From Demequina phytophila (GTDB lineage: Bacteria > Actinomycetota > Actinomycetes > Actinomycetales > Demequinaceae), in NCBI RefSeq assembly GCF_000971135.1, contig NZ_BBLW01000008.1, forward strand, positions 62,001 to 126,000: a stretch of 64,000 bases of DNA, given 5' to 3'. Of the stretch, positions 1 to 64,000 are shown one piece after another (position 1 is the stretch's first letter; each line of letters begins with the position of its first letter). Position numbers and translations under genes: made by a program. The notes beneath the pieces were generated by a model, which worked only from the letters and a program-made list of their open reading frames with translations, had not been told where the DNA came from and did not search any database.

Positions 1-789
1 GCAGTTGTAGGACCGCTGCGTGAGGTTGAGCTCCTCGATCGGCTGGTTGTAGTCCTCCTCGAGCGACTCGTCCGTGTCCGACGGGCCGATCTCGATGCCC
101 TCGGCGGCCTCGTTGAGGCTGCGGGCGAGCGAGAAGAGCTCGACGAGCGTCGCTCCGGCGGACGCCACGGCGTCGCGGGGCGAGATCGAGGACTTGGTCT
201 CGACGTCGATGACCAGCTCGTCGAAGTCCGTGCGCTGCGCGACACGGGTGGCCTCGACCTTGTAGGTCACCTTGAGGACGGGCGAGTAGATCGAGTCGAC
301 GGGGATCTGGCCGATCTCCGCGTCGTAGCTCTTGTTCATCGCCGCGGGCACATAGCCGCGACCGCGCTCGACCGTGAGCTCGACCTCGAACTTCGCCTTC
401 GCGTTGAGGGTCGCGATGTGGAGGTCCGGGTTGTGGATCTCGACGCCGGCCGGGGGCTGGATGTCAGCACCGGTGACGACGCCCGCGCCCGACTTGCGCA
501 GGTACATCACGACGGGCTCGTCGTTCTCCGACGAGACCACGAGGTTCTTGAGGTTGAGCAGGATCTCGGTCACGTCCTCCTTCACCCCGTCGATGGTGGT
601 GAACTCGTGGAGGACGCCCTCGAAGCGCACCGACGTCACGGCCGCGCCCGGGATGGACGACAGCAGCGTGCGGCGGAGCGAGTTGCCGAGCGTGTAGCCG
701 AAGCCCGGCTCGAGCGGCTTGAGCGAGAACTGCGAGCGGTTCTCCGAGATGACCTTCTCGGTCAGCGTGGGACGCTGTGCGATCAGCAC
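1..789 (-). CDS. rpoA: DNA-directed RNA polymerase alpha subunit, 3' end cut by window edge
   Basis: Alpha subunit of RNA polymerase, which dimerises to nucleate core assembly. The visible 263 residues begin [12 protein letters not shown], the usual actinobacterial N-terminus, and run through the N-terminal dimerisation domain (including the [17 protein letters not shown] region) into the start of the C-terminal domain, ending LTQRSYNC at the edge. The start is GTG at 789, preceded by a GGAAAGGA ribosome-binding site. It follows rpsK with a 154-bp spacer full of hairpins. No rpsD (S4) gene lies between them, unlike in mycobacteria. About 65-75 C-terminal residues should lie outside the window. 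Confidence 0.97.
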
Positions 790-804
790 GGTTGTTTCCT
801 TTCC

Positions 805-909
805 GAGCATCCGCTATCTGATGCTCGAGCGTTCCCCGCCGGGTTCGGTCCGGCGGGGGCCAGAAGCCTGGAATGGTGCGGTCACGGGCCGATGCGCCGC
901 ATCGGCCCG
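805..909 (-). promoter_or_regulatory. Three consecutive hairpins in the rpsK-rpoA spacer
   Basis: Three perfect inverted repeats sit in the 154-bp gap between rpsK and rpoA. They are 885-896/898-909 (12-bp arms, a near-continuous palindrome), 834-842/850-858 (9 bp, 7-nt loop) and 805-811/820-826 (7 bp, GAGCATC...GATGCTC). The last ends just before the rpoA ribosome-binding site. They could attenuate, process or stabilise the mRNA. No T-run follows any of them, so a simple terminator is less likely. The function is inferred. Confidence 0.5.
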
Positions 910-943
910 CGACCGGGAGCGCGTGTCACCACGCGCGGGCGTG

Positions 944-1333
944 CTAGTTGCGGCGGCGCTTCGGCGGACGGCAGCCGTTGTGCGCCTGCGGGGTGACGTC
1001 CTTGATGGAGGTCACCTCGAGGCCGGCGGCGGTCAGCGAACGGATCGCGGTGTCGCGGCCCGAACCGGGGCCCTTGACGAAGACGTCGACCTTGCTCATG
1101 CCGGCGTCCTGCGCACGGCGAGCGGCGGCCTCGGCGGCCATCTGCGCGGCGTACGGGGTGGACTTGCGGGAGCCCTTGAAGCCCACCTGGCCCGACGACG
1201 ACCACGACACGACGGCACCCGAGGGGTCCGTGATGGAGATGATCGTGTTGTTGAAGGTGGACTTGATGTGCGCCTGACCGTGCGCGACGGTCTTCTTGAT
1301 CTTCTTGCGCGGCTTGCGAGTAGGAGCGGCCAT
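944..1333 (-). CDS. rpsK: 30S ribosomal protein S11
   Basis: Small-subunit platform protein near the mRNA exit channel. The 129 residues are family length and carry the typical core ([18 protein letters not shown]) and the basic C-terminus [18 protein letters not shown]. It lies 3 nt downstream of rpsM and is co-transcribed with it in the alpha operon. It is the last gene before rpoA here. Confidence 0.98.
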
Positions 1334-1336
1334 GTC

Positions 1337-1705
1337 TTACTTCTTCTTTCCGGCGACGGTCTTCTTGCGGCCCTTGCGGGTGCGGGCGTTGGTCTTGGTG
1401 CGCTGACCACGGACGGGCATGCCGCGGCGGTGGCGGAGACCCTGGTAGTTACCGATCTCGACCTTGCGGCGGATGTCGGCGGCCACCTCGCGGCGCAGGT
1501 CGCCCTCGACGGTGAAGTTGGCCTCGATGTAGTCACGGAGCGCGACGAGCTGGTCGTCGTCCGCGTCCTTGACGCGCAGGTCCGGGCTGATGCCGGTCGC
1601 TGCGAGGATCTGCTCGGCGCGGGTGCGGCCGATTCCATAGATGTAGGTAAGTGCGATCACCATGCGCTTGTCGCGCGGGATGTCGACACCGACGATGCGT
1701 GCCAT
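1337..1705 (-). CDS. rpsM: 30S ribosomal protein S13
   Basis: Head protein of the small subunit that contacts the P-site tRNA and forms an intersubunit bridge. It has 122 residues, starting [15 protein letters not shown] and ending in the usual Lys/Arg-rich tail ([12 protein letters not shown]). Order is rpmJ-rpsM-rpsK, with a 125-bp gap after rpmJ. Confidence 0.98.
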
Positions 1706-1830
1706 TGCTGGATCTACTCCATCAGTAGTCGGAGGTCTGACGCTCGACCGCCCCGCTCATCAGTCGCGGGCCCCGGCCTCCGAGCCGGGGGTTTGATGCA
1801 TAGGGTCGAACGAGGATGTTCTGGGTGTGT

Positions 1831-1944
1831 CTAGCCCTGACGCTGCTTGTGGCGCAGGTTCTCGCAGATGACCATCACTCGGCCATTGCGTCGGATCACC
1901 TTGCACTTGTCGCAGATGGGCTTGACGCTGGGCTTAACCTTCAT
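1831..1944 (-). CDS. rpmJ: 50S ribosomal protein L36
   Basis: A 37-residue protein, [16 protein letters not shown] to RHKQRQG. The zinc ligands Cys11, Cys14, Cys27 and His32 are all present, so this is the zinc-binding (C+) form. It lies 48 bp downstream of infA, the normal place in actinobacterial genomes. Confidence 0.97.
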
Positions 1945-1992
1945 GGTTCTTTCCTGCGTCGTCGTCGCGCACGGGTGCGCTCGGACGGCGGC

Positions 1993-2214
1993 TCACTTGT
2001 AGCGGTAGACGATGCGGCCGCGGGACAGGTCATACGGGCTGAGCTCCACCACCACGCGGTCCTCGGGGAGGATCCTGATGTAGTGCTGGCGCATCTTCCC
2101 GGAGATGTGAGCGAGCACCAGGTGCCCGTTCGTCAACTCCACTCGGAACGAAGCGTTCGGCAGTGCTTCCACCACCACGCCCTCGACCTCGATGACTCCG
2201 TCTTTCTTGGCCAT
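1993..2214 (-). CDS. infA: Translation initiation factor IF-1
   Basis: Single OB-fold (S1-like) factor that binds the 30S A site during initiation. It has 73 residues, [18 protein letters not shown] to GRIVYRYK, essentially the invariant actinobacterial sequence. The frame stays open upstream, but ATG at 2214 matches the family start and has GGAG just before it. It is the first gene of an infA-rpmJ-rpsM-rpsK-rpoA unit with its own promoter. Confidence 0.98.
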
Positions 2215-2271
2215 TACTCCGCTAACGTTGGTTGACAGGGAATGCGGGCGCGCAAAAACGCCCAACGGAAA

Positions 2272-2300
2272 ACTATACGGCAATCTCCGGCCCGTCTCAA
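2272..2300 (-). promoter_or_regulatory. Probable sigma70-type promoter of the infA operon
   Basis: Read on the minus strand: a -35 box TTGAGA (2295-2300), a 17-bp spacer and a -10 box TATAGT (2272-2277). Transcription would start near 2265, about 50 nt before infA. The boxes and spacing are good for an actinobacterial housekeeping promoter. It shows that infA and the genes after it need not depend on the spc operon across the three repeat-protein genes. Confidence 0.65.
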
Positions 2301-2371
2301 CCAGGGCCGCGCATCGTCGCGCGGCGGAGGGGCGTCCCTGCCCCGGCGGGCGGCGCCGCCCCGGAGCCGCC

Positions 2372-2677
2372 TCAGCGGAACGAGTTGCGCAGACGCTGCA
2401 CCGCGAGACCCGAGATGCGCGGGTCGCGGTGGTCCGCGAGGCGGCGCACCACCGACGACGGGGTGCGGGCGTTGCCCAGCAGCGCGCTCAGCACGTCGAG
2501 GCTCGAGTCGTGCCCCAGGGACACGAGCGCGCCCATCGGGCAGTCGGTGCGCGCGGCGACCGCGGCGCGCACGTACGGGTCTCGATGGACCGCGAGAGGA
2601 AGGAGCTCGGAGCCGTTGACCTCAGGGTCGAGCGCTCGTGCCACGTCCTCGGACGCCCCGCTGGCCGGAACCACCAC
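2372..2677 (-). CDS. HEAT/LRV-like repeat protein, 101 aa (paralogue 1)
   Basis: Function unknown. The protein is built from short alpha-helical repeats of the leucine-rich-variant/HEAT type: [19 protein letters not shown], then a GHDSSLDV segment, then [17 protein letters not shown]. The pattern VR-x3-A-R-x-D-C-P-x-G followed by L-x-H-D recurs in the next two genes, so all three are paralogues. The start is GTG at 2677 with GGGAGG five bases upstream. No signal peptide or membrane segment is visible, so it is probably cytoplasmic. Such repeats usually serve as protein-binding scaffolds. LRV proteins can carry an Fe-S domain, but no cysteine cluster is seen here. Confidence 0.8.
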
Positions 2678-2834
2678 CGCGTACCTCCCGCACTTGTCGT
2701 GTGGTCAAGTATCCTCCGGAACCTCGGGGATACGGGTCAAATCGCTGTGAGGAACCAGACATCGCGATACGTATCCGACACACGGGTGGGGGCGGGGTGC
2801 CTCGCCTCGCGCGGAGGGGCCGTGCAGACGCCCG

Positions 2835-3434
2835 TCAGTGCGCCGGCCTCGCCGAGGGTCGCGGCGGCACCGACGGTCGCGGCGGCAGCACCCGGTCCGG
2901 ACGGTCCCCCACCGGTGACCGATCCTCGGGACGGGGATCGCGCACCGTGGCCCCGCGATCGACGAGCTCCGCGACCACGGCTCCGGGCGCGGCGACCACC
3001 TCGCCCGCGAGCGCGCGCCGAGCGAGCCGGGACACCTCCTCCCGGCGATGCCCCGCGAGCCGCTCGAGGACCCCCCGCGGGGTGGCGGCGTTGCGTGCCA
3101 GCGCCTTGAGGACCGCGAGGTCGCGATCCGCGACCAGCACGCCCGCGATCGCGCCGGCGAGGCCGGCGCCCGACGCCAGCGCGACGCGGACGGACGCCTT
3201 CCTGTCGTGCGCGAGCGTCGCCTGCATGCCGAGCGGGCAGTCGGGGCGCGCGGCGATGGCCTCCCGGACGGCCGGCTCGCGGTGGTCCGCCAGGGCGAAG
3301 AGCCGCTCCCGCGCCAGGCCGTCGGAGCGCGCCTCCATCACCACGGCCCGCAACCCGTCGTCGCGCGCCTCGGCAGCCACCGGCACGCCGGATGCCGCCA
3401 TCAGCGCCCGGGACCACCCGTCGTCGCCCACCAT
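2835..3434 (-). CDS. HEAT/LRV-like repeat protein, 199 aa (paralogue 2)
   Basis: Second of three tandem paralogues. Helical repeats cover about residues 30-140: LADHREPAVREAIAARPDCP, LAHDRKASVRVALASG, VADRDLAVLKALARNA and LAGHRREEVSRLARRALAG. A Pro/Arg/Asp-rich, probably disordered tail of about 50 residues follows. ATG at 3434 has GGGGAGG only two bases before it, so GTG at 3431 may be the real start. The function is not known. The window shows no enzyme motif and no export signal. Confidence 0.75.
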   Translation of the reverse strand: MVGDDGWSRALMAASGVPVAAEARDDGLRAVVMEARSDGLARERLFALADHREPAVREAIAARPDCPLGMQATLAHDRKASVRVALASGAGLAGAIAGVLVADRDLAVLKALARNAATPRGVLERLAGHRREEVSRLARRALAGEVVAAPGAVVAELVDRGATVRDPRPEDRSPVGDRPDRVLPPRPSVPPRPSARPAH

Positions 3435-3537
3435 GACCTCCCCGTATCGGTGACGGGAGGCTAGGCGCCCCGCATGAGCAACGGCTGTCGCTCAGGTGAC
3501 GACACGGTTGCCGGCGGGCGAACCGTGGGTAGCGCGG

Positions 3538-4158
3538 TTATGCGTCGACGGGCGGGCGGAAGCCCCGCACCGGCGCGGTCCTGGTCGGACGCGCCGGCAG
3601 CGGCTCCTGCTGATCGACCGCGGGGTCGACGGTCGCCATCGCCTCGTCCGCGGCCGCCTCGAGGCTCGCCGCGGCGCTGTCGGCCAGCATGGCCGCACGC
3701 CGCGCCTGGGACTCCTCGAACACGCGGTCGCGCAGCTCGGGCGTGTGATGGTCCTCCGCCGCGGCGCCCAGAGCGCGCGCATCAAGCGCCGCACCTGCCG
3801 CCGCGCGCACCTCGCTCTTCCGGTGGGAGGCGAGCACCTCGAGGATGTCCTGCGTGACCGTCGGGTTGGCGGCGACCGCGCACGCGACCGCGGGCTGGCG
3901 GTCATGAGCGAGATAGTCGAGGATCGAGTGCAGGATCCTGGGGTTGGCCGCCATCGCCGCGCGCACCGGCACCGCGTGATCGTGCGCGAGCGTCACCATG
4001 AGCCCGAACGGACAGTCCTCGCGCCGCGCGATGACCTCCCGCACCAGCGCGTTGCGCGACGCGCCGAGCTCCTGGACCCGCTCCTTGGTCAGCTCCGGCG
4101 CGGCGGCCTCGTCGACATCCGCGCTCGCCCCGGGAGCATACGAAAACCCTCGCGCCAT
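3538..4158 (-). CDS. HEAT/LRV-like repeat protein, 206 aa (paralogue 3)
   Basis: First transcribed of the three paralogues. Repeats span about residues 25-130: GASRNALVREVIARREDCP, LAHDHAVPVRAAMAANP, LAHDRQPAVACAVAANP and LASHRKSEVRAAAGAAL. An Ala/Glu-rich helical stretch and a proline-rich end follow. It shares VRE-IARREDCPFG-LAHD with its neighbours. The ATG at 4158 has a GAGGAGGG ribosome-binding site. A hairpin (4177-4183/4189-4195) lies in the leader, between map and this gene, and could end or attenuate the secY-adk-map message. Function unknown. Confidence 0.8.
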   Translation of the reverse strand: MARGFSYAPGASADVDEAAAPELTKERVQELGASRNALVREVIARREDCPFGLMVTLAHDHAVPVRAAMAANPRILHSILDYLAHDRQPAVACAVAANPTVTQDILEVLASHRKSEVRAAAGAALDARALGAAAEDHHTPELRDRVFEESQARRAAMLADSAAASLEAAADEAMATVDPAVDQQEPLPARPTRTAPVRGFRPPVDA

Positions 4159-4306
4159 GGCGCCCTCCTCAGCAGGCCGGCGCCCGGAGCGCCGGTTGAG
4201 CCGACGCTAACCGCCCTGCTTTGCGCCTGCATACCGCCGAGGTAACGCTTGCGTGAACGCGTGTGCTGTCCGCCACACCAGGGACGATGCGGCAGTCGCC
4301 TCTCCC

Positions 4307-5116
4307 CTAGGGCGCGACGGGGGTGACGCCCAAGGGCGCCAGCCTCGCGGCTCCGCCATCGGCGGCCGTGAGCACCCAGATCCCGTCGTCGTGGACGGCG
4401 ATCGAGTGCTCCCAGTGCGCGGCCCGCGAGCCGTCGAGCGAGACGACGGTCCACTCGTCGTTGAGCACCGCCGAGTCGGGCGTGCCGATCACGAGCATGG
4501 GCTCGATCGCCAGGCACATGCCGGGCTTGACGCGGGGGCTGCGCCCGCGCACGCGATAGTTGGGGACGTCCGGCTCCATGTGCATCTCGGTGCCGATGCC
4601 GTGCCCGACGTATCCCTCGAGCGGATGGAGGCCCGCCTCGTCGGCGACGTCCTCGACCGCAGCCGAGACGTCGGAGATGCGCTCCGCCGTCGCGAGGGCC
4701 GCGATGCCGGCCCAGAGCGCGCGCTCCGTGGCCTTGACGAGGGCGGTGTCCGCCTTGGCCAGCGGCTCCCCGATGATGAAGGAGATCGCGCTGTCGCCGT
4801 GCCAGCCGTCCACGATCGCGCCGCAGTCCACCGACACCAGGTCGCCTTCGGCCAGGACCCGGTCGCCGGGGATTCCGTGCACGACCTCCTCGTTCACCGA
4901 GACGCAGGCGGTCGCGGGGAAGCCGTGGTAGCCGAGGAAGTTCGACGTCGCTCCGGCCTCTGCGATGACGCGCGCGGCGGCGGCGTCGAGGTCCGCGGTG
5001 GTCGCACCCGCGACGGCCGCGTCCTTGGCCGCGGCGAGCGCGTGCTGGACGATCACGCCCGCACGCGCCATCACCCGCATCTCCTCGCGGGTCTTGAGCT
5101 GGATGCGACCTGACAT
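4307..5116 (-). CDS. map: Type I methionine aminopeptidase
   Basis: Removes the N-terminal methionine from nascent proteins using two divalent metal ions. The 269 residues show the expected ligand motifs: VSVDCG and HGDSA (two Asp), GHGIG (His), IEPML (Glu) and the final Glu in HWEHS. It starts MSGRIQLKTREEMRVM. It is the last gene of secY-adk-map, two bases after adk. A GGGACGATGC motif lies 17 bp beyond its stop codon. Confidence 0.97.
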   Translation of the reverse strand: MSGRIQLKTREEMRVMARAGVIVQHALAAAKDAAVAGATTADLDAAAARVIAEAGATSNFLGYHGFPATACVSVNEEVVHGIPGDRVLAEGDLVSVDCGAIVDGWHGDSAISFIIGEPLAKADTALVKATERALWAGIAALATAERISDVSAAVEDVADEAGLHPLEGYVGHGIGTEMHMEPDVPNYRVRGRSPRVKPGMCLAIEPMLVIGTPDSAVLNDEWTVVSLDGSRAAHWEHSIAVHDDGIWVLTAADGGAARLAPLGVTPVAP

Positions 5117-5118
5117 CG

Positions 5119-5682
5119 TCAGCGCGCGACGGCGGTGACGAGGCGCTCGGTGACCTCGTCGATCTCGCCCAGGCCGTCGACCTGGACCAGGAGCCCACGC
5201 CCGGCGTAGAAAGCGGTGAGCGGCGCCGTGGAGGTCGCGTAGACCTCGAGGCGCTTGCGGATCACCGGCTCCGTGTCGTCCGCGCGACCCTCGATCTCGG
5301 CACGCTTGAGCAGACGCTCGGTCACCACGTCGAAGTCCGCGGTGATCTCGATCGCGACGTCGAGCTCCACGCCCAGATCGGCCAGCATCGAGTCGAGCTC
5401 GACGGCCTGCTCGGGGTTGCGCGGGTAGCCGTCGAGGAGGAACCCGGCCGCGGCATCGTCCTCGGCGAGGCGGGCGCGCACCATGGCGTTCGTCACCTCG
5501 TCGGGGACCAGCTGACCCGCGTTCATGTACTCCTGCGCCTTGCGGCCCAGCTCGGTGCCGCCCTTGACGTTGGCGCGGAAGATGTCGCCCGTCGAGATCG
5601 CGGGGACACCGAACCGCTCCGTGAGGCGGGCGGCCTGGGTGCCCTTGCCGGCGCCGGGGGGACCAAGGAGGACTGCACGCAT
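5119..5682 (-). CDS. adk: Adenylate kinase (short-lid form)
   Basis: Catalyses ATP + AMP to 2 ADP and maintains the adenylate pool. It has 187 residues, the short-lid actinobacterial form without the zinc-type lid insertion. The P-loop GPPGAGKGT is at residues 7-15, with the AMP-binding region STGDIFRANV and DGYPRNPEQA. Its ATG overlaps the secY stop by one base (TAATG), which indicates translational coupling. Confidence 0.97.
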   Translation of the reverse strand: MRAVLLGPPGAGKGTQAARLTERFGVPAISTGDIFRANVKGGTELGRKAQEYMNAGQLVPDEVTNAMVRARLAEDDAAAGFLLDGYPRNPEQAVELDSMLADLGVELDVAIEITADFDVVTERLLKRAEIEGRADDTEPVIRKRLEVYATSTAPLTAFYAGRGLLVQVDGLGEIDEVTERLVTAVAR

Positions 5683-6980
5683 TACTTGAGGAACCCTTCG
5701 TAGTGGTGCTGCTCCAGCTGGGACTGGATGCGCTTGACCGTGTCGAGACCCACACCCACGAGGATGAGGATGGATGTCCCGCCGAACGGGATCGAGTTGG
5801 ACAGGCCCAGCGCGACGAACAGCAGAGTCGGCACCAGCGCGACGATCGCGAGATAGAGCGAGCCGGCGGCCGTGATGCGGGAGAGGACGTAGTCGAGGAA
5901 CTCCGCGGTGGGAGTGCCGGGACGGATGCCCGGGATGAAGCCGCCGTACTTCTTCATGTCGTCGGCGACCTCGGTCGGGTTGAACGTGATCGCGGTGTAG
6001 AAGTACGCGAAGAACACGATCAGGAGGATGTAGAGCGCGATGTGCAGCGGCGCGCTCGACCGCGCGACGTGGTCGTTGAGCCACACGACCCATCCGGACG
6101 GGTCGGTCCCCTGGAACTGGATGATGACCTGCGGGATGGTGAGCAGCGACGACGCGAAGATCACCGGGATGATGCCCGCCATGTTGATCTTGAGCGGGAT
6201 GTAGGTCGACGACCCGCCGAGCATCTTGCGGCCGACCATGCGCTTCGCGTACTGGACCGGGATGCGGCGCTGCGACTGCTCCACGAACACCACGGCCGCG
6301 ATGACGATGAGCAGCACGATCGCCGTGAAGAACGTGTTGCGGGCACCGTTCGACGAGTTCCAGATCGAGGAGACGATGCCGGGGAAGCCCGCGGCGACCG
6401 AGGTGAAGATGAGCAGCGACATGCCGTTGCCGACGCCGCGCTCGGTGATGCGCTCGCCGAGCCACATGATGAACACGGTGCCCGCCGTCATGGTCATCAC
6501 CATGGTGAGGATGACGTTCCACGAGTCGTTCGGGATGACCGGGACGGAGCATCCGGGGAAGAAGATGTCGTTGCGCGCCATCGTGATGTACGAGGCGGAC
6601 TGGATCGCGGCGAAGCCGACGGTGATGTAGCGCGTGTACTGCGTCAGCTTCGCCTGGCCCTCGGAGCCCTCCTTGTGGAGCGTCTCGAAACGAGGGATGA
6701 GCACGCGCAGCAGCTGCACGATGATCGACGCGGTGATGTACGGCATGATGCCGAGCGCGAAGATCGACAGCTGCAGGAGCGCGCCGCCCGAGAACAGGTT
6801 GAGGATGGCGAAGCCCGCGTTGGTGCTCGTCTGCGCGAGGCAGAGCTCGACGTTGCCGTAGTCGACGCCGGGCGTGGGGATCGCGACACCGAGCCGGTAG
6901 ACGGCGATGATGCCGATGGTGAAGAGGAGCTTCCTCCGCAGATCCGGGGTGCGGAACGCACTCATGAAGCCACTCAGCAT
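5682..6980 (-). CDS. secY: Preprotein translocase subunit SecY
   Basis: Channel-forming subunit of the SecYEG translocon in the cytoplasmic membrane. It has 432 residues and the ten membrane segments typical of the family. Recognisable regions include YRLGVAIPTPGVDY near the N-terminus, the cytoplasmic segment around GSEGQAKLTQYTRY and the GGSSTYIPLKINMAGIIPVI segment. ATG at 6980 is chosen for its GGAGG site. A second Met at residue 6 is also possible. A strong hairpin separates it from rplO upstream, so secY-adk-map may have partly independent expression. Confidence 0.97.
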   Translation of the reverse strand: MLSGFMSAFRTPDLRRKLLFTIGIIAVYRLGVAIPTPGVDYGNVELCLAQTSTNAGFAILNLFSGGALLQLSIFALGIMPYITASIIVQLLRVLIPRFETLHKEGSEGQAKLTQYTRYITVGFAAIQSASYITMARNDIFFPGCSVPVIPNDSWNVILTMVMTMTAGTVFIMWLGERITERGVGNGMSLLIFTSVAAGFPGIVSSIWNSSNGARNTFFTAIVLLIVIAAVVFVEQSQRRIPVQYAKRMVGRKMLGGSSTYIPLKINMAGIIPVIFASSLLTIPQVIIQFQGTDPSGWVVWLNDHVARSSAPLHIALYILLIVFFAYFYTAITFNPTEVADDMKKYGGFIPGIRPGTPTAEFLDYVLSRITAAGSLYLAIVALVPTLLFVALGLSNSIPFGGTSILILVGVGLDTVKRIQSQLEQHHYEGFLK

Positions 6981-7019
6981 TGATCCTCCAGGGAAATCAG
7001 AACAGGTAGAGGATACGCG

Positions 7020-7049
7020 ACCGGGCCCGTCCTTCAGGACGGGCCCGGT
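7020..7049 (-). terminator. Hairpin between rplO and secY (terminator or attenuator)
   Basis: Perfect 13-bp inverted repeat (7020-7032 and 7037-7049) with a 4-nt loop, immediately after rplO on the minus strand. No long T-run follows, as is common in high-GC actinobacteria. It probably lowers read-through from the ribosomal-protein genes into secY-adk-map. Confidence 0.7.
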
Positions 7050-7059
7050 GCGATCACTG

Positions 7060-7722
7060 CTAGCCCTCGTTGACCGAGCCGCCAGCGGCCTCGATCTTGG
7101 TCTTCGCGGACTGCGAGACCTTGTCGGCGTCGACCAGGGTGACCTTGACGGCGATCTCGCCGTCACCCAGGACCTTGACGGGCTGGTTGCGGCGGACCGC
7201 ACCCTTCGCCACGAGGTCCGCCTTGGTCACCTCGCCGCCCTGCGGGAACAGCTCGGAGAGCTGGCCCACGTTGACGACCTGGTAGTACACCTTGAACGGG
7301 CTCTTGAAGCCACGCAGCTTCGGGATGCGCATGTGGATGGGCGTCTGACCACCCTCGAAGCGCTCCGGAACCTGGTAGCGAGCACCGGTGCCCTTGGTAC
7401 CGCGGCCCGCGGTCTTGCCCTTCGAGCCCTCACCACGACCCACGCGGGTCTTCTTGGTGTGCGACCCGGGGGCCGGACGGAGGTGGTGGACCTTGAGGGT
7501 CGTCACCTTCTCCGCGGGCTCCTCCACCTTGGGCTCGGCCTTCTTGGCGGCCGGCTTCTTGGCGGCCGGCTTGGCCTCGTCGGTCGCGGCCTTCTTGGCA
7601 GCGGGCTTCTTCGCAGCAGCGGGCTTGTCAGCCGCAGCCTTCGCCGGAGCCTTCTTGGCGGCCGGCTTCTTGGCGGGCTTCTCCTCGACGGCGTCGTCCG
7701 CCGGCTTCTTGGCCTCAGCCAT
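7060..7722 (-). CDS. rplO: 50S ribosomal protein L15 with a long Lys/Ala/Pro-rich N-terminal extension
   Basis: Large-subunit assembly protein. Residues from about 73 to 220 are normal L15 ([31 protein letters not shown] onward, in pieces). Residues 1-72 are an unusual histone H1-like extension of repeated [15 protein letters not shown] units mixed with acidic stretches. The upstream start is supported because ATG at 7722 overlaps the rpmD stop (TGATG). L15 is normally about 145-155 residues. The extension could bind rRNA or DNA, but its role is unknown. Confidence 0.95.
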
Positions 7723-7904
7723 CAGTCAACCTCCTCAACGGTGACCAGGTGGTCCACCGCCTTGACCATCCCGCGGATCTCGGGACGGTCCTCCTTCACG
7801 ACGATGTCGCCGATGCGCTTGAGGCCCAGCGACCGCAGGGTCTCGCGGTGCTGCGGCTTCGTGCCGATCGCCGACTTCTTCTGAACGACCTTCAGTCGTG
7901 CCAT
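7722..7904 (-). CDS. rpmD: 50S ribosomal protein L30
   Basis: A 60-residue L30, [32 protein letters not shown] onward (quoted in outline), with the family's RETLRSLGL helix. It lies two bases after rpsE, and its stop overlaps the rplO start. This is the standard spc operon order rpsE-rpmD-rplO. Confidence 0.97.
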
Positions 7905-7906
7905 GA

Positions 7907-8476
7907 CTAGTTCACCCCCGCTGCCTGCGCGCGGAGCATCGCGGCCGGGGCCACGTCCTCCACCGACTTGCCGCGACGGGCCGCGACGGCCTCGGGGCGC
8001 TCGAGGCGCTTGAGGGCGTCGACGGTCGCGTGCACGATGTTGATCGCGTTCGACGAGCCGAGCGACTTGCTCAGGACGTCGTGGATGCCGGCGCACTCGA
8101 GCACCGCGCGCACCGGACCACCGGCGATCACACCGGTACCCGGCGACGCGGGACGAAGGAACACGACGCCCGCGGCGGCCTCACCCTGCACGGCGTGCGG
8201 GATGGTGCCCTGGATACGGGGGACGCGGAAGAAGTTGCGCTTGGCCTCCTCGACACCCTTCGAGATCGCGGCCGGCACCTCCTTCGCCTTGCCGTAGCCG
8301 ATGCCGACGTTGCCCTCGCCATCGCCGACGACCACGAGAGCGGTGAAGCTGAAGCGACGACCACCCTTCACGACCTTGGCGACGCGGTTGATGGTGACGA
8401 CGCGCTCGACGAACTTGTTCTCCGGCTCGCTGTCGCGGCGGTTGCCGCCACGGCGGCCGCTGTTGTTGTCAGCCAT
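7907..8476 (-). CDS. rpsE: 30S ribosomal protein S5
   Basis: Small-subunit protein at the mRNA entry site, important for decoding accuracy. It has 189 residues: a basic N-terminal extension ([11 protein letters not shown]), then the S5 double-stranded-RNA-binding fold ([34 protein letters not shown]) and the C-terminal domain ([17 protein letters not shown]). It lies between rplR and rpmD. Confidence 0.98.
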
Positions 8477-8499
8477 AATTCCTCACTCCTGGCCGCGCC

Positions 8500-8871
8500 C
8501 TAGAGGGCGAGGCCCGCCTCTCGGGCACCGTCGGCCACGGCGGCCACGCGGCCGTGGTACTTGTTGCCGCCACGGTCGAAGACCACGGCCTCGATGCCCG
8601 CGGCCTTGGCGCGCTCGGCGACCAGCTGGCCGACCTTCGACGCCTTGGCAGACTTGTCGCCGTCCATCGCGCGGACGTCGGCCTCGAGGGTCGACGCCGA
8701 GACGATGGTCTTGCCGACGGTGTCGTCCACGATCTGCGCGACCATGTGGCGCGAGGAGCGGGAGACCACGAGGCGGGGACGAGCAGCGGTGCCGGAGATC
8801 TTCTTGCGCAGGCGGAAGTGACGGCGCTTGCGCTGAACCGCCTTGCCCTTGCCCTTGATTGCGATACCCAT
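8500..8871 (-). CDS. rplR: 50S ribosomal protein L18
   Basis: Binds 5S rRNA in the central protuberance. It has 123 residues with a very basic N-terminus ([19 protein letters not shown]) and the conserved [16 protein letters not shown] and [12 protein letters not shown] segments. The gene starts 3 nt after the rplF stop. Confidence 0.98.
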
Positions 8872-8874
8872 GTC

Positions 8875-9411
8875 TTACTTACCCGTCTTTCCTGCCTTGC
8901 GGCGAACCTGCTCGCCGGCGTAGCGGACGCCCTTGCCCTTGTACGGCTCGGGCTTACGAATCTTGCGGATGTTCGCCGCGACCTCGCCCACCTGCTGCTT
9001 GCTGATGCCGGCAACGGTGAACTTGGTGGGGCCCTCGACCGTGAAGGTGATGCCCTGCGGGGGGCTCACCACGACGGGGTGCGAGAAGCCGAGCGCGAAC
9101 TCGAGGTCCGAGCCCTTGAGCGCGACGCGGTAACCCGTGCCGACGATCTCGAGCTTCTTCTCGTAGCCGGCGGTCACGCCGGTCACCATGTTCGCGATGA
9201 GCGTGCGGGTCAGGCCGTGAAGCGACTTCGAGACGCGCTCGTCGTTCGGGCGCTTGACCTCGAGGCCCTCATCGCCCTTCTCCACGGTGATGGGAGAGGC
9301 GACGGTGTGGGTCAGGGCGCCCTTGGGGCCCTTCACCGTGACGTCGGCACCCTCGATGGTCACGTCCACTCCGGCGGGAACCGGAACGGGCATCTTGCCA
9401 ATGCGGGACAT
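8875..9411 (-). CDS. rplF: 50S ribosomal protein L6
   Basis: Large-subunit protein near the sarcin-ricin loop and factor-binding site. It has 178 residues, starting [17 protein letters not shown] and ending with the conserved region [25 protein letters not shown] (in part). It is in standard spc operon order after rpsH. Confidence 0.98.
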
Positions 9412-9432
9412 TGCTCTCGTTCTCCTTTCCGG

Positions 9433-9831
9433 TTACCAGACGAACGCGACGACCTCGCCGCCGACGCCCTTCTTCTCGGCCTCACGGTCGGTCAGCAGAC
9501 CGGAGGAGGTGGACAGGATGGCCACGCCGAGGCCGCCGAGAACCTTGGGCAGGTTCGTGGACTTCGCGTACACGCGGAGACCGGGCTTCGACACACGGCG
9601 CACACCGGCGAGCGAGCGCTCGCGGTTCGGGCCGTACTTCAGCGTGAGGGTGAGGGTCTTGCCCACCTCGGCGTCCGCGACGGCGGAGCCGGTGATGTAG
9701 CCCTCGGCCTCCAGGATCTTGGCGATGTTCGCCTTGAGCTTGGAGTGCGGCATCGCCACGGTCTCGTGGTAGGCCGCGTTCGCGTTGCGCAGACGCGTCA
9801 GCATGTCTGCGATCGGGTCAGTCATCGTCAT
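9433..9831 (-). CDS. rpsH: 30S ribosomal protein S8
   Basis: Central-domain 16S rRNA-binding protein and, in E. coli, the translational regulator of the spc operon. It has 132 residues, [18 protein letters not shown] to GGEVVAFVW. The open frame continues upstream, but MTMTDP is the family start and has a GAGGAAGAG site. An inner Met at residue 3 is also possible. Confidence 0.97.
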
Positions 9832-9886
9832 GAGTGTTGAACTCTTCCTCGCCGTGGTTTCCCTAGGGGACCTGTGGCGTAGTGGT

Positions 9887-10072
9887 TTACCAGCTGCTCT
9901 TGGTGATGCCGGGCAGCTCACCGCGGTGAGCCATCTCGCGGAAGCACACGCGGCAGAGGCCGAACTTGCGGTACACCGAGTGCGGACGACCGCACTTCTG
10001 GCACCGGGTGTAGGCGCGGACGGCGAACTTCTGCTTGCCGGCGGCCTTGTTCTTCAGCGCAGTCTTGGCCAT
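9887..10072 (-). CDS. rpsZ: 30S ribosomal protein S14 type Z
   Basis: Zinc-binding 61-residue S14 with ligands Cys24, Cys27, Cys40 and Cys43 (CQKC...CRVC). Actinobacteria often keep this form in the spc operon and a zinc-free paralogue elsewhere that is induced under zinc starvation. Only the zinc form is seen here. Also called rpsN1. Confidence 0.97.
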
Positions 10073-10075
10073 GTC

Positions 10076-10636
10076 CTACTTCTCCTTGAACGGGAAGCCC
10101 AGCTGCTTGAGCAGCGAGCGGCCCTCGTCGTCGGTGGTGGCGGACGTCACGATGGTGATGTCCATGCCGCGCACGCGGTCGATCTTGTCCTGGTTGATCT
10201 CGTGGAACATCGACTGCTCGGTGAGACCGAAGGTGTAGTTGCCGTTGCCGTCGAACTGCTTCGGGCTGAGGCCGCGGAAGTCGCGGATGCGGGGCAGCGC
10301 GATCGAGATCAGGCGGTCCAGGAACTCCCACATGCGGTCGCCGCGCAGCGTGACGTGCGCGCCGATCGGCTGGCCCTCACGCAGCTTGAACTGCGCGATG
10401 GACTTGCGGGCCTTGGTGACCTGCGGCTTCTGGCCGGTGATCGCGGTGAGGTCCGCGATCGCGCCCTCGATGAGCTTCGAGTCCTTCGCGGCGTCGCCCA
10501 CACCCATGTTGACGACGACCTTGACGAGGCCGCCGACCTGGTTGATGTTCTCGTGCGCGAACTCCTCGCGCAGCTGCGCGACGATCTCGTTGCGGTACTT
10601 GTCCTTGAGGCGCGGAGCGGTGGTCGCGGTGGCCAT
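10076..10636 (-). CDS. rplE: 50S ribosomal protein L5
   Basis: 5S rRNA-binding protein that contacts the P-site tRNA. It has 186 residues with the conserved [32 protein letters not shown] (in part) and [17 protein letters not shown] regions. It is translationally coupled to rplX by a one-base stop/start overlap. Confidence 0.98.
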
Positions 10637-10974
10637 CAGACGTCCTTACCCGAGCGCTTGGCGACGCGGACGCGCTTGGTGCGCGTGCGGCCGTCCTGCT
10701 CGACCTCTTCCGTGCGGTAGCCCACACGGGTGCCCTTCTTGGTCTCCGGGTCCACGAGCATCACGTTCGAGATGTGGATCGCGGCCTCGACGGTCACGAG
10801 GCCACCCTCGGCGTTGTCGCGGCGGGTACCCGGCTTGATGTGCTTGGTCACGCGCTGGATGCCCTCGACCACGATGCGCTCGCGCACGGGGTCGACCGAC
10901 AGAACGCGGCCCTGCTGACCGCGGTCACGGCCGGCGATGACGACCACGAGGTCGCCCTTCTTGATCTTCGCCAT
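10636..10974 (-). CDS. rplX: 50S ribosomal protein L24
   Basis: Assembly-initiator protein with an N-terminal KOW motif ([20 protein letters not shown]). It has 112 residues. Both ends overlap neighbours by one base (TGATG with rplN before it and rplE after it), giving a tightly coupled rplN-rplX-rplE trio. Confidence 0.98.
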
Positions 10975-11345
10975 CAGATGACCTCCGGTGCCAGCGAGAT
11001 GATCTTCATGAACTTCTTGTCGCGCAGCTCGCGGCCCACGGGGCCGAAGATGCGGGTGCCGCGGGGGTCACCATCGAGGTTCTTGAGGATGACCGCAGCG
11101 TTCTCGTCGAAGCGGATGTACGAACCGTCGGGACGACGGCGCTCCTTGGTGGTGCGCACGACGACCGCCTTGACAACATCGCCCTTCTTGACGTTGCCGC
11201 CGGGGATCGCGTCCTTGACGGTGGCGACGATGATGTCGCCGATGCCGGCGTAGCGACGGTGCGAGCCGCCGAGCACGCGGATGCAGAGGACTTCCTTCGC
11301 ACCCGTGTTGTCGGCGACGCGAAGTCGCGACTCCTGCTGAATCAT
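10974..11345 (-). CDS. rplN: 50S ribosomal protein L14
   Basis: Subunit-interface protein of 123 residues, starting [19 protein letters not shown] and containing the family core [19 protein letters not shown]. It is the first gene of the spc section. A 59-bp gap after rpsQ marks the usual boundary with the S10 operon, but no clear promoter is seen there. Confidence 0.98.
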
Positions 11346-11404
11346 GTCTTTGTCTCCTGTCGTCTGGTTCTCGCCGATTCCTCAGCGAGCCTGGTCGAAC
11401 CTAG

Positions 11405-11692
11405 TTACTTGGCCTTCTCGACGATCTCGACCAGGCGCCACCGCTTGGAAGCGGAAAGCGGCCGGGTCTCCATCACGACGACGAGGTCGCCGATGCCGGC
11501 GGTGTTGAGCTCGTCGTGGGCCTTGATCTTGCTGGTGCGGCGCATGACCTTGCCGTAGAGCGGGTGCTTGACGCGGTCCTCGATCTCCACGGTGATGGTC
11601 TTGTCCATCTTGTCCGACGTGACGTAGCCGCGGCGCGTCTTGCGATAGGCGCGGTGCTCCTCGGTCGCCGTCGTGTGCTTCTTGGTCGACAT
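11405..11692 (-). CDS. rpsQ: 30S ribosomal protein S17
   Basis: 16S rRNA-binding OB-fold protein. It has 95 residues with the conserved [20 protein letters not shown] and [13 protein letters not shown] segments. It is the last gene of the S10 section, following rpmC by 9 bp. Confidence 0.98.
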
Positions 11693-11701
11693 GTCTGTTC
11701 C

Positions 11702-11941
11702 TTATGCCTTCGCGGAGGGCGCGGTGCGGATACCGAGCTCGCGCTCACGCAGGATCGTGTAGATGCGCGCGATGTCGCGCTTGACGGCCTTGAGGCGACC
11801 GTGGTTCTCGAGCTGACCGGTGGCCGACTGGAAGCGCAGGTTGAACAGCTCCTCCTTGGCCTTCTTCAGCTCCTCCACGAGGCGCTCGTTCTCCATGCCG
11901 TCCAGCTCGGAGGGCATGAGGTCCTTGGTACCGATGGCCAT
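11702..11941 (-). CDS. rpmC: 50S ribosomal protein L29
   Basis: Small two-helix protein beside the nascent-chain exit tunnel. It has 79 residues with the conserved [20 protein letters not shown] signature. Its ATG overlaps the rplP stop by one base (TAATG). Confidence 0.98.
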
Positions 11942-12360
11942 TAGATGTCACCACCCTCACGGGTCACAAAACGGGTCTTCATGGGGAGCTTGTGCTGCGC
12001 GCGGCGCATGGCCTCGCGGGCCAGCTCCTCCGGCACGCCGGCGAGCTCGAACATCACGCGACCCGGCTTGACGTTGGCGACCCACCACTCGGGCGAACCC
12101 TTACCGGAGCCCATGCGGACCTCGGCAGGCTTCTTGGTCAGGGGACGGTCCGGGTAGATGTTGATCCAGACCTTTCCGCCACGCTTGATGTGGCGGGTCA
12201 TCGCGATACGGGCCGCCTCGATCTGGCGGTTGGTGACGTAGGCGGGCTCGAGAGCCTGGATGCCGAAGTCGCCGAAGGCGATGCTCGTACCGCCGGTCGC
12301 GGCGCCCGAACGCTTCGGGTGGTGCTGCTTCCGGTGCTTCACTCGACGGGGGATAAGCAT
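11941..12360 (-). CDS. rplP: 50S ribosomal protein L16
   Basis: Large-subunit protein near the A site that helps position tRNA. It has 139 residues, [15 protein letters not shown] onward, with [18 protein letters not shown] and [15 protein letters not shown]. It lies two bases after rpsC and is coupled to rpmC. Confidence 0.98.
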
Positions 12361-12362
12361 GG

Positions 12363-13172
12363 TCAGCTCTCCTTACCGGCCTCGGCCGGAGCCGCGGCGG
12401 GGGCCTCGGCCGCGGGGGCCTCGGACTGGCGGGGGGCGTTGTCGCGACGCGGGCCGCGGTCACCGCGGTCGCCGCGGCCGCCACGGCCACGCTGGGGACG
12501 GGGGGCCTTCGCCTGCTCGGCGGCCCACTCCTTCTCCGTCATGTCGCCCTTGTAGATCCACACCTTCACGCCGATCTGGCCGAAGGTGGTGCGGGCCTCG
12601 AAGAAGCCGTAGTCGATGTTCGCGCGGAGGGTGTGCAGCGGCACGCGGCCCTCGCGGTAGAACTCCGACCGCGACATCTCGGCGCCGCCGAGGCGGCCCG
12701 AGCACTGCACGCGGATGCCCTTGGCACCGGCGCGGAGCGCGGACTGCATGCCCTTGCGCATCGCACGGCGGAAGGACACGCGCGACGCGAGCTGCTCCGC
12801 GATGCCCTGCGCGACGAGCTGAGCGTCGACCTCGGCGTTCTTGACCTCGAGGATGTTGAGCTGGACCTGCTTGCCCGTCAGCTTCTCGAGGTTGGCGCGA
12901 AGCTTGTCGGCCTCGGCGCCGCGGCGGCCGATGACGATGCCCGGACGCGCGGTGTGCAGGTCGACGCGAACGCGCTCACGGGTGCGCTCGATCTCGACCT
13001 TCGACACGCCGGCGCGCTCGAGGCCCTCCGACATCATCTTGCGGATCTTGACGTCCTCGTTCACGTAGTCGCGGTAGCGCTCGCCCGTCTTGGTCGAGTC
13101 GGCGAACCAGCGCGAACGGTGGTCGGTCGTGATGCCCAGGCGGTAGCCGTGGGGGTTGACCTTCTGTCCCAT
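12363..13172 (-). CDS. rpsC: 30S ribosomal protein S3 with an RG-rich tail
   Basis: Head protein at the mRNA entry tunnel, with a KH domain. It has 269 residues. The core ([18 protein letters not shown] to about residue 215) is standard. The C-terminus adds about 55 low-complexity residues: an [14 protein letters not shown] run, then Ala/Pro/Glu-rich sequence. Such tails are common but variable in actinobacterial S3. Confidence 0.98.
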
Positions 13173-13183
13173 TACTTGGCCCC

Positions 13184-13543
13184 TTACTTGGCAGCGACCG
13201 GGGTCGCGACGGTGACGGTGATGTGGCAGGAGCGCTTGAGGATCTGGTTCGCACGACCCTGAGCGCGCGGCTGAATGCGCTTCATGGTCGGGCCCTCGTC
13301 CACAAAGATCTCCTTGATGACGAGCTCACGCTCGTCGAAGCGCTCGCCGGCCTTGTCGGCCTTGACACGCGCGTTGGCGATCGCCGAGTCGATGAGCTTG
13401 CGCACATCGGTCGCGACGGCCTGCGGCTGGAACTTCAGCGAGGCCGAGGCCTCCACGGCGTTCTGACCACGGACCAGGTTCACGACGCGGCGAGCCTTCT
13501 GGGCGGTCACGCGGATGTACCGCGTCTGCGCCTTGGCTTCCAT
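13184..13543 (-). CDS. rplV: 50S ribosomal protein L22
   Basis: Exit-tunnel protein whose long beta-hairpin lines the constriction. It has 119 residues with [17 protein letters not shown] and the hairpin sequence [19 protein letters not shown]. It is a frequent site of macrolide-resistance changes, and the hairpin looks wild type here. Confidence 0.98.
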
Positions 13544-13575
13544 GTTCTTTACTCCCTTTACTTCGCTCGGGCGCC

Positions 13576-13854
13576 TTAGCGGCGGCCCTTGCGGTCGTCC
13601 TTGACGTGGCCCTTGAACGTGCGCGTGGGGGCGAACTCGCCCAGCTTGTGGCCGACCATCGACTCGGTGACGAACACCGGGACGTGCTTGCGGCCGTCGT
13701 GCACGGCAAAGGTGTGACCCAGGAAGTCCGGCGTGATGACCGAACGACGCGACCAGGTCTTGATGACGTTCTTGGTACCCGCGTCGTTCTGGGCGTCCAC
13801 CTTCTTCTGAAGGTGGTCGTCGACGAAGGGGCCCTTCTTGAGGCTACGAGGCAT
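13576..13854 (-). CDS. rpsS: 30S ribosomal protein S19
   Basis: Head protein that contacts the A-site finger. It has 92 residues, [15 protein letters not shown] to [11 protein letters not shown], with the conserved [20 protein letters not shown] region. It lies between rplB and rplV. Confidence 0.98.
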
Positions 13855-13866
13855 GTCCAGGCTCCC

Positions 13867-14706
<840 letters not shown>

Positions 14707-14724
14707 GAGTGCTTACCTGTCCTT

Positions 14725-15030
14725 CTAGCCGGCCTGGCCGCTGAAGATGTCGATGCCCGCGTCGCCAGCGATGGTGACGATCGCGCGCTTGACGTCCTTG
14801 CGCTTGCCCAGGCCGAAGCGGGTGCGGCGCGCCTTGCCCTTGCGGTTGATGGTGTTCACGGACGCGACCTTGACGCCGAAGATCTGCTCGATGGCGATCT
14901 TGATCTCGGTCTTGTTCGAGCGCGGGTCCACCTCGAAGGTGTACTTGCCCTCGTCCATGAGGCCGTACGTCTTCTCGGAGACGATCGGGCGGACGATGAT
15001 GTCGCGCGGGTCCTTGTTCAGCGTGGTCAC
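14725..15030 (-). CDS. rplW: 50S ribosomal protein L23
   Basis: Exit-site protein that docks trigger factor and SRP. It has 101 residues, with [20 protein letters not shown] and the [19 protein letters not shown] segment. It lies one base after rplD. Confidence 0.98.
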
Positions 15031-15031
15031 G

Positions 15032-15679
15032 TTACTTCTCCTCCGCCTCGGACTCGGTCGCGACGGCCTTCACGGACTTGCCCGTGGAGGGACCCGCGAC
15101 GAACGCGTCGAAGGCACCCTTGGTGAAGACCGTGTCGTCGTTCACGAGCACGTCGTAGGTGTTGAGCTGGTCGACCGCGATGAGGTGCACGCTCGCCGCG
15201 TTGCGCAGCGAGAGGATCGTGAGCTCGTCCGAGCGCTCGATGACCACGAGGGCCGAACGGCCCGCGGTGATCGCGGCGAGCGCCTCGATGGCGGCCTTGG
15301 TCGAGGGCGCGTCACCCGAGACGATCGAGTCGACGACGTGCACGCGGCCGGCGCGGGCCCGGTCGGAGAGGGCGCCACGGAGGGCGGCGGCCTTCATCTT
15401 CTTGGGGGTGCGCTGCGAGTAGTCGCGGGGCTGCGGGCCGTGGACGGTGCCACCGCCGGCGAACTGCGGGGCGCGGGTAGAACCCTGGCGGGCACGGCCG
15501 GTGCCCTTCTGCTTGTAGGGCTTCTTGCCACCACCGCGGACGTCGCCGCGGGTCTTGGTGGCGTGGGTGCCCTGACGCGCGGCAGCAAGCTGCGCCACGA
15601 CGACCTGGTGGATCAGGGGGACGTTCGTGTCGACGTCGAAGATGTCGGCGGGAAGCTCGACGGTCTTTGCGGTAGCCAT
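15032..15679 (-). CDS. rplD: 50S ribosomal protein L4
   Basis: Exit-tunnel protein and, in E. coli, the autogenous regulator of the S10 operon. It has 215 residues, with the conserved loop [23 protein letters not shown] (quoted in outline) and [16 protein letters not shown]. The start is uncertain. ATG at 15679 ([15 protein letters not shown]) is chosen, but GTG at 15688 overlaps the rplC stop as GTGA and would add three residues. Confidence 0.95.
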
Positions 15680-15684
15680 GGCGA

Positions 15685-16347
15685 TCACGCGCCCTTCACG
15701 GCGGAACGGATGAGAACGACGCCGCCCTTGTTGCCGGGAACCGCGCCCTTGACGAGCACGAGACCCTTCTCGACGTCCACCGAGTGGACGCGCAGGTTCT
15801 GGACGGTCTTGCGGGCGTTGCCCATGCGGCCGGCCATCTTGAGGCCGCGGAAGACGCGCGAAGGCGTCGACGCGCCACCGATGGAGCCCGGCTTGCGGTG
15901 GTTGCGGTGCGCACCGTGCGAGGCGCCCACGCCGGAGAAGCCGTGGCGCTTCATGACACCGGCGGTGCCCTTGCCCTTGGTGGTGCCGGTCACGTCGACG
16001 AGCTGGCCGGCCTCGAACACCTCGGCGGTGATCTCCTGGCCGAGCGCGTACTCGGACGCGTCGTCGGTACGGACCTCGGCGACGTGGCGGCGCGGCGTGA
16101 CGCCGGCGGCCTCGAAGTGGCCCTTGAGCGGGTTGGTGACGCGGCGGGGGTCGACGGCGCCGAAGGCGAGCTGCACGGCGGCGTAGCCGTCGCGCTCGGC
16201 GTCCCGCACCTGGGTGATGACGTTGGTGTCGACCTGGATCACCGTGACGGGCACAACGCGGCCCTCGGCGTCCCACACCTGCGTCATGCCCAGCTTCGTA
16301 CCGAGCAGCGCGGTGACCGCGCGCTGGGCATTGGAAGTCGTAGTCAT
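15685..16347 (-). CDS. rplC: 50S ribosomal protein L3
   Basis: Assembly-initiator protein reaching toward the peptidyl-transferase centre. It has 220 residues, with [21 protein letters not shown] and the core motif [21 protein letters not shown]. It is the second gene of the S10 operon. Confidence 0.98.
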
Positions 16348-16375
16348 GTCGGTGGTAGTCCTTCTGTAGAAGCTC

Positions 16376-16684
16376 TTAGAGCTTGATCTCGATGTTGACG
16401 TCCGCGGGCAGGTCGAGACGCATGAGCGAGTCGACGGCCTTGGGCGTCGGGTCCACGATGTCGATGAGGCGCTTGTGGGTGCGCATCTCGAAGTGCTCGC
16501 GGGAGTCCTTGTACTTGTGGGGCGAACGGATCACACAGAACACGTTCTTCTCGGTCGGCAGCGGCACGGGGCCCACGACCGAGGCACCTGCGCGCGTGAC
16601 CGTCTCGACGATCTTCCGGGCCGAGGAGTCGATGACCTCGTGGTCATAGCTCTTCAGCCGAATGCGGATCTTCTGTCCCGCCAT
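16376..16684 (-). CDS. rpsJ: 30S ribosomal protein S10
   Basis: Small-subunit head protein, also NusE of transcription antitermination complexes, which couples RNA polymerase to the ribosome through NusG. It has 102 residues, [19 protein letters not shown] onward, with the full [19 protein letters not shown] loop. The frame is open upstream, but MAGQKIRI is the family start. It is the first gene of the S10 operon. Confidence 0.98.
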
Positions 16685-16687
16685 GGC

Positions 16688-16753
16688 GTGGTTCTGCCTT
16701 ATCTCTCGATACAACTATGGTCATCACCCCGACCCCCGCGCTCGGGCGTGTCG
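16688..16753 (-). promoter_or_regulatory. rpsJ leader element shared with the rpsL leader
   Basis: Positions 16728-16753 are 26 nt that match positions 21340-21365 of the rpsL leader with a single mismatch. A second block, GCAGAACCAC in mRNA sense (16688-16697), matches 21308-21317. In the mRNA the larger block can fold as a small hairpin (CGAC pairing with GTCG, then CCCG pairing with CGGG). A conserved element before two ribosomal-protein operons points to common post-transcriptional control or protein binding, but the partner is unknown. Confidence 0.6.
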
Positions 16754-16836
16754 CCTATGTGGGACACACGCGCGCCTGTGACATCTCTGCCGGGCCTCGG
16801 GTGAAGGTGTGGCTGCCCGCGATAGGCAACCTGAAT

Positions 16837-16865
16837 ATTGTGCCAGATTCGCGCGTGGCGCGCAA
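16837..16865 (-). promoter_or_regulatory. Probable S10 operon promoter
   Basis: On the minus strand: -35 box TTGCGC (16860-16865), 17-bp spacer, -10 box CACAAT (16837-16842). The predicted start near 16830 gives a leader of about 145 nt before rpsJ that includes the conserved leader element. Confidence 0.55.
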
Positions 16866-16890
16866 ACGGAACCCGGCGCTCCCCTGCTAC

Positions 16891-16920
16891 GGGACGATGC
16901 GGTGGTCGCCGCATCGTCCC
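16891..16920. repeat. Inverted pair of the GGGACGATGC motif
   Basis: Perfect inverted repeat with 12-bp arms (16891-16902 and 16909-16920) around a 6-nt loop. Each arm contains one copy of GGGACGATGC. It lies between the tuf terminator and the S10 promoter and could act as a second terminator. It belongs to a motif family found throughout the window. Confidence 0.75.
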
Positions 16921-16930
16921 GGGGCAAGGA

Positions 16931-16962
16931 CGAGGGCCCCCGGCCGAAGCCGAGGGCCCTCG
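16931..16962 (-). terminator. Terminator of tuf / str operon
   Basis: Stem CGAGGGCCC (16931-16939) pairs with GGGCCCTCG (16954-16962) around an inner CGGC-TTCG-type loop region. It starts 20 bp after the tuf stop codon on the minus strand and is followed by the GGGACGATGC hairpin. Confidence 0.7.
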
Positions 16963-16981
16963 CTCTCAGTAAGTCGTGGAC

Positions 16982-18172
16982 TTACTTGATGATCTTGGTG
17001 ACGGTGCCGGAACCGACGGTACGGCCACCCTCGCGGATCGCGAAGCCCTGACCCTCCTCGAGGGCGATCGGCTGGATGAGCTCGACCGACATCTCGGTGG
17101 TGTCACCCGGCATGACCATCTCGGTGCCCTCGGGCAGCGAGATGACGCCGGTCACATCCGTGGTGCGGATGTAGAACTGCGGACGGTAGTTCGTGTAGAA
17201 GGGGTTGTGGCGGCCACCCTCATCCTTGTTGAGGATGTAGACCTTGCCCTCGAACTGGGTGTGCGGCGTGGTGGTGCCGGGGGCGACCACGACCTGGCCG
17301 CGCTCGACGTCCTCGCGCTTGGTGCCGCGGAGCAGCAGACCGCAGTTCTCGCCGGCCCAGGCCTCGTCCATCTGCTTGTGGAACATCTCGATGCCGGTGA
17401 CGGTGGTCTTCTGCGGCTGGCGGATGCCGAGGATCTCGACCTCCGAGTTGATCTTCAGCTTGCCGCGCTCCACCTTGCCGGTGACGACGGTGCCACGACC
17501 GGTGATCGTGAAGACGTCCTCGATCGGCATGAGGAAGGGCTTGTCCATGTCGCGGACGGGCTCGGGGACGTTCTCGTCCACCGCGTCCATGAGCTCCTGG
17601 ACCGAGGCCACCCACTCGGGGTCGCCCTCGAGCGCCTTGAGCGCCGACACGCGGATGACCGGGGCGTTGTCGCCGTCGAAGCCCTGCGAGGAGAGGAGCT
17701 CGCGCACCTCGACCTCGACGAGCTCGAGGATCTCCTCGTCGTCGACCATGTCCGACTTGTTGAGGGCCACGAGCAGGTAGGGCACGCCCACCTGGCGGGC
17801 GAGCAGCACGTGCTCACGCGTCTGGGCCATCGGGCCGTCGGTCGCCGCGACCACGAGGATCGCGCCGTCCATCTGCGCGGCACCGGTGATCATGTTCTTG
17901 ATGTAGTCGGCGTGACCCGGCGCGTCGACGTGCGCGTAGTGGCGCTTCTCGGTCTGGTACTCGATGTGCGCGATGTTGATCGTGATACCGCGCTCGCGCT
18001 CCTCCGGAGCCTTGTCGATGTCCTCGAAAGGCGTGAAGGGGTTGAGGTCCGGGTACTTGTCGTGCAGGACCTTCGAGATCGCAGCGGTCAGCGTGGTCTT
18101 GCCGTGGTCGACGTGACCGATGGTGCCGACGTTGACGTGCGGCTTGGACCGCTCGAACTTGGCCTTAGCCAT
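16982..18172 (-). CDS. tuf: Translation elongation factor Tu
   Basis: GTPase that delivers aminoacyl-tRNA to the ribosome. It has 396 residues. The P-loop GHVDHGKT is at residues 19-26, the switch II motif DAPGHADYI follows, and the NKSDMVDDE guanine-specificity motif is present. Domains 2 and 3 are complete. It lies 120 bp after fusA, and a tuf-specific promoter could exist in that gap, though I could not read a convincing one. Confidence 0.98.
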
Positions 18173-18292
18173 GGTGGCTTCCTCCTGATTGGGTTGTGAG
18201 ACTCGGGTAGAGGATCCGACTGCCGATGGCCGCTGCCATCGTGGGGCGCATCCCTACTGGTCGTTATTGTTGCTGATTCTCAACCGGTGGGA

Positions 18293-20407
18293 CTACTCGC
18301 CCCGGGTCTTTGCGATGATCTCCTCGGCAACGTTGCGAGGAACCTCGGCGTAGCTGTCGAAGGTCATCGAGTACACCGCGCGACCCTGCGTCTTGGAACG
18401 CAGGTCGCCGACGTAGCCGAACATCTCCGACAGCGGGACCAGAGCGTTGATGACCTTGACGCCGGCGGCGTCGGACATCTCACGGATCTGGCCACGGCGG
18501 GAGTTGAGGTCGCCGATCACGTCGCCCATGTAGTCCTCGGGCGTACGCACCTCGACGGCCATGACGGGCTCGAGCAGGACCGGGTTGGCCTTGCGCGCGG
18601 CCTCCTTGAAGGCCATCGAGCCGGCGATCTTGAACGCCATCTCCGACGAGTCGACGTCGTGGTACGCGCCGTCGACCAGGGTCGCCTTGACGCCGACCAT
18701 GGAGAAGCCGGCGAGGATGCCCACGTTCATGGCGTCCTGGATACCGGCGTCGACCGACGGGATGTACTCGCGCGGCACGCGACCACCGGTCACGGCGTTG
18801 TCGAACTCGTACATGACCTCGGAGTCGGCGTCCAGCGGCTCGATGGTGATCTGAACCTTGGCGAACTGGCCCGAGCCACCCGTCTGCTTCTTGTGGGTGT
18901 AGTCGTACTTCTCGACCTTGCCGCGGATGGTCTCGCGGTACGCGACCTGCGGCTTGCCCACGTTGGCGTCGACCTTGAACTCGCGACGCATGCGGTCGAC
19001 GATGATGTCGAGGTGCAGCTCGCCCATGCCGGAGATGACGGTCTGGCCGGTCTCCTCGTCCAGGCGGACGCGGAAGGTCGGGTCCTCCTCGGCGAGCTTC
19101 TGGATGGCCACCGACATCTTCTCCTGGTCGCCCTTGGTCTTGGGCTCGACCGCGACGTGGATCACGGGCTCGGGGAAGGTCATCGACTCGAGCACGACCT
19201 GGTCGTTCGGGTCGCAGAGCGTGTCACCGGTGGTGGTGTCCTTGAGGCCGATCACCGCGTAGATGTGGCCCGCGGTCACGCCGTCGACAGGGTTCTCCTT
19301 GTTGGCGTGCATCTGGAAGATCTTCCCGATGCGCTCCTTCTTGCCCTTGGTCGAGTTGATGATCTGCGCGCCCGACTCGAGCTTGCCCGAGTACACGCGG
19401 ATGTAGGTGAGGCGACCGAAGAACGGGTGCGCCACCACCTTGAACGCGAGGGCCGAGAAGGGCTCGCTCGCGTCGGCGTGACGCTCCACGATCTTCTCCT
19501 CGTCGCGGATGTCGTGGCCCTGGATCGCGGGCACGTCGAGCGGGCCCGGGAGGTAGTCCACGACCGCGTCGAGCATGGGCTGCACGCCACGGTTCTTGAA
19601 CGCCGAGCCGCAGAGCACCGGGTAGAGCTCCGAGTTGATCGTCATCTTGCGGATGGCGGCCTTGACCTCGTCAACCGTGAGCTCCTCGCCGCCGAGGTAC
19701 TTCTCGAGAAGCGCCTCGTCGGACTCCGCGACGGTCTCGAGCAGCTCCGCGCGGTACTCCTCGGCCTTGTCGGCCAGGTCCGCGGGGATCTCCTCGATCT
19801 CGTACTTGGCGCCCATGGTCACGTCGCCCTTGGCGTCGCCGGGCCACACGAGGGCCTTCATCTGCACCAGGTCGATCACGCCGAGGAAGTCGTTCTCCGC
19901 GCCGATGGGCAGCTGGATGACGAGCGGCTTCGCACCGAGGCGCGACTTGATCGTGTCGACGGTGAAGTAGAAGTCCGCACCGAGCTTGTCCATCTTGTTG
20001 ACGAAGCAGATGCGCGGGACGTCGTACTTGTCGGCCTGGCGCCAGACGGTCTCGGACTGGGGCTCGACGCCCTCCTTGCCGTCGAACACCGCGACCGCGC
20101 CGTCGAGGACGCGCAGCGAGCGCTCCACCTCGACCGTGAAGTCCACGTGGCCGGGGGTGTCGATGATGTTGATCTGGTTGTTGTTCCAGAAGCAGGTCAC
20201 CGCGGCGGAGGTGATGGTGATGCCGCGCTCCTGCTCCTGCTCCATCCAGTCGGTCGTCGACGCGCCGTCGTGGGTCTCACCGATCTTGTAGTTCACACCC
20301 GTGTAGAACAGGATGCGCTCGGTGGTGGTCGTCTTGCCGGCATCGATGTGAGCCATGATGCCGATGTTGCGGACCTTGTTCAGGTCCGTGAGCACGTCCT
20401 GTGCCAC
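18293..20407 (-). CDS. fusA: Elongation factor G
   Basis: Translocation GTPase of 704 residues. The P-loop AHIDAGKT is at residues 19-26, with DTPGHVDFT (G3) and NKMDKLGAD (G4), followed by domains II-V. It is the third gene of the rpsL-rpsG-fusA-tuf order. Confidence 0.98.
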
Positions 20408-20445
20408 GTGGGATCTCCTTGGTGTTCCGTCGAACGGTGCAGCGA

Positions 20446-20916
20446 CTACCAGCGGTAGTGCGCGAACGCCTTGTTCGACTCGGCCATCTTGTGCATGTCC
20501 TCGCGGCGCTTGACAGCGGCGCCGAGGCCGTTCGAGGCGTCGAGGATCTCGTTCATGAGGCGCTCGGTCATGGTCTTCTCGCGACGCTGGCGCGAGAAGT
20601 CGACCAGCCAGCGCAGGCCGAGCGTGGTCTGACGCACGGGGCGCACGTCGACGGGGACCTGGTAGGTCGCGCCACCGACGCGGCGGCTGCGGACCTCGAG
20701 CGCCGGGCGGATGTTGTCGAGCGCGCGCTTCAGCACGACGACGGGGTCCTGACCCGACTTCTCGCGGACACCCTCGAGGGCGCCGTACACGATGGCCTCA
20801 GCCGTCGACTTCTTGCCGTCGAGGAGGACCTTGTTGATGAGCTGCGTGACGACCGGAGCGCCGTAGACGGGGTCGTTGATGATCGGCCGCTTGGGGGCCG
20901 GTCCCTTGCGAGGCAT
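20446..20916 (-). CDS. rpsG: 30S ribosomal protein S7
   Basis: Head-nucleating 16S rRNA-binding protein and str operon regulator in E. coli. It has 156 residues, [19 protein letters not shown] to [11 protein letters not shown], with the conserved [24 protein letters not shown] region (in part). Its ATG overlaps the rpsL stop (TAATG). Confidence 0.98.
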
Positions 20917-21290
20917 TACTTCTTCTCCATCTTCGCGCCGTAGCGGCTACGAGCCTGCTTGCGGTTCTTGACACCCTGGGTGTCGAGCGAGCCACGGATG
21001 ATCTTGTAGCGGACACCGGGGAGGTCCTTCACACGACCGCCACGCACGAGCACGATCGAGTGCTCCTGGAGGTTGTGGCCCTCACCGGGGATGTACGCGG
21101 TGACCTCGATGCCGGTCGAGAGGCGGACACGCGCCACCTTGCGCAGCGCCGAGTTCGGCTTCTTGGGGGTCGTCGTGTAGACGCGCGTGCACACGCCGCG
21201 ACGCTGGGGGCTCGACTGAAGAGCCGGGGTCTTGGTCTTCGAGGCCTTGGGGTGGCGGCCCTTCCTGACCAGCTGCTGAATCGTAGGCAC
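20916..21290 (-). CDS. rpsL: 30S ribosomal protein S12
   Basis: Decoding-centre protein of 124 residues. Lys43 ([12 protein letters not shown]) and Lys88 (GGRVKDLPG), the usual streptomycin-resistance positions, are both wild type, so streptomycin sensitivity is predicted at this locus. The start GTG/ATG context is the family start [12 protein letters not shown]. It is the first gene of the str operon. Confidence 0.98.
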
Positions 21291-21307
21291 TACTTCTCCG
21301 TGTCTCT

Positions 21308-21365
21308 GTGGTTCTGCGGGAACGTTTTATTCGTGTCGGCCCGACCCCCGCGCCCGGGCGTGTCG
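21308..21365 (-). promoter_or_regulatory. rpsL leader element shared with the rpsJ leader
   Basis: Positions 21340-21365 match the rpsJ leader block (16728-16753) at 25 of 26 bases, and 21308-21317 match 16688-16697 exactly. Order and orientation are the same in both leaders. The gap between blocks is 22 nt here and 30 nt before rpsJ. The element lies downstream of the predicted rpsL transcription start, so it would be in the RNA. Confidence 0.6.
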
Positions 21366-21427
21366 TTCCATCGGGTGTCGCACCGTGGGCGCGACTCGGG
21401 GGCCCGGCGACGCGGGCACAAGCATCT

Positions 21428-21456
21428 AAGATACCTGCGCTCCGCGCCGCCGTCAA
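21428..21456 (-). promoter_or_regulatory. Probable str operon promoter (rpsL)
   Basis: On the minus strand: -35 box TTGACG (21451-21456), 17-bp spacer, -10 box TATCTT (21428-21433). This is among the best sigma70-type matches in the window. The leader before rpsL would be about 130 nt. Confidence 0.7.
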
Positions 21457-21489
21457 AAGCGGACTGCGCCCGCCGGCCCCGTCGTAAGG

Positions 21490-25362
<3,873 letters not shown>

Positions 25363-25436
25363 GGTTCTACTTCCTTACTGCCGGCTGGTGTGCCGGCACC
25401 GAAAACTTCTTCTGTATGGAGTGAGCTCGAAGCTCG

Positions 25437-28910
<3,474 letters not shown>

Positions 28911-29050
28911 GGGTGGTTCCTTCCCTTTATGATCGTGCGTGACCACGATGCCTAGCCGCGGCTCCACCGGATCCTGGGGCGAAACCCGCTACAAGCGGAC
29001 GCACGCCAGGTAGGCATTTGAGGGCAGGGCGATAGACAGCGCAAGTCGTC

Positions 29051-29079
29051 AGACTACAGCGCCGCGCAAGGTTTGTCCA
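29051..29079 (-). promoter_or_regulatory. Possible internal promoter for rpoB-rpoC
   Basis: On the minus strand: -35 box TGGACA (29074-29079), 17-bp spacer, -10 box TAGTCT (29051-29056). It lies about 140 nt before the rpoB start. It would let rpoBC be transcribed despite the hairpin after rplL. Confidence 0.5.
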
Positions 29080-29134
29080 CTCGCCCGGCGCCGCAGCGCC
29101 AGCCGACACGCCGACGGTTCCCGAATTGCGACAC

Positions 29135-29185
29135 GGGACGATGCCCGGGCCCGCCTCCGCGCGCACGGAACCCGCGCATCGTCCC
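29135..29185. repeat. Inverted pair of the GGGACGATGC motif
   Basis: One copy (29135-29144) and its reverse complement (29176-29185), separated by 31 bp. The flanks extend the pairing with CCCGGG-type sequence. It is placed between the rplL hairpin and the rpoB promoter. Confidence 0.7.
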
Positions 29186-29197
29186 CCGGGAACGGCA

Positions 29198-29233
29198 GAA
29201 CGGGGCCGGGTCCTCGCGGACCCGACCCCGTTC
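29198..29233 (-). terminator. Hairpin after rplL (terminator or attenuator)
   Basis: Arms of 16 bases (29198-29213 and 29218-29233) with one mismatch and a 4-nt loop, 26 bp after the rplL stop on the minus strand. It resembles the partial terminator between rplL and rpoB in other bacteria. Confidence 0.7.
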
Positions 29234-29259
29234 AGAAGGTGCGGCTGAAGCCGTGCGAA

Positions 29260-29646
29260 CTACTTGAGCTCGACGGTGGCGCCGGCGGCCTCGAGCTGAG
29301 CCTTGGCCTTCTCGGCGTCGTCCTTCTTCGCGCCCTCGAGGACGGCCTTGGGGGCCTCGTCCACGAGCGCCTTCGCCTCGCCCAGGCCGAGACCGGTGAG
29401 CGCGCGGACCTCCTTGATGACCTGGATCTTCTTGTCGCCGACGGCGGCGAGGAAGACGTCGAACTCGTCCTTCTCCTCGACCTCGGCAGCGGCCTCGCCG
29501 CCGGCGGCGGGGGCAGCGGCAACGGCGACCGGAGCGGCGGCGGTGACCTCGAAGGTCTCCTCGAACGCCTTCACGAACTCCGAGAGCTCGATGAGCGAGA
29601 GCTCCTTGAACTGCTCGATGAGCTCCTCGGTGGTGAGCTTAGCCAT
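29260..29646 (-). CDS. rplL: 50S ribosomal protein L7/L12
   Basis: Stalk protein that recruits translation GTPases, present in several copies per ribosome. It has 128 residues: an N-terminal dimerisation helix ([20 protein letters not shown]), an Ala-rich hinge and a C-terminal domain ([20 protein letters not shown]). Confidence 0.98.
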
Positions 29647-29703
29647 GATGACTTCCTTCTCTCTTGCCTGCGTGAAGCAGATGTGTGTAGTGGGGTGCGG
29701 CCC

Positions 29704-30225
29704 TTAGGCCGCGTCTTCCTGCTTCGCACGCAGGGCGTCGACGGCGCGCGCTGCCTGAGCAAGCGGTGCCTGGAACAGGTATGCAGCACCAAAGAGCGAC
29801 GCCTTCATGGCGCCGGCAGCCTTGGCGAGCAGAACCTCGCGGGACTCGAGGTCCGCCAGCTTCTTGACCTCATCAGCAGAGATCACCTTGCCCTCGAGAA
29901 CGCCGCCCTTGATGACGAGCTTGTCGTTCTCCTTGGCAAAAGCCTTGAGACCCTTCGCAGCCTCGACCGGGTCACCGGTCACGAATGCGATGGCCGTGGG
30001 GCCGGTCAGAAGGTCGTCGAGACCCTCGATGCCGGCGTCCTTGGCCGCGAGCGCCGTCAGAGTGTTCTTCGCGACCTTGTAGGTCGCGGCGCCGCGGATC
30101 TCACCGCGCAGCTTCGCGAGCTGCGGGACGGAGAGGCCGCGGTACTCGGTGATCAGCACCGCCGCGGAGCTGCGGAAGTCGTCCGCGAGCTCTGCAACAG
30201 CGTTCACCTTGTCTGGCGTCGCCAT
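29704..30225 (-). CDS. rplJ: 50S ribosomal protein L10
   Basis: Stalk base that anchors L7/L12 dimers and, as the L10-L12 complex, usually represses its own mRNA by binding the leader. It has 173 residues, [17 protein letters not shown] onward, with the [15 protein letters not shown] region. A long structured leader lies upstream. Confidence 0.98.
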
Positions 30226-30445
30226 GTTTGTCCTTCCTTCGGATGACCGCCCGTCCCATCCCCCACATGAGAAAGGCCCCGCGCAGGCGGGGCCGGGGGC
30301 CTGATCCGCAAACGGAAAGGGCGGCCCGTGGGCCGCCCAGACGTTCGCGCGCTCGGCGCTTCAGCTTCACCTGCGCTGGACCCCGCATGAGCGGGACTTC
30401 GGTCGAACCCGGGGAACCCGGGCCCGACGACCGGCGGTCTTGGGC
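30226..30445 (-). promoter_or_regulatory. Structured rplJ leader (probable L10 leader)
   Basis: About 220 nt lie between the predicted transcription start and rplJ. Perfect hairpins occur at 30319-30326/30331-30338 and 30275-30282/30287-30294, the latter followed in the mRNA by TTTCTC, which suggests an attenuator. The L10-binding kink-turn was not identified by eye, so the L10-leader label rests on position and known family behaviour. Confidence 0.5.
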
Positions 30446-30451
30446 TCGTCC

Positions 30452-30480
30452 ATAGTACGGGACGCGCGCATCGTCCGCAA
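30452..30480 (-). promoter_or_regulatory. Probable rplJ-rplL promoter
   Basis: On the minus strand: -35 box TTGCGG (30475-30480), 17-bp spacer, -10 box TACTAT (30452-30457). The spacer contains GGACGATGC (reverse complement at 30468-30476), a near-full copy of the window's recurrent motif. A full copy lies just upstream at 30492-30501. Confidence 0.65.
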
Positions 30481-30556
30481 ATCGAATGCGGGGGACGATG
30501 CGGCGGACGCCTGGCGCGCCCGGGTGAACCCGGCATCGTGCCCCGGGATGCGAGAA

Positions 30557-30587
30557 GGCCCGGCTCCCCCGCGGGGGGAGCCGGGCC
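30557..30587 (-). terminator. Terminator after rplA
   Basis: Arms of 14 bases (30557-30570 and 30574-30587) flank a 3-nt loop. On the minus strand the stem is followed by TTCTC. It lies about 100 bp after the rplA stop and before the rplJ promoter, separating rplKA from rplJL. Confidence 0.75.
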
Positions 30588-30688
30588 AGGAGCGGCGCGT
30601 GGGACGCGGTGGCGTCACGTGGGCCGCTCTGCTCCGCGTCCGTGCCGGGGTCGCCGGTCGGGGCGCGAGAGTCTGGGATGCCCGCTGC

Positions 30689-31387
30689 TTACGCCTCGGA
30701 CTTCGCGAGGGCGTCGATCGGGATGCCGGGGCCCTGCGTCGCCGAGATCGAGGCCTTGACGATGTAGCGGCCCTTCGAGGCGGACGGCTTGGCGCGGAGC
30801 ACCTCGTCGACCACGGCCTGGAAGTTCTCGAGCAGCTTCTCGTCGCCGAAGGACGCCTTGCCCAGCACGGTGTGCAGGTTGGCGTGCTTGTCGACGCGGA
30901 ACTCGATCTTTCCGCCCTTGATGTCGGACACGGCCTTCGCCACGTCCATCGTCACGGTGCCCGTCTTCGGGTTCGGCATGAGGCCACGGGGGCCGAGCAC
31001 GCGGCCCAGGCGGCCGACCTTGCCCATGAGGTCGGGCGTCGCCACGACGGCGTCGAAGTCCTGGCGGCCGGCGGCCACCTCCTCGATGAGCTCGTCGCCA
31101 CCGACGATGTCGGCGCCCGCCTCGCGGGCAGCCTCTGCCTTGTCACCGTTGGCGAAGACCAGGACCCTGGCGGTCTTGCCGGTGCCGTTCGGCAGGATGA
31201 CGGTGGAGCGGACCATCTGGTCCGCGTGACGGGGGTCGACGCCGAGCTTGAACACGACGTCGATGGTCGAGTCGGTGTTCTTCGAGGACGTCTTCTGAGC
31301 GAGGCGGAGGGCCTCGATCGGCGTGTACAGCTGGCCACGGTCGACGAGCTGGGCTGCGTCGCGGTAAGCCTTGGAGCGCTTGGTCAT
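30689..31387 (-). CDS. rplA: 50S ribosomal protein L1
   Basis: Mobile stalk protein at the E site that represses rplKA translation in E. coli. It has 232 residues, with the L1 signature region [16 protein letters not shown] and [18 protein letters not shown]. It is the second gene of rplK-rplA. Confidence 0.98.
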
Positions 31388-31452
31388 CTGCGTTGTTCCT
31401 TTGCAGTTCGTGGTGCGGGCCAGCGCGGCCCTGCCACTGAGGTGGGAGGTCC

Positions 31453-31887
31453 TTAGGAGACCGTGATGCCCATGGAGCGGGCGGTGCCGGCGATGATCTT
31501 CGCGGCGGCGTCGATGTCGTTGGCGTTGAGGTCGGCCATCTTGGCCTCGGCGATCTCACGCACCTGAGCGTCGGTCAGGTTCGCGACCTTGACGGTGTGC
31601 GGGGTCGACGAGCCCTTGGCGACGCCGGCTGCCTTCTTGATGAGCTCGGCGGCCGGAGGCGTCTTGAGCACGAACGTGAACGAGCGGTCCTCGTACACGG
31701 TGATCTCGACGGGCACGACGTTGCCACGCTGCGACTCGGTCGCGGCGTTGTACGCCTTGCAGAACTCCATGATGTTGACGCCGTGCTGACCGAGCGCCGG
31801 ACCGACCGGCGGGGCAGGGTTGGCGGCGCCGGCCTGGATCTGAAGCTTGATCAGCCCAGTGACCTTCTTCTTCTTCGCGGGTGCCAT
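31453..31887 (-). CDS. rplK: 50S ribosomal protein L11
   Basis: GTPase-associated-centre protein that binds 23S rRNA with L10 and is needed for RelA activation. It has 144 residues, with [20 protein letters not shown] and the proline-rich linker typical of L11. It follows nusG. Confidence 0.98.
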
Positions 31888-31947
31888 GTTGAGGGTCCTT
31901 ATCTTGTTGCCTGTGCGGCTTGGCGGCCGCAGGTTCGCTGTCGCGAG

Positions 31948-32706
31948 CTAGATCTTGGTGACCTGGGTGAACGACAGCTCGACCGGGGTCTCCCGGCCGA
32001 AGATGGAGACGAGCACGTGGAGCTTCTGGCTCTCAGCCGAGATCTCCGAGATCGTGCCCGGGAGGGTCGCGAACGGGCCGTCGATGACGGTGACCGACTC
32101 GCCGACCTCGAACTCGACCTCGACGGGGGCCTGCGTGGTGGCGGACTCCTCGGCGGCGGCCGCCTCGGCCACCTCCTTGGGCGCCAGCATCGAGTAGACC
32201 TCGTCGATGGTGAGCGGGACGGGGTTGTGGGCGTGGCCGACGAAGCCGGTCACACCCGGGGTGTTGCGCACGGCGCCCCACGACTCGTCCGTGAGGTACA
32301 TGCGCACCAGGACGTATCCGGGCATCCGGACGCGGGTGACGAGCTTGCGCTGGCCGCCCTTGATCTCCGCGACCTCTTCCATGGTCACCTCGACCTGGAA
32401 GATGTAGTCCTCCATGTGGAGGCTCTCGATGCGGTGCTCGATCGCGGCCTTCACGCGCTTCTCGTGACCCGAGTAGCTGTGGACCACGTACCAGTCGCCC
32501 TCAAGGGTGCGGAGGCGGGACTTGAACTCGGCGACCGGGTCGGCGATCGGGGCGTCGATGTCGGCCTCGACCGCATCGTCCGCCTGCGGCTCGTCGGCGA
32601 TCTGCTCGTCCGCGGTCAGCTCGTCCGCGGGGGTCGCCTCGGCGACCTCGGGCTCCAGGCCGTCGATCTCGCTCATCACCGTCTCGTCACTCTTCTCGTC
32701 GCTCAT
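31948..32706 (-). CDS. nusG: Transcription termination/antitermination factor NusG
   Basis: Couples RNA polymerase to Rho or to S10 on the ribosome. It has 252 residues. About 65 acidic N-terminal residues typical of actinobacteria come first, followed by the NGN domain ([20 protein letters not shown] to [11 protein letters not shown]) and a C-terminal KOW domain ([21 protein letters not shown]). ATG at 32706 has a GGGGAG site. It lies 23 bp after secE. Confidence 0.97.
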
Positions 32707-32729
32707 CACTCACTCCCCTTGAGGCGGCC

Positions 32730-32987
32730 TCAGCCGCCGAACACCTTCGCCGAGACCCAGCCGAACACGAAGTCCAGCGCGAACACCAGGATCATCATCA
32801 CGGCCACGAAGCCGAGAACGATCCAGATGTAGCGGATCAGCTCCTGGCGCGTGGGGGTGACCACACGTCGCAGCTCGGAGATGACCTGGCGCACGAACAG
32901 CGCGATGCGTCCGAAGATGTTCAGACCCTCGCGCGACTCGTGCCGCGGGTCCTTCTCTCCGGAATCCGTCACGGCAGATTCGCTCAC
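32730..32987 (-). CDS. secE: Preprotein translocase subunit SecE
   Basis: Clamp subunit of SecYEG. It has 85 residues: an amphipathic helix (FVRQVISELRRVVTPTRQEL) followed by a single membrane segment at about 54-77. The start is GTG at 32987 with a GAAGGA site. It lies next to tRNA-Trp and nusG, the conserved actinobacterial arrangement. Confidence 0.96.
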   Translation of the reverse strand: MSESAVTDSGEKDPRHESREGLNIFGRIALFVRQVISELRRVVTPTRQELIRYIWIVLGFVAVMMILVFALDFVFGWVSAKVFGG

Positions 32988-33036
32988 CGAAAAGTCCTTC
33001 TCTCTGGATTGCGCTCGCGGGAGATCCCCGCGTACG

Positions 33037-33109
33037 CAGGGCAGGAGGGACTCGAACCCACAACCGCCGGTTTTGGAGACCGGTGCGCTACCAATTGCGC
33101 CACTGCCCT
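33037..33109 (-). tRNA. trpT: tRNA-Trp (CCA anticodon)
   Basis: Complete 73-nt cloverleaf on the minus strand. The acceptor stem AGGGCAG pairs with CTGCCCT, the anticodon loop is CTCCAAA with anticodon CCA, and the T arm contains GGTTCGAGTCC. The 3' CCA is not encoded. tRNA-Trp upstream of secE is a conserved arrangement in actinobacteria. Confidence 0.97.
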
Positions 33110-33448
33110 TCGGGATCCCTCACGGGGCCCCGCGGCTCATGTCCCTCTGCCCTGCTGCAACCCGCCCGAAGGCGCGAACCAGCCTGACGAAAGTCAATCG
33201 CCGACGTCACATGTTACGCGGTTCCGGGAGAGAAGTCGAACCCGGGTTCGTGGGCGGCCTCGTCGCCACCCGCCATGTGCGCCGGACCAGAGTAGCGGAC
33301 GGCGGGGAAGGCGCGGGACGGCAGTGTCGGGCGGGTGCGTCGTGTGGACTTCCAATGACACTTGGGACTCGTGCATTCTCCCGTGAAGGATGTGACTGCA
33401 CCGCAGGCCACTTGAGTGCGATCGAGCCACAAGCGTCCTTGGCAGTCA
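33110..33448. other. 339-bp region without a gene, between tRNA-Trp and the DUF559 gene
   Basis: No convincing gene is present. The only structure recognised is repeat copy A at 33347-33394. A promoter for tRNA-Trp must lie here, but I could not read one with confidence (a TTGACT at about 33210 on the minus strand lacks a good -10). Confidence 0.6.
33347..33394 (+). repeat. 48-bp dispersed repeat, copy A
   Basis: Matches copy B at 34418-34465 at 42 of 48 positions in the same orientation. The core reads CCAATGAC, then GACTCGTGC, then GTGAAGGATGTG. It lies on the downstream side of the DUF559 gene. Confidence 0.75.
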
Positions 33449-34306
33449 TCAGGCTGCGGGGCTCGATGCGGTCATCAGGAGCGCCCGCACCTGACGGGCG
33501 ATCAATCCGCGCGATCGTCGCACCACCGAATAGGGGTAGCGGAGCCGCGAGATGCCCCGCAGCGCGAGCTCTCTGTCACGGCGCTCGTCCTCCTCCATCG
33601 CCTCCGGGCTCGAGTGGTACGTGAGCCCGTCCACCTCGACAACCACGCGCCCTTCGACCACCAGGTCGACGTGGCCGACACCTGGGATCAGCACCTGAGG
33701 CTCGACCGCGAGGCCTGCGGCCTTCAGCTCCATGCGCGCCAGGGTCTCGCCTGGCGCTTGTGAGCGCGGCTCGGCTTGGACGGCGAGCCACGACCGTCGG
33801 GGAATCGCGGTTGCCGTGAGCCGCCACACGTCGTCCGTGGTGAGGAGCTCGCGGTTGAGCGCGGCGTCGAGTGCGACCAGTTGCTCGAGCGCCGGCACGC
33901 ACGCGCCCAGATGGTCGATGATGGCAAGAGCTGGCGCGCAGAGCGCGTCTCCTTCAGCGGTCACCCCGCGCGCGAGCCTGTGGAGCACCAGGTCACGTCG
34001 CCTGCGCCGATCGTCCGCGACGAGTCCGCGGTCGGCCGGGAGCGCGAGGTGAAGACCTCGCGGCGTGCGGAGGAGCGGCAGGTCCAACCACCGTGCTGCG
34101 CTGACACAGGTCAGCTGCGCGGACAGGACTCGCGTGCGCACCGCCCAAGACGATGCCTCCTTGACCGCGAAGCAACCCCGATGCGGTCGGACGAGTAGTC
34201 CGCGCTCCACCGCCGCCATGAGTTGCCGGTCGGTGAACCCGAGCCGCAGCAGGTGTGCACGGCGCGCGCACCCGCCCAGACCGGCCACAGCCCCCACGAC
34301 ATCCAT
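33449..34306 (-). CDS. AbiEi-like winged helix plus DUF559 endonuclease-fold protein
   Basis: The 285-residue protein has two parts. The N-terminus (about 8-45: GCARRAHLLRLGF, then RGLLVRPHRGCFAV) resembles the helix-turn-helix of AbiEi-type antitoxins. The C-terminus (about 190-285) resembles DUF559/Vsr-like nucleases: RMELKAAGL, VGHVDLVVEGRVVVEVDG, a YH after it, then DRELALRGISRLRYPY. The Asp and Glu-x-Asp pair could be the PD-(D/E)XK metal site. ATG at 34306 is preferred. An earlier ATG at 34426 falls inside the flanking repeat. No partner toxin is adjacent. It lies next to tRNA-Trp between two copies of a repeat, which suggests an acquired or movable gene. The biological role is unknown. 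Confidence 0.8.
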   Translation of the reverse strand: MDVVGAVAGLGGCARRAHLLRLGFTDRQLMAAVERGLLVRPHRGCFAVKEASSWAVRTRVLSAQLTCVSAARWLDLPLLRTPRGLHLALPADRGLVADDRRRRRDLVLHRLARGVTAEGDALCAPALAIIDHLGACVPALEQLVALDAALNRELLTTDDVWRLTATAIPRRSWLAVQAEPRSQAPGETLARMELKAAGLAVEPQVLIPGVGHVDLVVEGRVVVEVDGLTYHSSPEAMEEDERRDRELALRGISRLRYPYSVVRRSRGLIARQVRALLMTASSPAA

Positions 34307-34621
34307 CGCCCGAGCGTCGCCGCTCGACGAGGGGGGCGCGAGCGTAGACCGCGCATCTGAGGATGAACACAGTTGCACCGCAACCTGGGTGCATCGGCTC
34401 GGCGCCAATGAACCGACGACTCCCAATGACGTTTGAGACTCGTGCGTTCTCGCGTGAAGGATGTGTTCGTCTCACGAGTCGATCCGCGTCTCATCGCTCG
34501 CAAGTGTCATTGGGAGTCGCCACCGTGCCGCTCCCCGCCCCGTCACCACCCCGCGCGCTCTCCCATGCCAGGTATTACCGTGAGATCGGGGGCAGGACAC
34601 AGCACAACAGGGGGCACCGCC
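34307..34621. other. 315-bp region between the DUF559 and PLDc_N/SHOCT genes
   Basis: Divergent intergenic region with no gene seen. It contains the 101-bp repeat element B/C (34418-34518). Promoters for both flanking genes are expected here but were not assigned. Confidence 0.6.
34418..34518 (+). repeat. Imperfect 101-bp palindromic element, repeat copies B and C
   Basis: Copy B (34418-34465) matches copy A (33347-33394) at 42 of 48 positions. Its first 18 bases return in inverted orientation at 34501-34518 (copy C). Inside, GACTCGTG and CACGAGTC (34473-34480) form a second inverted pair. The result is a nested hairpin similar to small non-autonomous mobile or REP-like elements. Confidence 0.7.
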
Positions 34622-35035
34622 ATGGACTTCTTCGCCAACTTCCTCGACATCCTCTGGTGGTCACTGTGGATCACCATCTGGGTGATGTTCATCTTCCTGA
34701 TGATCCGGTTCGTGATCGACGCATGGCGGGACGACGAGATCGGCACCGGCGCCAAGGTCGGGTGGACGCTGCTGCTGATCCTCCTTCCCGCGCTCGGCGC
34801 GCTCATCTACCTCCTCGCGCGGGGCAGGGGCATGGCCGAGCGCGACATGGCCGCGGCCCGCGACTATCGGGCCGCGGAGGTGGAGTACACCAGGAGCCTC
34901 GCATACGACGACGCGGACATCGACGTGCTCACGCGACAGCCCGCCACCGAGATCTCCCGCGCGAAGGCGCTGCTCGACTCCGGAGCGATCACGCCGGAGG
35001 AGTACGCGCAGCTCAAGGCGCGGGCCCTCGCCTAG
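34622..35035 (+). CDS. PLDc_N / SHOCT domain membrane protein
   Basis: A 137-residue protein with two membrane segments (about 8-30 and 46-66) like the phospholipase D nuclease N-terminal (PLDc_N) domain, and a short C-terminal oligomerisation motif of the SHOCT type (ISRAKALLDSGAITPEEYAQ). No nuclease or cardiolipin synthase catalytic domain follows. Function unknown. ATG at 34622 begins the family-like MDFFANFLDILWW. Confidence 0.85.
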   Translation: MDFFANFLDILWWSLWITIWVMFIFLMIRFVIDAWRDDEIGTGAKVGWTLLLILLPALGALIYLLARGRGMAERDMAAARDYRAAEVEYTRSLAYDDADIDVLTRQPATEISRAKALLDSGAITPEEYAQLKARALA

Positions 35036-35122
35036 TCCGCGAGCGCCCGCCGCCGTGCCGGTCCGCGCGGAGGTGCACGCGTCCCACATCGCGGACACCG
35101 CCGCGGGGGCGCAGGTGGAACA

Positions 35123-36334
35123 ATGACCCGCATGAAGCCCGCACGCCGTGTCTCCGCCCGCCTCGGCGCCATCGCGCCGTCCGCCACCCTCGCCGTCGAC
35201 TCGAAGGCGAAGGCGCTCAAGGCCGCCGGCCGCCCCGTGATCGGGTTCGGCGCCGGCGAGCCCGACTTCCCCACGCCCGACTTCATCGTCGAGGCGGCGG
35301 TCGCGGCCGCGCGTGAGCCGCGCAACCACCGCTACACGCCCGCGGCCGGCCTGCCCGAGCTCAAGCAGGCGATCGCGGACAAGACGCTGCGCGACAGCGG
35401 CTACGAGATCGATCCCGCCCAGGTCATCGTCACCAACGGTGGCAAGCAGGCCGTGTTCCAGGCATTCGCCGCGATCGTCGACCCGGGCGACGAGGTCCTC
35501 CTCCCCGCCCCGTACTGGACCACCTACCCCGAGGCCATCGCGCTCGCCGGCGGCTCCGCCGTCGAGGTGTTCGCCGGCGCCGACCAGGAGTACCTCGTCA
35601 CCGTCGAGCAGCTCGAGGCCGCCCGCACGGAGCGCACGAAGGCCCTGCTGTTCTGCAGCCCGTCGAACCCCACCGGCGCCGTCTACTCGCCCGAGCAGAC
35701 CAAGGCGATCGGCGAGTGGGCCCTCGAGCACGGCATCTGGGTCCTCACCGACGAGATCTACGAGCACCTCACCTACGACGACGCGACGTTCACCCCCATC
35801 GTCAAGGCGGTCCCCGAGCTCGCCGACCAGACGATCGTCCTCAACGGCGTCGCCAAGACCTACGCGATGACCGGATGGCGCGTGGGCTGGATGGTCTCCC
35901 CCGCCGACGTCACCAAGGCCGCGGCGAACTTCCAGAGCCACCTCACGTCGAACGTCGCGAACGTGTCGCAGCGCGCGGCGATCGCGGCGCTCGAGGGCGG
36001 CCTCGAGGAGGTCCACCAGATGCGCGAGGCGTTCGACCGCCGTCGCCGCACCATGGTCGACATGCTCCGCCAGATCGACGGCGTGGTGTGCCCCACCCCG
36101 AAGGGCGCGTTCTACGCGTACCCGTCGGTCGAGGGCCTCATCGGCCGCACCGTCGGCGGCGTCGAGATCGCCTCGAGCGCGGACCTCGCGACCGTGATCC
36201 TCGAGCAGGCAGAGGTGGCGGTGGTCCCCGGCGAGGCGTTCGGCCCGTCCGGCTTCATGCGCCTCAGCTACGCGCTCGGCGACGAGGACCTGGTCGAGGG
36301 CGTCGGCCGCATCCAGAACCTGCTCGCCGGCTGA
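35123..36334 (+). CDS. aspC: Aspartate aminotransferase, class I/II PLP enzyme
   Basis: Transfers amino groups between aspartate and 2-oxoglutarate (or related substrates) using PLP. It has 403 residues. Landmarks are [24 protein letters not shown], the Schiff-base lysine at residue 245 in [14 protein letters not shown], and the C-terminal arginine region [13 protein letters not shown]. Its position between murB and tRNA-Trp-secE is conserved in actinobacteria. Exact substrate range is not shown by sequence. Confidence 0.93.
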
Positions 36335-36350
36335 CGCGCCGCCCGCGACC

Positions 36351-36390
36351 GGAAGGGGCGCATCGTTCCGCGGGACGATGCGCCCCTTCC
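36351..36390 (+). terminator. Terminator after aspC containing the GGGACGATGC motif
   Basis: Arms of 16 bp (36351-36366 and 36375-36390) with an 8-nt loop, 16 bp after the aspC stop. The descending arm and loop include GGGACGATGC (36372-36381), and the ascending arm carries its near complement. Confidence 0.8.
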
Positions 36391-36438
36391 GTCTCCCGGC
36401 GGAGGCACCTGGCGGGCGGGCTGGCTAGGCTCGACGGC

Positions 36439-37323
36439 ATGACCGAACCCGCGATCACCATCGCCGGCCTGCACAAGCATTACGGCGACCTGCATGCCGT
36501 CGACGGCCTCGACCTCGAGATCCCGCGCGGCGAGGTGTTCGCGCTGCTGGGACCGAACGGCGCCGGCAAGTCGACCACCGTCGAGATCCTCGAGGGCTTC
36601 CGCAAGCGCACCGCGGGCGACGTGAGCGTCCTCGGTGTCGACCCGCACCACGCGACCAAGCAGTGGCGCAGCCGCGTCGGCATCATGCTGCAGGGCACCG
36701 CAGAGCGCGGCTCGCTCACCGCGAGCGAGGCGCTGCGCTACGCCGCGAGCCTGTACACGTCCCCCCGCGGCGTCGACGAGATGCTCGAGGCCGTGGGACT
36801 CACCGAGAAGGCGGGCTCGAAGCCGGCGACGCTGTCCGGCGGACAGCGGAGGCGCCTCGACGTCGCGCTTGCGCTGATAGGCCGCCCCGAGATGGTGTTC
36901 CTCGACGAGCCGACCACGGGCTTCGACCCCGAGGCGCGGCGCCAGTTCTGGACGCTCATCGAGTCCGTCCGCGGCGACGGCACCACCATCCTCCTCACCA
37001 CCCACTACCTGGACGAGGCCGACCACCTCGCGGACCGCATCGGCATCATCGCCGCCGGTCGCATGGTCGCCCTGGACACGCCGGCCGGCCTGCGCGCTCG
37101 CGCCGCCGATGCCCGCGTCACCTGGACGGAGGACGGCGTCACCCGCACCGAGGAGACCGCGACACCCACGGCGTTCCTGCGCGAGCTGCTCGCCCGCACG
37201 CCCGAAGAGATCGCGGGCCTCGAGGTGGTCCATCCGTCGCTCGAGGATGTCTATCTCCGGCTGATCGGCGACGCCGCGAACGTGTCAGCCGGCGAGGACG
37301 CGACCCAGGAGGGCTCGGCATGA
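36439..37323 (+). CDS. ABC transporter ATP-binding protein, ABC-2/drug-export type
   Basis: ATPase of 294 residues for the adjacent permease. Walker A GPNGAGKST is at residues 38-46, with signature LSGGQRRR, Walker B MVFLDEPT and an H-loop (TTHYLDEAD). The C-terminal extension ending SLEDVYLRL is typical of DrrA-like exporters. Its stop overlaps the permease start by four bases (ATGA). The substrate cannot be told from sequence. Confidence 0.93.
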   Translation: MTEPAITIAGLHKHYGDLHAVDGLDLEIPRGEVFALLGPNGAGKSTTVEILEGFRKRTAGDVSVLGVDPHHATKQWRSRVGIMLQGTAERGSLTASEALRYAASLYTSPRGVDEMLEAVGLTEKAGSKPATLSGGQRRRLDVALALIGRPEMVFLDEPTTGFDPEARRQFWTLIESVRGDGTTILLTTHYLDEADHLADRIGIIAAGRMVALDTPAGLRARAADARVTWTEDGVTRTEETATPTAFLRELLARTPEEIAGLEVVHPSLEDVYLRLIGDAANVSAGEDATQEGSA

Positions 37324-38138
37324 CCACCACCCGAGCATCGTCGGTCCCCACCTGGATGTCCATGACCCGTGGGCGCTTCGTGGTCGAGGTCAAGGAGTTC
37401 ACGCGGACCCGGGAGCAGATGGTCTTCATCTTCTTCTTCCCGATGATGCTGCTGCTCCTGTTCGGGTCGGTGTTCGGCGGGCAGGAGATCGCGGACGGCG
37501 TGTCCTTCGCGCAGTACTTCCTGCCCGGCATGATCGCCTCGGGGATCCTCAACACGGGCTTCCAGTCGTTGGCGATCTCGATCGCCATCGACCGCGACTC
37601 GGACGCGCTCAAACGCGTCCACGCGACGCCGCTGCCCGCGACCGCGTTCTTCGCGGCGAAGGTGACCCAGGTGCTCGCGGTGTCGGTGGTGCAGATCGCG
37701 GCGCTGGTCGCCATCGGCGTCGCGCTCTACGACGCGGAGCTTCCCACCGGCAGCGGGTGGTGGACGTTCACGTGGGTCTTCCTGCTGGGCACGGCCGCGT
37801 CGACCACGCTGGGCATCGCCATGTCGTCGCTGCTGCGCAACGCGAAGGCCGCGTCCGCGATCCTCACCCCGCTGGTGCTGTTCCTGCAGTTCACCTCCGG
37901 CGTCTTCCTCGTCTACACGCAGATCCCGACGTTCCTCCAGCATGTGGCAGCGGTGTTCCCGCTCAAGTGGCTCGCGCAGGGCATGCGGTCGGTGTTCCTT
38001 CCCGAGAGCTTCGAGGCGGCCGAGGCGAGCGGCTCGTGGCAGCATCCCGCGACGGCGATCGTCCTCGCGCTGTGGATGGTGCTGGGCCTCATCGTCTCGG
38101 TGCGCACGTTCCGCTGGACCCGGCACGACGACAACTGA
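37320..38138 (+). CDS. ABC-2 family transporter permease
   Basis: Membrane subunit of 272 residues with six predicted segments, beginning at FIFFFPMMLLLLFGSVF and followed by YFLPGMIASGILNTGFQSLA. It shows the DrrB/NodJ-like layout, with an amphipathic N-terminus and conserved central YFLPG. It forms an exporter with the preceding ATPase. Confidence 0.92.
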   Translation: MTTTRASSVPTWMSMTRGRFVVEVKEFTRTREQMVFIFFFPMMLLLLFGSVFGGQEIADGVSFAQYFLPGMIASGILNTGFQSLAISIAIDRDSDALKRVHATPLPATAFFAAKVTQVLAVSVVQIAALVAIGVALYDAELPTGSGWWTFTWVFLLGTAASTTLGIAMSSLLRNAKAASAILTPLVLFLQFTSGVFLVYTQIPTFLQHVAAVFPLKWLAQGMRSVFLPESFEAAEASGSWQHPATAIVLALWMVLGLIVSVRTFRWTRHDDN

Positions 38139-38197
38139 CAGCCTCCCCTGAGCGGTCTCTGCGCCGCCTGCCAGGGTGCGCACACCATGCTGGCGGC

Positions 38198-38470
38198 ATG
38201 ACCCGCACCGCCACCCGCACCGCCACCCGCACCGCCACCCGCATCGCCGTCACGCTGCTCGCCGCCGGATCGCTCCTCGTCGGCGCAGCATCGGCCGCCG
38301 GCGCTTCACCGCGCGCCGGCGTCGCGAGCGCCTGGGACGACGCGTCCGCGACCTCCGTCCCGGGCCCCCGGAATCGGGACGCACCCCGACACGCGGCCGG
38401 GCGACGCACGCCCGACGTCGTCGCCGTCCTCCCCGACCGGACGCGCCTCCGCGCCGCGGCCGTCGTCTGA
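38198..38470 (+). CDS. Small putative exported protein with a TRTA repeat
   Basis: Predicted 90-residue protein. It starts with TRTA repeats encoded by a 12-bp tandem repeat. A signal-peptide-like hydrophobic stretch follows (IAVTLLAAGSLLVGAASAAGA), then a polar, arginine-rich end with no known domain. Frame and start are plausible, but the gene is not recognised and could be spurious. Confidence 0.45.
   Translation: MTRTATRTATRTATRIAVTLLAAGSLLVGAASAAGASPRAGVASAWDDASATSVPGPRNRDAPRHAAGRRTPDVVAVLPDRTRLRAAAVV
38201..38248 (+). repeat. 12-bp tandem repeat, four units
   Basis: Unit ACCCGCACCGCC repeated three times exactly (38201-38236) plus a fourth with one change (38237-38248). The unit is a multiple of three, so copy-number change would lengthen the encoded basic stretch without a frameshift. 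Confidence 0.9.
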
Positions 38471-38505
38471 GAGAGCTCTCAGACGACGGCGAGCAGGCTG
38501 GGGTC

Positions 38506-39081
38506 ATGAACACCTCAGCAGCAAGGTTCGCGGCCACGATCGCCGCAGCATCCGCGGTCCTGCTCGGGGTCGGCGTCGGGGCGACCGCGTTGTCGCGCTC
38601 CGGCACCGGCGCGGAGCCGGACCCCACCGTGGGCGACGCCGTCGTCGTCGGCTCGTCGGACGACTCGACGCCCGAGCCGTCATCATCGTCGAGCTCGACC
38701 CCGGACGACTCCCTCTCCGCGGTCCCCCACAGCCCGTCGGTGGACGACCTGTCCGACGACCACGGCGGCGACCGCCCCGATGACGTGAGCGACGATGTGG
38801 CCGACGACAGCGTCGCGCTGCCGCCGGGAGACACCCGCGTCGACGACGAGGCTGACGACTCGGGTCACGACTCCGCCGACGACGCGACCGACGACAAGGG
38901 CGGCGACCGCGCCACCACCGACGACTCCGACGACTCGGGCGAGGACGCGCGCGACGACTCGAGCGGCAGCTCGGGTCACGGCTCCGACGACTCGGGCGAG
39001 GACGCGAGCGACGACTCGAGCGGCAGCTCGGGTCACGGCTCCGACGACTCGGCCGACGAGAGCGAGCACGAGGACGACTGA
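38506..39081 (+). CDS. Asp/Ser-rich secreted or membrane-anchored protein
   Basis: Predicted 191-residue protein. A hydrophobic N-terminal segment at about 8-28 (AATIAAASAVLLGVGVGATA) is followed by some 160 residues dominated by Asp, Ser, Gly and Glu, including a 19-residue repeat (DDSGEDARDDSSGSSGHGS) present twice. No folded domain is recognised. It lies 29 bp before a sensor histidine kinase gene, so a partner role, for example cation binding outside the cell, is possible but unproven. Confidence 0.65.
   Translation: MNTSAARFAATIAAASAVLLGVGVGATALSRSGTGAEPDPTVGDAVVVGSSDDSTPEPSSSSSSTPDDSLSAVPHSPSVDDLSDDHGGDRPDDVSDDVADDSVALPPGDTRVDDEADDSGHDSADDATDDKGGDRATTDDSDDSGEDARDDSSGSSGHGSDDSGEDASDDSSGSSGHGSDDSADESEHEDD
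38929..39042 (+). repeat. 57-bp tandem repeat, two units
   Basis: Units 38929-38985 and 38986-39042 are nearly identical and encode two 19-residue Asp/Ser-rich repeats. A third, shortened unit starts after 39042. Confidence 0.85.
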
Positions 39082-39110
39082 ACCCGATAGCGTGGCGCCG
39101 GAAGGTGACG

Positions 39111-40517
39111 ATGACCTCACGGTTCGGGCAGTCCGGCGCTCGCGCGGGTTCCGTCCGCGCCCGCGTGGTGATCTACCTGGTGGCGCTCACCGGGGTGTCG
39201 CTCGTCGTCGCCGGCACCACCGCATTCCTCATCGAGCGTGATGCGGTCGAGCGCGGCGTCACCGATGAGTTGTCAGCGACCGCAGACGACTACCTCCGGT
39301 GGATCGCCGAGAACGATCCGACGGGGATCGACGCCCTCATGCGGGACGCGGTCGCCCGGTACACCGGCACCGAGGACGAGGGCGCGGTCGCGATAGTCGA
39401 CGGGCGCGCCCGATACGTGCCCGCGAGCGAGGGCCGGCTCCGGCTCGAGGATGATCAGGAGCTCGTCGACCTGCTGTGGTCCGACACGACCACCGCGGTC
39501 GAGGTGCGGCGCGCCGCGACGTCGACCGCGCGGTACGGCTACGCGGCCATACCGTTCATCGACGCGGGCGGCACACGCGTCGCGGTCCTCGCCATCGCCA
39601 TCGACGAGGGCGCGCGAGTCGGCGAGCTCGTCGACACGTTCACCGTGTACGCGATCGTCGCGGTGGTCGCGACCGTCGCGATTGGTGCGCTCGGGTTCGT
39701 CACCGTGGGCCGCCTTCTCGAGCCGGTGCGGCTGCTTGACCGCACCGCGCGGCACATCAGCGAGAACGACCTCGGCGAGCGCGTGCCGATCGTCGGCGAC
39801 GACGATCTCGCGGGCCTGTCGCGGACCGTCAACGCCATGCTCGACCGGCTCGAGCGGGCGTTCTCCGACCAGCGGCGGCTCCTCGACGACGCGTCGCACG
39901 AACTCCGTACGCCGCTCACGGTAGTCAGAACGCGTCTCGAGCTCCTCGAGCCGCGTGACGCGGACCAGGTCGAGGCGACACGGGACGAGCTCCTCGACGT
40001 GACCGCCGACATGACGCGGCTGGTCGAGGACCTGGTCACGCTCGCGAAGGCGGATCGCCCCGAGTTCCTGCGCCTCGCGCCCACCGCGATGGCGACGCTC
40101 ACCGACGTCGTCGCGGAACGCATGGCGACGCTCGGAGACCGGGCGTGGAGCGTCGAGTCGCGCGCGGAGGGCACGGCCGTCATCGACCCGCAGCGGCTCA
40201 CGCAGGCGTGGATGCAGCTCGCGGCCAACGCCGTGAAGTTCGCCGCCGACGGCTCGGCAGTGCGGGTGGGCACTGCGCGCGACGGTGCCGACCTGCTGGC
40301 GTGGGTATCGGACGAGGGGCGCGGCATCGCTCCCGCGGACCTCGAGTCCGTCCGCGAGCGCTTCGTGCGCCTCGACCCCGACGCCGACGGCTTGGGGCTG
40401 GGCCTGCCGCTGGTGAGCGCGATCGCGCGCGCCCACGGAGGCGAGCTCGAGATCGCTTCCACGCCCGGCCACGGGTCCACGTTCGTCATCCGCGTGCCAT
40501 GGCGGGAGGAGCCGTGA
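39111..40517 (+). CDS. Sensor histidine kinase (HisKA/HATPase_c type)
   Basis: Membrane sensor kinase of 468 residues. It has a first membrane segment at about 18-40, an extracytoplasmic sensor of roughly 135 residues, a second segment near 178-200, a HAMP region (GRLLEPVRLLDRTARHI), the phospho-acceptor His263 in DDASHELRTPL, and an ATPase domain (QLAANAVKFA; DEGRGI; GLGLPLVSAIARAHGG). ATG at 39111 follows GGAAGG. GTG at 39105 is an alternative. Its end overlaps the regulator gene as GTGA. Confidence 0.92.
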   Translation: MTSRFGQSGARAGSVRARVVIYLVALTGVSLVVAGTTAFLIERDAVERGVTDELSATADDYLRWIAENDPTGIDALMRDAVARYTGTEDEGAVAIVDGRARYVPASEGRLRLEDDQELVDLLWSDTTTAVEVRRAATSTARYGYAAIPFIDAGGTRVAVLAIAIDEGARVGELVDTFTVYAIVAVVATVAIGALGFVTVGRLLEPVRLLDRTARHISENDLGERVPIVGDDDLAGLSRTVNAMLDRLERAFSDQRRLLDDASHELRTPLTVVRTRLELLEPRDADQVEATRDELLDVTADMTRLVEDLVTLAKADRPEFLRLAPTAMATLTDVVAERMATLGDRAWSVESRAEGTAVIDPQRLTQAWMQLAANAVKFAADGSAVRVGTARDGADLLAWVSDEGRGIAPADLESVRERFVRLDPDADGLGLGLPLVSAIARAHGGELEIASTPGHGSTFVIRVPWREEP

Positions 40518-41164
40518 GGATCCTGCTGGTCGAGGATGAGCAACGGCTCGTGGCGAGCCTGCGCGACGGCCTGCGCACCGTCGGGATCGAGATGGACCAC
40601 GCACGCACCGGCCGCGAGGGCCTCGCGCTCGCGCTCGAGGGCACCCACGACGTCATGGTCCTCGACATCGGCCTGCCCGACCAGGAGGGCTTCACCGTGC
40701 TGCGGCGCCTGCGTGCGGCCGGCTCCGACCTGCCGGTCATCATCCTGACCGCGCGGACCTCGGCCGAGGACACCGTGCGCGGGCTCGAACGCGGCGCCGA
40801 CGACTACATGCCGAAGCCGTTCTCGTTCGACGAGCTGGTCGCCCGCATCCGCCTGCGCGCGCGCCGCGACAGCGCCACGCCGGACCCGACGCTGCGCGTG
40901 GGCCGCTGCGAGCTCGACCCCGTCGCACGACGTCTCACGTGCGACGGCGAGGAGGTGCAGCTGAGCCCGCGCGAGCTCCAGCTCGCCCGCCTGCTCATGG
41001 AGAACGCGGGCGGCGTCGTGACGCGGGCGCGTGCGCTCGAGGAGGTGTGGGGCTCGGCGGCGCGCGACAACGTGCTCGACGTGTATGTGAGATACCTGCG
41101 GGCGCGCCTCGGGGCCGATGCGATCGAGACGGTGCGTGGCGTGGGCTACCGGTTTCACGGCTAG
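40514..41164 (+). CDS. OmpR-family response regulator
   Basis: Partner of the preceding kinase, with 216 residues. The receiver domain has acidic residues in LLVEDE, the phosphorylation site Asp51 (VLDIGLPDQEGF) and Lys in MPKPFSF. A C-terminal winged helix follows (LSPRELQLARLLMENAG; VDVYVRYLRARLG-like end with GVGYRF). GTG at 40514 overlaps the kinase stop. Targets are unknown, and the upstream Asp-rich gene and ABC exporter are candidates. Confidence 0.92.
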   Translation: MRILLVEDEQRLVASLRDGLRTVGIEMDHARTGREGLALALEGTHDVMVLDIGLPDQEGFTVLRRLRAAGSDLPVIILTARTSAEDTVRGLERGADDYMPKPFSFDELVARIRLRARRDSATPDPTLRVGRCELDPVARRLTCDGEEVQLSPRELQLARLLMENAGGVVTRARALEEVWGSAARDNVLDVYVRYLRARLGADAIETVRGVGYRFHG

Positions 41165-41226
41165 AGGCGCGGAGGCTCGTCCGTGCGGACGATGCCGGGG
41201 CAGGGTCCGCGCCCTACGCTGGCCTG

Positions 41227-42462
41227 ATGGACGCCAAGGGACCGCGCTGGGGTGACATCGCGATCGCCGCGGCGCTGCTGGTCCTCGCGCTCATCGGCGC
41301 CCGCGGCGCGGGCGATCTTGCCGCGGCGCCCCGCGACTACGACGCGCTCGGCGTCGCGCTGATCGTCGCCCAGGTCGCACCGTTGGCGTGGCGGCAGCGC
41401 TACCCGAGGATCGTGGTGTGGGCGATCCTCGTGCCGTGGATCGTGGCGGTCGGGCTGGGTTACCCCGACACGGCCGCGATGTTCGGCATCTACCTCGCGC
41501 TCTACGGGCTCGCGGCCTACGTGCCGCGGCGCACGGCCCTGCTCCACGGCGGCGCCGTGCTGGCGCTCATGATCGCGTGGACCGTGGTGGGGCTCGTCGT
41601 CACCGACTTCGTCTCGTGGACGTCGCTCATCGCGGTCACTCTCGCGGTGGTGGTGCCCATGATGATCGGGTTCGTCGACTTCCGCCGCCGCGAACGCATC
41701 ACCGAGCTCGAGCTCGAGCACGCGCGGCGCGAGCAGGCGCAGCAGGTGGTCGCCGCCGATGCGGTGCGCGCCGAGCGCGCGAGGATCGCGCGCGAGCTGC
41801 ACGACGTGGTGGCGCACGAGATCACCGTGATGACCCTGCAGGCGGAGGGCGCGCGCCGCCTCGCCCGCGACAGCGACGCCCGGGTGTCCGAGGCGCTCGA
41901 GACCATCGCCGCCTCGGGGCGCACGGGACTGGCGGAGATGCAGCGCATGATCGGCGTGCTCCGCGCGACCGAGCAGGACGCGGTGGACACGGCCGAGCGT
42001 GACCGGGCGCTCGCGGAGCTCGAGCCCATGCCCGCGCTCGCCGCGCTTCCCGCCCTGGCGCAGCAGGTGGAGGACGCGGGGCTGCCCGTCGAGCTCAGCG
42101 TCGAGGGCACCGCGCACGTGCCCGCCGGCGTCGAGCTCAGCGCCTACCGGGTGGTGCAGGAGGCGCTCACCAACGCGATGAAGCACGCCGGGCCGGGCGC
42201 GCATGCCCAGGTGACCGTCGCACGCAGCCCGGGCGAGGTCACGGTGCTCGTCGAGGACGACGGGCGCGGGATCATCTCCGACGCGGCGCGCCAGAGCGGC
42301 GGCCACGGCCTGCGCGGCATGGCGGAACGCGTCCACGCGCTCGGCGGCTCGCTCGAGTACGGTCCGCGCCGCGGGGGCGGCTTCCGGGTGCGGGCGGTCC
42401 TGCCGTCCGCCGACGATCAGGTGGGCCGGCGGTCCACGAGCACGACGAAGGGTGGACGATGA
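41227..42462 (+). CDS. NarL-type sensor histidine kinase (HisKA_3)
   Basis: Kinase of 411 residues. The N-terminal 150 residues hold about four or five membrane helices with short loops. A coiled linker (RRERITELELEHARREQAQQ) follows, then the dimerisation/phospho-acceptor motif with His192 in ARELHDVVAHE, and a HATPase_c domain (EALTNAMKHAG; DDGRGI; GHGLRGMAERV). With so little extracellular sequence it probably senses membrane stress. It overlaps the regulator start (ATGA). Confidence 0.93.
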   Translation: MDAKGPRWGDIAIAAALLVLALIGARGAGDLAAAPRDYDALGVALIVAQVAPLAWRQRYPRIVVWAILVPWIVAVGLGYPDTAAMFGIYLALYGLAAYVPRRTALLHGGAVLALMIAWTVVGLVVTDFVSWTSLIAVTLAVVVPMMIGFVDFRRRERITELELEHARREQAQQVVAADAVRAERARIARELHDVVAHEITVMTLQAEGARRLARDSDARVSEALETIAASGRTGLAEMQRMIGVLRATEQDAVDTAERDRALAELEPMPALAALPALAQQVEDAGLPVELSVEGTAHVPAGVELSAYRVVQEALTNAMKHAGPGAHAQVTVARSPGEVTVLVEDDGRGIISDAARQSGGHGLRGMAERVHALGGSLEYGPRRGGGFRVRAVLPSADDQVGRRSTSTTKGGR

Positions 42463-43127
42463 TCCGGGTGGCGCTGGTCGACGACCAGGCGATGGTGCGG
42501 GTGGGATTGCGCATGATCCTCGAGTCCGAGGACGACATCCGCGTGATCGCCGAGGCCACGTCGGGAGCCGAGGCGGCCGGGATAGTCTCCGCGCACGCTC
42601 CGGACGTGGTCCTCATGGACGTCCGCATGCCGGGCATGGACGGCCTCACCGCGACGCGCGAGGTGCTCGCCGCGCATCCCGGCACGCGCATCGTGATCCT
42701 CACCACCTTCGACGACGACGAATACGTGTACGAGGCGTTGCGCGCCGGAGCGTCCGGCTTCCTGCTCAAGAGCGTCGACGGCGACGCACTGGTGAGCGCC
42801 GTGCGCGTGGTCGCAGGCGGCGAGGCGCTGCTCGCCCCCGAGGTGACCCGGCGCGTGATCGAGCAGTTCGCGCGCACCGCACCGGCCGTGCCGGAGGACC
42901 ACACGCCGTCGCCCGAGGCGGTCGGCGACCTCTCCGACCGCGAGGTCGAGGTGCTGCGCCTCATGGCACGCGGGCTGTCGAACCAGGAGATCGCGGCCGA
43001 GCTGTTCGTGTCCTCCACCACGGTCAAGACCCACGTGAGCCACATCCTCACCAAGCTCGGCGTGCGCGACCGGGTCCAGGCCGTCGTCGAGGCGTACGAC
43101 TCGGGCATCGTGCTGCCGCGGCCGTAG
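42459..43127 (+). CDS. NarL/LuxR-family response regulator
   Basis: 222-residue regulator. Receiver domain with Asp54 (VVLMDVRMPGMDG) and Lys in FLLKSVDG. C-terminal LuxR helix-turn-helix (LSDREVEVLRLMARGLSNQE; VKTHVSHILTKLGVRDR). Paired with the preceding kinase. The downstream ABC exporter with a palindrome-bearing upstream region is its likely target. Confidence 0.93.
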   Translation: MIRVALVDDQAMVRVGLRMILESEDDIRVIAEATSGAEAAGIVSAHAPDVVLMDVRMPGMDGLTATREVLAAHPGTRIVILTTFDDDEYVYEALRAGASGFLLKSVDGDALVSAVRVVAGGEALLAPEVTRRVIEQFARTAPAVPEDHTPSPEAVGDLSDREVEVLRLMARGLSNQEIAAELFVSSTTVKTHVSHILTKLGVRDRVQAVVEAYDSGIVLPRP

Positions 43128-43162
43128 CCGGGCCGACCCGACCCGACCCGCGCATCGTCCCT

Positions 43163-43219
43163 CCGGGGTCATCCCTGAGACCGACCATGAGGAACCGTCC
43201 TCACGGCCGATGACCCCGG
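43163..43219. promoter_or_regulatory. Nested palindromes before the MacB-like exporter operon
   Basis: Perfect 11-bp inverted repeat, 43163-43173 (CCGGGGTCATC) and 43209-43219, enclosing a second perfect one, TGAGGA-N4-TCCTCA (43188-43203). It lies between the NarL-type regulator and the ABC exporter it probably controls. The inner palindrome has the size of a dimeric response-regulator site. Upstream sits a GGGACGATGC motif (reverse complement at 43152-43161). Function inferred. Confidence 0.5.
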
Positions 43220-43275
43220 CGCGCGCGCTTCGCCAGACTGGCCCCGACACCACCCATCCACGAGGGGGATCCACC

Positions 43276-44013
43276 ATGACCACCACCGTCACCCTCGCCG
43301 CCTCGATGCGCGGCGGCACCAAGGACTACGGCTCGGGCGACGCGGCGGTCCGCGCGCTCGACGGGATCGACGTCGACATCGCCGCGGCCGAGTTCACGGC
43401 CATCATGGGGCCGTCGGGCTCCGGCAAGTCCACGCTGCTGCACACGCTCGCGGGTCTCGACCGGCTCACCGCAGGCGAGTCCTGGATCGGCGACCAGCAG
43501 ATCTCCAGCCTGTCCGAGGACAAGATCACGCAGGTGCGCCGCGACAAGATCGGGTTCGTCTTCCAGGCGTTCAACCTCATCCCGTCGCTCACGGCGCGCG
43601 AGAACATCACGCTGCCGCTGGACATCTCGGGGCGCGACATCGACCCGGCATGGTTCGACGAGATCATCGGGATCCTGGGCCTCGCCGACCGCCTCACGCA
43701 TCTGCCCGCCGAGCTCTCGGGCGGCCAGCAGCAGCGCGTCGCGGTCGCCCGCGCGCTGGTCGCGCGCCCCGAGCTGATCTTCGCGGATGAGCCGTCGGGC
43801 AACCTCGACTCGCGCTCCGGCGCGGAGCTGCTCGGCTTCATGCGCCGCGCGGTCAAGGAGTTCGGGCAGACCATCGCGATGGTGACGCACGACCCGTCGG
43901 CGGCCTCGTACGCGGACCGCGTGCTGTTCCTCGCGGACGGCCGGATCGTGGACGAGATGCGCGAGCCCACGGCCGACCGCGTGCTCGACCGCATGAAGCA
44001 GATGGGGCACTGA
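43276..44013 (+). CDS. ABC transporter ATP-binding protein (MacB/LolD type)
   Basis: 245-residue ATPase. Walker A GPSGSGKST, Q-loop FVFQAFNLIPSLTARENI, signature LSGGQQQR, Walker B LIFADEPSGNLD, H-loop VTHDPSAA. ATG at 43276 (MTTTVTLAAS) follows GAGGGGG. An upstream ATG at 43210 lies inside the regulatory palindrome and is less likely. Stop overlaps the permease start by one base. Confidence 0.94.
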   Translation: MTTTVTLAASMRGGTKDYGSGDAAVRALDGIDVDIAAAEFTAIMGPSGSGKSTLLHTLAGLDRLTAGESWIGDQQISSLSEDKITQVRRDKIGFVFQAFNLIPSLTARENITLPLDISGRDIDPAWFDEIIGILGLADRLTHLPAELSGGQQQRVAVARALVARPELIFADEPSGNLDSRSGAELLGFMRRAVKEFGQTIAMVTHDPSAASYADRVLFLADGRIVDEMREPTADRVLDRMKQMGH

Positions 44014-46547
44014 TGTTCCGCCTCGCCGTCAAGTCCGTCAAGCACAACCCCAAGCGGTTGGTGCTGACCGCGATCGCGGTCGCCCTGGGCGTCGCGCTCG
44101 CCGCGGCCACCTTCACCCTCACCAACGCGCTGTCGGGCGGGTTCCACCAGCTGTTCGAGGAGATCTACGCCGGCACCGACGTGATCGTCGAGGAGGCACC
44201 CTCCGACACCGACGAGGACGGGGACCAGTTCGCCGCCGGCGACTCCGTGTTCACCACCGACGACCTCGCCGCCGTGCAGGCGGTCGACGGCGTCGGCCTC
44301 GCGGTCGGCGGCATCCAGGTCATGGGGGCGGTGCTGCCCGCCGACTTCGAGCCCTCCGGCGACCTCATGGCCGCGGGCGGAGCGCCCAGCCAGCTGTTCA
44401 ACTGGGCGGGCGAGCCGCGCATCGACCAATCGACCCTGGTCGAGGGCCACGGCCCCGAGACCGACGAGCAGATCGTCCTCGACGTCGACAGCGCGCCGCG
44501 CCTGGGCTACGCGATCGGCGACCCGGTCGCCATCGCGACCGACTCCGGCGTGACCGAGCTCGAGCTGGTGGGCCTGGTCCGGTTCGGGGAGTCCAACTCG
44601 CTCCAGGGCGCGACGCTCGGCTACATGACCGAGGCGACCGCGTGGGAGCTCGCGCAGTCGGACGGCTACCAGAGCATCTCGGTGATCGTCTCCGACGGGG
44701 CCGACAAGGATGCGGTCGCCACCGCGATCTCCGACGTCATCCCCGACGGCACCCGCGCCATCACGGGCGAGGACAAGGCCGCCGAGCAGGCGCAGGAGCT
44801 CGACGACCTGCTCCAGTACATCGACATCTTCGCGATCGCGTTCGCGCTCATCGCGCTGTTCGTCGGCTCGTACATCATCGTCAACACGTTCCGCATCATC
44901 GTGACGCAGCGCACCCGCGAGTTCGGGCTGCTGCGCGCGATCGGCGTGAGCGGCCGCCAGCTGCGGACCATGATCCTGCTCGAGGCGCTCGTCATCGCGG
45001 TGGTCGCGTCGACCGTGGGCATCGCGCTCGGGTACCTGGGTGCGCTCGGCCTGTCCGCGGTGGTCGAGGCGGTGTCCGGCAACATCTTCGGCACCGTGAC
45101 CCTCCCGCTCGACGCGCTGCTCTGGGGCTACGCGCTCGGCGCGCTGGTCACGCTCATCGCGGCGCTCATGCCCGCGATCCATGCGTCGACCATCTCCCCG
45201 ATGGAGGCGCTACGGGAGTCCGCGACGGAGTCCAAGAAGCCGCTGCGCCTGCGCAACATCGTCGGAGGCGCGCTCGCGCTGCTGGGCGTGCTCGCGATCG
45301 TGGTGGGCCTCTACATGGACGTCCCGCGTCCCTATGTCTACGTGGGTGCGGGCGCGATGGTGCTCATCATCGGCGTGACGCTGCTCGCCGCGCAGGTCCT
45401 GGTGCCGCTCGCGTACGGGCTCAAGACGCTGCTCACGCGCCTGTTCCGAGTGGACGGCAAGCTCGCCGCCAACAACATCCGGCGCGAGCCGCGCCGCAGC
45501 GCCAACACGGCGGCGGCGCTCATGATCGGCGTGATGCTGCTCGCGCTGGTGTCCACGTTCACGGAGTCGCTCAAGAGCGTGGTCACCGACCAGTTCGCGA
45601 GCAGCGACGCGGACTTCTTCGTGCTGTCGACCCAGGGGGCCATCCCCGCGGGCGCGATCGACACGCTCGAGTCGCAGGACGGGGTCGCCTTCGTGACGTC
45701 GACCGGCATCGACTCGGCGCAGTACGACGGGGTCGGCTACGCCGTCGCGTCCATCGACCCCGAGACGGCCGATGCGGCGTTCGACTACAACAACGAGCCC
45801 GACTTCGACCAGCTGGACGGCGGCGTCTTCATCGACCCCGTGATCCAGGAGCTCGGCGTCGAGGTGGGCGACCAGGTCACGCTCGAGGGTGCGGAGGGCT
45901 CCGCGACGCTCGAGGTCACCGGCCTGTACCTCAACGAGGGCGACGCGAACTTCTGGGTCGACGAGGCCACGGGTGCCGAGCTGTTCGGCGAGTACGACAT
46001 CATCCAGGCGATGGTGGTGCTCGACGAGGGCGTCGACGCCGAGGCGGCCCAGGAGCAGCTGACGGAGGCCCTCGCCGCGGACTACCCGCTGGTGGTGCTC
46101 CAGGCCCCCGACGAGCTCGCGCAGTTCGCCAACCAGTTCATCGACCTGCTCCTCGGCGTGATCTCCGCGATGCTCGGCGCCGCGCTCATCATCGCGGTCC
46201 TGGGCGTGGCGAACACGCTCCTGCTCTCGGTGACGGAGCGCACCCGCGAGATCGGCCTGCTCCGCGCGGTCGGCGTGCGCCGCCGTTCCGTGCGTCGCAT
46301 GATCCGCATCGAGTCGCTGGTGATGGCGATCTTCGGCACCTTCCTCGGCATGATCCTGGGCGTGGGCCTGGGCGTCGCGCTGGTGAAGGCGCTCGAGGAG
46401 TTCGGCTTCTCGTCGGTCGCGATCCCGTGGACGTGGCTCGGGATCTACATGGTGCTGGCGATCGTCGCAGGCGTGGTGGCGGCCATGTCGCCCGCGCGCC
46501 GCGCGGCCAAGCTCGACATCCTGCAGGCGATCGCGTTCGACGGCTGA
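44013..46547 (+). CDS. FtsX-like ABC transporter permease with two FtsX domains
   Basis: 844-residue permease. Membrane segment at the N-terminus (LTAIAVALGVALAAATFTL), a large extracytoplasmic domain, a first FtsX core (about 265-400, IIVNTFRIIVTQRTREFGLLRAIG), central segments, a second large outer domain, and a second FtsX core at the C-terminus (TERTREIGLLRAVGVRRRSVR). Members of this family use mechanotransmission to export peptides, antibiotics or lipoproteins. Next to a NarL-type two-component system this suggests envelope-stress or antimicrobial defence. Confidence 0.93.
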   Translation: MFRLAVKSVKHNPKRLVLTAIAVALGVALAAATFTLTNALSGGFHQLFEEIYAGTDVIVEEAPSDTDEDGDQFAAGDSVFTTDDLAAVQAVDGVGLAVGGIQVMGAVLPADFEPSGDLMAAGGAPSQLFNWAGEPRIDQSTLVEGHGPETDEQIVLDVDSAPRLGYAIGDPVAIATDSGVTELELVGLVRFGESNSLQGATLGYMTEATAWELAQSDGYQSISVIVSDGADKDAVATAISDVIPDGTRAITGEDKAAEQAQELDDLLQYIDIFAIAFALIALFVGSYIIVNTFRIIVTQRTREFGLLRAIGVSGRQLRTMILLEALVIAVVASTVGIALGYLGALGLSAVVEAVSGNIFGTVTLPLDALLWGYALGALVTLIAALMPAIHASTISPMEALRESATESKKPLRLRNIVGGALALLGVLAIVVGLYMDVPRPYVYVGAGAMVLIIGVTLLAAQVLVPLAYGLKTLLTRLFRVDGKLAANNIRREPRRSANTAAALMIGVMLLALVSTFTESLKSVVTDQFASSDADFFVLSTQGAIPAGAIDTLESQDGVAFVTSTGIDSAQYDGVGYAVASIDPETADAAFDYNNEPDFDQLDGGVFIDPVIQELGVEVGDQVTLEGAEGSATLEVTGLYLNEGDANFWVDEATGAELFGEYDIIQAMVVLDEGVDAEAAQEQLTEALAADYPLVVLQAPDELAQFANQFIDLLLGVISAMLGAALIIAVLGVANTLLLSVTERTREIGLLRAVGVRRRSVRRMIRIESLVMAIFGTFLGMILGVGLGVALVKALEEFGFSSVAIPWTWLGIYMVLAIVAGVVAAMSPARRAAKLDILQAIAFDG

Positions 46548-46577
46548 CGGACGACCCGCCGGCGGCGGGACGATGCG

Positions 46578-46610
46578 GCGGCCCCCGGGGACACGATCCC
46601 CGGGGGCCGC
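46578..46610. terminator. Bidirectional terminator between FtsX-like permease and murB
   Basis: Perfect 13-bp arms (46578-46590, 46598-46610) and a 7-nt loop in the 74-bp gap between convergent genes. A GGGACGATGC motif abuts it (46567-46576). Confidence 0.8.
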
Positions 46611-46621
46611 TCGCGTCGGGA

Positions 46622-47668
46622 CTAGATCTCGACGCCCACCGCGACAGGCTCGGGGACCAGCGTGATGCCGTAGGCGTCGTGCACGCCGTCGCGGACCGCA
46701 TGCGCGAGCTCGACGATGTCCGCGGCGGTGGCCGCTCCCCTGTTGGTCAGCGCGAGGGTGTGCTTGGTCGACAACGCGGCCGGCGCATCGTCCCTCACGG
46801 CGAAGCCGCGCGAGAAGCCCGCGTGCTCGATCAGCCAGGCCGCGGACGTCTTCACCAGGCCGTCGGCAGCCGGGTAGCGCGGCGCGTCCGCCGGGACGGC
46901 CTCGGCGTGCACGATCGGGTTGGTGAAGAAGGAGCCGGCGCTCCAGGTGTCGTGGTCGGCGGGGTCGAGGACCATGCCCTTCGACGCGCGCAGCGCGAGA
47001 ACCGCCTCGCGGACGTCGACGATGGGCACGCGGGCGCCCGGCTCGACGCCGAGCGCGGTCGCGAGCTGCTGATAGCGAACCGGCGCGGACAGGCTCGCCA
47101 TCCGCGTGTGGAAGGTGACGTCGAGCACCACGTAGCGCGGCGTCGGACCCCACGGCCCGTGGGTCATGGATCGCTTGAGCATCGAGTCGCGGTAGCCGAA
47201 CTCGGCCTTGACCAGGGGAAGCGTCTTCACGGAGCCCGCCTCGCGGTCCCATGTGCGCACCACCGCCACGATGTCCTTGACCTCCGCGCCGTACGCCCCG
47301 ACGTTCTGGACGGGGGTGGCACCCGTCGAGCCGGGGATGCCCGACAGCGCCTCGAACCCGCTCCATTCGGACGCCACGGCCTGCGCCACCAGGGCGTCCC
47401 ACGGGGTGCCCGCGGCGGCGGTGATCGACAGGCCGCCGCACGCGCCGTCGTTGACCAGCGACACGTCCTCGCGGCGGTCGCGGACCACCACGCCGTCGAA
47501 GCCCTCGTCGGCGACGAGCAGATTGGAGCCGCCGCCGACCACCAGGAGCGGCGTGCCGTCGGCGTCGGCGGAGCGGACGGCGTCGATCAGCTCGGGCTCG
47601 CTGTGCGCCTCGCGCAGCTCGCGTGCCGGGCCCCCGACGCGCAGGGTGGTCAACGCGGCAAGATTCAT
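46622..47668 (-). CDS. murB: UDP-N-acetylmuramate dehydrogenase
   Basis: FAD/NADPH enzyme that reduces UDP-GlcNAc-enolpyruvate to UDP-MurNAc in peptidoglycan synthesis. 348 residues. FAD-binding motifs LLVVGGGSNLLVAD and SGIPGSTGATPVQNVGAYG, type I landmark FGYRDSMLK, the proton-donor serine in SAGSFFTNP and the final Glu in ITLVPEP. ATG at 47668 overlaps the stop of the MFS gene before it (ATGA). It carries one in-frame copy of the recurrent motif, encoding RDDA. Confidence 0.96.
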   Translation of the reverse strand: MNLAALTTLRVGGPARELREAHSEPELIDAVRSADADGTPLLVVGGGSNLLVADEGFDGVVVRDRREDVSLVNDGACGGLSITAAAGTPWDALVAQAVASEWSGFEALSGIPGSTGATPVQNVGAYGAEVKDIVAVVRTWDREAGSVKTLPLVKAEFGYRDSMLKRSMTHGPWGPTPRYVVLDVTFHTRMASLSAPVRYQQLATALGVEPGARVPIVDVREAVLALRASKGMVLDPADHDTWSAGSFFTNPIVHAEAVPADAPRYPAADGLVKTSAAWLIEHAGFSRGFAVRDDAPAALSTKHTLALTNRGAATAADIVELAHAVRDGVHDAYGITLVPEPVAVGVEI

Positions 47669-48924
47669 GCGCCCAGGGTATCCGCGCCCCGATCCCCCTC
47701 CTCGCCGCGCAGCCGCGCCTGGGTCGCGGCCGGCTCGGGCGGACGGGCGGCCGACGCGAGCGCGACCATCGCCCCCGCCGCGACCACGCTCACCAGCAGA
47801 GCCTGGCGCAGGGGGACCTGCTCCGCGATGAGCCCGATCACCTGCGGCATCGTGAGGCCCGCGATGGTGCCGAAGGCGGCGACGGCAGCGACGCGGGCGG
47901 TCGCGTGGCTGCGCTCGTCGGCGGCGGCGGAGATGGCCAGCGGATAGCCCATGGACACGCCCGCGCCCCACACCAGCATCGCCACCGGCACGGCCCAGAA
48001 GGTGGGGGTGAACGCGAAGATCAGCGCGCCGACCGTCACCAGCGAGCCGCACGCGCGCAGCACCGTCACCCTGCCCCAGCGGTCGACCACCCGCGTGCCC
48101 ATCAGCCTGGCGATGCTCTGCGCCACCACCAGGAATGCGTAGAAGGCCGCCGCGAGCGCCTCGGTCCTGCCGAAGTCGTCGACGATCCCGAGCGGCACCC
48201 AGTTCGCCGCCCCCATCTCGACCGTGAACGCGCAGAAGAGGATGAACCCGAGCGCCAGCGTCCGCCGCTCGCGCGCCGCGACCTTGAGCGTCACGAACAG
48301 ACCGTCGCGCCGCTCGACGCTGTCGACGTCCGGGCGCGCGCCGTCGAGGATCGCCACCCTCGACAGCACCAGGTAGGCCGCACCCACCACGGTGACGTTG
48401 ACCGCGTAATGCACCGGCACCGCGACGTCTGCGAACGAGTACAGCGCCCCGATCCCCACCCCCGCGAGCAACGCGAGCGAGAACACGGCGTGGAATTGGG
48501 ACAGGATCGACCGACCCACATGGCGCTCGACGGTGGCCGCCTCGGCGTTGGAGAGCGCGTTGAGCGTCTCGAACGAGCCCAGCGCGAAGAACAGCGCGAG
48601 CGCGAAGCCGATCCACGTGCCGAGGTGCGCGGCGAGGCCCATGGCCCAGAACGCGAGCACGATCCCGACGGAGGCGACCCGCACCAGCCTCAGCGACCCG
48701 AACCTCGCCACCAGCCCGCCCAGCAGCGAGAACGCCATGAGTCCGCCCAGGGATCCCACGATGAACAGCGCGGCGAGCCCCGCAGGTGTGACGCCGAGGG
48801 CGTCGCGGACGCTCGGGACCCGCGAGACGTAGGTGCCGAGCATCAGGCCCATGCCGGCGAAGAACACCATCAGGCTGATCCTGGACGCGCGGACACGCCG
48901 CGCGTCGATCCGCGCTGGCGCCAT
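47665..48924 (-). CDS. MFS transporter, YbjJ-like (paralogue 1)
   Basis: 419-residue major facilitator with about 12 membrane helices. First helix FFAGMGLMLGTYVSRVPSVR and the second-half motif MGTRVVDRWGRV are like YbjJ-type permeases. Substrate unknown. Translationally coupled to murB by a four-base overlap, so both come from one message. It is 68 bp downstream of a second MFS gene of the same subfamily. Confidence 0.88.
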   Translation of the reverse strand: MAPARIDARRVRASRISLMVFFAGMGLMLGTYVSRVPSVRDALGVTPAGLAALFIVGSLGGLMAFSLLGGLVARFGSLRLVRVASVGIVLAFWAMGLAAHLGTWIGFALALFFALGSFETLNALSNAEAATVERHVGRSILSQFHAVFSLALLAGVGIGALYSFADVAVPVHYAVNVTVVGAAYLVLSRVAILDGARPDVDSVERRDGLFVTLKVAARERRTLALGFILFCAFTVEMGAANWVPLGIVDDFGRTEALAAAFYAFLVVAQSIARLMGTRVVDRWGRVTVLRACGSLVTVGALIFAFTPTFWAVPVAMLVWGAGVSMGYPLAISAAADERSHATARVAAVAAFGTIAGLTMPQVIGLIAEQVPLRQALLVSVVAAGAMVALASAARPPEPAATQARLRGEEGDRGADTLGA

Positions 48925-48992
48925 GCCTCCCCCTCCGCACCGTCCCCCAGCGATCCGGACCCGTTCGACGCTAGCAGGAGGTCCCGGCGGTG

Positions 48993-50348
48993 TCAGGGGG
49001 AACGGCGCTCGACCACGGCCTGCACCCCCTCCTCGGGCAGCGCCTGCACCGGCTCGATGCCGTCGGCGATGACGGCGGCCGCGGCGTCGCGGTCGGCCTC
49101 GGCGTCGATCGAGATCGCGGCCGCGCGCTCCCGCCGCGCGAGCGCGCGCTGCGACCGGAACAGCGGGCCGGCAGCCCGCACCGCACGGGCGAGCAGGAAC
49201 GAGACGAGCGCGGCGGGCACCGTGACGAGCAGCGCCCTGCGCAGCTCCACGAGGTCGCCGAGGTGGCCGATCACCTGCGGCATCACCAGGCCCGCGATGG
49301 TGGAGAACGAGGACACGGCCGCGACCCGGGCGGCGGCACGGTCGGGCTCGTCGGACGCCGCGGAGAAGCCGATGGGCACGCCGAGCGCCGCACCCAACCC
49401 CCACAGCACCATGCCCACCGGCACCAGCCACAGCCCCGGCGCGAACGCGAACATGGTCACCCCCGCGATCACCAGCGTGGCGGACACCCGCAGCGTCACC
49501 ACGCGGCCCAGGCGGCCGATGACCGCGGCCCCGCTCCAGCGCAGCGTCACCATCGCGACCACGAAGACCCAGTAGAGGAGGTCACCGATCGCCTCGGGCT
49601 GGTCGAACCCCTCGACGACCGCGAGCGACGCCCACTGCGCCGCCGCTCCCTCGATGGTCGACGCGCAGAACACGATCACGCCGATGAGCACCACGCGCCG
49701 GTCGCGGTACTCGTCCCGTGCGGCGGCGAACGGGCCGCCCAGGCCCGGCCGCGCATCGTCGGGGCGCGGCCTGCCGTCCATGACGGCGGCCGGCAGGACC
49801 GCGAGACGCAGCGCGGTGAGCGCGACCCCGACCCCCGCGAAGTGCCACACGGGCGCGATGCCGAGGTGCGAGATCCACGCGCCGAGCGCGAGCCCCATCG
49901 CCATGCCCACCGAGAACGCGGCGTGGAACTGCGGCAGGACCGCGCGCCCCATCGCCCGCTCCACGGCCGCTGCCTCCGCGTTCATGCTGACGTTGGTGAA
50001 CGCGAATCCCACGGAGACCGCGAACGACGCGACCGCGAACCACGCCTGCGAGCCCCACGCCGTCGCGGCGCCGAGCAGCAGGATCGCGCCGAGGAACCCG
50101 AAGGACGACCACCACAGCAGCGCACGCGTCCCGAAGCGCGCGACCATCCACCCGGTCACCAGCAGGGCGCACAGCGCACCGAGCGCGCCGAAGAGCAGCA
50201 GCCGCGCGAGCTCGCCGGTGCTCACGTCGAGCAGCGTCGTGATGGTCGGGTAGCGCGACACCTGGGTCGCCATGAAGACGCCCATGATCCAGAACAGGGC
50301 GAGCACGCCGCGGCGGGCGGCCGCGATGCGGGCAGGGCGGTGGGTCAT
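48993..50348 (-). CDS. MFS transporter, YbjJ-like (paralogue 2)
   Basis: 451-residue major facilitator, similar in layout to the next gene (VSRYPTITTLLDVSTGEL; VGFAFTNVSMNAEAAAVER; LRVSATLVIAGVTMFAFAPG). About 12 helices, then a charged cytoplasmic tail of some 60 residues. Divergent from the LacI-family gene with 93 bp between starts, so it and probably the following MFS-murB genes may be controlled by it. Confidence 0.88.
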   Translation of the reverse strand: MTHRPARIAAARRGVLALFWIMGVFMATQVSRYPTITTLLDVSTGELARLLLFGALGALCALLVTGWMVARFGTRALLWWSSFGFLGAILLLGAATAWGSQAWFAVASFAVSVGFAFTNVSMNAEAAAVERAMGRAVLPQFHAAFSVGMAMGLALGAWISHLGIAPVWHFAGVGVALTALRLAVLPAAVMDGRPRPDDARPGLGGPFAAARDEYRDRRVVLIGVIVFCASTIEGAAAQWASLAVVEGFDQPEAIGDLLYWVFVVAMVTLRWSGAAVIGRLGRVVTLRVSATLVIAGVTMFAFAPGLWLVPVGMVLWGLGAALGVPIGFSAASDEPDRAAARVAAVSSFSTIAGLVMPQVIGHLGDLVELRRALLVTVPAALVSFLLARAVRAAGPLFRSQRALARRERAAAISIDAEADRDAAAAVIADGIEPVQALPEEGVQAVVERRSP

Positions 50349-50441
50349 GGCTCCCTCGGGACGATGCGCGGCGCGGCCGTGGCGCGGATGGTCGGGCGGG
50401 CGGCGCTAACCTGGGTGCTGACCGAGCCGAGGGAGAGCCGC

Positions 50442-51506
50442 GTGACGCGCACACGCCGACCGACGATGGCCGACGTCGCCGCGAGGGCGGGCGTGTCGCT
50501 GTCCACTGTATCCCTCACCTACTCGGGCGCCGGACCGCTGTCCGCGGAGACCCGTGCGAAGGTCGAGAAGGCCGCCGAGGAGCTCGGCTACGCGGGCCCG
50601 GCGCCTCACGCGCGGGCGCTGCGTTCGGGGCGCACCGGGGTGGTCGGCGTGGTCATCCACGAACGGCTCCAGCTGTCCTTCCGCGACCCGCTGATGCTGC
50701 GCATCATGGACGGCCTGGTCGGAGACCTGGGGCAGATGGGCCTGGGCGTGCTGCTCATCCCCACCCCCACGGGCGAGCCGGGCGAGCGCAGCCTGCTCGA
50801 GACCGCCGCGATGGACGCCGCCGTGCTGCTGCGCGTGCGCGACCACGACGGCGAGCCGGCCATCGACATCCTCCGCAGGCGCGGGCTGCCCATGGTGGTG
50901 ATGGAGGGCGAGGCCCCCGCCGGCGCCGGCGTGCTCGAGATCGACGACCGCGGCGCGACGGCGGAGCTGATCCGCCACCTCGTGTCGCTCGGGCACACGC
51001 GGATCGGGACCATCACGCTGCCCGCGGGGCTCGACGGCGAGACGCGCGTGGTCCCGTTGGACGAGGCGCTCGCGAAGACCGCGTGGACCCCGGTCCACCG
51101 CCGGCTCGAGGCGTTCGCCGAGGCGGGCGTCGAGCCGTGCGTGGTGGTCGAGGCGCGTGCGTCGATCGTCGCGGAGGGCATCGCGGCCGCGCACCTCGCG
51201 CTGGCGTCGGAGCCGCGGCCCACCGCCCTGGTGTGCCAGTCGGACCTGCTCGCCGGAGGCGCGATCATCGCGGCGCGCGAGCTCGACATCCAGGTGCCGC
51301 AGCAGCTGTCCGTGACCGGCTTCGACGGCATCGAGCTGCCTTGGATCGCGCCGCACGAGCTCACGACGCAGGTGCAGGACGCGGAGGCCAAGGGTCACGC
51401 GCTCGCCGCAGAGGTGGCGGCGCTGCTGCGGGGCGAGTCGCCGGCTCCGGTGATCATGCCGCTCGAGCTGCGCATCGGATCCACCACGGCGCCCGCGCCG
51501 CGCTGA
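50442..51506 (+). CDS. LacI-family transcriptional regulator
   Basis: 354 residues. N-terminal helix-turn-helix and hinge (MADVAARAGVSLSTVSLTYSG; RAKVEKAAEELGY) followed by a periplasmic-binding-protein-like effector domain (HTRIGTITLPAG; PTALVCQSDLLAGG; LSVTGFDGIELPW). GTG at 50442 has GGGAG six bases upstream. ATG at 50466 is the alternative. Probably represses the divergent MFS gene. The ligand is unknown, and no clear LacI operator was found in the 93-bp gap. Confidence 0.92.
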   Translation: MTRTRRPTMADVAARAGVSLSTVSLTYSGAGPLSAETRAKVEKAAEELGYAGPAPHARALRSGRTGVVGVVIHERLQLSFRDPLMLRIMDGLVGDLGQMGLGVLLIPTPTGEPGERSLLETAAMDAAVLLRVRDHDGEPAIDILRRRGLPMVVMEGEAPAGAGVLEIDDRGATAELIRHLVSLGHTRIGTITLPAGLDGETRVVPLDEALAKTAWTPVHRRLEAFAEAGVEPCVVVEARASIVAEGIAAAHLALASEPRPTALVCQSDLLAGGAIIAARELDIQVPQQLSVTGFDGIELPWIAPHELTTQVQDAEAKGHALAAEVAALLRGESPAPVIMPLELRIGSTTAPAPR

Positions 51507-51546
51507 GGCCGCGCGCCCAGGCGACGCGCCCCGGGCTCCCCGTCGT

Positions 51547-51634
51547 GCATGCAGGCGCGTGGCGGATTCGGTCCTGCATACGGGTCGCCGCGCCTCGCAT
51601 GCAGGATTGTTGAACCGGCGATCCTGCATGCAGG
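51547..51634. repeat. Palindromic CATGCAGG repeat element, copy 1
   Basis: Contains GCATGCAGGAT (51597-51607) and its perfect complement ATCCTGCATGC (51621-51631) around a 13-nt loop, plus related copies at 51547-51555 and 51572-51580. Positions 51597-51634 match 61441-61478 at 31 of 38 bases without gaps. Confidence 0.75.
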
Positions 51635-51680
51635 GCGCGAACGCCTACCCTCACGTTGCCCGGACACGGCCCGGACGCGC

Positions 51681-51717
51681 CGCGGCCCCGGCCCTCACGG
51701 GGAGGGCCGGGGCCGCG
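51681..51717. terminator. Bidirectional terminator between lacI-family gene and NCS2 gene
   Basis: Perfect 15-bp arms (51681-51695, 51703-51717) with a 7-nt loop between convergent genes. Confidence 0.8.
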
Positions 51718-51733
51718 GTCGACGATGCGCGGG

Positions 51734-53197
51734 TCAGCCGAGCACGTTCATGATCGGTCCCATCGCGAAGTACACGACGAAGGCGGCCGCGGTGCCCCAC
51801 ATGAGCGGGTGCACCTTCTTGGCGGCGCCGGTCGCGACCTGCAGCACCACGAACGAGATGAAGCCCGCGCCGATGCCCACGGAGATCGAGTAGCCGAACG
51901 GCATGAGGATGAACGTGAGGAACGCGGGGATCGCGATCCGGTAGTCCTTCCAGTCGATGCCCGTCACCTGGGAGACCATGAGGAAGCCGACGACCACCAG
52001 AACGGGGGTGGCGGCCTCGAACGGCACCATGTCGTACAGCGGCGTGAGGAACGTCGACAGCAGGAACGCGATGCCGGTCACGACCGACGCGAGGCCCGTG
52101 CGGGCGCCGTCGCCGACACCCGCCGCGGACTCGATGTACGTCGTGTTGGACGAGACGGAGCCGAGGCCGCCGCCGACCGCGCCGAGCGAGTCGACCATCA
52201 GGATCTGCTGCGAGCGCGGCGGGTTGCCCTCGGCGTCGTTGAGACCGGCCTCGGCGCCCACGGCGGTCATGGTGCCCATGGTGTCGAAGAAGTCGGCCAT
52301 GAGCAGCGAGAAGACGATCAGCGCGGCGGTGAGGAACGGCAGCGAGGTGAAGCCACCGAAGAGGTCCACCTGGCCGATGAGCGAGAAGTCAGGCAGCGAC
52401 GCGACCGCGGCCGGCGCCTGCGGGATCACGAGGGCCCAGTCGTTCGCGACGGCCGGGTCCGCGCCCAGGGTCAGCACGGACTGGATGACGAATGCGACCG
52501 CGGTCGCGACCACGATCGAGATGAGCAGCGCGCCGCGCACCTTCTTCACCATGAGGATGATCGCGGTGAACAGGCCGACCACGAAGACGACCATGGGCCA
52601 CGAGCCGATGTACCCGCCGATGCCGAACTCGGTGGGCGTCGCACCCGACGCGGGGATGCGGACCATGCCCGCGTCGAACAGGCCGATGAAGGCGAGGAAC
52701 AGGCCGATGCCGACGGCGATCGCGGTCTTGAGGAACGCCGGCACGGCCGCGAACACGGCCTTCCGGAAGCCGGTCATCACGAGGATGGTGATGATGACGC
52801 CCTCGATGACCACGAAGCCCATGGCCTGCTGCCACGTCATGCCCTCGCGGGTCGCGATGCCGTACGCGACGAACGCGTTCAGGCCCAGGCCCGTCGCGAG
52901 CGCGAGCGGGAACCGCGCCCACACGCCCATGAGGATGGTGAGGACGCCGGCGATGAGCGCCGTGGCGGCCGCCACGAGCGCGGTGTTCGGCTCGGTGCCG
53001 CCGCCAAGGTAGTGGCCGGTGCTGTCCGGGACGGTGCCGATGATGATCGGGTTCAGCACGACGATGTACGCCATGGTGAAGAACGTGGTGAGACCGCCGC
53101 GGATCTCGCGGCCGATCGTCGAGCCACGCTGGGTGATCTCGAAGTACGAGTCGAGGCGGCCGGCGATCCCGGTCCGCTCCTCGGTGGTGGCGCTCAT
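51734..53197 (-). CDS. NCS2-family purine permease (AzgA-like)
   Basis: 487-residue membrane protein with about 12-14 helices. AzgA/PbuG-type landmarks: STIGREIRGGLTTFFTMAYI, TGLGLNAFVAYGI, DFFDTMGTMTAVGAEAGL, SNTTYIESAAGVGDGARTG, TPVLVVVGFLM. The family imports adenine, guanine or hypoxanthine by proton symport. ATG at 53197 (MSATTEERTG) is preferred, with GAGAGGG before it. The upstream GTG/ATG region would add ten residues. A hairpin lies in its leader. Confidence 0.92.
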   Translation of the reverse strand: MSATTEERTGIAGRLDSYFEITQRGSTIGREIRGGLTTFFTMAYIVVLNPIIIGTVPDSTGHYLGGGTEPNTALVAAATALIAGVLTILMGVWARFPLALATGLGLNAFVAYGIATREGMTWQQAMGFVVIEGVIITILVMTGFRKAVFAAVPAFLKTAIAVGIGLFLAFIGLFDAGMVRIPASGATPTEFGIGGYIGSWPMVVFVVGLFTAIILMVKKVRGALLISIVVATAVAFVIQSVLTLGADPAVANDWALVIPQAPAAVASLPDFSLIGQVDLFGGFTSLPFLTAALIVFSLLMADFFDTMGTMTAVGAEAGLNDAEGNPPRSQQILMVDSLGAVGGGLGSVSSNTTYIESAAGVGDGARTGLASVVTGIAFLLSTFLTPLYDMVPFEAATPVLVVVGFLMVSQVTGIDWKDYRIAIPAFLTFILMPFGYSISVGIGAGFISFVVLQVATGAAKKVHPLMWGTAAAFVVYFAMGPIMNVLG

Positions 53198-53235
53198 GTG
53201 CCCTCTCTGACGCAGGGGAGAGCGCACGTCATCGA

Positions 53236-53270
53236 CGCTCTCCCGGGGATGGTGCGATCCCGGGGGAGCG
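53236..53270 (-). promoter_or_regulatory. Hairpin in the leader of the purine permease gene
   Basis: 12-base arms (about 53236-53247 and 53259-53270) with one mismatch and a short loop, about 40 bp before the start codon. Position suggests an attenuator or RNA switch, but the conserved bases of the purine riboswitch were not seen. Confidence 0.4.
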
Positions 53271-53374
53271 ACGCTAAAGCCGCATGCGTCGGGGACGCGC
53301 GACCGGATCTCGCGCGGTCACCCTACCCCGTCGCGGACGGGACCGATGACAGTCGCGTCACCCGGTGACACCGC

Positions 53375-53806
53375 TCATGCGCAGGAGACGACCGCCTGCG
53401 CCTTCCCGAGCACCTTCTGCCCGTCGTTCTCGACCGTGATGTCGATGCGCGCGGTGCGGGCCTCGGCGTCCAGCGCGCCCACCTTGGCCGTGAAGCTCAC
53501 CGTGGCCTCGCCGATCGCGGGCACCGGGACGGGCCGCGTGAACCGGGTCTGGAGGTCGACCACGTTGCCCGGGCCGGCCCACTCCTCCACCACGGACGCC
53601 GCGGTGCCCATGGTGAGCATGCCGTGCGCGATGACGCCGGGCAGGCCCACGGACTCCGCGACCACCTCGTTGTAGTGGATCGGGTTGAAGTCTCCGGAGG
53701 CGCCCGCGTAGCGCACCAGGCTGTCGCGGGACAGCTCGACCTGGCGCTCCGCGACCACCTCGCCCAGCTCGAGCCCGTCGAAGGAGGGTCCGTTCTCGGT
53801 GCTCAT
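53375..53806 (-). CDS. hadB: MaoC-like (R)-hydratase, HadB type
   Basis: Hot-dog-fold hydratase/dehydratase, 143 residues, with the catalytic Asp-His motif GDFNPIHYNE and HGMLTMG. In mycobacteria HadB is the catalytic subunit of the FAS-II beta-hydroxyacyl-ACP dehydratase. This organism probably lacks mycolic acids, so the substrate is uncertain. Its ATG overlaps the hadA stop (TGATG). The symbol is by homology and position. Confidence 0.85.
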   Translation of the reverse strand: MSTENGPSFDGLELGEVVAERQVELSRDSLVRYAGASGDFNPIHYNEVVAESVGLPGVIAHGMLTMGTAASVVEEWAGPGNVVDLQTRFTRPVPVPAIGEATVSFTAKVGALDAEARTARIDITVENDGQKVLGKAQAVVSCA

Positions 53807-54252
53807 CAGACCTCCTCGCGCACCGCGAGGGTGCTGGTCACGGTGGACACCGGCGTGCCGTCCTCGTCGGACAGCTCGGTGCGCGTGGTCACCATGGAGA
53901 TGCCTCCGCGCTGCTTGATGTCGTCGATGTGCACGGTCGCGGAGATGAGGTCCCCGGCGATGATGGGCCGGTGGTGGGTGAAGCGCTCGTCGGCGTGCAC
54001 GACGCGGGAGAAGTCGACGCCCACCTCCGGGTCGACGACCACGTGGAACTCGGCCTGCTGGGCGATGACCACGGCGAACGTGGTGGGAGCCACCACGTCG
54101 GGGTACCCCTCCGCCCGGGCGGCCTCCTCGCTGCGGTGCGCGAAGGACCGGGCGTCCACCGCATCGGCGAACTCGCGGATCTTGATCCGCGTGACCTCGT
54201 AGGGCTCGTGGGGGCCGTACGCGCGGCCGACGGCGTCGATGTTCACTGGCAC
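53806..54252 (-). CDS. hadA: MaoC-like dehydratase N-terminal domain protein, HadA type
   Basis: 148-residue hot-dog-fold partner of HadB. Family sequence EPYEVTRIKIREFADAV, VAPTTFAVVIAQQ, HADERFTHHRPIIAGD. Lacks the catalytic Asp-His of HadB, as expected for the structural subunit. GTG at 54252 gives the family start MPVNIDAVGRAY. The hadA-hadB pair normally sits between rpmG and murB in actinobacteria, and here other genes have been inserted on both sides. Confidence 0.85.
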   Translation of the reverse strand: MPVNIDAVGRAYGPHEPYEVTRIKIREFADAVDARSFAHRSEEAARAEGYPDVVAPTTFAVVIAQQAEFHVVVDPEVGVDFSRVVHADERFTHHRPIIAGDLISATVHIDDIKQRGGISMVTTRTELSDEDGTPVSTVTSTLAVREEV

Positions 54253-54319
54253 ACCGCCACCCTATCCAGGAAGGGCGCGCCGCCGCGCGCGTGGGGACGA
54301 TGCCCGGGCCGGGCGGGCC

Positions 54320-55351
54320 TCACGGCCACCTGTAGGTGGCGACCAGGGCGCGGTGGTCGGACCATGGCATCGCGACCGTCGCCACCTCCGCGGCCACCAT
54401 GCCGGTGTCGCGCGCCAGCACGTGATCGATCCCGACCAGAGGCTGGCTGAGCCACATGGGCGGACCGTGGTGGAATCCCATGGGCCCGTTCGGGTAGGTC
54501 GCGTTCACGCCCGCGCCCGCCTCATCCGAGGCATCGGCGTAGCCGAGGCCCTCGATCTCGCGGAAGCCCGCATGGTCGCGCGTGGAGTTGAGGTCGCCGG
54601 CCACGATCACGGGCCCTTCCTGGGCGGCGAGCACGTCCACCAGGGCGGACAGGTCCGCGTCCCAGTCGGCGTGGTCGAGCACGCCGGGCGACTCCGGGTG
54701 GGCCGCCACGACCGTGAGATGCCCGTCGCCCGTGCCGACCTCCACGCGGATCGCCTGCGCGGTGAACCCGGGCAGGGACTCCGCCTGGGCGATGGGGTGC
54801 GTGGACCACAGCCCGGTGCCGAACTTCCAGTCGCCGGGGTAGGCGGCGCTGTAGGGCATCACGTCCGACAACCCGGCCTCGTCGAGGCGTTCGAGCGCCT
54901 GCGGGGTCAGCTCGGTGAGCACGAGCAGGTCGAGATCGCGGCCGTGCGCGAGCTCCACGACGGCGTCCGCGTCGGCCTGACCGTTGGCGAGGCTGAACGT
55001 CGCGACGCGCATCGCCACGTCGCCGTCCGCCGCGGAGGCGACGTAGAGGGGGGCGATCCACCAGCCGCACAACGCCGCGACCGCGAGGCTGAACGCGAGC
55101 AGCACCCAGGCGCGCGCGAGCAGCGACAGCACCACCGGGATCGCCGTCGCCAGCGTGACCCATGGCATGAGCGACACGAGCACGGCGAGCGGGCCCCACT
55201 CGACGCCCGTCAGGCGGGCGAGCACCGGCACCGGGATCGCGAGGAGCGCGAGGAAGGCGAGCGCCCGCGCGATCGCGGTGAGGCCTCGAGCCAGGGAGGA
55301 CAGCGCGGACGCGGAGGTGCCGTCGCGCGTGTCGACCCCCGGCTCCCCCAT
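54320..55351 (-). CDS. Membrane-anchored endonuclease/exonuclease/phosphatase-family protein (paralogue 1)
   Basis: 343 residues. Three membrane helices (about 24-100), then an EEP fold facing outward: ATFSLANGQAD, LTELTPQALE, VVAAHPES, AGDLNSTRDH, GIDHVLARD, WSDHRALVATY. The paired Asp/Asn and final Asp-His match metal-dependent phosphodiesterases/phosphatases of this family. Substrate not predictable. Tandem with a paralogue. Confidence 0.88.
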   Translation of the reverse strand: MGEPGVDTRDGTSASALSSLARGLTAIARALAFLALLAIPVPVLARLTGVEWGPLAVLVSLMPWVTLATAIPVVLSLLARAWVLLAFSLAVAALCGWWIAPLYVASAADGDVAMRVATFSLANGQADADAVVELAHGRDLDLLVLTELTPQALERLDEAGLSDVMPYSAAYPGDWKFGTGLWSTHPIAQAESLPGFTAQAIRVEVGTGDGHLTVVAAHPESPGVLDHADWDADLSALVDVLAAQEGPVIVAGDLNSTRDHAGFREIEGLGYADASDEAGAGVNATYPNGPMGFHHGPPMWLSQPLVGIDHVLARDTGMVAAEVATVAMPWSDHRALVATYRWP

Positions 55352-55392
55352 GACGGGAGTCTGCCATGGACCGGACGAATCGGACAGGGGCC

Positions 55393-56364
55393 TCAGCGTG
55401 CGGCGTACCCCACGACGAGCGCGCGATGGTCGGAGCCCGGCACCACCACCGACTCGACCGAAACCGCCGCGAGCGGCAGGTCGCGGGTCACCACGTGGTC
55501 GAGCGCGACCACCGTGGGAGGCGTGCGGTCCTGCGGGAACGTCGGCACCATCCCCGCGCCCGCCTCGTCGGCGGCGTCGACGTAGCCGCGCGACTCCAGG
55601 TCGCGGAACGCCCGGTGGTCCCGCACCAGGTTGAGGTCGCCTGCGGCGATCACCGGCCCGTCGACGCCGTCGAGCACGTCGGTGAGCCGCCGGGTCTCCT
55701 CCGCCCAGGCGCGGTGCACGAGCAGCTGCGGCGCGGCCGGGTGGATCGCGAGGACGGTGGTCGGGCCGGTCGGGAGCTCCACCTCCGCGCGCACCTGCCG
55801 GAACGTGTATCCGTCGAGCCCCTCCCAGCGTGTGAGGGGGTAGCGCGACCACAGCCCTGTCCCCGACCAGATCGCGTCGGGCAGCGCCGCCGCATGGGGC
55901 AGTACCTCCTCGAGGCCCGCCGCGACCAGCGCGTCGGCAGCCTCGGGAGTGAGCTCCTGGAGCGACAGGACGTCGACGTCATGCTCGCGCACCATCGCGA
56001 CCACCGCCTCGGCGTCGCCGCGCCCGGTGAGCAGGTTCGCCGTCGCGACGGTCAGGGTCACGTCACCCGACGCGCCCGCGGAGGTGTACAGCGGCGCGGT
56101 CCATGCCGCGCAGAGCACCGCCACCGCCACCGCCGCACCCGCCAGTACCCACGCACGGGCGATCACCGCGAGCACCAGCGGTACCGCGGCGACTACCACC
56201 ACCCACGGCACCAGCGGCACCACGTAGGCCAGCGGGCCCCGCTCGAAGCCCGTCAGCCGCACCACCACCGGCACGGCCAGCGCCGCGAGCGCGAGCCAGC
56301 CGCCCACCCAGGCGACCCCGCGCCACGTCGCCCGGCGCGTCCGGCCGGCCCCCGCATCGTCCAC
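55393..56364 (-). CDS. Membrane-anchored endonuclease/exonuclease/phosphatase-family protein (paralogue 2)
   Basis: 323 residues, same layout as its neighbour: three N-terminal helices (WLALAALAVPVVVRLTGFE...), then VATANLLTGRGD, LQELTPEAAD, AAGDLNLVRDHRAF, ALDHVVTRD, GSDHRALVVGY. The start GTG at 56364 is part of GTGGACGATGCG, i.e. the window's recurrent motif (minus its first two Gs) overlaps the start codon. The two genes are 41 bp apart and clearly a duplication. Confidence 0.88.
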   Translation of the reverse strand: MDDAGAGRTRRATWRGVAWVGGWLALAALAVPVVVRLTGFERGPLAYVVPLVPWVVVVAAVPLVLAVIARAWVLAGAAVAVAVLCAAWTAPLYTSAGASGDVTLTVATANLLTGRGDAEAVVAMVREHDVDVLSLQELTPEAADALVAAGLEEVLPHAAALPDAIWSGTGLWSRYPLTRWEGLDGYTFRQVRAEVELPTGPTTVLAIHPAAPQLLVHRAWAEETRRLTDVLDGVDGPVIAAGDLNLVRDHRAFRDLESRGYVDAADEAGAGMVPTFPQDRTPPTVVALDHVVTRDLPLAAVSVESVVVPGSDHRALVVGYAAR

Positions 56365-56419
56365 GGGCGCGAGCCTCCCACACGGGAGGCGAGGCGGGAC
56401 GCAGGCGGGCCGACACGCG

Positions 56420-56456
56420 ACGGGCGTCGCCCCCGAGGATCAGGGGCGACGCCCGT
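56420..56456 (-). terminator. Terminator after the alpha/beta hydrolase gene
   Basis: Perfect 14-bp arms (56420-56433, 56443-56456), 15 bp after the hydrolase stop on the minus strand. Confidence 0.75.
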
Positions 56457-56471
56457 GCGGTCGCGTCGCGC

Positions 56472-57335
56472 TCAGTGCGCCGCGTGTGCCTCGAGGTGCG
56501 TCGAGGCGAAGGCGAGCGCGGCGTCGGCCACCTCGTGCCAGCCGTCATCGATCACGAGCGAGTGGCCGCGCCCCGGGATCTCGAGGAACTCGGTGGTGGA
56601 CTCGTTGCGCGACTGGAGGCGGTACGCCGCGTGCGCGACCGCGCGGGGAACGATGGTGTCCTTCTCGCCGGAGATCACCAGCAGGGGTCCGCGCGCGGGG
56701 TTCCGGGTGTCGAGCCGGGTGGCCCTGCCCGCGGTGAGGTTCGCCGTGGCGGCCTGGAACAGCGGCCGCCCGGGTGCGGCGACGTGGTGCCGCGCGTAGA
56801 GCGCGCGGGCCTCGACCTCGCTCACCGCGTTGGCGAAGCCGTAACGGAACTCGTCGAACGTGAGCGTGACGGTACGGGTGCGGTTCGCGGGGTTACCGAG
56901 CACCGGGAACGCCGCCTTGAGGGTGGATGCCGGTAGCGGAAGCACGCCCTTGAACGGCGCGGGGTCGATCGCGACGGTCGCGGCGGCAAGGCCCAGGTCG
57001 GCGACGCGCTGGGCGAGAAGCCCCCCGAAGGAGTGGCCGATCACGAGCGGACGCCGGTTCAGCTCGCGGGCGATGCGCGCCACGTGGTCGGTGACCTCCT
57101 GAACCCCGACCCCGGCGAAGGCGCCGGGACGGTTGCGCGCGTCCTCGACGTCCTCCGGCTCCTCGGGCCAGCGGGCGACCACGACGGCATAGCCGGCGGC
57201 CTCGAGCCTCTCCTGCCAGGCGTCCCAGCTGCTCGCGAGCAGCCAGAGCCCGTGGACGAGCACGGCGGTGGGGCGGCCCGAGGCGTTGGCGGCGTCGATC
57301 TGGCGGACTTCCTGGGCGGTGAGCGTGGTGGTCAT
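56472..57335 (-). CDS. Alpha/beta-hydrolase fold protein
   Basis: 287 residues. Lid-less hydrolase with HGLWLLASSWDAW (oxyanion region), nucleophile Ser102 in GHSFGG, acid Asp in SGEKD and His in GRGHS. No signal peptide. Substrate unknown. Similar proteins are called non-haem chloroperoxidases or esterases. Divergent from a TetR regulator whose operators lie before its start, so expression is probably inducible. Confidence 0.9.
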   Translation of the reverse strand: MTTTLTAQEVRQIDAANASGRPTAVLVHGLWLLASSWDAWQERLEAAGYAVVVARWPEEPEDVEDARNRPGAFAGVGVQEVTDHVARIARELNRRPLVIGHSFGGLLAQRVADLGLAAATVAIDPAPFKGVLPLPASTLKAAFPVLGNPANRTRTVTLTFDEFRYGFANAVSEVEARALYARHHVAAPGRPLFQAATANLTAGRATRLDTRNPARGPLLVISGEKDTIVPRAVAHAAYRLQSRNESTTEFLEIPGRGHSLVIDDGWHEVADAALAFASTHLEAHAAH

Positions 57336-57386
57336 GATGGTCTCCTTGTCGGGTCTCGCCGGATCTCTCGACCCGGACGTGAGAGA

Positions 57387-57398
57387 GAACGATCGTTC
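57387..57398. promoter_or_regulatory. TetR operator 1
   Basis: GAACGATCGTTC, the core of the 16-bp perfect palindrome 57385-57400 (GAGAACGATCGTTCTC), in the divergent hydrolase/TetR region. The same core, GAACG-N2-CGTTC, recurs 66 bp away. Confidence 0.8.
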
Positions 57399-57452
57399 TC
57401 GCGCATTTCATTCCCGAATCCTCAGAAGTTTCTTCCGGGCATGATCCAAGAG

Positions 57453-57464
57453 GAACGAGCGTTC
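57453..57464. promoter_or_regulatory. TetR operator 2
   Basis: GAACGAGCGTTC (extended palindrome 57452-57465), directly upstream of the TetR start. Two sites of one consensus fit control of the hydrolase and autoregulation. Confidence 0.8.
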
Positions 57465-57480
57465 CGTTAGGGTGACCGAG

Positions 57481-58047
57481 ATGACCACCCCCGCAGCCCC
57501 CGCTCCGGACGCGCGCGAGCGCCTCGCGGCGACCGCCTCCGAGCTCTTCTACCGCGAGGGGATCCACTCGGTGGGCGTCGACCGGATCCTGTCCGAGGCC
57601 GGCATGTCACGCGCGACCATGTACCGCCACTTCGCCGGCAAGGAGGAGCTGGTGGTCGCGTACCTCGAGCGCGAGGACCGCGCCATCCGCGCACAGGTGG
57701 CGGGCGCCGGCGGCAGCCCGGACCCCCTGAGGGCCGCGGTGCACGGCATCGCAGAGGACGTCGCCCGGCGCCACACCCGCGGCTGCCCCTTCATCAACGC
57801 GGCGGCGGAGTATCCCGACGAGTCGAGCGCCGTGCGCCGCCTCATCGCGACGCACCGCGCGTGGTTCCGTGGCGTTCTCACGCAGGCCGCGGCGGGCGCG
57901 GGCGCGACCGATCCCGAGCGGGTGGCCGCCTCGCTGGTCATGCTGCGCGACGCCGCGCTGGTGGGCGGCTATCTCGACGGCGCCGCGTCGATCCGCGAGG
58001 CCTTCCTCGACTCGGCCTCCGCCGTCGCCGGGGTCGACCTCGCCTGA
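57481..58047 (+). CDS. TetR-family transcriptional regulator
   Basis: 188 residues. Helix-turn-helix in residues about 10-55 (ASELFYREGIHSVGVDRI; GMSRATMYRHFAGKEELV), then an all-helical ligand/dimer domain with the RGCPFINAAAEYPD motif of a common TetR subfamily. ATG at 57481 has AGGGTG six bases upstream. GTG at 57472 would add three residues. Likely represses itself and the hydrolase gene. Inducer unknown. Confidence 0.92.
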   Translation: MTTPAAPAPDARERLAATASELFYREGIHSVGVDRILSEAGMSRATMYRHFAGKEELVVAYLEREDRAIRAQVAGAGGSPDPLRAAVHGIAEDVARRHTRGCPFINAAAEYPDESSAVRRLIATHRAWFRGVLTQAAAGAGATDPERVAASLVMLRDAALVGGYLDGAASIREAFLDSASAVAGVDLA

Positions 58048-58076
58048 CCCACGGGCGGGAACAAGGGCACGAACGA

Positions 58077-58115
58077 CGAAGGCCCGCCGCCCCCGGGAGG
58101 GGCGACGGGCCTTCG
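58077..58115. terminator. Bidirectional terminator between tetR-family gene and rpmG
   Basis: Ten-bp outer arms CGAAGGCCCG (58077-58086) and 58106-58115, with an inner CGCCCC/GGGGCG stem, between convergent genes. Confidence 0.8.
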
Positions 58116-58129
58116 GTCGAAGCTGATGC

Positions 58130-58294
58130 TTAGCGCGTCTCGCGGTGCGCGGTGTGCTTGCCGCACTTCCGGCAGAACTTGGAGAGCTCCACACGGTCAG
58201 GGTTGTTGCGGCGGTTCTTGCGCGTGATGTAGTTGCGGTCCTTGCACTCGGTGCACGCGAGCGTGATCTTCGGACGAACGTCGTTCTTGGCCAT
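58130..58294 (-). CDS. rpmG: 50S ribosomal protein L33
   Basis: 54 residues, [20 protein letters not shown] onward. Zinc ligands Cys14, Cys17, Cys41, Cys44 are present (C+ form). Upstream are tRNA-Met and tRNA-Thr, and this order with hadAB, murB and secE following is the conserved actinobacterial block. Confidence 0.97.
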
Positions 58295-58363
58295 GGTTCT
58301 CTCCCAGCCTTGTAGGGACGCGCCTTGCGAAGGCGCATGAGCCAGGCGGTCTGCCTGATTCCG

Positions 58364-58437
58364 TAGCGAGGGCGGGGCTCGAACCCGCGACCTCACGATT
58401 ATGAGTCGTGCGCTCTAACCAGCTGAGCTACCCCGCC
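58364..58437 (-). tRNA. tRNA-Met (CAT anticodon, elongator type)
   Basis: 74-nt cloverleaf, acceptor GGCGGGG paired with CCTCGCT (two G-T pairs), D arm AGCTCAGCTGGTTAGAGC, anticodon loop CTCATAA, T arm GGGTTCGAGCCC. Lacks the C1-A72 mismatch of initiators. CCA not encoded. Confidence 0.96.
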
Positions 58438-58482
58438 GCGTGCCGCCTTGCGGCGGCGATCCATCGTACGTGACGACGGACG

Positions 58483-58558
58483 TGGAGCCCCGACAGGGAA
58501 TCGAACCCTGGACCTTTTCCTTACCATGGAAACGCTCTGCCGACTGAGCTATCGGGGC
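58483..58558 (-). tRNA. tRNA-Thr (GGT anticodon)
   Basis: Acceptor GCCCCGA paired with TCGGGGC, D arm TAGCTCAGTCGGCAGAGC, anticodon loop ATGGTAA, T arm GGGTTCGATTCC. The 3' CCA is encoded (58483-58485), unlike the tRNA-Trp and tRNA-Met here. Confidence 0.96.
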
Positions 58559-58652
58559 CAGCCGGAATAGGTTACACGCACTCGGCCTCAAAACAAAAAT
58601 CGGCCCCGAACCGCCCGGCAGAGCGTCGGTTGGCGCCCCTAGAGTGGCGCGC

Positions 58653-59924
58653 ATGACGTCGTCGCTCAGCGCCGCCGAGGCCCGCCGCATCCACCTGGCC
58701 GCGCAGTCCCTCGCGCGCCGCCGCCCCGCCGGCCGGCCCGGGCCCGTGCGCTTCCGCGAGTACCTGGAACGTCAGGGCATCCTGCAGCTCGACTCGGTCA
58801 ACGTGCTGGCGCGCGCGCATCACCTCCCCGTGTACTCGCGGTTCGGGCCGTACGACCGCGACCGGCTCGACCGCTGGCTGTGGTCGGGCGAGCACGCGTT
58901 CGAGCACTGGGGCCACGAGGCCTCGGTGATGCCGGTCGACCTGCTGCCCGCGCTCCACCATCGGATGACCGAGCGCGCCTCGTGGCAGGGCTACCACCGC
59001 GACCGTCTCGAGCGGGAGCGGCCGGGCCTGATCCCGCAGGTGCGCGAGGCCGTGGTCGCCCACGGCCCGGTCACCGCGACCGATCTCGAGCATCTGTCCC
59101 CCCGCGAGGGCGCCCGCGGCACGTGGTGGGACACGTCGCACGTCAAGGACGCCCTCGAGTACCTGTTCATCACGGGCGAGGTCGCCGCTTCGCGCGGGCC
59201 GCACTTCCGGCGTACCTACGACTCTCCCGAGAGGGCGTGGGGGCTGCCGCCCGCCTCGGCGCGCACGTGGGGGCTGCCGGCCGCCGCGGCTCATCAGGCG
59301 CTGTTCGACCGGGCGCTGCTCGCGACCGGCCTGGGCACGCCCGCGGACCTCGCCGACCACTTCCGTCTGCCCCGCTCGGCCAGGGACGATGCTCACCGCA
59401 AGGGCGCCGCGGCGGGCGCGGGCGCCTGGGCGGAGTCGGCGGTGGAGCGCGGCCTGGCCTCCTGGGTGTCCATCGAGGGCTGGAAGGAACCGGCCCTGCT
59501 GTCCGCCGCCGCCTCGGACCCGGGCCGGGCCACCGCATCGTCCCTCCTCAGCCCGTTCGACCCCGTCTGCTGGTACCGGCCGCGGCTGCTGCGGATGTTC
59601 GGCGTGGACTACCGCATCGAGATCTACACGCCGGCCGCCAAGCGCGAGTTCGGCTACTACTGCCTGCTGTTCCTGCTGGGCGACCGCTTCGAGGCGCGCG
59701 TCGATCTCAAGGCTCGACGCAAGGAGGGTGTGCTGTCCGTGGAGGCGGCGTGGCGCGAGCCCGGCCGGGCGCCGGGGGCGCGCCGGAGGGACGATGCCAC
59801 GGTCGCCCCGGCGCTCGCCGACGAGCTGCGCGTGATGGCGGGATGGCTCGGGCTCGACGCGATCGAGGTGGCCTCGCGGGGGGATCTCGCCGGCGCGCTC
59901 GCCGCCGCGGTGTCCGCGGGCTGA
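58653..59924 (+). CDS. Winged-helix protein of the YcaQ/AlkX family
   Basis: 423 residues, HTH_42 family. Landmarks LQLDSVNVLARAHHLPVYSRFG, EHWGHEASVMP, DALEYLFITGEVAASRG, LSPFDPVCWYRPRLLRMFG, RIEIYTP near Y-x-x-P and GYYCLLFLLGDRF. E. coli YcaQ and Streptomyces AlkX are DNA glycosylases for interstrand crosslinks, and the same role is inferred. Three copies of the recurrent decamer lie inside this gene, two encoding RDDA and one, inverted, encoding ASS. These fall in loops between conserved blocks. Confidence 0.88.
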   Translation: MTSSLSAAEARRIHLAAQSLARRRPAGRPGPVRFREYLERQGILQLDSVNVLARAHHLPVYSRFGPYDRDRLDRWLWSGEHAFEHWGHEASVMPVDLLPALHHRMTERASWQGYHRDRLERERPGLIPQVREAVVAHGPVTATDLEHLSPREGARGTWWDTSHVKDALEYLFITGEVAASRGPHFRRTYDSPERAWGLPPASARTWGLPAAAAHQALFDRALLATGLGTPADLADHFRLPRSARDDAHRKGAAAGAGAWAESAVERGLASWVSIEGWKEPALLSAAASDPGRATASSLLSPFDPVCWYRPRLLRMFGVDYRIEIYTPAAKREFGYYCLLFLLGDRFEARVDLKARRKEGVLSVEAAWREPGRAPGARRRDDATVAPALADELRVMAGWLGLDAIEVASRGDLAGALAAAVSAG

Positions 59925-59982
59925 CAGGCGCCGGACGGTTCGTCGGTTGCGCGCGGCCCGTCCGGGCCGGAACCATGGACGG

Positions 59983-61365
59983 ATGGACCATTCACATCTC
60001 CAGCAGGCGGCGAAGCGTCACCTGTGGATGCACTTCACCGAGCACTCCCGATACGAGAACGCCGATGTGCCCATCATCGTGCGCGGCGAGGGTGCCTACA
60101 TCTACGACGCCGAGGGCCGGCGCTACCTCGACGGGCTCGCGGGGCTCTTCGTCAACCAGCTGGGCCACGGGCGCACCGAGCTCGCCGACGCCGCCGCCGC
60201 GCAGGCGCGCGAGCTCGCGTTCCACCCTCTGTGGTCCTACGCCCACCCCACCGCGATCGAGCTCGCGGAGCGGCTCGCCTCGTACGCGCCCGGCGACCTC
60301 AACCGCGTGTTCTTCACCAGCGGCGGCGGCGAGTCCGTCGAGACCGCGTGGAAGCTCGCGAAGAACTACTTCAAGCTCGTGGGCAAGCCCATGAAGCACA
60401 AGGTCATCAGCCGCAACGTCGCGTACCACGGCACGCCGCACGGCGCGCTGTCGATCACCGGCCTGCCCGGGCTCAAGCAGCAGTTCGAGCCGCTCGTGCC
60501 GTCGACGTTCCGCGTGCCGAACACCAACACGTACCGCGCGGACGAGATCACGCACGGACTGCACGACGGCTCCGACGCGGAGGCGTTCGGCCGGTGGGCC
60601 GCGGACCAGATCGAGGTGGCGATCCTCAACGAGGGTGCGGACTCCGTCGCGGCGGTGTTCCTCGAGCCGGTGCAGAACGCGGGCGGCTGCTTCCCGCCGC
60701 CGCCGGGCTACTTCCCACGCGTCCGCGAGATCTGCGACCGCTACGACGTGCTGCTGGTGTCCGACGAGGTCATCTGCGCGTACGGTCGCCTGGGCGAGAT
60801 GTTCGGCGCGACGCGGTTCGGTTACGAGCCGGACATCATCACGTCTGCGAAGGGCCTCACGTCGGGCTACGCGCCCATGGGCGCGATGATCGCCTCCGAC
60901 CGGCTCATGGCGCCGTTCCTCGAGAAGGGCGAGATGTTCGCGCACGGCTACACGTTCGGCGGCCACCCCGTCGCCGCGGCGGTGGCGCTCAAGAACCTCG
61001 AGCTGTTCGAGTCCGAGGGCGTGCTCGACCACGTCCGCGACAACGCCGGCGCGTTCCGTGCGACGCTCGAGAGGCTGCTCGACCTGCCGATGGTGGGCGA
61101 CGTGCGCGGCGACGGCTTCTTCTACGGCATCGAGCTGGTGAAGGACAAGGCCACCAAGGAGTCGCTCACCGCCGAGGAGTGCGAGCGGGTGCTGCACGGC
61201 TTCCTGTCCAAGGAGCTCTACGCGGCCGGCCTGTACTGCCGCGCCGACGACCGCGGCGACCCGGTCATCCAGCTGTCTCCCCCGCTGGTCATCGGTCAGA
61301 CCGAGTTCGATGAGATGGAGCGCATCCTGCGCGACGTCATCGGGCGGGCGCACGCGCTGCTCTGA
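59983..61365 (+). CDS. Class-III PLP aminotransferase, probably polyamine/omega-amino acid
   Basis: 460 residues. Cofactor-binding SGGGESVETAWKLAK, VSDEVICAYGRLGEMFG with Asp261, and Lys290 in SAKGLTSGYAPMGA. N-terminus MDHSHLQQAAKRHLWMHFTEHS is like putrescine-pyruvate and related transaminases. Position beside a polyamine-type ABC transporter supports putrescine or related diamines as substrates. Pyruvate, beta-alanine or GABA remain possible. Confidence 0.88.
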   Translation: MDHSHLQQAAKRHLWMHFTEHSRYENADVPIIVRGEGAYIYDAEGRRYLDGLAGLFVNQLGHGRTELADAAAAQARELAFHPLWSYAHPTAIELAERLASYAPGDLNRVFFTSGGGESVETAWKLAKNYFKLVGKPMKHKVISRNVAYHGTPHGALSITGLPGLKQQFEPLVPSTFRVPNTNTYRADEITHGLHDGSDAEAFGRWAADQIEVAILNEGADSVAAVFLEPVQNAGGCFPPPPGYFPRVREICDRYDVLLVSDEVICAYGRLGEMFGATRFGYEPDIITSAKGLTSGYAPMGAMIASDRLMAPFLEKGEMFAHGYTFGGHPVAAAVALKNLELFESEGVLDHVRDNAGAFRATLERLLDLPMVGDVRGDGFFYGIELVKDKATKESLTAEECERVLHGFLSKELYAAGLYCRADDRGDPVIQLSPPLVIGQTEFDEMERILRDVIGRAHALL

Positions 61366-61391
61366 CGCGCCTCCCGCACAGGCCGGCTCGC

Positions 61392-61480
61392 TTGCAGGAC
61401 CGATCCACGGATCGTCCTGCATGCGTGCCGGCCTCGTCCTGCATGCCGGATAGTTGACCGGATGATCCTGCCTGCAGGAC
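61392..61480. repeat. Palindromic CATGCAGG repeat element, copy 2
   Basis: Holds TTGCAGGAC (61392-61400), GTCCTGCATGC (61414-61424), GTCCTGCATGC again (61436-61446) and ATCCTGCCTGCAGGAC (61465-61480). 61441-61478 aligns with 51597-51634 (31 of 38). Also a palindrome about 61394-61420 centred on CGATCC-AC-GGATCG. Confidence 0.75.
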
Positions 61481-61524
61481 CGTTGCGGCGGCGCGGCGAG
61501 GCATGCTCGCGCGGGTGACACGCA

Positions 61525-61560
61525 GAACGGGCCCCGATCCTTGCGGATCGGGGCCCGTTC
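61525..61560. terminator. Bidirectional terminator between aminotransferase and potC-like gene
   Basis: Perfect 16-bp arms (61525-61540, 61545-61560), 4-nt loop, between convergent genes. Confidence 0.85.
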
Positions 61561-61578
61561 GCGTCGGCGGATCGCGTG

Positions 61579-62397
61579 TCAGCGCGCGGCGAGCGCCTTG
61601 CGGCGTCGGCGCGCACCGACCTCGCCGATGATGACCGCGGCGAGCGCGACCAGGAACATCAGCGTGCCGATCACGTTGACCTGCATCGGCACGCCGCGCT
61701 GCGCCGCGCCCCACACGTACATGGGGAACGTCACGGTCTGGCCGGAGTTCAGGTTGGTGATGATGAAGTCGTCGAACGACAGGCTGAACGCCAGCAGCGC
61801 CGCGGACAGGATGCCGGGGAACACCAGCGGGAACGTGACCTTCCAGAAGGTCTGCCATTCGTTCGCGTACAGATCCGCCGCCGCCTGCTCGAGGTTGCCG
61901 TCGAGACCCGCGAGCCGGGACTTCACGGTCACCACGACGAACGAGATGCAGAACATGATGTGGGCGATGAGGATGGTCCAGAAGCCCAGCTGCCCGCCGA
62001 GGCCCGCCGCGACGAAGAGCGCGAGCAGCGAGGAGCCCATCACGATCTCGGGCGTCGCCATGGGGAGGAACAGCACCAGGTTCATCGCGGTGCGGCCGGC
62101 GAAGCGGTGGCGCACCAGACCGAACGCCGCGAACGTGCCGATCACCGTCGCACCGATGGTGGCGAGCAGGCCGATCTCGATGCTCGTGACCACGGAGCTG
62201 CACAGGTTGTTCGGAGCGCAGGGGTGCAGCCAGTTGTCCCACGTGAACTTCTGGAACTTGTAGAGGTTGCGCGCCCCGCTCGAGTCGTTGAACGACATGA
62301 TCGCGACGATGATGTTCGGGATGTACATGTAGAGCAGGACCAGGAGCCCGCCCGTGAGGACCAGGTGGCTCCCGATCCAGCGGCCGATGCGCGTCAT
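61579..62397 (-). CDS. potC: Spermidine/putrescine-type ABC transporter permease (PotC-like)
   Basis: 272 residues, six membrane helices. The cytoplasmic EAA loop reads EQAAADLYANEWQTFWKVTFP, which contacts the ATPase. ATG overlaps the stop of the upstream permease (TGATG). Role by family and gene order. Polyamine specificity is inferred. Confidence 0.9.
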   Translation of the reverse strand: MTRIGRWIGSHLVLTGGLLVLLYMYIPNIIVAIMSFNDSSGARNLYKFQKFTWDNWLHPCAPNNLCSSVVTSIEIGLLATIGATVIGTFAAFGLVRHRFAGRTAMNLVLFLPMATPEIVMGSSLLALFVAAGLGGQLGFWTILIAHIMFCISFVVVTVKSRLAGLDGNLEQAAADLYANEWQTFWKVTFPLVFPGILSAALLAFSLSFDDFIITNLNSGQTVTFPMYVWGAAQRGVPMQVNVIGTLMFLVALAAVIIGEVGARRRRKALAAR

Positions 62398-63251
62398 CAG
62401 AGCAGCTCCTCCGTTCCAGCCTTGCGGACGTAGACCAGCACCATGGCGACGATGATCACCATGAGCGACACGGACAGCGCGCCCGCAAGCGCGTAGTTGC
62501 CCTGCGTGGTGAAGAGGCTCTGGATCACGTTGCCGACCATGCGCTCATTCGGGCTGCCGAGCAGCTCCGCGTTGATGTAGTCGCCGGTCGCCGGGATGAA
62601 CGTGAGCAGGGTGCCGCCGACGACGCCCGGGAGCGACAGCGGCCACGTGACCTTCCAGAACCGCGTGAACGGATTCGCGTACAGGTCCGCCGCGGCCTCG
62701 TTGAGCTTCGGGTCCATCTTCTCGAGGCTCGTGTAGAGCGGCAGGATCATGAACGGCAGGAAGTTGTAGGTGAGGCCGGCGACCACCGCGACCGGGGTCG
62801 CGAGCAGGCGGCCGTCGTCACCCATGAGGTGCAGCGCCTGCAGCGTGTTCACCACGAAGCCGTCGTCCGCGAGGATCATCTTCCACGCGAGCGTGCGGAT
62901 GAGGAAGCTGGTGAAGAACGGCGCGATGACCAGCACCAGCATGACGGTCTTCCAGCGTCCCGCCTTGAACGCGATCGCGTACGACAGCAGATAGCCGAGG
63001 ATCAGGCAGAAGAAGGTCGCGATCGCGCCGTACCAGAGCGACCTCAGCATGACCGTGCCGTACTCCGACAGCGCGTCCCAGTAGTTCGCGAGGTGCCACG
63101 TCACGTCGTAGCCCGTGAGCACCGAGCCCTCGGGGTCGTACAGCGACGTCGCGAGCAGCGAGTAGAACGGGACGACGAAGAAGATCGCGAGCCAGACGGC
63201 CGCCGGCAGGATCAGCAGATAGCCGGTGCGCTTGCGAGCGGTGGCGATCAC
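62397..63251 (-). CDS. potB: Spermidine/putrescine-type ABC transporter permease (PotB-like)
   Basis: 284 residues, six membrane helices, EAA loop NEAAADLYANPFTRFWKVTWP followed by LPGVVGG. GTG start at 63251, one base after the potA-like stop. Pairs with the PotC-like subunit. Confidence 0.9.
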   Translation of the reverse strand: MIATARKRTGYLLILPAAVWLAIFFVVPFYSLLATSLYDPEGSVLTGYDVTWHLANYWDALSEYGTVMLRSLWYGAIATFFCLILGYLLSYAIAFKAGRWKTVMLVLVIAPFFTSFLIRTLAWKMILADDGFVVNTLQALHLMGDDGRLLATPVAVVAGLTYNFLPFMILPLYTSLEKMDPKLNEAAADLYANPFTRFWKVTWPLSLPGVVGGTLLTFIPATGDYINAELLGSPNERMVGNVIQSLFTTQGNYALAGALSVSLMVIIVAMVLVYVRKAGTEELL

Positions 63252-63252
63252 C

Positions 63253-64000
63253 CTAGTCCTCCTCGACGATGCCCGCGTCGACGTCCTGGGAGGCGTCGAG
63301 CAGGAACGCGAACTCGGGACGCCACGACACGTCGACCGTGGTGCCGACCGGGATGAGGCCGCCGCGACGCCCGGTGTTCTGCTCGAAGCAGATGATCTCC
63401 TGGCCCCACGGCATGCGCACCGTGTAGTCCGTGGAGACGCCCAGGTAGCTGGCGTCCACGACCACGCCGCCAGAGATGGAGCTGCCGGGGGCGTCGATCG
63501 CGGTGCCCTCGGGCTGGATCAGCACCTTCTCGGGACGGATGCCGAGCAGCACGTCCTTCGCGTCGGTGTGGACCTTGCTCGCCTTCACCGTCGCGACGGT
63601 GCCGTGCATGTCGGCCTTGACCACCGCATCGTCGCCCGTGCCCTCGCGGCCCACGACGGTGGCGCGGATGAGGTTCGAGCGCCCCAGGAAGTTCGCGACG
63701 AAGGTCGTGTGGGGGTTCGTGTACAGGTCGTACGGCGAGCCCATCTGCTCGATGACGCCCTGGTTCATCACGGCGACGGTGTCGGCCATCGACATGGCCT
63801 CCTCCTGGTCGTGCGTGACGTGGACGAAGGTGATGCCCACCTCCTCCTGGATACGCTTGAGCTCGACCTGCATCGCGCGGCGCAGCTTGAGGTCGAGCGC
63901 GCCGAGCGGCTCGTCGAGCAGCAGCACCTCGGGGCGGTTGACGATCGCTCGGGCCAGCGCGACGCGCTGCTGCTGACCACCCGAGAGCTGGCCGGGGCGC
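63253..64000 (-). CDS. potA: Spermidine/putrescine-type ABC transporter ATP-binding protein (PotA-like), 5' end cut by window edge
   Basis: About 248 C-terminal residues. Visible: signature [16 protein letters not shown], Walker [18 protein letters not shown]-loop [13 protein letters not shown], then the C-terminal TOBE-type domain ([10 protein letters not shown]). The Walker A is beyond the right edge. Followed within a few bases by potB and potC, and the substrate-binding protein is probably outside. Confidence 0.9.

What the first reader, a model, noticed from the sequence alone, without database searches (positions are those of the whole stretch)
4281..59797. GGGACGATGC is greatly over-represented across the window
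I count 15 exact copies (both strands) starting at 4281, 16891, 16911, 29135, 29176, 30492, 36372, 43152, 46567, 46785, 50358, 54294, 59383, 59535 and 59788. At about 70% G+C roughly 0.3 would be expected (hand estimate). Eleven are intergenic and four are in genes; none is in a ribosomal-protein, polymerase or elongation-factor gene. Shorter versions (GGACGATGC or GACGATGC) add more, e.g. 41188, 30468, 32573, 5453, 56354. Intergenic abundance, inverted pairs and a fixed coding frame recall DNA uptake sequences of Neisseria and Pasteurellaceae, or a genome-wide protein-binding or modification site. I know of no described role for this decamer in actinobacteria.
Basis: partly seen in the sequence, partly recalled or inferred. 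Interest (0 to 1): 0.72.

Follow-up and report, generated by a model that had tools for sequence, protein, structure and literature searches.

The report
DNA uptake-like sequence in Demequina bacteria
A ten-letter DNA word repeated about 900 times in this actinobacterium, and replaced by close variants in its sister species, looks like a 'self' tag for taking up DNA, a kind of tag described so far only in two families of Gram-negative bacteria.

Summary
Confirmed. The window holds 15 exact GGGACGATGC (shuffles: 0.58); the 2.98-Mb Demequina genome holds 903, even between strands, against 10 for the reversed word. [quoted passage not shown] Nearly half the copies lie in the 7.5% of sampled DNA that is intergenic, some as inverted pairs. 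The working motif is GGACGATGC plus a weaker GG-Y-C-G about one helical turn downstream. Related Demequina carry close dialects: GGCCGATGC followed by G, C or T, and CCCGACGCTG. The A and C dialects split along core-gene trees. ComEA, ComEC and a PilT-bearing type IV pilus are encoded. Best reading: a DNA uptake sequence system evolved independently of Neisseriaceae DUS and Pasteurellaceae USS, the first I know of in a Gram-positive phylum. Uptake itself is inferred, and the receptor is not identified: pilus-locus proteins do not track the dialect once phylogeny is allowed for, a stand-alone pilin beside metE was not found at that place in several motif-rich genomes, and most pilins here are acidic.

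The parts
4281..4290 (+). GGGACGATGC, intergenic
16891..16900 (+). GGGACGATGC, left arm of an inverted pair between genes that read as rpsJ and tuf (names from the sequences, recalled)
   Evidence: hairpin -37.9 kcal/mol, z -5.98
16911..16920 (-). GGGACGATGC, right arm of the same inverted pair
29135..29144 (+). GGGACGATGC, left arm of an inverted pair between genes that read as rpoB and rplL (names recalled)
   Evidence: hairpin z -1.58
29176..29185 (-). GGGACGATGC, right arm of the same inverted pair
30492..30501 (+). GGGACGATGC, intergenic by the first gene calls (filler ORF in the later pass); a GGACGATGC lies at 30468 (-)
36372..36381 (+). GGGACGATGC, intergenic
43152..43161 (-). GGGACGATGC, intergenic
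46567..46576 (+). GGGACGATGC, intergenic, about 20 bases after a stop codon
46785..46794 (-). GGGACGATGC inside a gene
50358..50367 (+). GGGACGATGC, intergenic
54294..54303 (+). GGGACGATGC, intergenic
59383..59392 (+). GGGACGATGC inside a gene
59535..59544 (-). GGGACGATGC inside a gene
59788..59797 (+). GGGACGATGC inside a gene
5453..5461 (-). 9-base core GGACGATGC without the first G
30468..30476 (-). 9-base core GGACGATGC
32573..32581 (-). 9-base core GGACGATGC
41187..41195 (+). 9-base core GGACGATGC
56354..56362 (-). 9-base core GGACGATGC

Best explanation
GGGACGATGC is the local dialect of a DNA uptake sequence in Demequina. Steps shown: a genome-wide two-part motif (core GGACGATGC, then GG-Y-C-G about one helical turn downstream); dialects in sister species; ComEA, ComEC and a PilT-bearing type IV pilus in the same genome. 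Steps inferred: competent cells bind DNA carrying the motif through a sequence-preferring surface protein. Pilus retraction brings the DNA to ComEA, and ComEC passes a single strand inward for recombination. Because DNA with the motif enters more often, recombination spreads and maintains the motif. Copies therefore build up where they cost least (between genes, and in tolerated frames within genes), and pairs are reused as hairpins at gene ends. A change in the receptor's preference then rewrites the whole genome, giving dialects.
For: Abundance: 903 copies, 440/463 by strand, reversed control 10; top 10-mer by z, 147 against 8.7 in 449.7 kb. Strict core: one-base changes at positions 5 to 10 sit near or below expectation (largest excess 2 against 0.4), while position 1 is nearly free. 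Intergenic density 1.88 per kb against 0.17 in genes. Of 16 neighbouring pairs within 80 bases, 11 are convergent inverted pairs, the orientation that gives a hairpin. Dialects: GGCCGATGC 29 against 2.6 expected in 40 kb of G001 and 35 against 3.3 in G025, up to 2018 copies per genome against 110 for the control. The next base is mostly G, C or T by species, or mixed. G at the eighth base after the core, and at least one G at the fourth and fifth, are preferred in all six groups examined. A and C dialects fall on the two sides of a MetE tree of 29 genomes and of a MetE+ComEC tree of 20. Machinery: ComEC in 46 of 47 family genomes, PilT in 47 of 47, ComEA and ComEC adjacent in the own genome, PilB-T-C-A-minor pilins-D-M-N-O locus. 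Sites outlast their flanks: 44 of 82 aligned sites identical over 16 pairwise rows, against 1802 of 6537 flanking 9-mers (rows overlap, unaligned sites left out).
Against: No uptake or transformation data for Demequina were found; one paper holds both 'Demequina' and 'natural transformation', once each (listing only). No receptor found: no pilus-locus protein correlates with the dialect after control for MetE (PilB, PilT and PilD correlate weakly before control). The metE-linked pilin was not found within about 1.27 kb of metE in motif-rich genomes such as G007, G017, G022 and G027. Most of these pilins are acidic, unlike DNA-binding minor pilins with basic patches. Spacing is not more even than random. 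Ten of 44 genus members have no clear CGATGC dialect (549 or fewer GGMCGATGC[GCT]), though one of them (G037) has CCCGACGCTG; 43 of the 44 encode ComEC and all 44 PilT. In the C dialect sites outlast flanks less (0 of 6 for G016/G001). DprA was not searched. The two genomic windows with GC below 0.66 have 0 copies, too few to show depletion in foreign DNA.
Confidence: 0.76

Rival explanations
1. The motif is a genome-wide binding site of a chromosome-organising or DNA-processing protein (a nucleoid, segregation or Chi-like recombination site).
For: About 900 copies over the whole genome, strictly conserved core, spacing close to random.
Against: No strand preference inside contigs (for example 24/29 in 174 kb and 23/14 in 124 kb), and 43 same-strand against 38 opposite-strand copies in genes, where Chi and KOPS-type sites are polar (recalled). 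Dialects fixed over whole genomes within one genus would need a housekeeping protein to change specificity together with about a thousand sites; biased uptake does this by itself (inference).
Confidence: 0.14
2. The copies are transcription terminators or other RNA hairpins at gene ends.
For: 11 convergent inverted pairs; one folds at z -5.98; of 55 non-coding copies with a neighbouring gene 3' end, 33 lie within 30 bases of it.
Against: The 16 close pairs hold at most 32 of the 161 sites, and 81 sites are inside genes. The terminator scan around the 29135/29176 pair found none with a T run. A terminator needs complementarity, not one fixed sequence.
Confidence: 0.03
3. REP-like or MITE-like mobile repeats.
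For: Intergenic enrichment and inverted pairs.
Against: About half the copies are inside genes, mostly in two reading frames; beyond about 20 bases little flanking similarity remains. RAYT transposases were not searched.
Confidence: 0.02
4. Codon usage or base composition artefact.
For: Two frames dominate in genes. One genome of another family (G351) shows 1681 GGCCGATGC from what looks like a coding bias.
Against: 75 intergenic copies against 0.96 expected from the intergenic model; the downstream GG-Y-C-G is preferred in intergenic copies too.
Confidence: 0.01

Closest known systems
DNA uptake sequence (DUS) of Neisseriaceae (PMC3630211: outline with abstract and the section on dialects read)
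   Same: Roughly 10-base motif in hundreds to thousands of copies; [quoted passage not shown] several dialects differing by one or a few bases around a fixed inner core; dialects follow core-genome phylogeny; genomes encode a type IV pilus and ComEC (the latter partly recalled).
   Different: No sequence resemblance (core CGAYGC rather than CTG); different phylum and a Gram-positive envelope; lower density (903 in 2.98 Mb against about 1900 in N. meningitidis genomes); a second preferred part downstream; no ComP-like basic pilin found; uptake unproven.
Uptake signal sequence (USS) of Pasteurellaceae (PMC12616744: abstract and introduction read)
   Same: 9-base core plus a weaker downstream part; inverted pairs; variant types by clade.
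   Different: The downstream part is G+C-rich (GG-Y-C-G), not A+T-rich, and nearer; unrelated core; different phylum; no outer membrane (recalled).
Chi and KOPS-type polar chromosome motifs (recalled)
   Same: Hundreds of copies of a short motif over the chromosome.
   Different: Those are strand-biased along the replicon; this one is not.
Natural transformation of Micrococcus luteus, an actinobacterium (PMC4322843 searched for terms; PMC6370729 passages read)
   Same: ComEA/ComEC-type uptake in the same phylum.
   Different: M. luteus uses Flp pili; the terms 'uptake sequence' and 'uptake signal' do not occur in PMC4322843. Demequina has a PilT-bearing type IV pilus.

Membership tests
DNA uptake sequences (DUS/USS) | Short motif in hundreds to thousands of copies, the leading over-represented k-mer | tested here: met
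   903 genome-wide; GGGACGATGC the top 10-mer and GGACGATGC the top 9-mer by z in 449.7 kb
DNA uptake sequences (DUS/USS) | Both orientations, no replication polarity | tested here: met
   440/463 overall; both strands in 10 of 11 contig blocks, the other having only 2 sites
DNA uptake sequences (DUS/USS) | Frequent inverted pairs, often near gene ends | tested here: met
   11 of 16 close pairs convergent
DNA uptake sequences (DUS/USS) | Dialects around a conserved inner core | tested here: met
   A and C dialects, next base G/C/T, and a CGACGC form; 34 of 47 family genomes have 690 or more GGMCGATGC[GCT]
DNA uptake sequences (DUS/USS) | Dialects follow the core phylogeny | tested here: met
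   MetE tree (29 genomes) and MetE+ComEC tree (20): A and C on opposite sides; midpoint rooted, split support not printed, and the A fraction of four genomes set by hand
DNA uptake sequences (DUS/USS) | Competence machinery encoded | tested here: met
   ComEC 46 of 47, PilT 47 of 47; ComEA-ComEC in own genome; DprA not searched
DNA uptake sequences (DUS/USS) | A surface receptor that prefers the motif | tested here: inconclusive
   No protein shown to co-vary beyond phylogeny; metE-linked pilin partial r 0.17, p 0.09 against MetE (n 20); ComEC partial r 0.41, p 0.0005, but MetE is a weak species proxy
DNA uptake sequences (DUS/USS) | Motif-dependent DNA uptake or transformation | not testable with these tools
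   needs an experiment
ComP (Neisseria DUS receptor) | Minor pilin with a basic DNA-binding stripe | tested here: not met
   metE-linked pilins pI 4.1-6.8 in 31 (overall charge only, no surface map); fold search: 0 matches at E 0.001 or better, best a pseudopilin filament at E 0.31
Chi / KOPS-type sites | Strand polarity | tested here: not met
REP elements | Almost only extragenic, with a RAYT transposase | tested here: not met
   81 of 161 copies inside genes; RAYT not searched

The most novel reading that the evidence does not exclude
A third, independently evolved DNA self-recognition system for natural transformation, the first in a Gram-positive phylum. It has at least four dialects within one genus, a two-part recognition motif, and a receptor that is not encoded in the pilus locus: pilus loci appear to have been exchanged between species without changing the dialect.
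Probability: 0.68. Interest if true: 0.92.

Novelty: new variant of a known kind. Interest (0 to 1): 0.83.

Why it matters
[quoted passage not shown] A third case in actinobacteria would show that the trait evolves repeatedly and does not need an outer membrane. It would predict natural competence in Demequina, and it supplies a genus with natural dialect switches for finding the receptor and for testing how uptake bias reshapes genomes.

Tried and rejected
Polyphyletic dialects: a PilB+PilT+PilC tree scattered the A dialect over several branches, and I first read this as repeated switching. MetE and ComEC give two clean halves, so the pilus genes are what moved; that first reading is withdrawn.

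Receptor search: the metE-linked stand-alone pilin looked ComP-like by position and has one column that is Ile in 12 of 12 A genomes and Val in 11 of 11 C genomes. But MetE, an unrelated gene, has 3 such columns, ComEC 15 and ComEA 1; the Mantel tests do not favour the pilin; it was not found at its place in several motif-rich genomes; and it is acidic. Not accepted. But G001, with an intact copy, is as low as G002, and in G007 and G022 the base after the core differs from relatives, so this is not used as evidence.

G351 (another family, no PilT hit at E 1e-60): 1681 GGCCGATGC looked like a case outside Demequina. 41 copies in 116.6 kb (15 expected) have codon-like flank composition and no downstream motif; set aside as coding bias, not formally tested. 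Other families in the order with PilT: 13 genomes, 10 to 20 kb each, no Demequina-like word (low power). Of the local words seen there, three of four checked were clustered repeats. Families f4 and f20 have GGCCGATGC-to-control ratios up to about 7 at low counts; not followed.

A mistake found on checking: the query was meant as RpoB but is the strand opposite rpoC. The naming was redone with RpoC itself on the fetched loci.

Dropped before counts: the co-variation tests use 32 of 47 family genomes (those without a clear CGATGC dialect, and G011 and G040, left out), and fewer per protein. For G022, G035, G032 and G041 the A fraction was set by hand, because one search covered only 35 of the 47 family genomes. 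One search produced false pilin reads, one being the broken G002 gene; 16 genomes were removed from the set. The structure alignment holds 29 of the 31 pilins; G012 and G039 left out. The first site-conservation run failed on a BLAST setting and was redone. The first import of my gene caller clashed with a Python module name and was redone.
Full report
The window belongs to a 2.98-Mb genome (G000:C5:62001-126000). Its RpoC is 96.6% identical to that of Demequina rhizosphaerae and 93.6% to D. pelophila among the loci (the query itself was, by mistake, the strand opposite rpoC). Demequina belongs to Demequinaceae, phylum Actinomycetota. The genome holds 440 forward and 463 reverse copies, against 10 of the reversed word. 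In 449.7 kb of it, GGGACGATGC is the top 10-mer by z: 147 seen, 8.7 expected under an order-5 model. In 529.7 kb it is 161 against 4.8 under order 4.

Anatomy. One-base variants show what is fixed: position 1 is nearly free (T 11-fold, A and C about 4-fold over expectation), while changes at positions 5 to 10 sit near or below expectation, the largest excess being 2 against 0.4. The 9-base GGACGATGC is therefore the better core: 273 copies in 529.7 kb. Downstream, G at the next base and GG-Y-C-G at the fourth to eighth bases are preferred, in intergenic as well as coding copies. Beyond about 20 bases little flanking similarity remains.

Placement. By my own gene caller (no curated annotation), 81 of 161 copies are inside genes, 75 between genes and 5 on a boundary, with 92.5% of bases coding. 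That is 1.88 per kb intergenic (0.96 copies expected, 75 seen) against 0.17 per kb in genes. Within genes two frames dominate, reading x-Asp-Asp-Ala and, on the other strand, Ala-Ser-Ser-x. Sixteen neighbouring pairs lie within 80 bases; 11 are convergent inverted pairs and five of them share a spacing of 28. The pair at 16891/16911 folds at -37.9 kcal/mol, z -5.98; the pair at 29135/29176 at z -1.58. No T-run terminator was found around the latter. Strands are mixed within contigs, and spacing is not distinguishable from random.

Dialects. Across 47 family genomes, 16 have 452 or more GGGACGATGC and 31 have 81 or fewer. I took 40 kb from each of 20 low-count genomes. In 15 a close relative is among the leading words (weakly in G003, G017 and G032): GGCCGATGCG, GGCCGATGCC, GGCCGATGCTG or CCCGACGCTG; G004, G012, G026, G034 and G043 stayed unclear. 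Whole-genome counts of GGCCGATGC reach 2018 (control 110) in Demequina. Counts of the next base show species that prefer G, C or T, or are mixed. By the sum of those three counts, 34 of 47 family genomes have 690 or more; the other 13 have 23 to 549, including the three genomes of the two other genera. G at the eighth base after the core, and at least one G at the fourth and fifth, recur in six groups that differ at the core, with varying strength. That argues for one recognition system with shifting specificity.

Phylogeny. On a MetE tree of 29 genomes and a MetE+ComEC tree of 20, the A and C dialects occupy opposite sides (midpoint rooted, support for that split not printed). This is the pattern reported for DUS and USS dialects (PMC12616744 introduction; PMC3630211 abstract). 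The pilus locus does not follow that tree. Two kinds of pilus locus, with different minor-pilin sets, occur in both halves. Before control PilB, PilT and PilD correlate weakly with the dialect; after control for MetE no pilus-locus protein does. I infer horizontal exchange of pilus loci, and that the specificity determinant lies elsewhere or in few residues.

Machinery. ComEC is found in 46 of 47 family genomes and PilT in 47 of 47, in most with one copy beside PilB and a second elsewhere. The own genome has ComEA (SLBB plus helix-hairpin-helix) directly before ComEC, and a locus with PilB, PilT, PilC, a pilin, two minor pilins, a large PilX-like protein, PilD, PilM, PilN and PilO. DprA was not searched. 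T4P alone does not imply the motif: 14 of 48 other-family genomes tested have a strong PilT match, and 13 of these sampled at 10-20 kb showed no Demequina-like word (low power).

Receptor. A stand-alone pilin gene lies next to metE (metE found in 26 of 30 loci). 31 open copies were extracted; G002 has a broken one. By a leader-pattern search of about 1.27 kb downstream of metE it was not found in G006, G007, G014, G017, G022, G027, G032, G042 and others, some of them motif-rich. Its model is a confident pilin fold (pLDDT 87.7). Its sequence matches in the PDB are mostly to major pilins, in most cases over the N-terminal part, and the fold search gave no match at E 0.001 or better. It is acidic in nearly all genomes. 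In Streptococcus, basic residues of a PilW-like and a FimT-like minor pilin bind DNA (PMC12040237, passages read). No family-wide signature of that kind stood out here, though the PilW-like pilins of G024 and G037 are basic and that of the own genome is near neutral. The receptor is open.

Persistence. In aligned pilus-locus regions, 44 of 82 motif sites are fully identical between genome pairs against 1802 of 6537 flanking 9-mers (16 rows, overlapping and partly reciprocal, unaligned sites left out). In the C dialect the difference is smaller (for example 0 of 6 for G016/G001). Sites thus persist more than their flanks yet turn over, as expected if uptake bias maintains them.

Literature. The exact decamer string appears in 42 papers; the 10 listed look unrelated by title (listing only). 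Searches for uptake sequences with Actinobacteria, Actinomycetota or Gram-positive terms and for Demequina with natural transformation or type IV pili listed no report of such a motif in this phylum. Searches listed 25 of 74, 20 of 196 and 12 of 16 papers, and I judged from titles and abstract openings. The library is open-licence PubMed Central only, so a report elsewhere could be missed.

Verdict. A real, genome-wide, dialect-forming motif, best explained as an independently evolved DNA uptake sequence. The abundance, anatomy, dialects and machinery are shown; binding, uptake and receptor are inferred.

Noticed in passing
L182+L183 and the pilus loci of 36 other family genomes: Two kinds of type IV pilus locus with different minor-pilin sets occur across Demequina and do not follow the MetE/ComEC phylogeny, suggesting exchange of pilus genes between species.
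   Followed up: partly
L185:8297-9385 (-): A second PilT-like ATPase, away from the pilus locus, is listed for Demequinaceae genomes and for several other families of the order.
   Followed up: no
L261:1501-1908 (-): A stand-alone type IV pilin gene beside metE: 31 open copies in Demequina, broken in G002, not found at that place in others.
   Followed up: yes
window 51623; L009 7469; L021 16225, 16247, 16276; L023 326: A palindrome, CCTGCATGCAGG, over-represented at low copy number, three copies in one cluster; possibly a regulator site.
   Followed up: no
G351 (another family of the order): 1681 copies of GGCCGATGC, against a few hundred in others of its genus, that look like a codon-context bias (GCC GAT GCx).
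   Followed up: partly
L182:1400-6900: A lower-G+C block with atypical codon usage, reading as an acyltransferase-like and a membrane protein gene, probably acquired.
   Followed up: no
window 33037-33109, 58364-58437, 58486-58558: Three tRNA genes, all on the minus strand.
   Followed up: no
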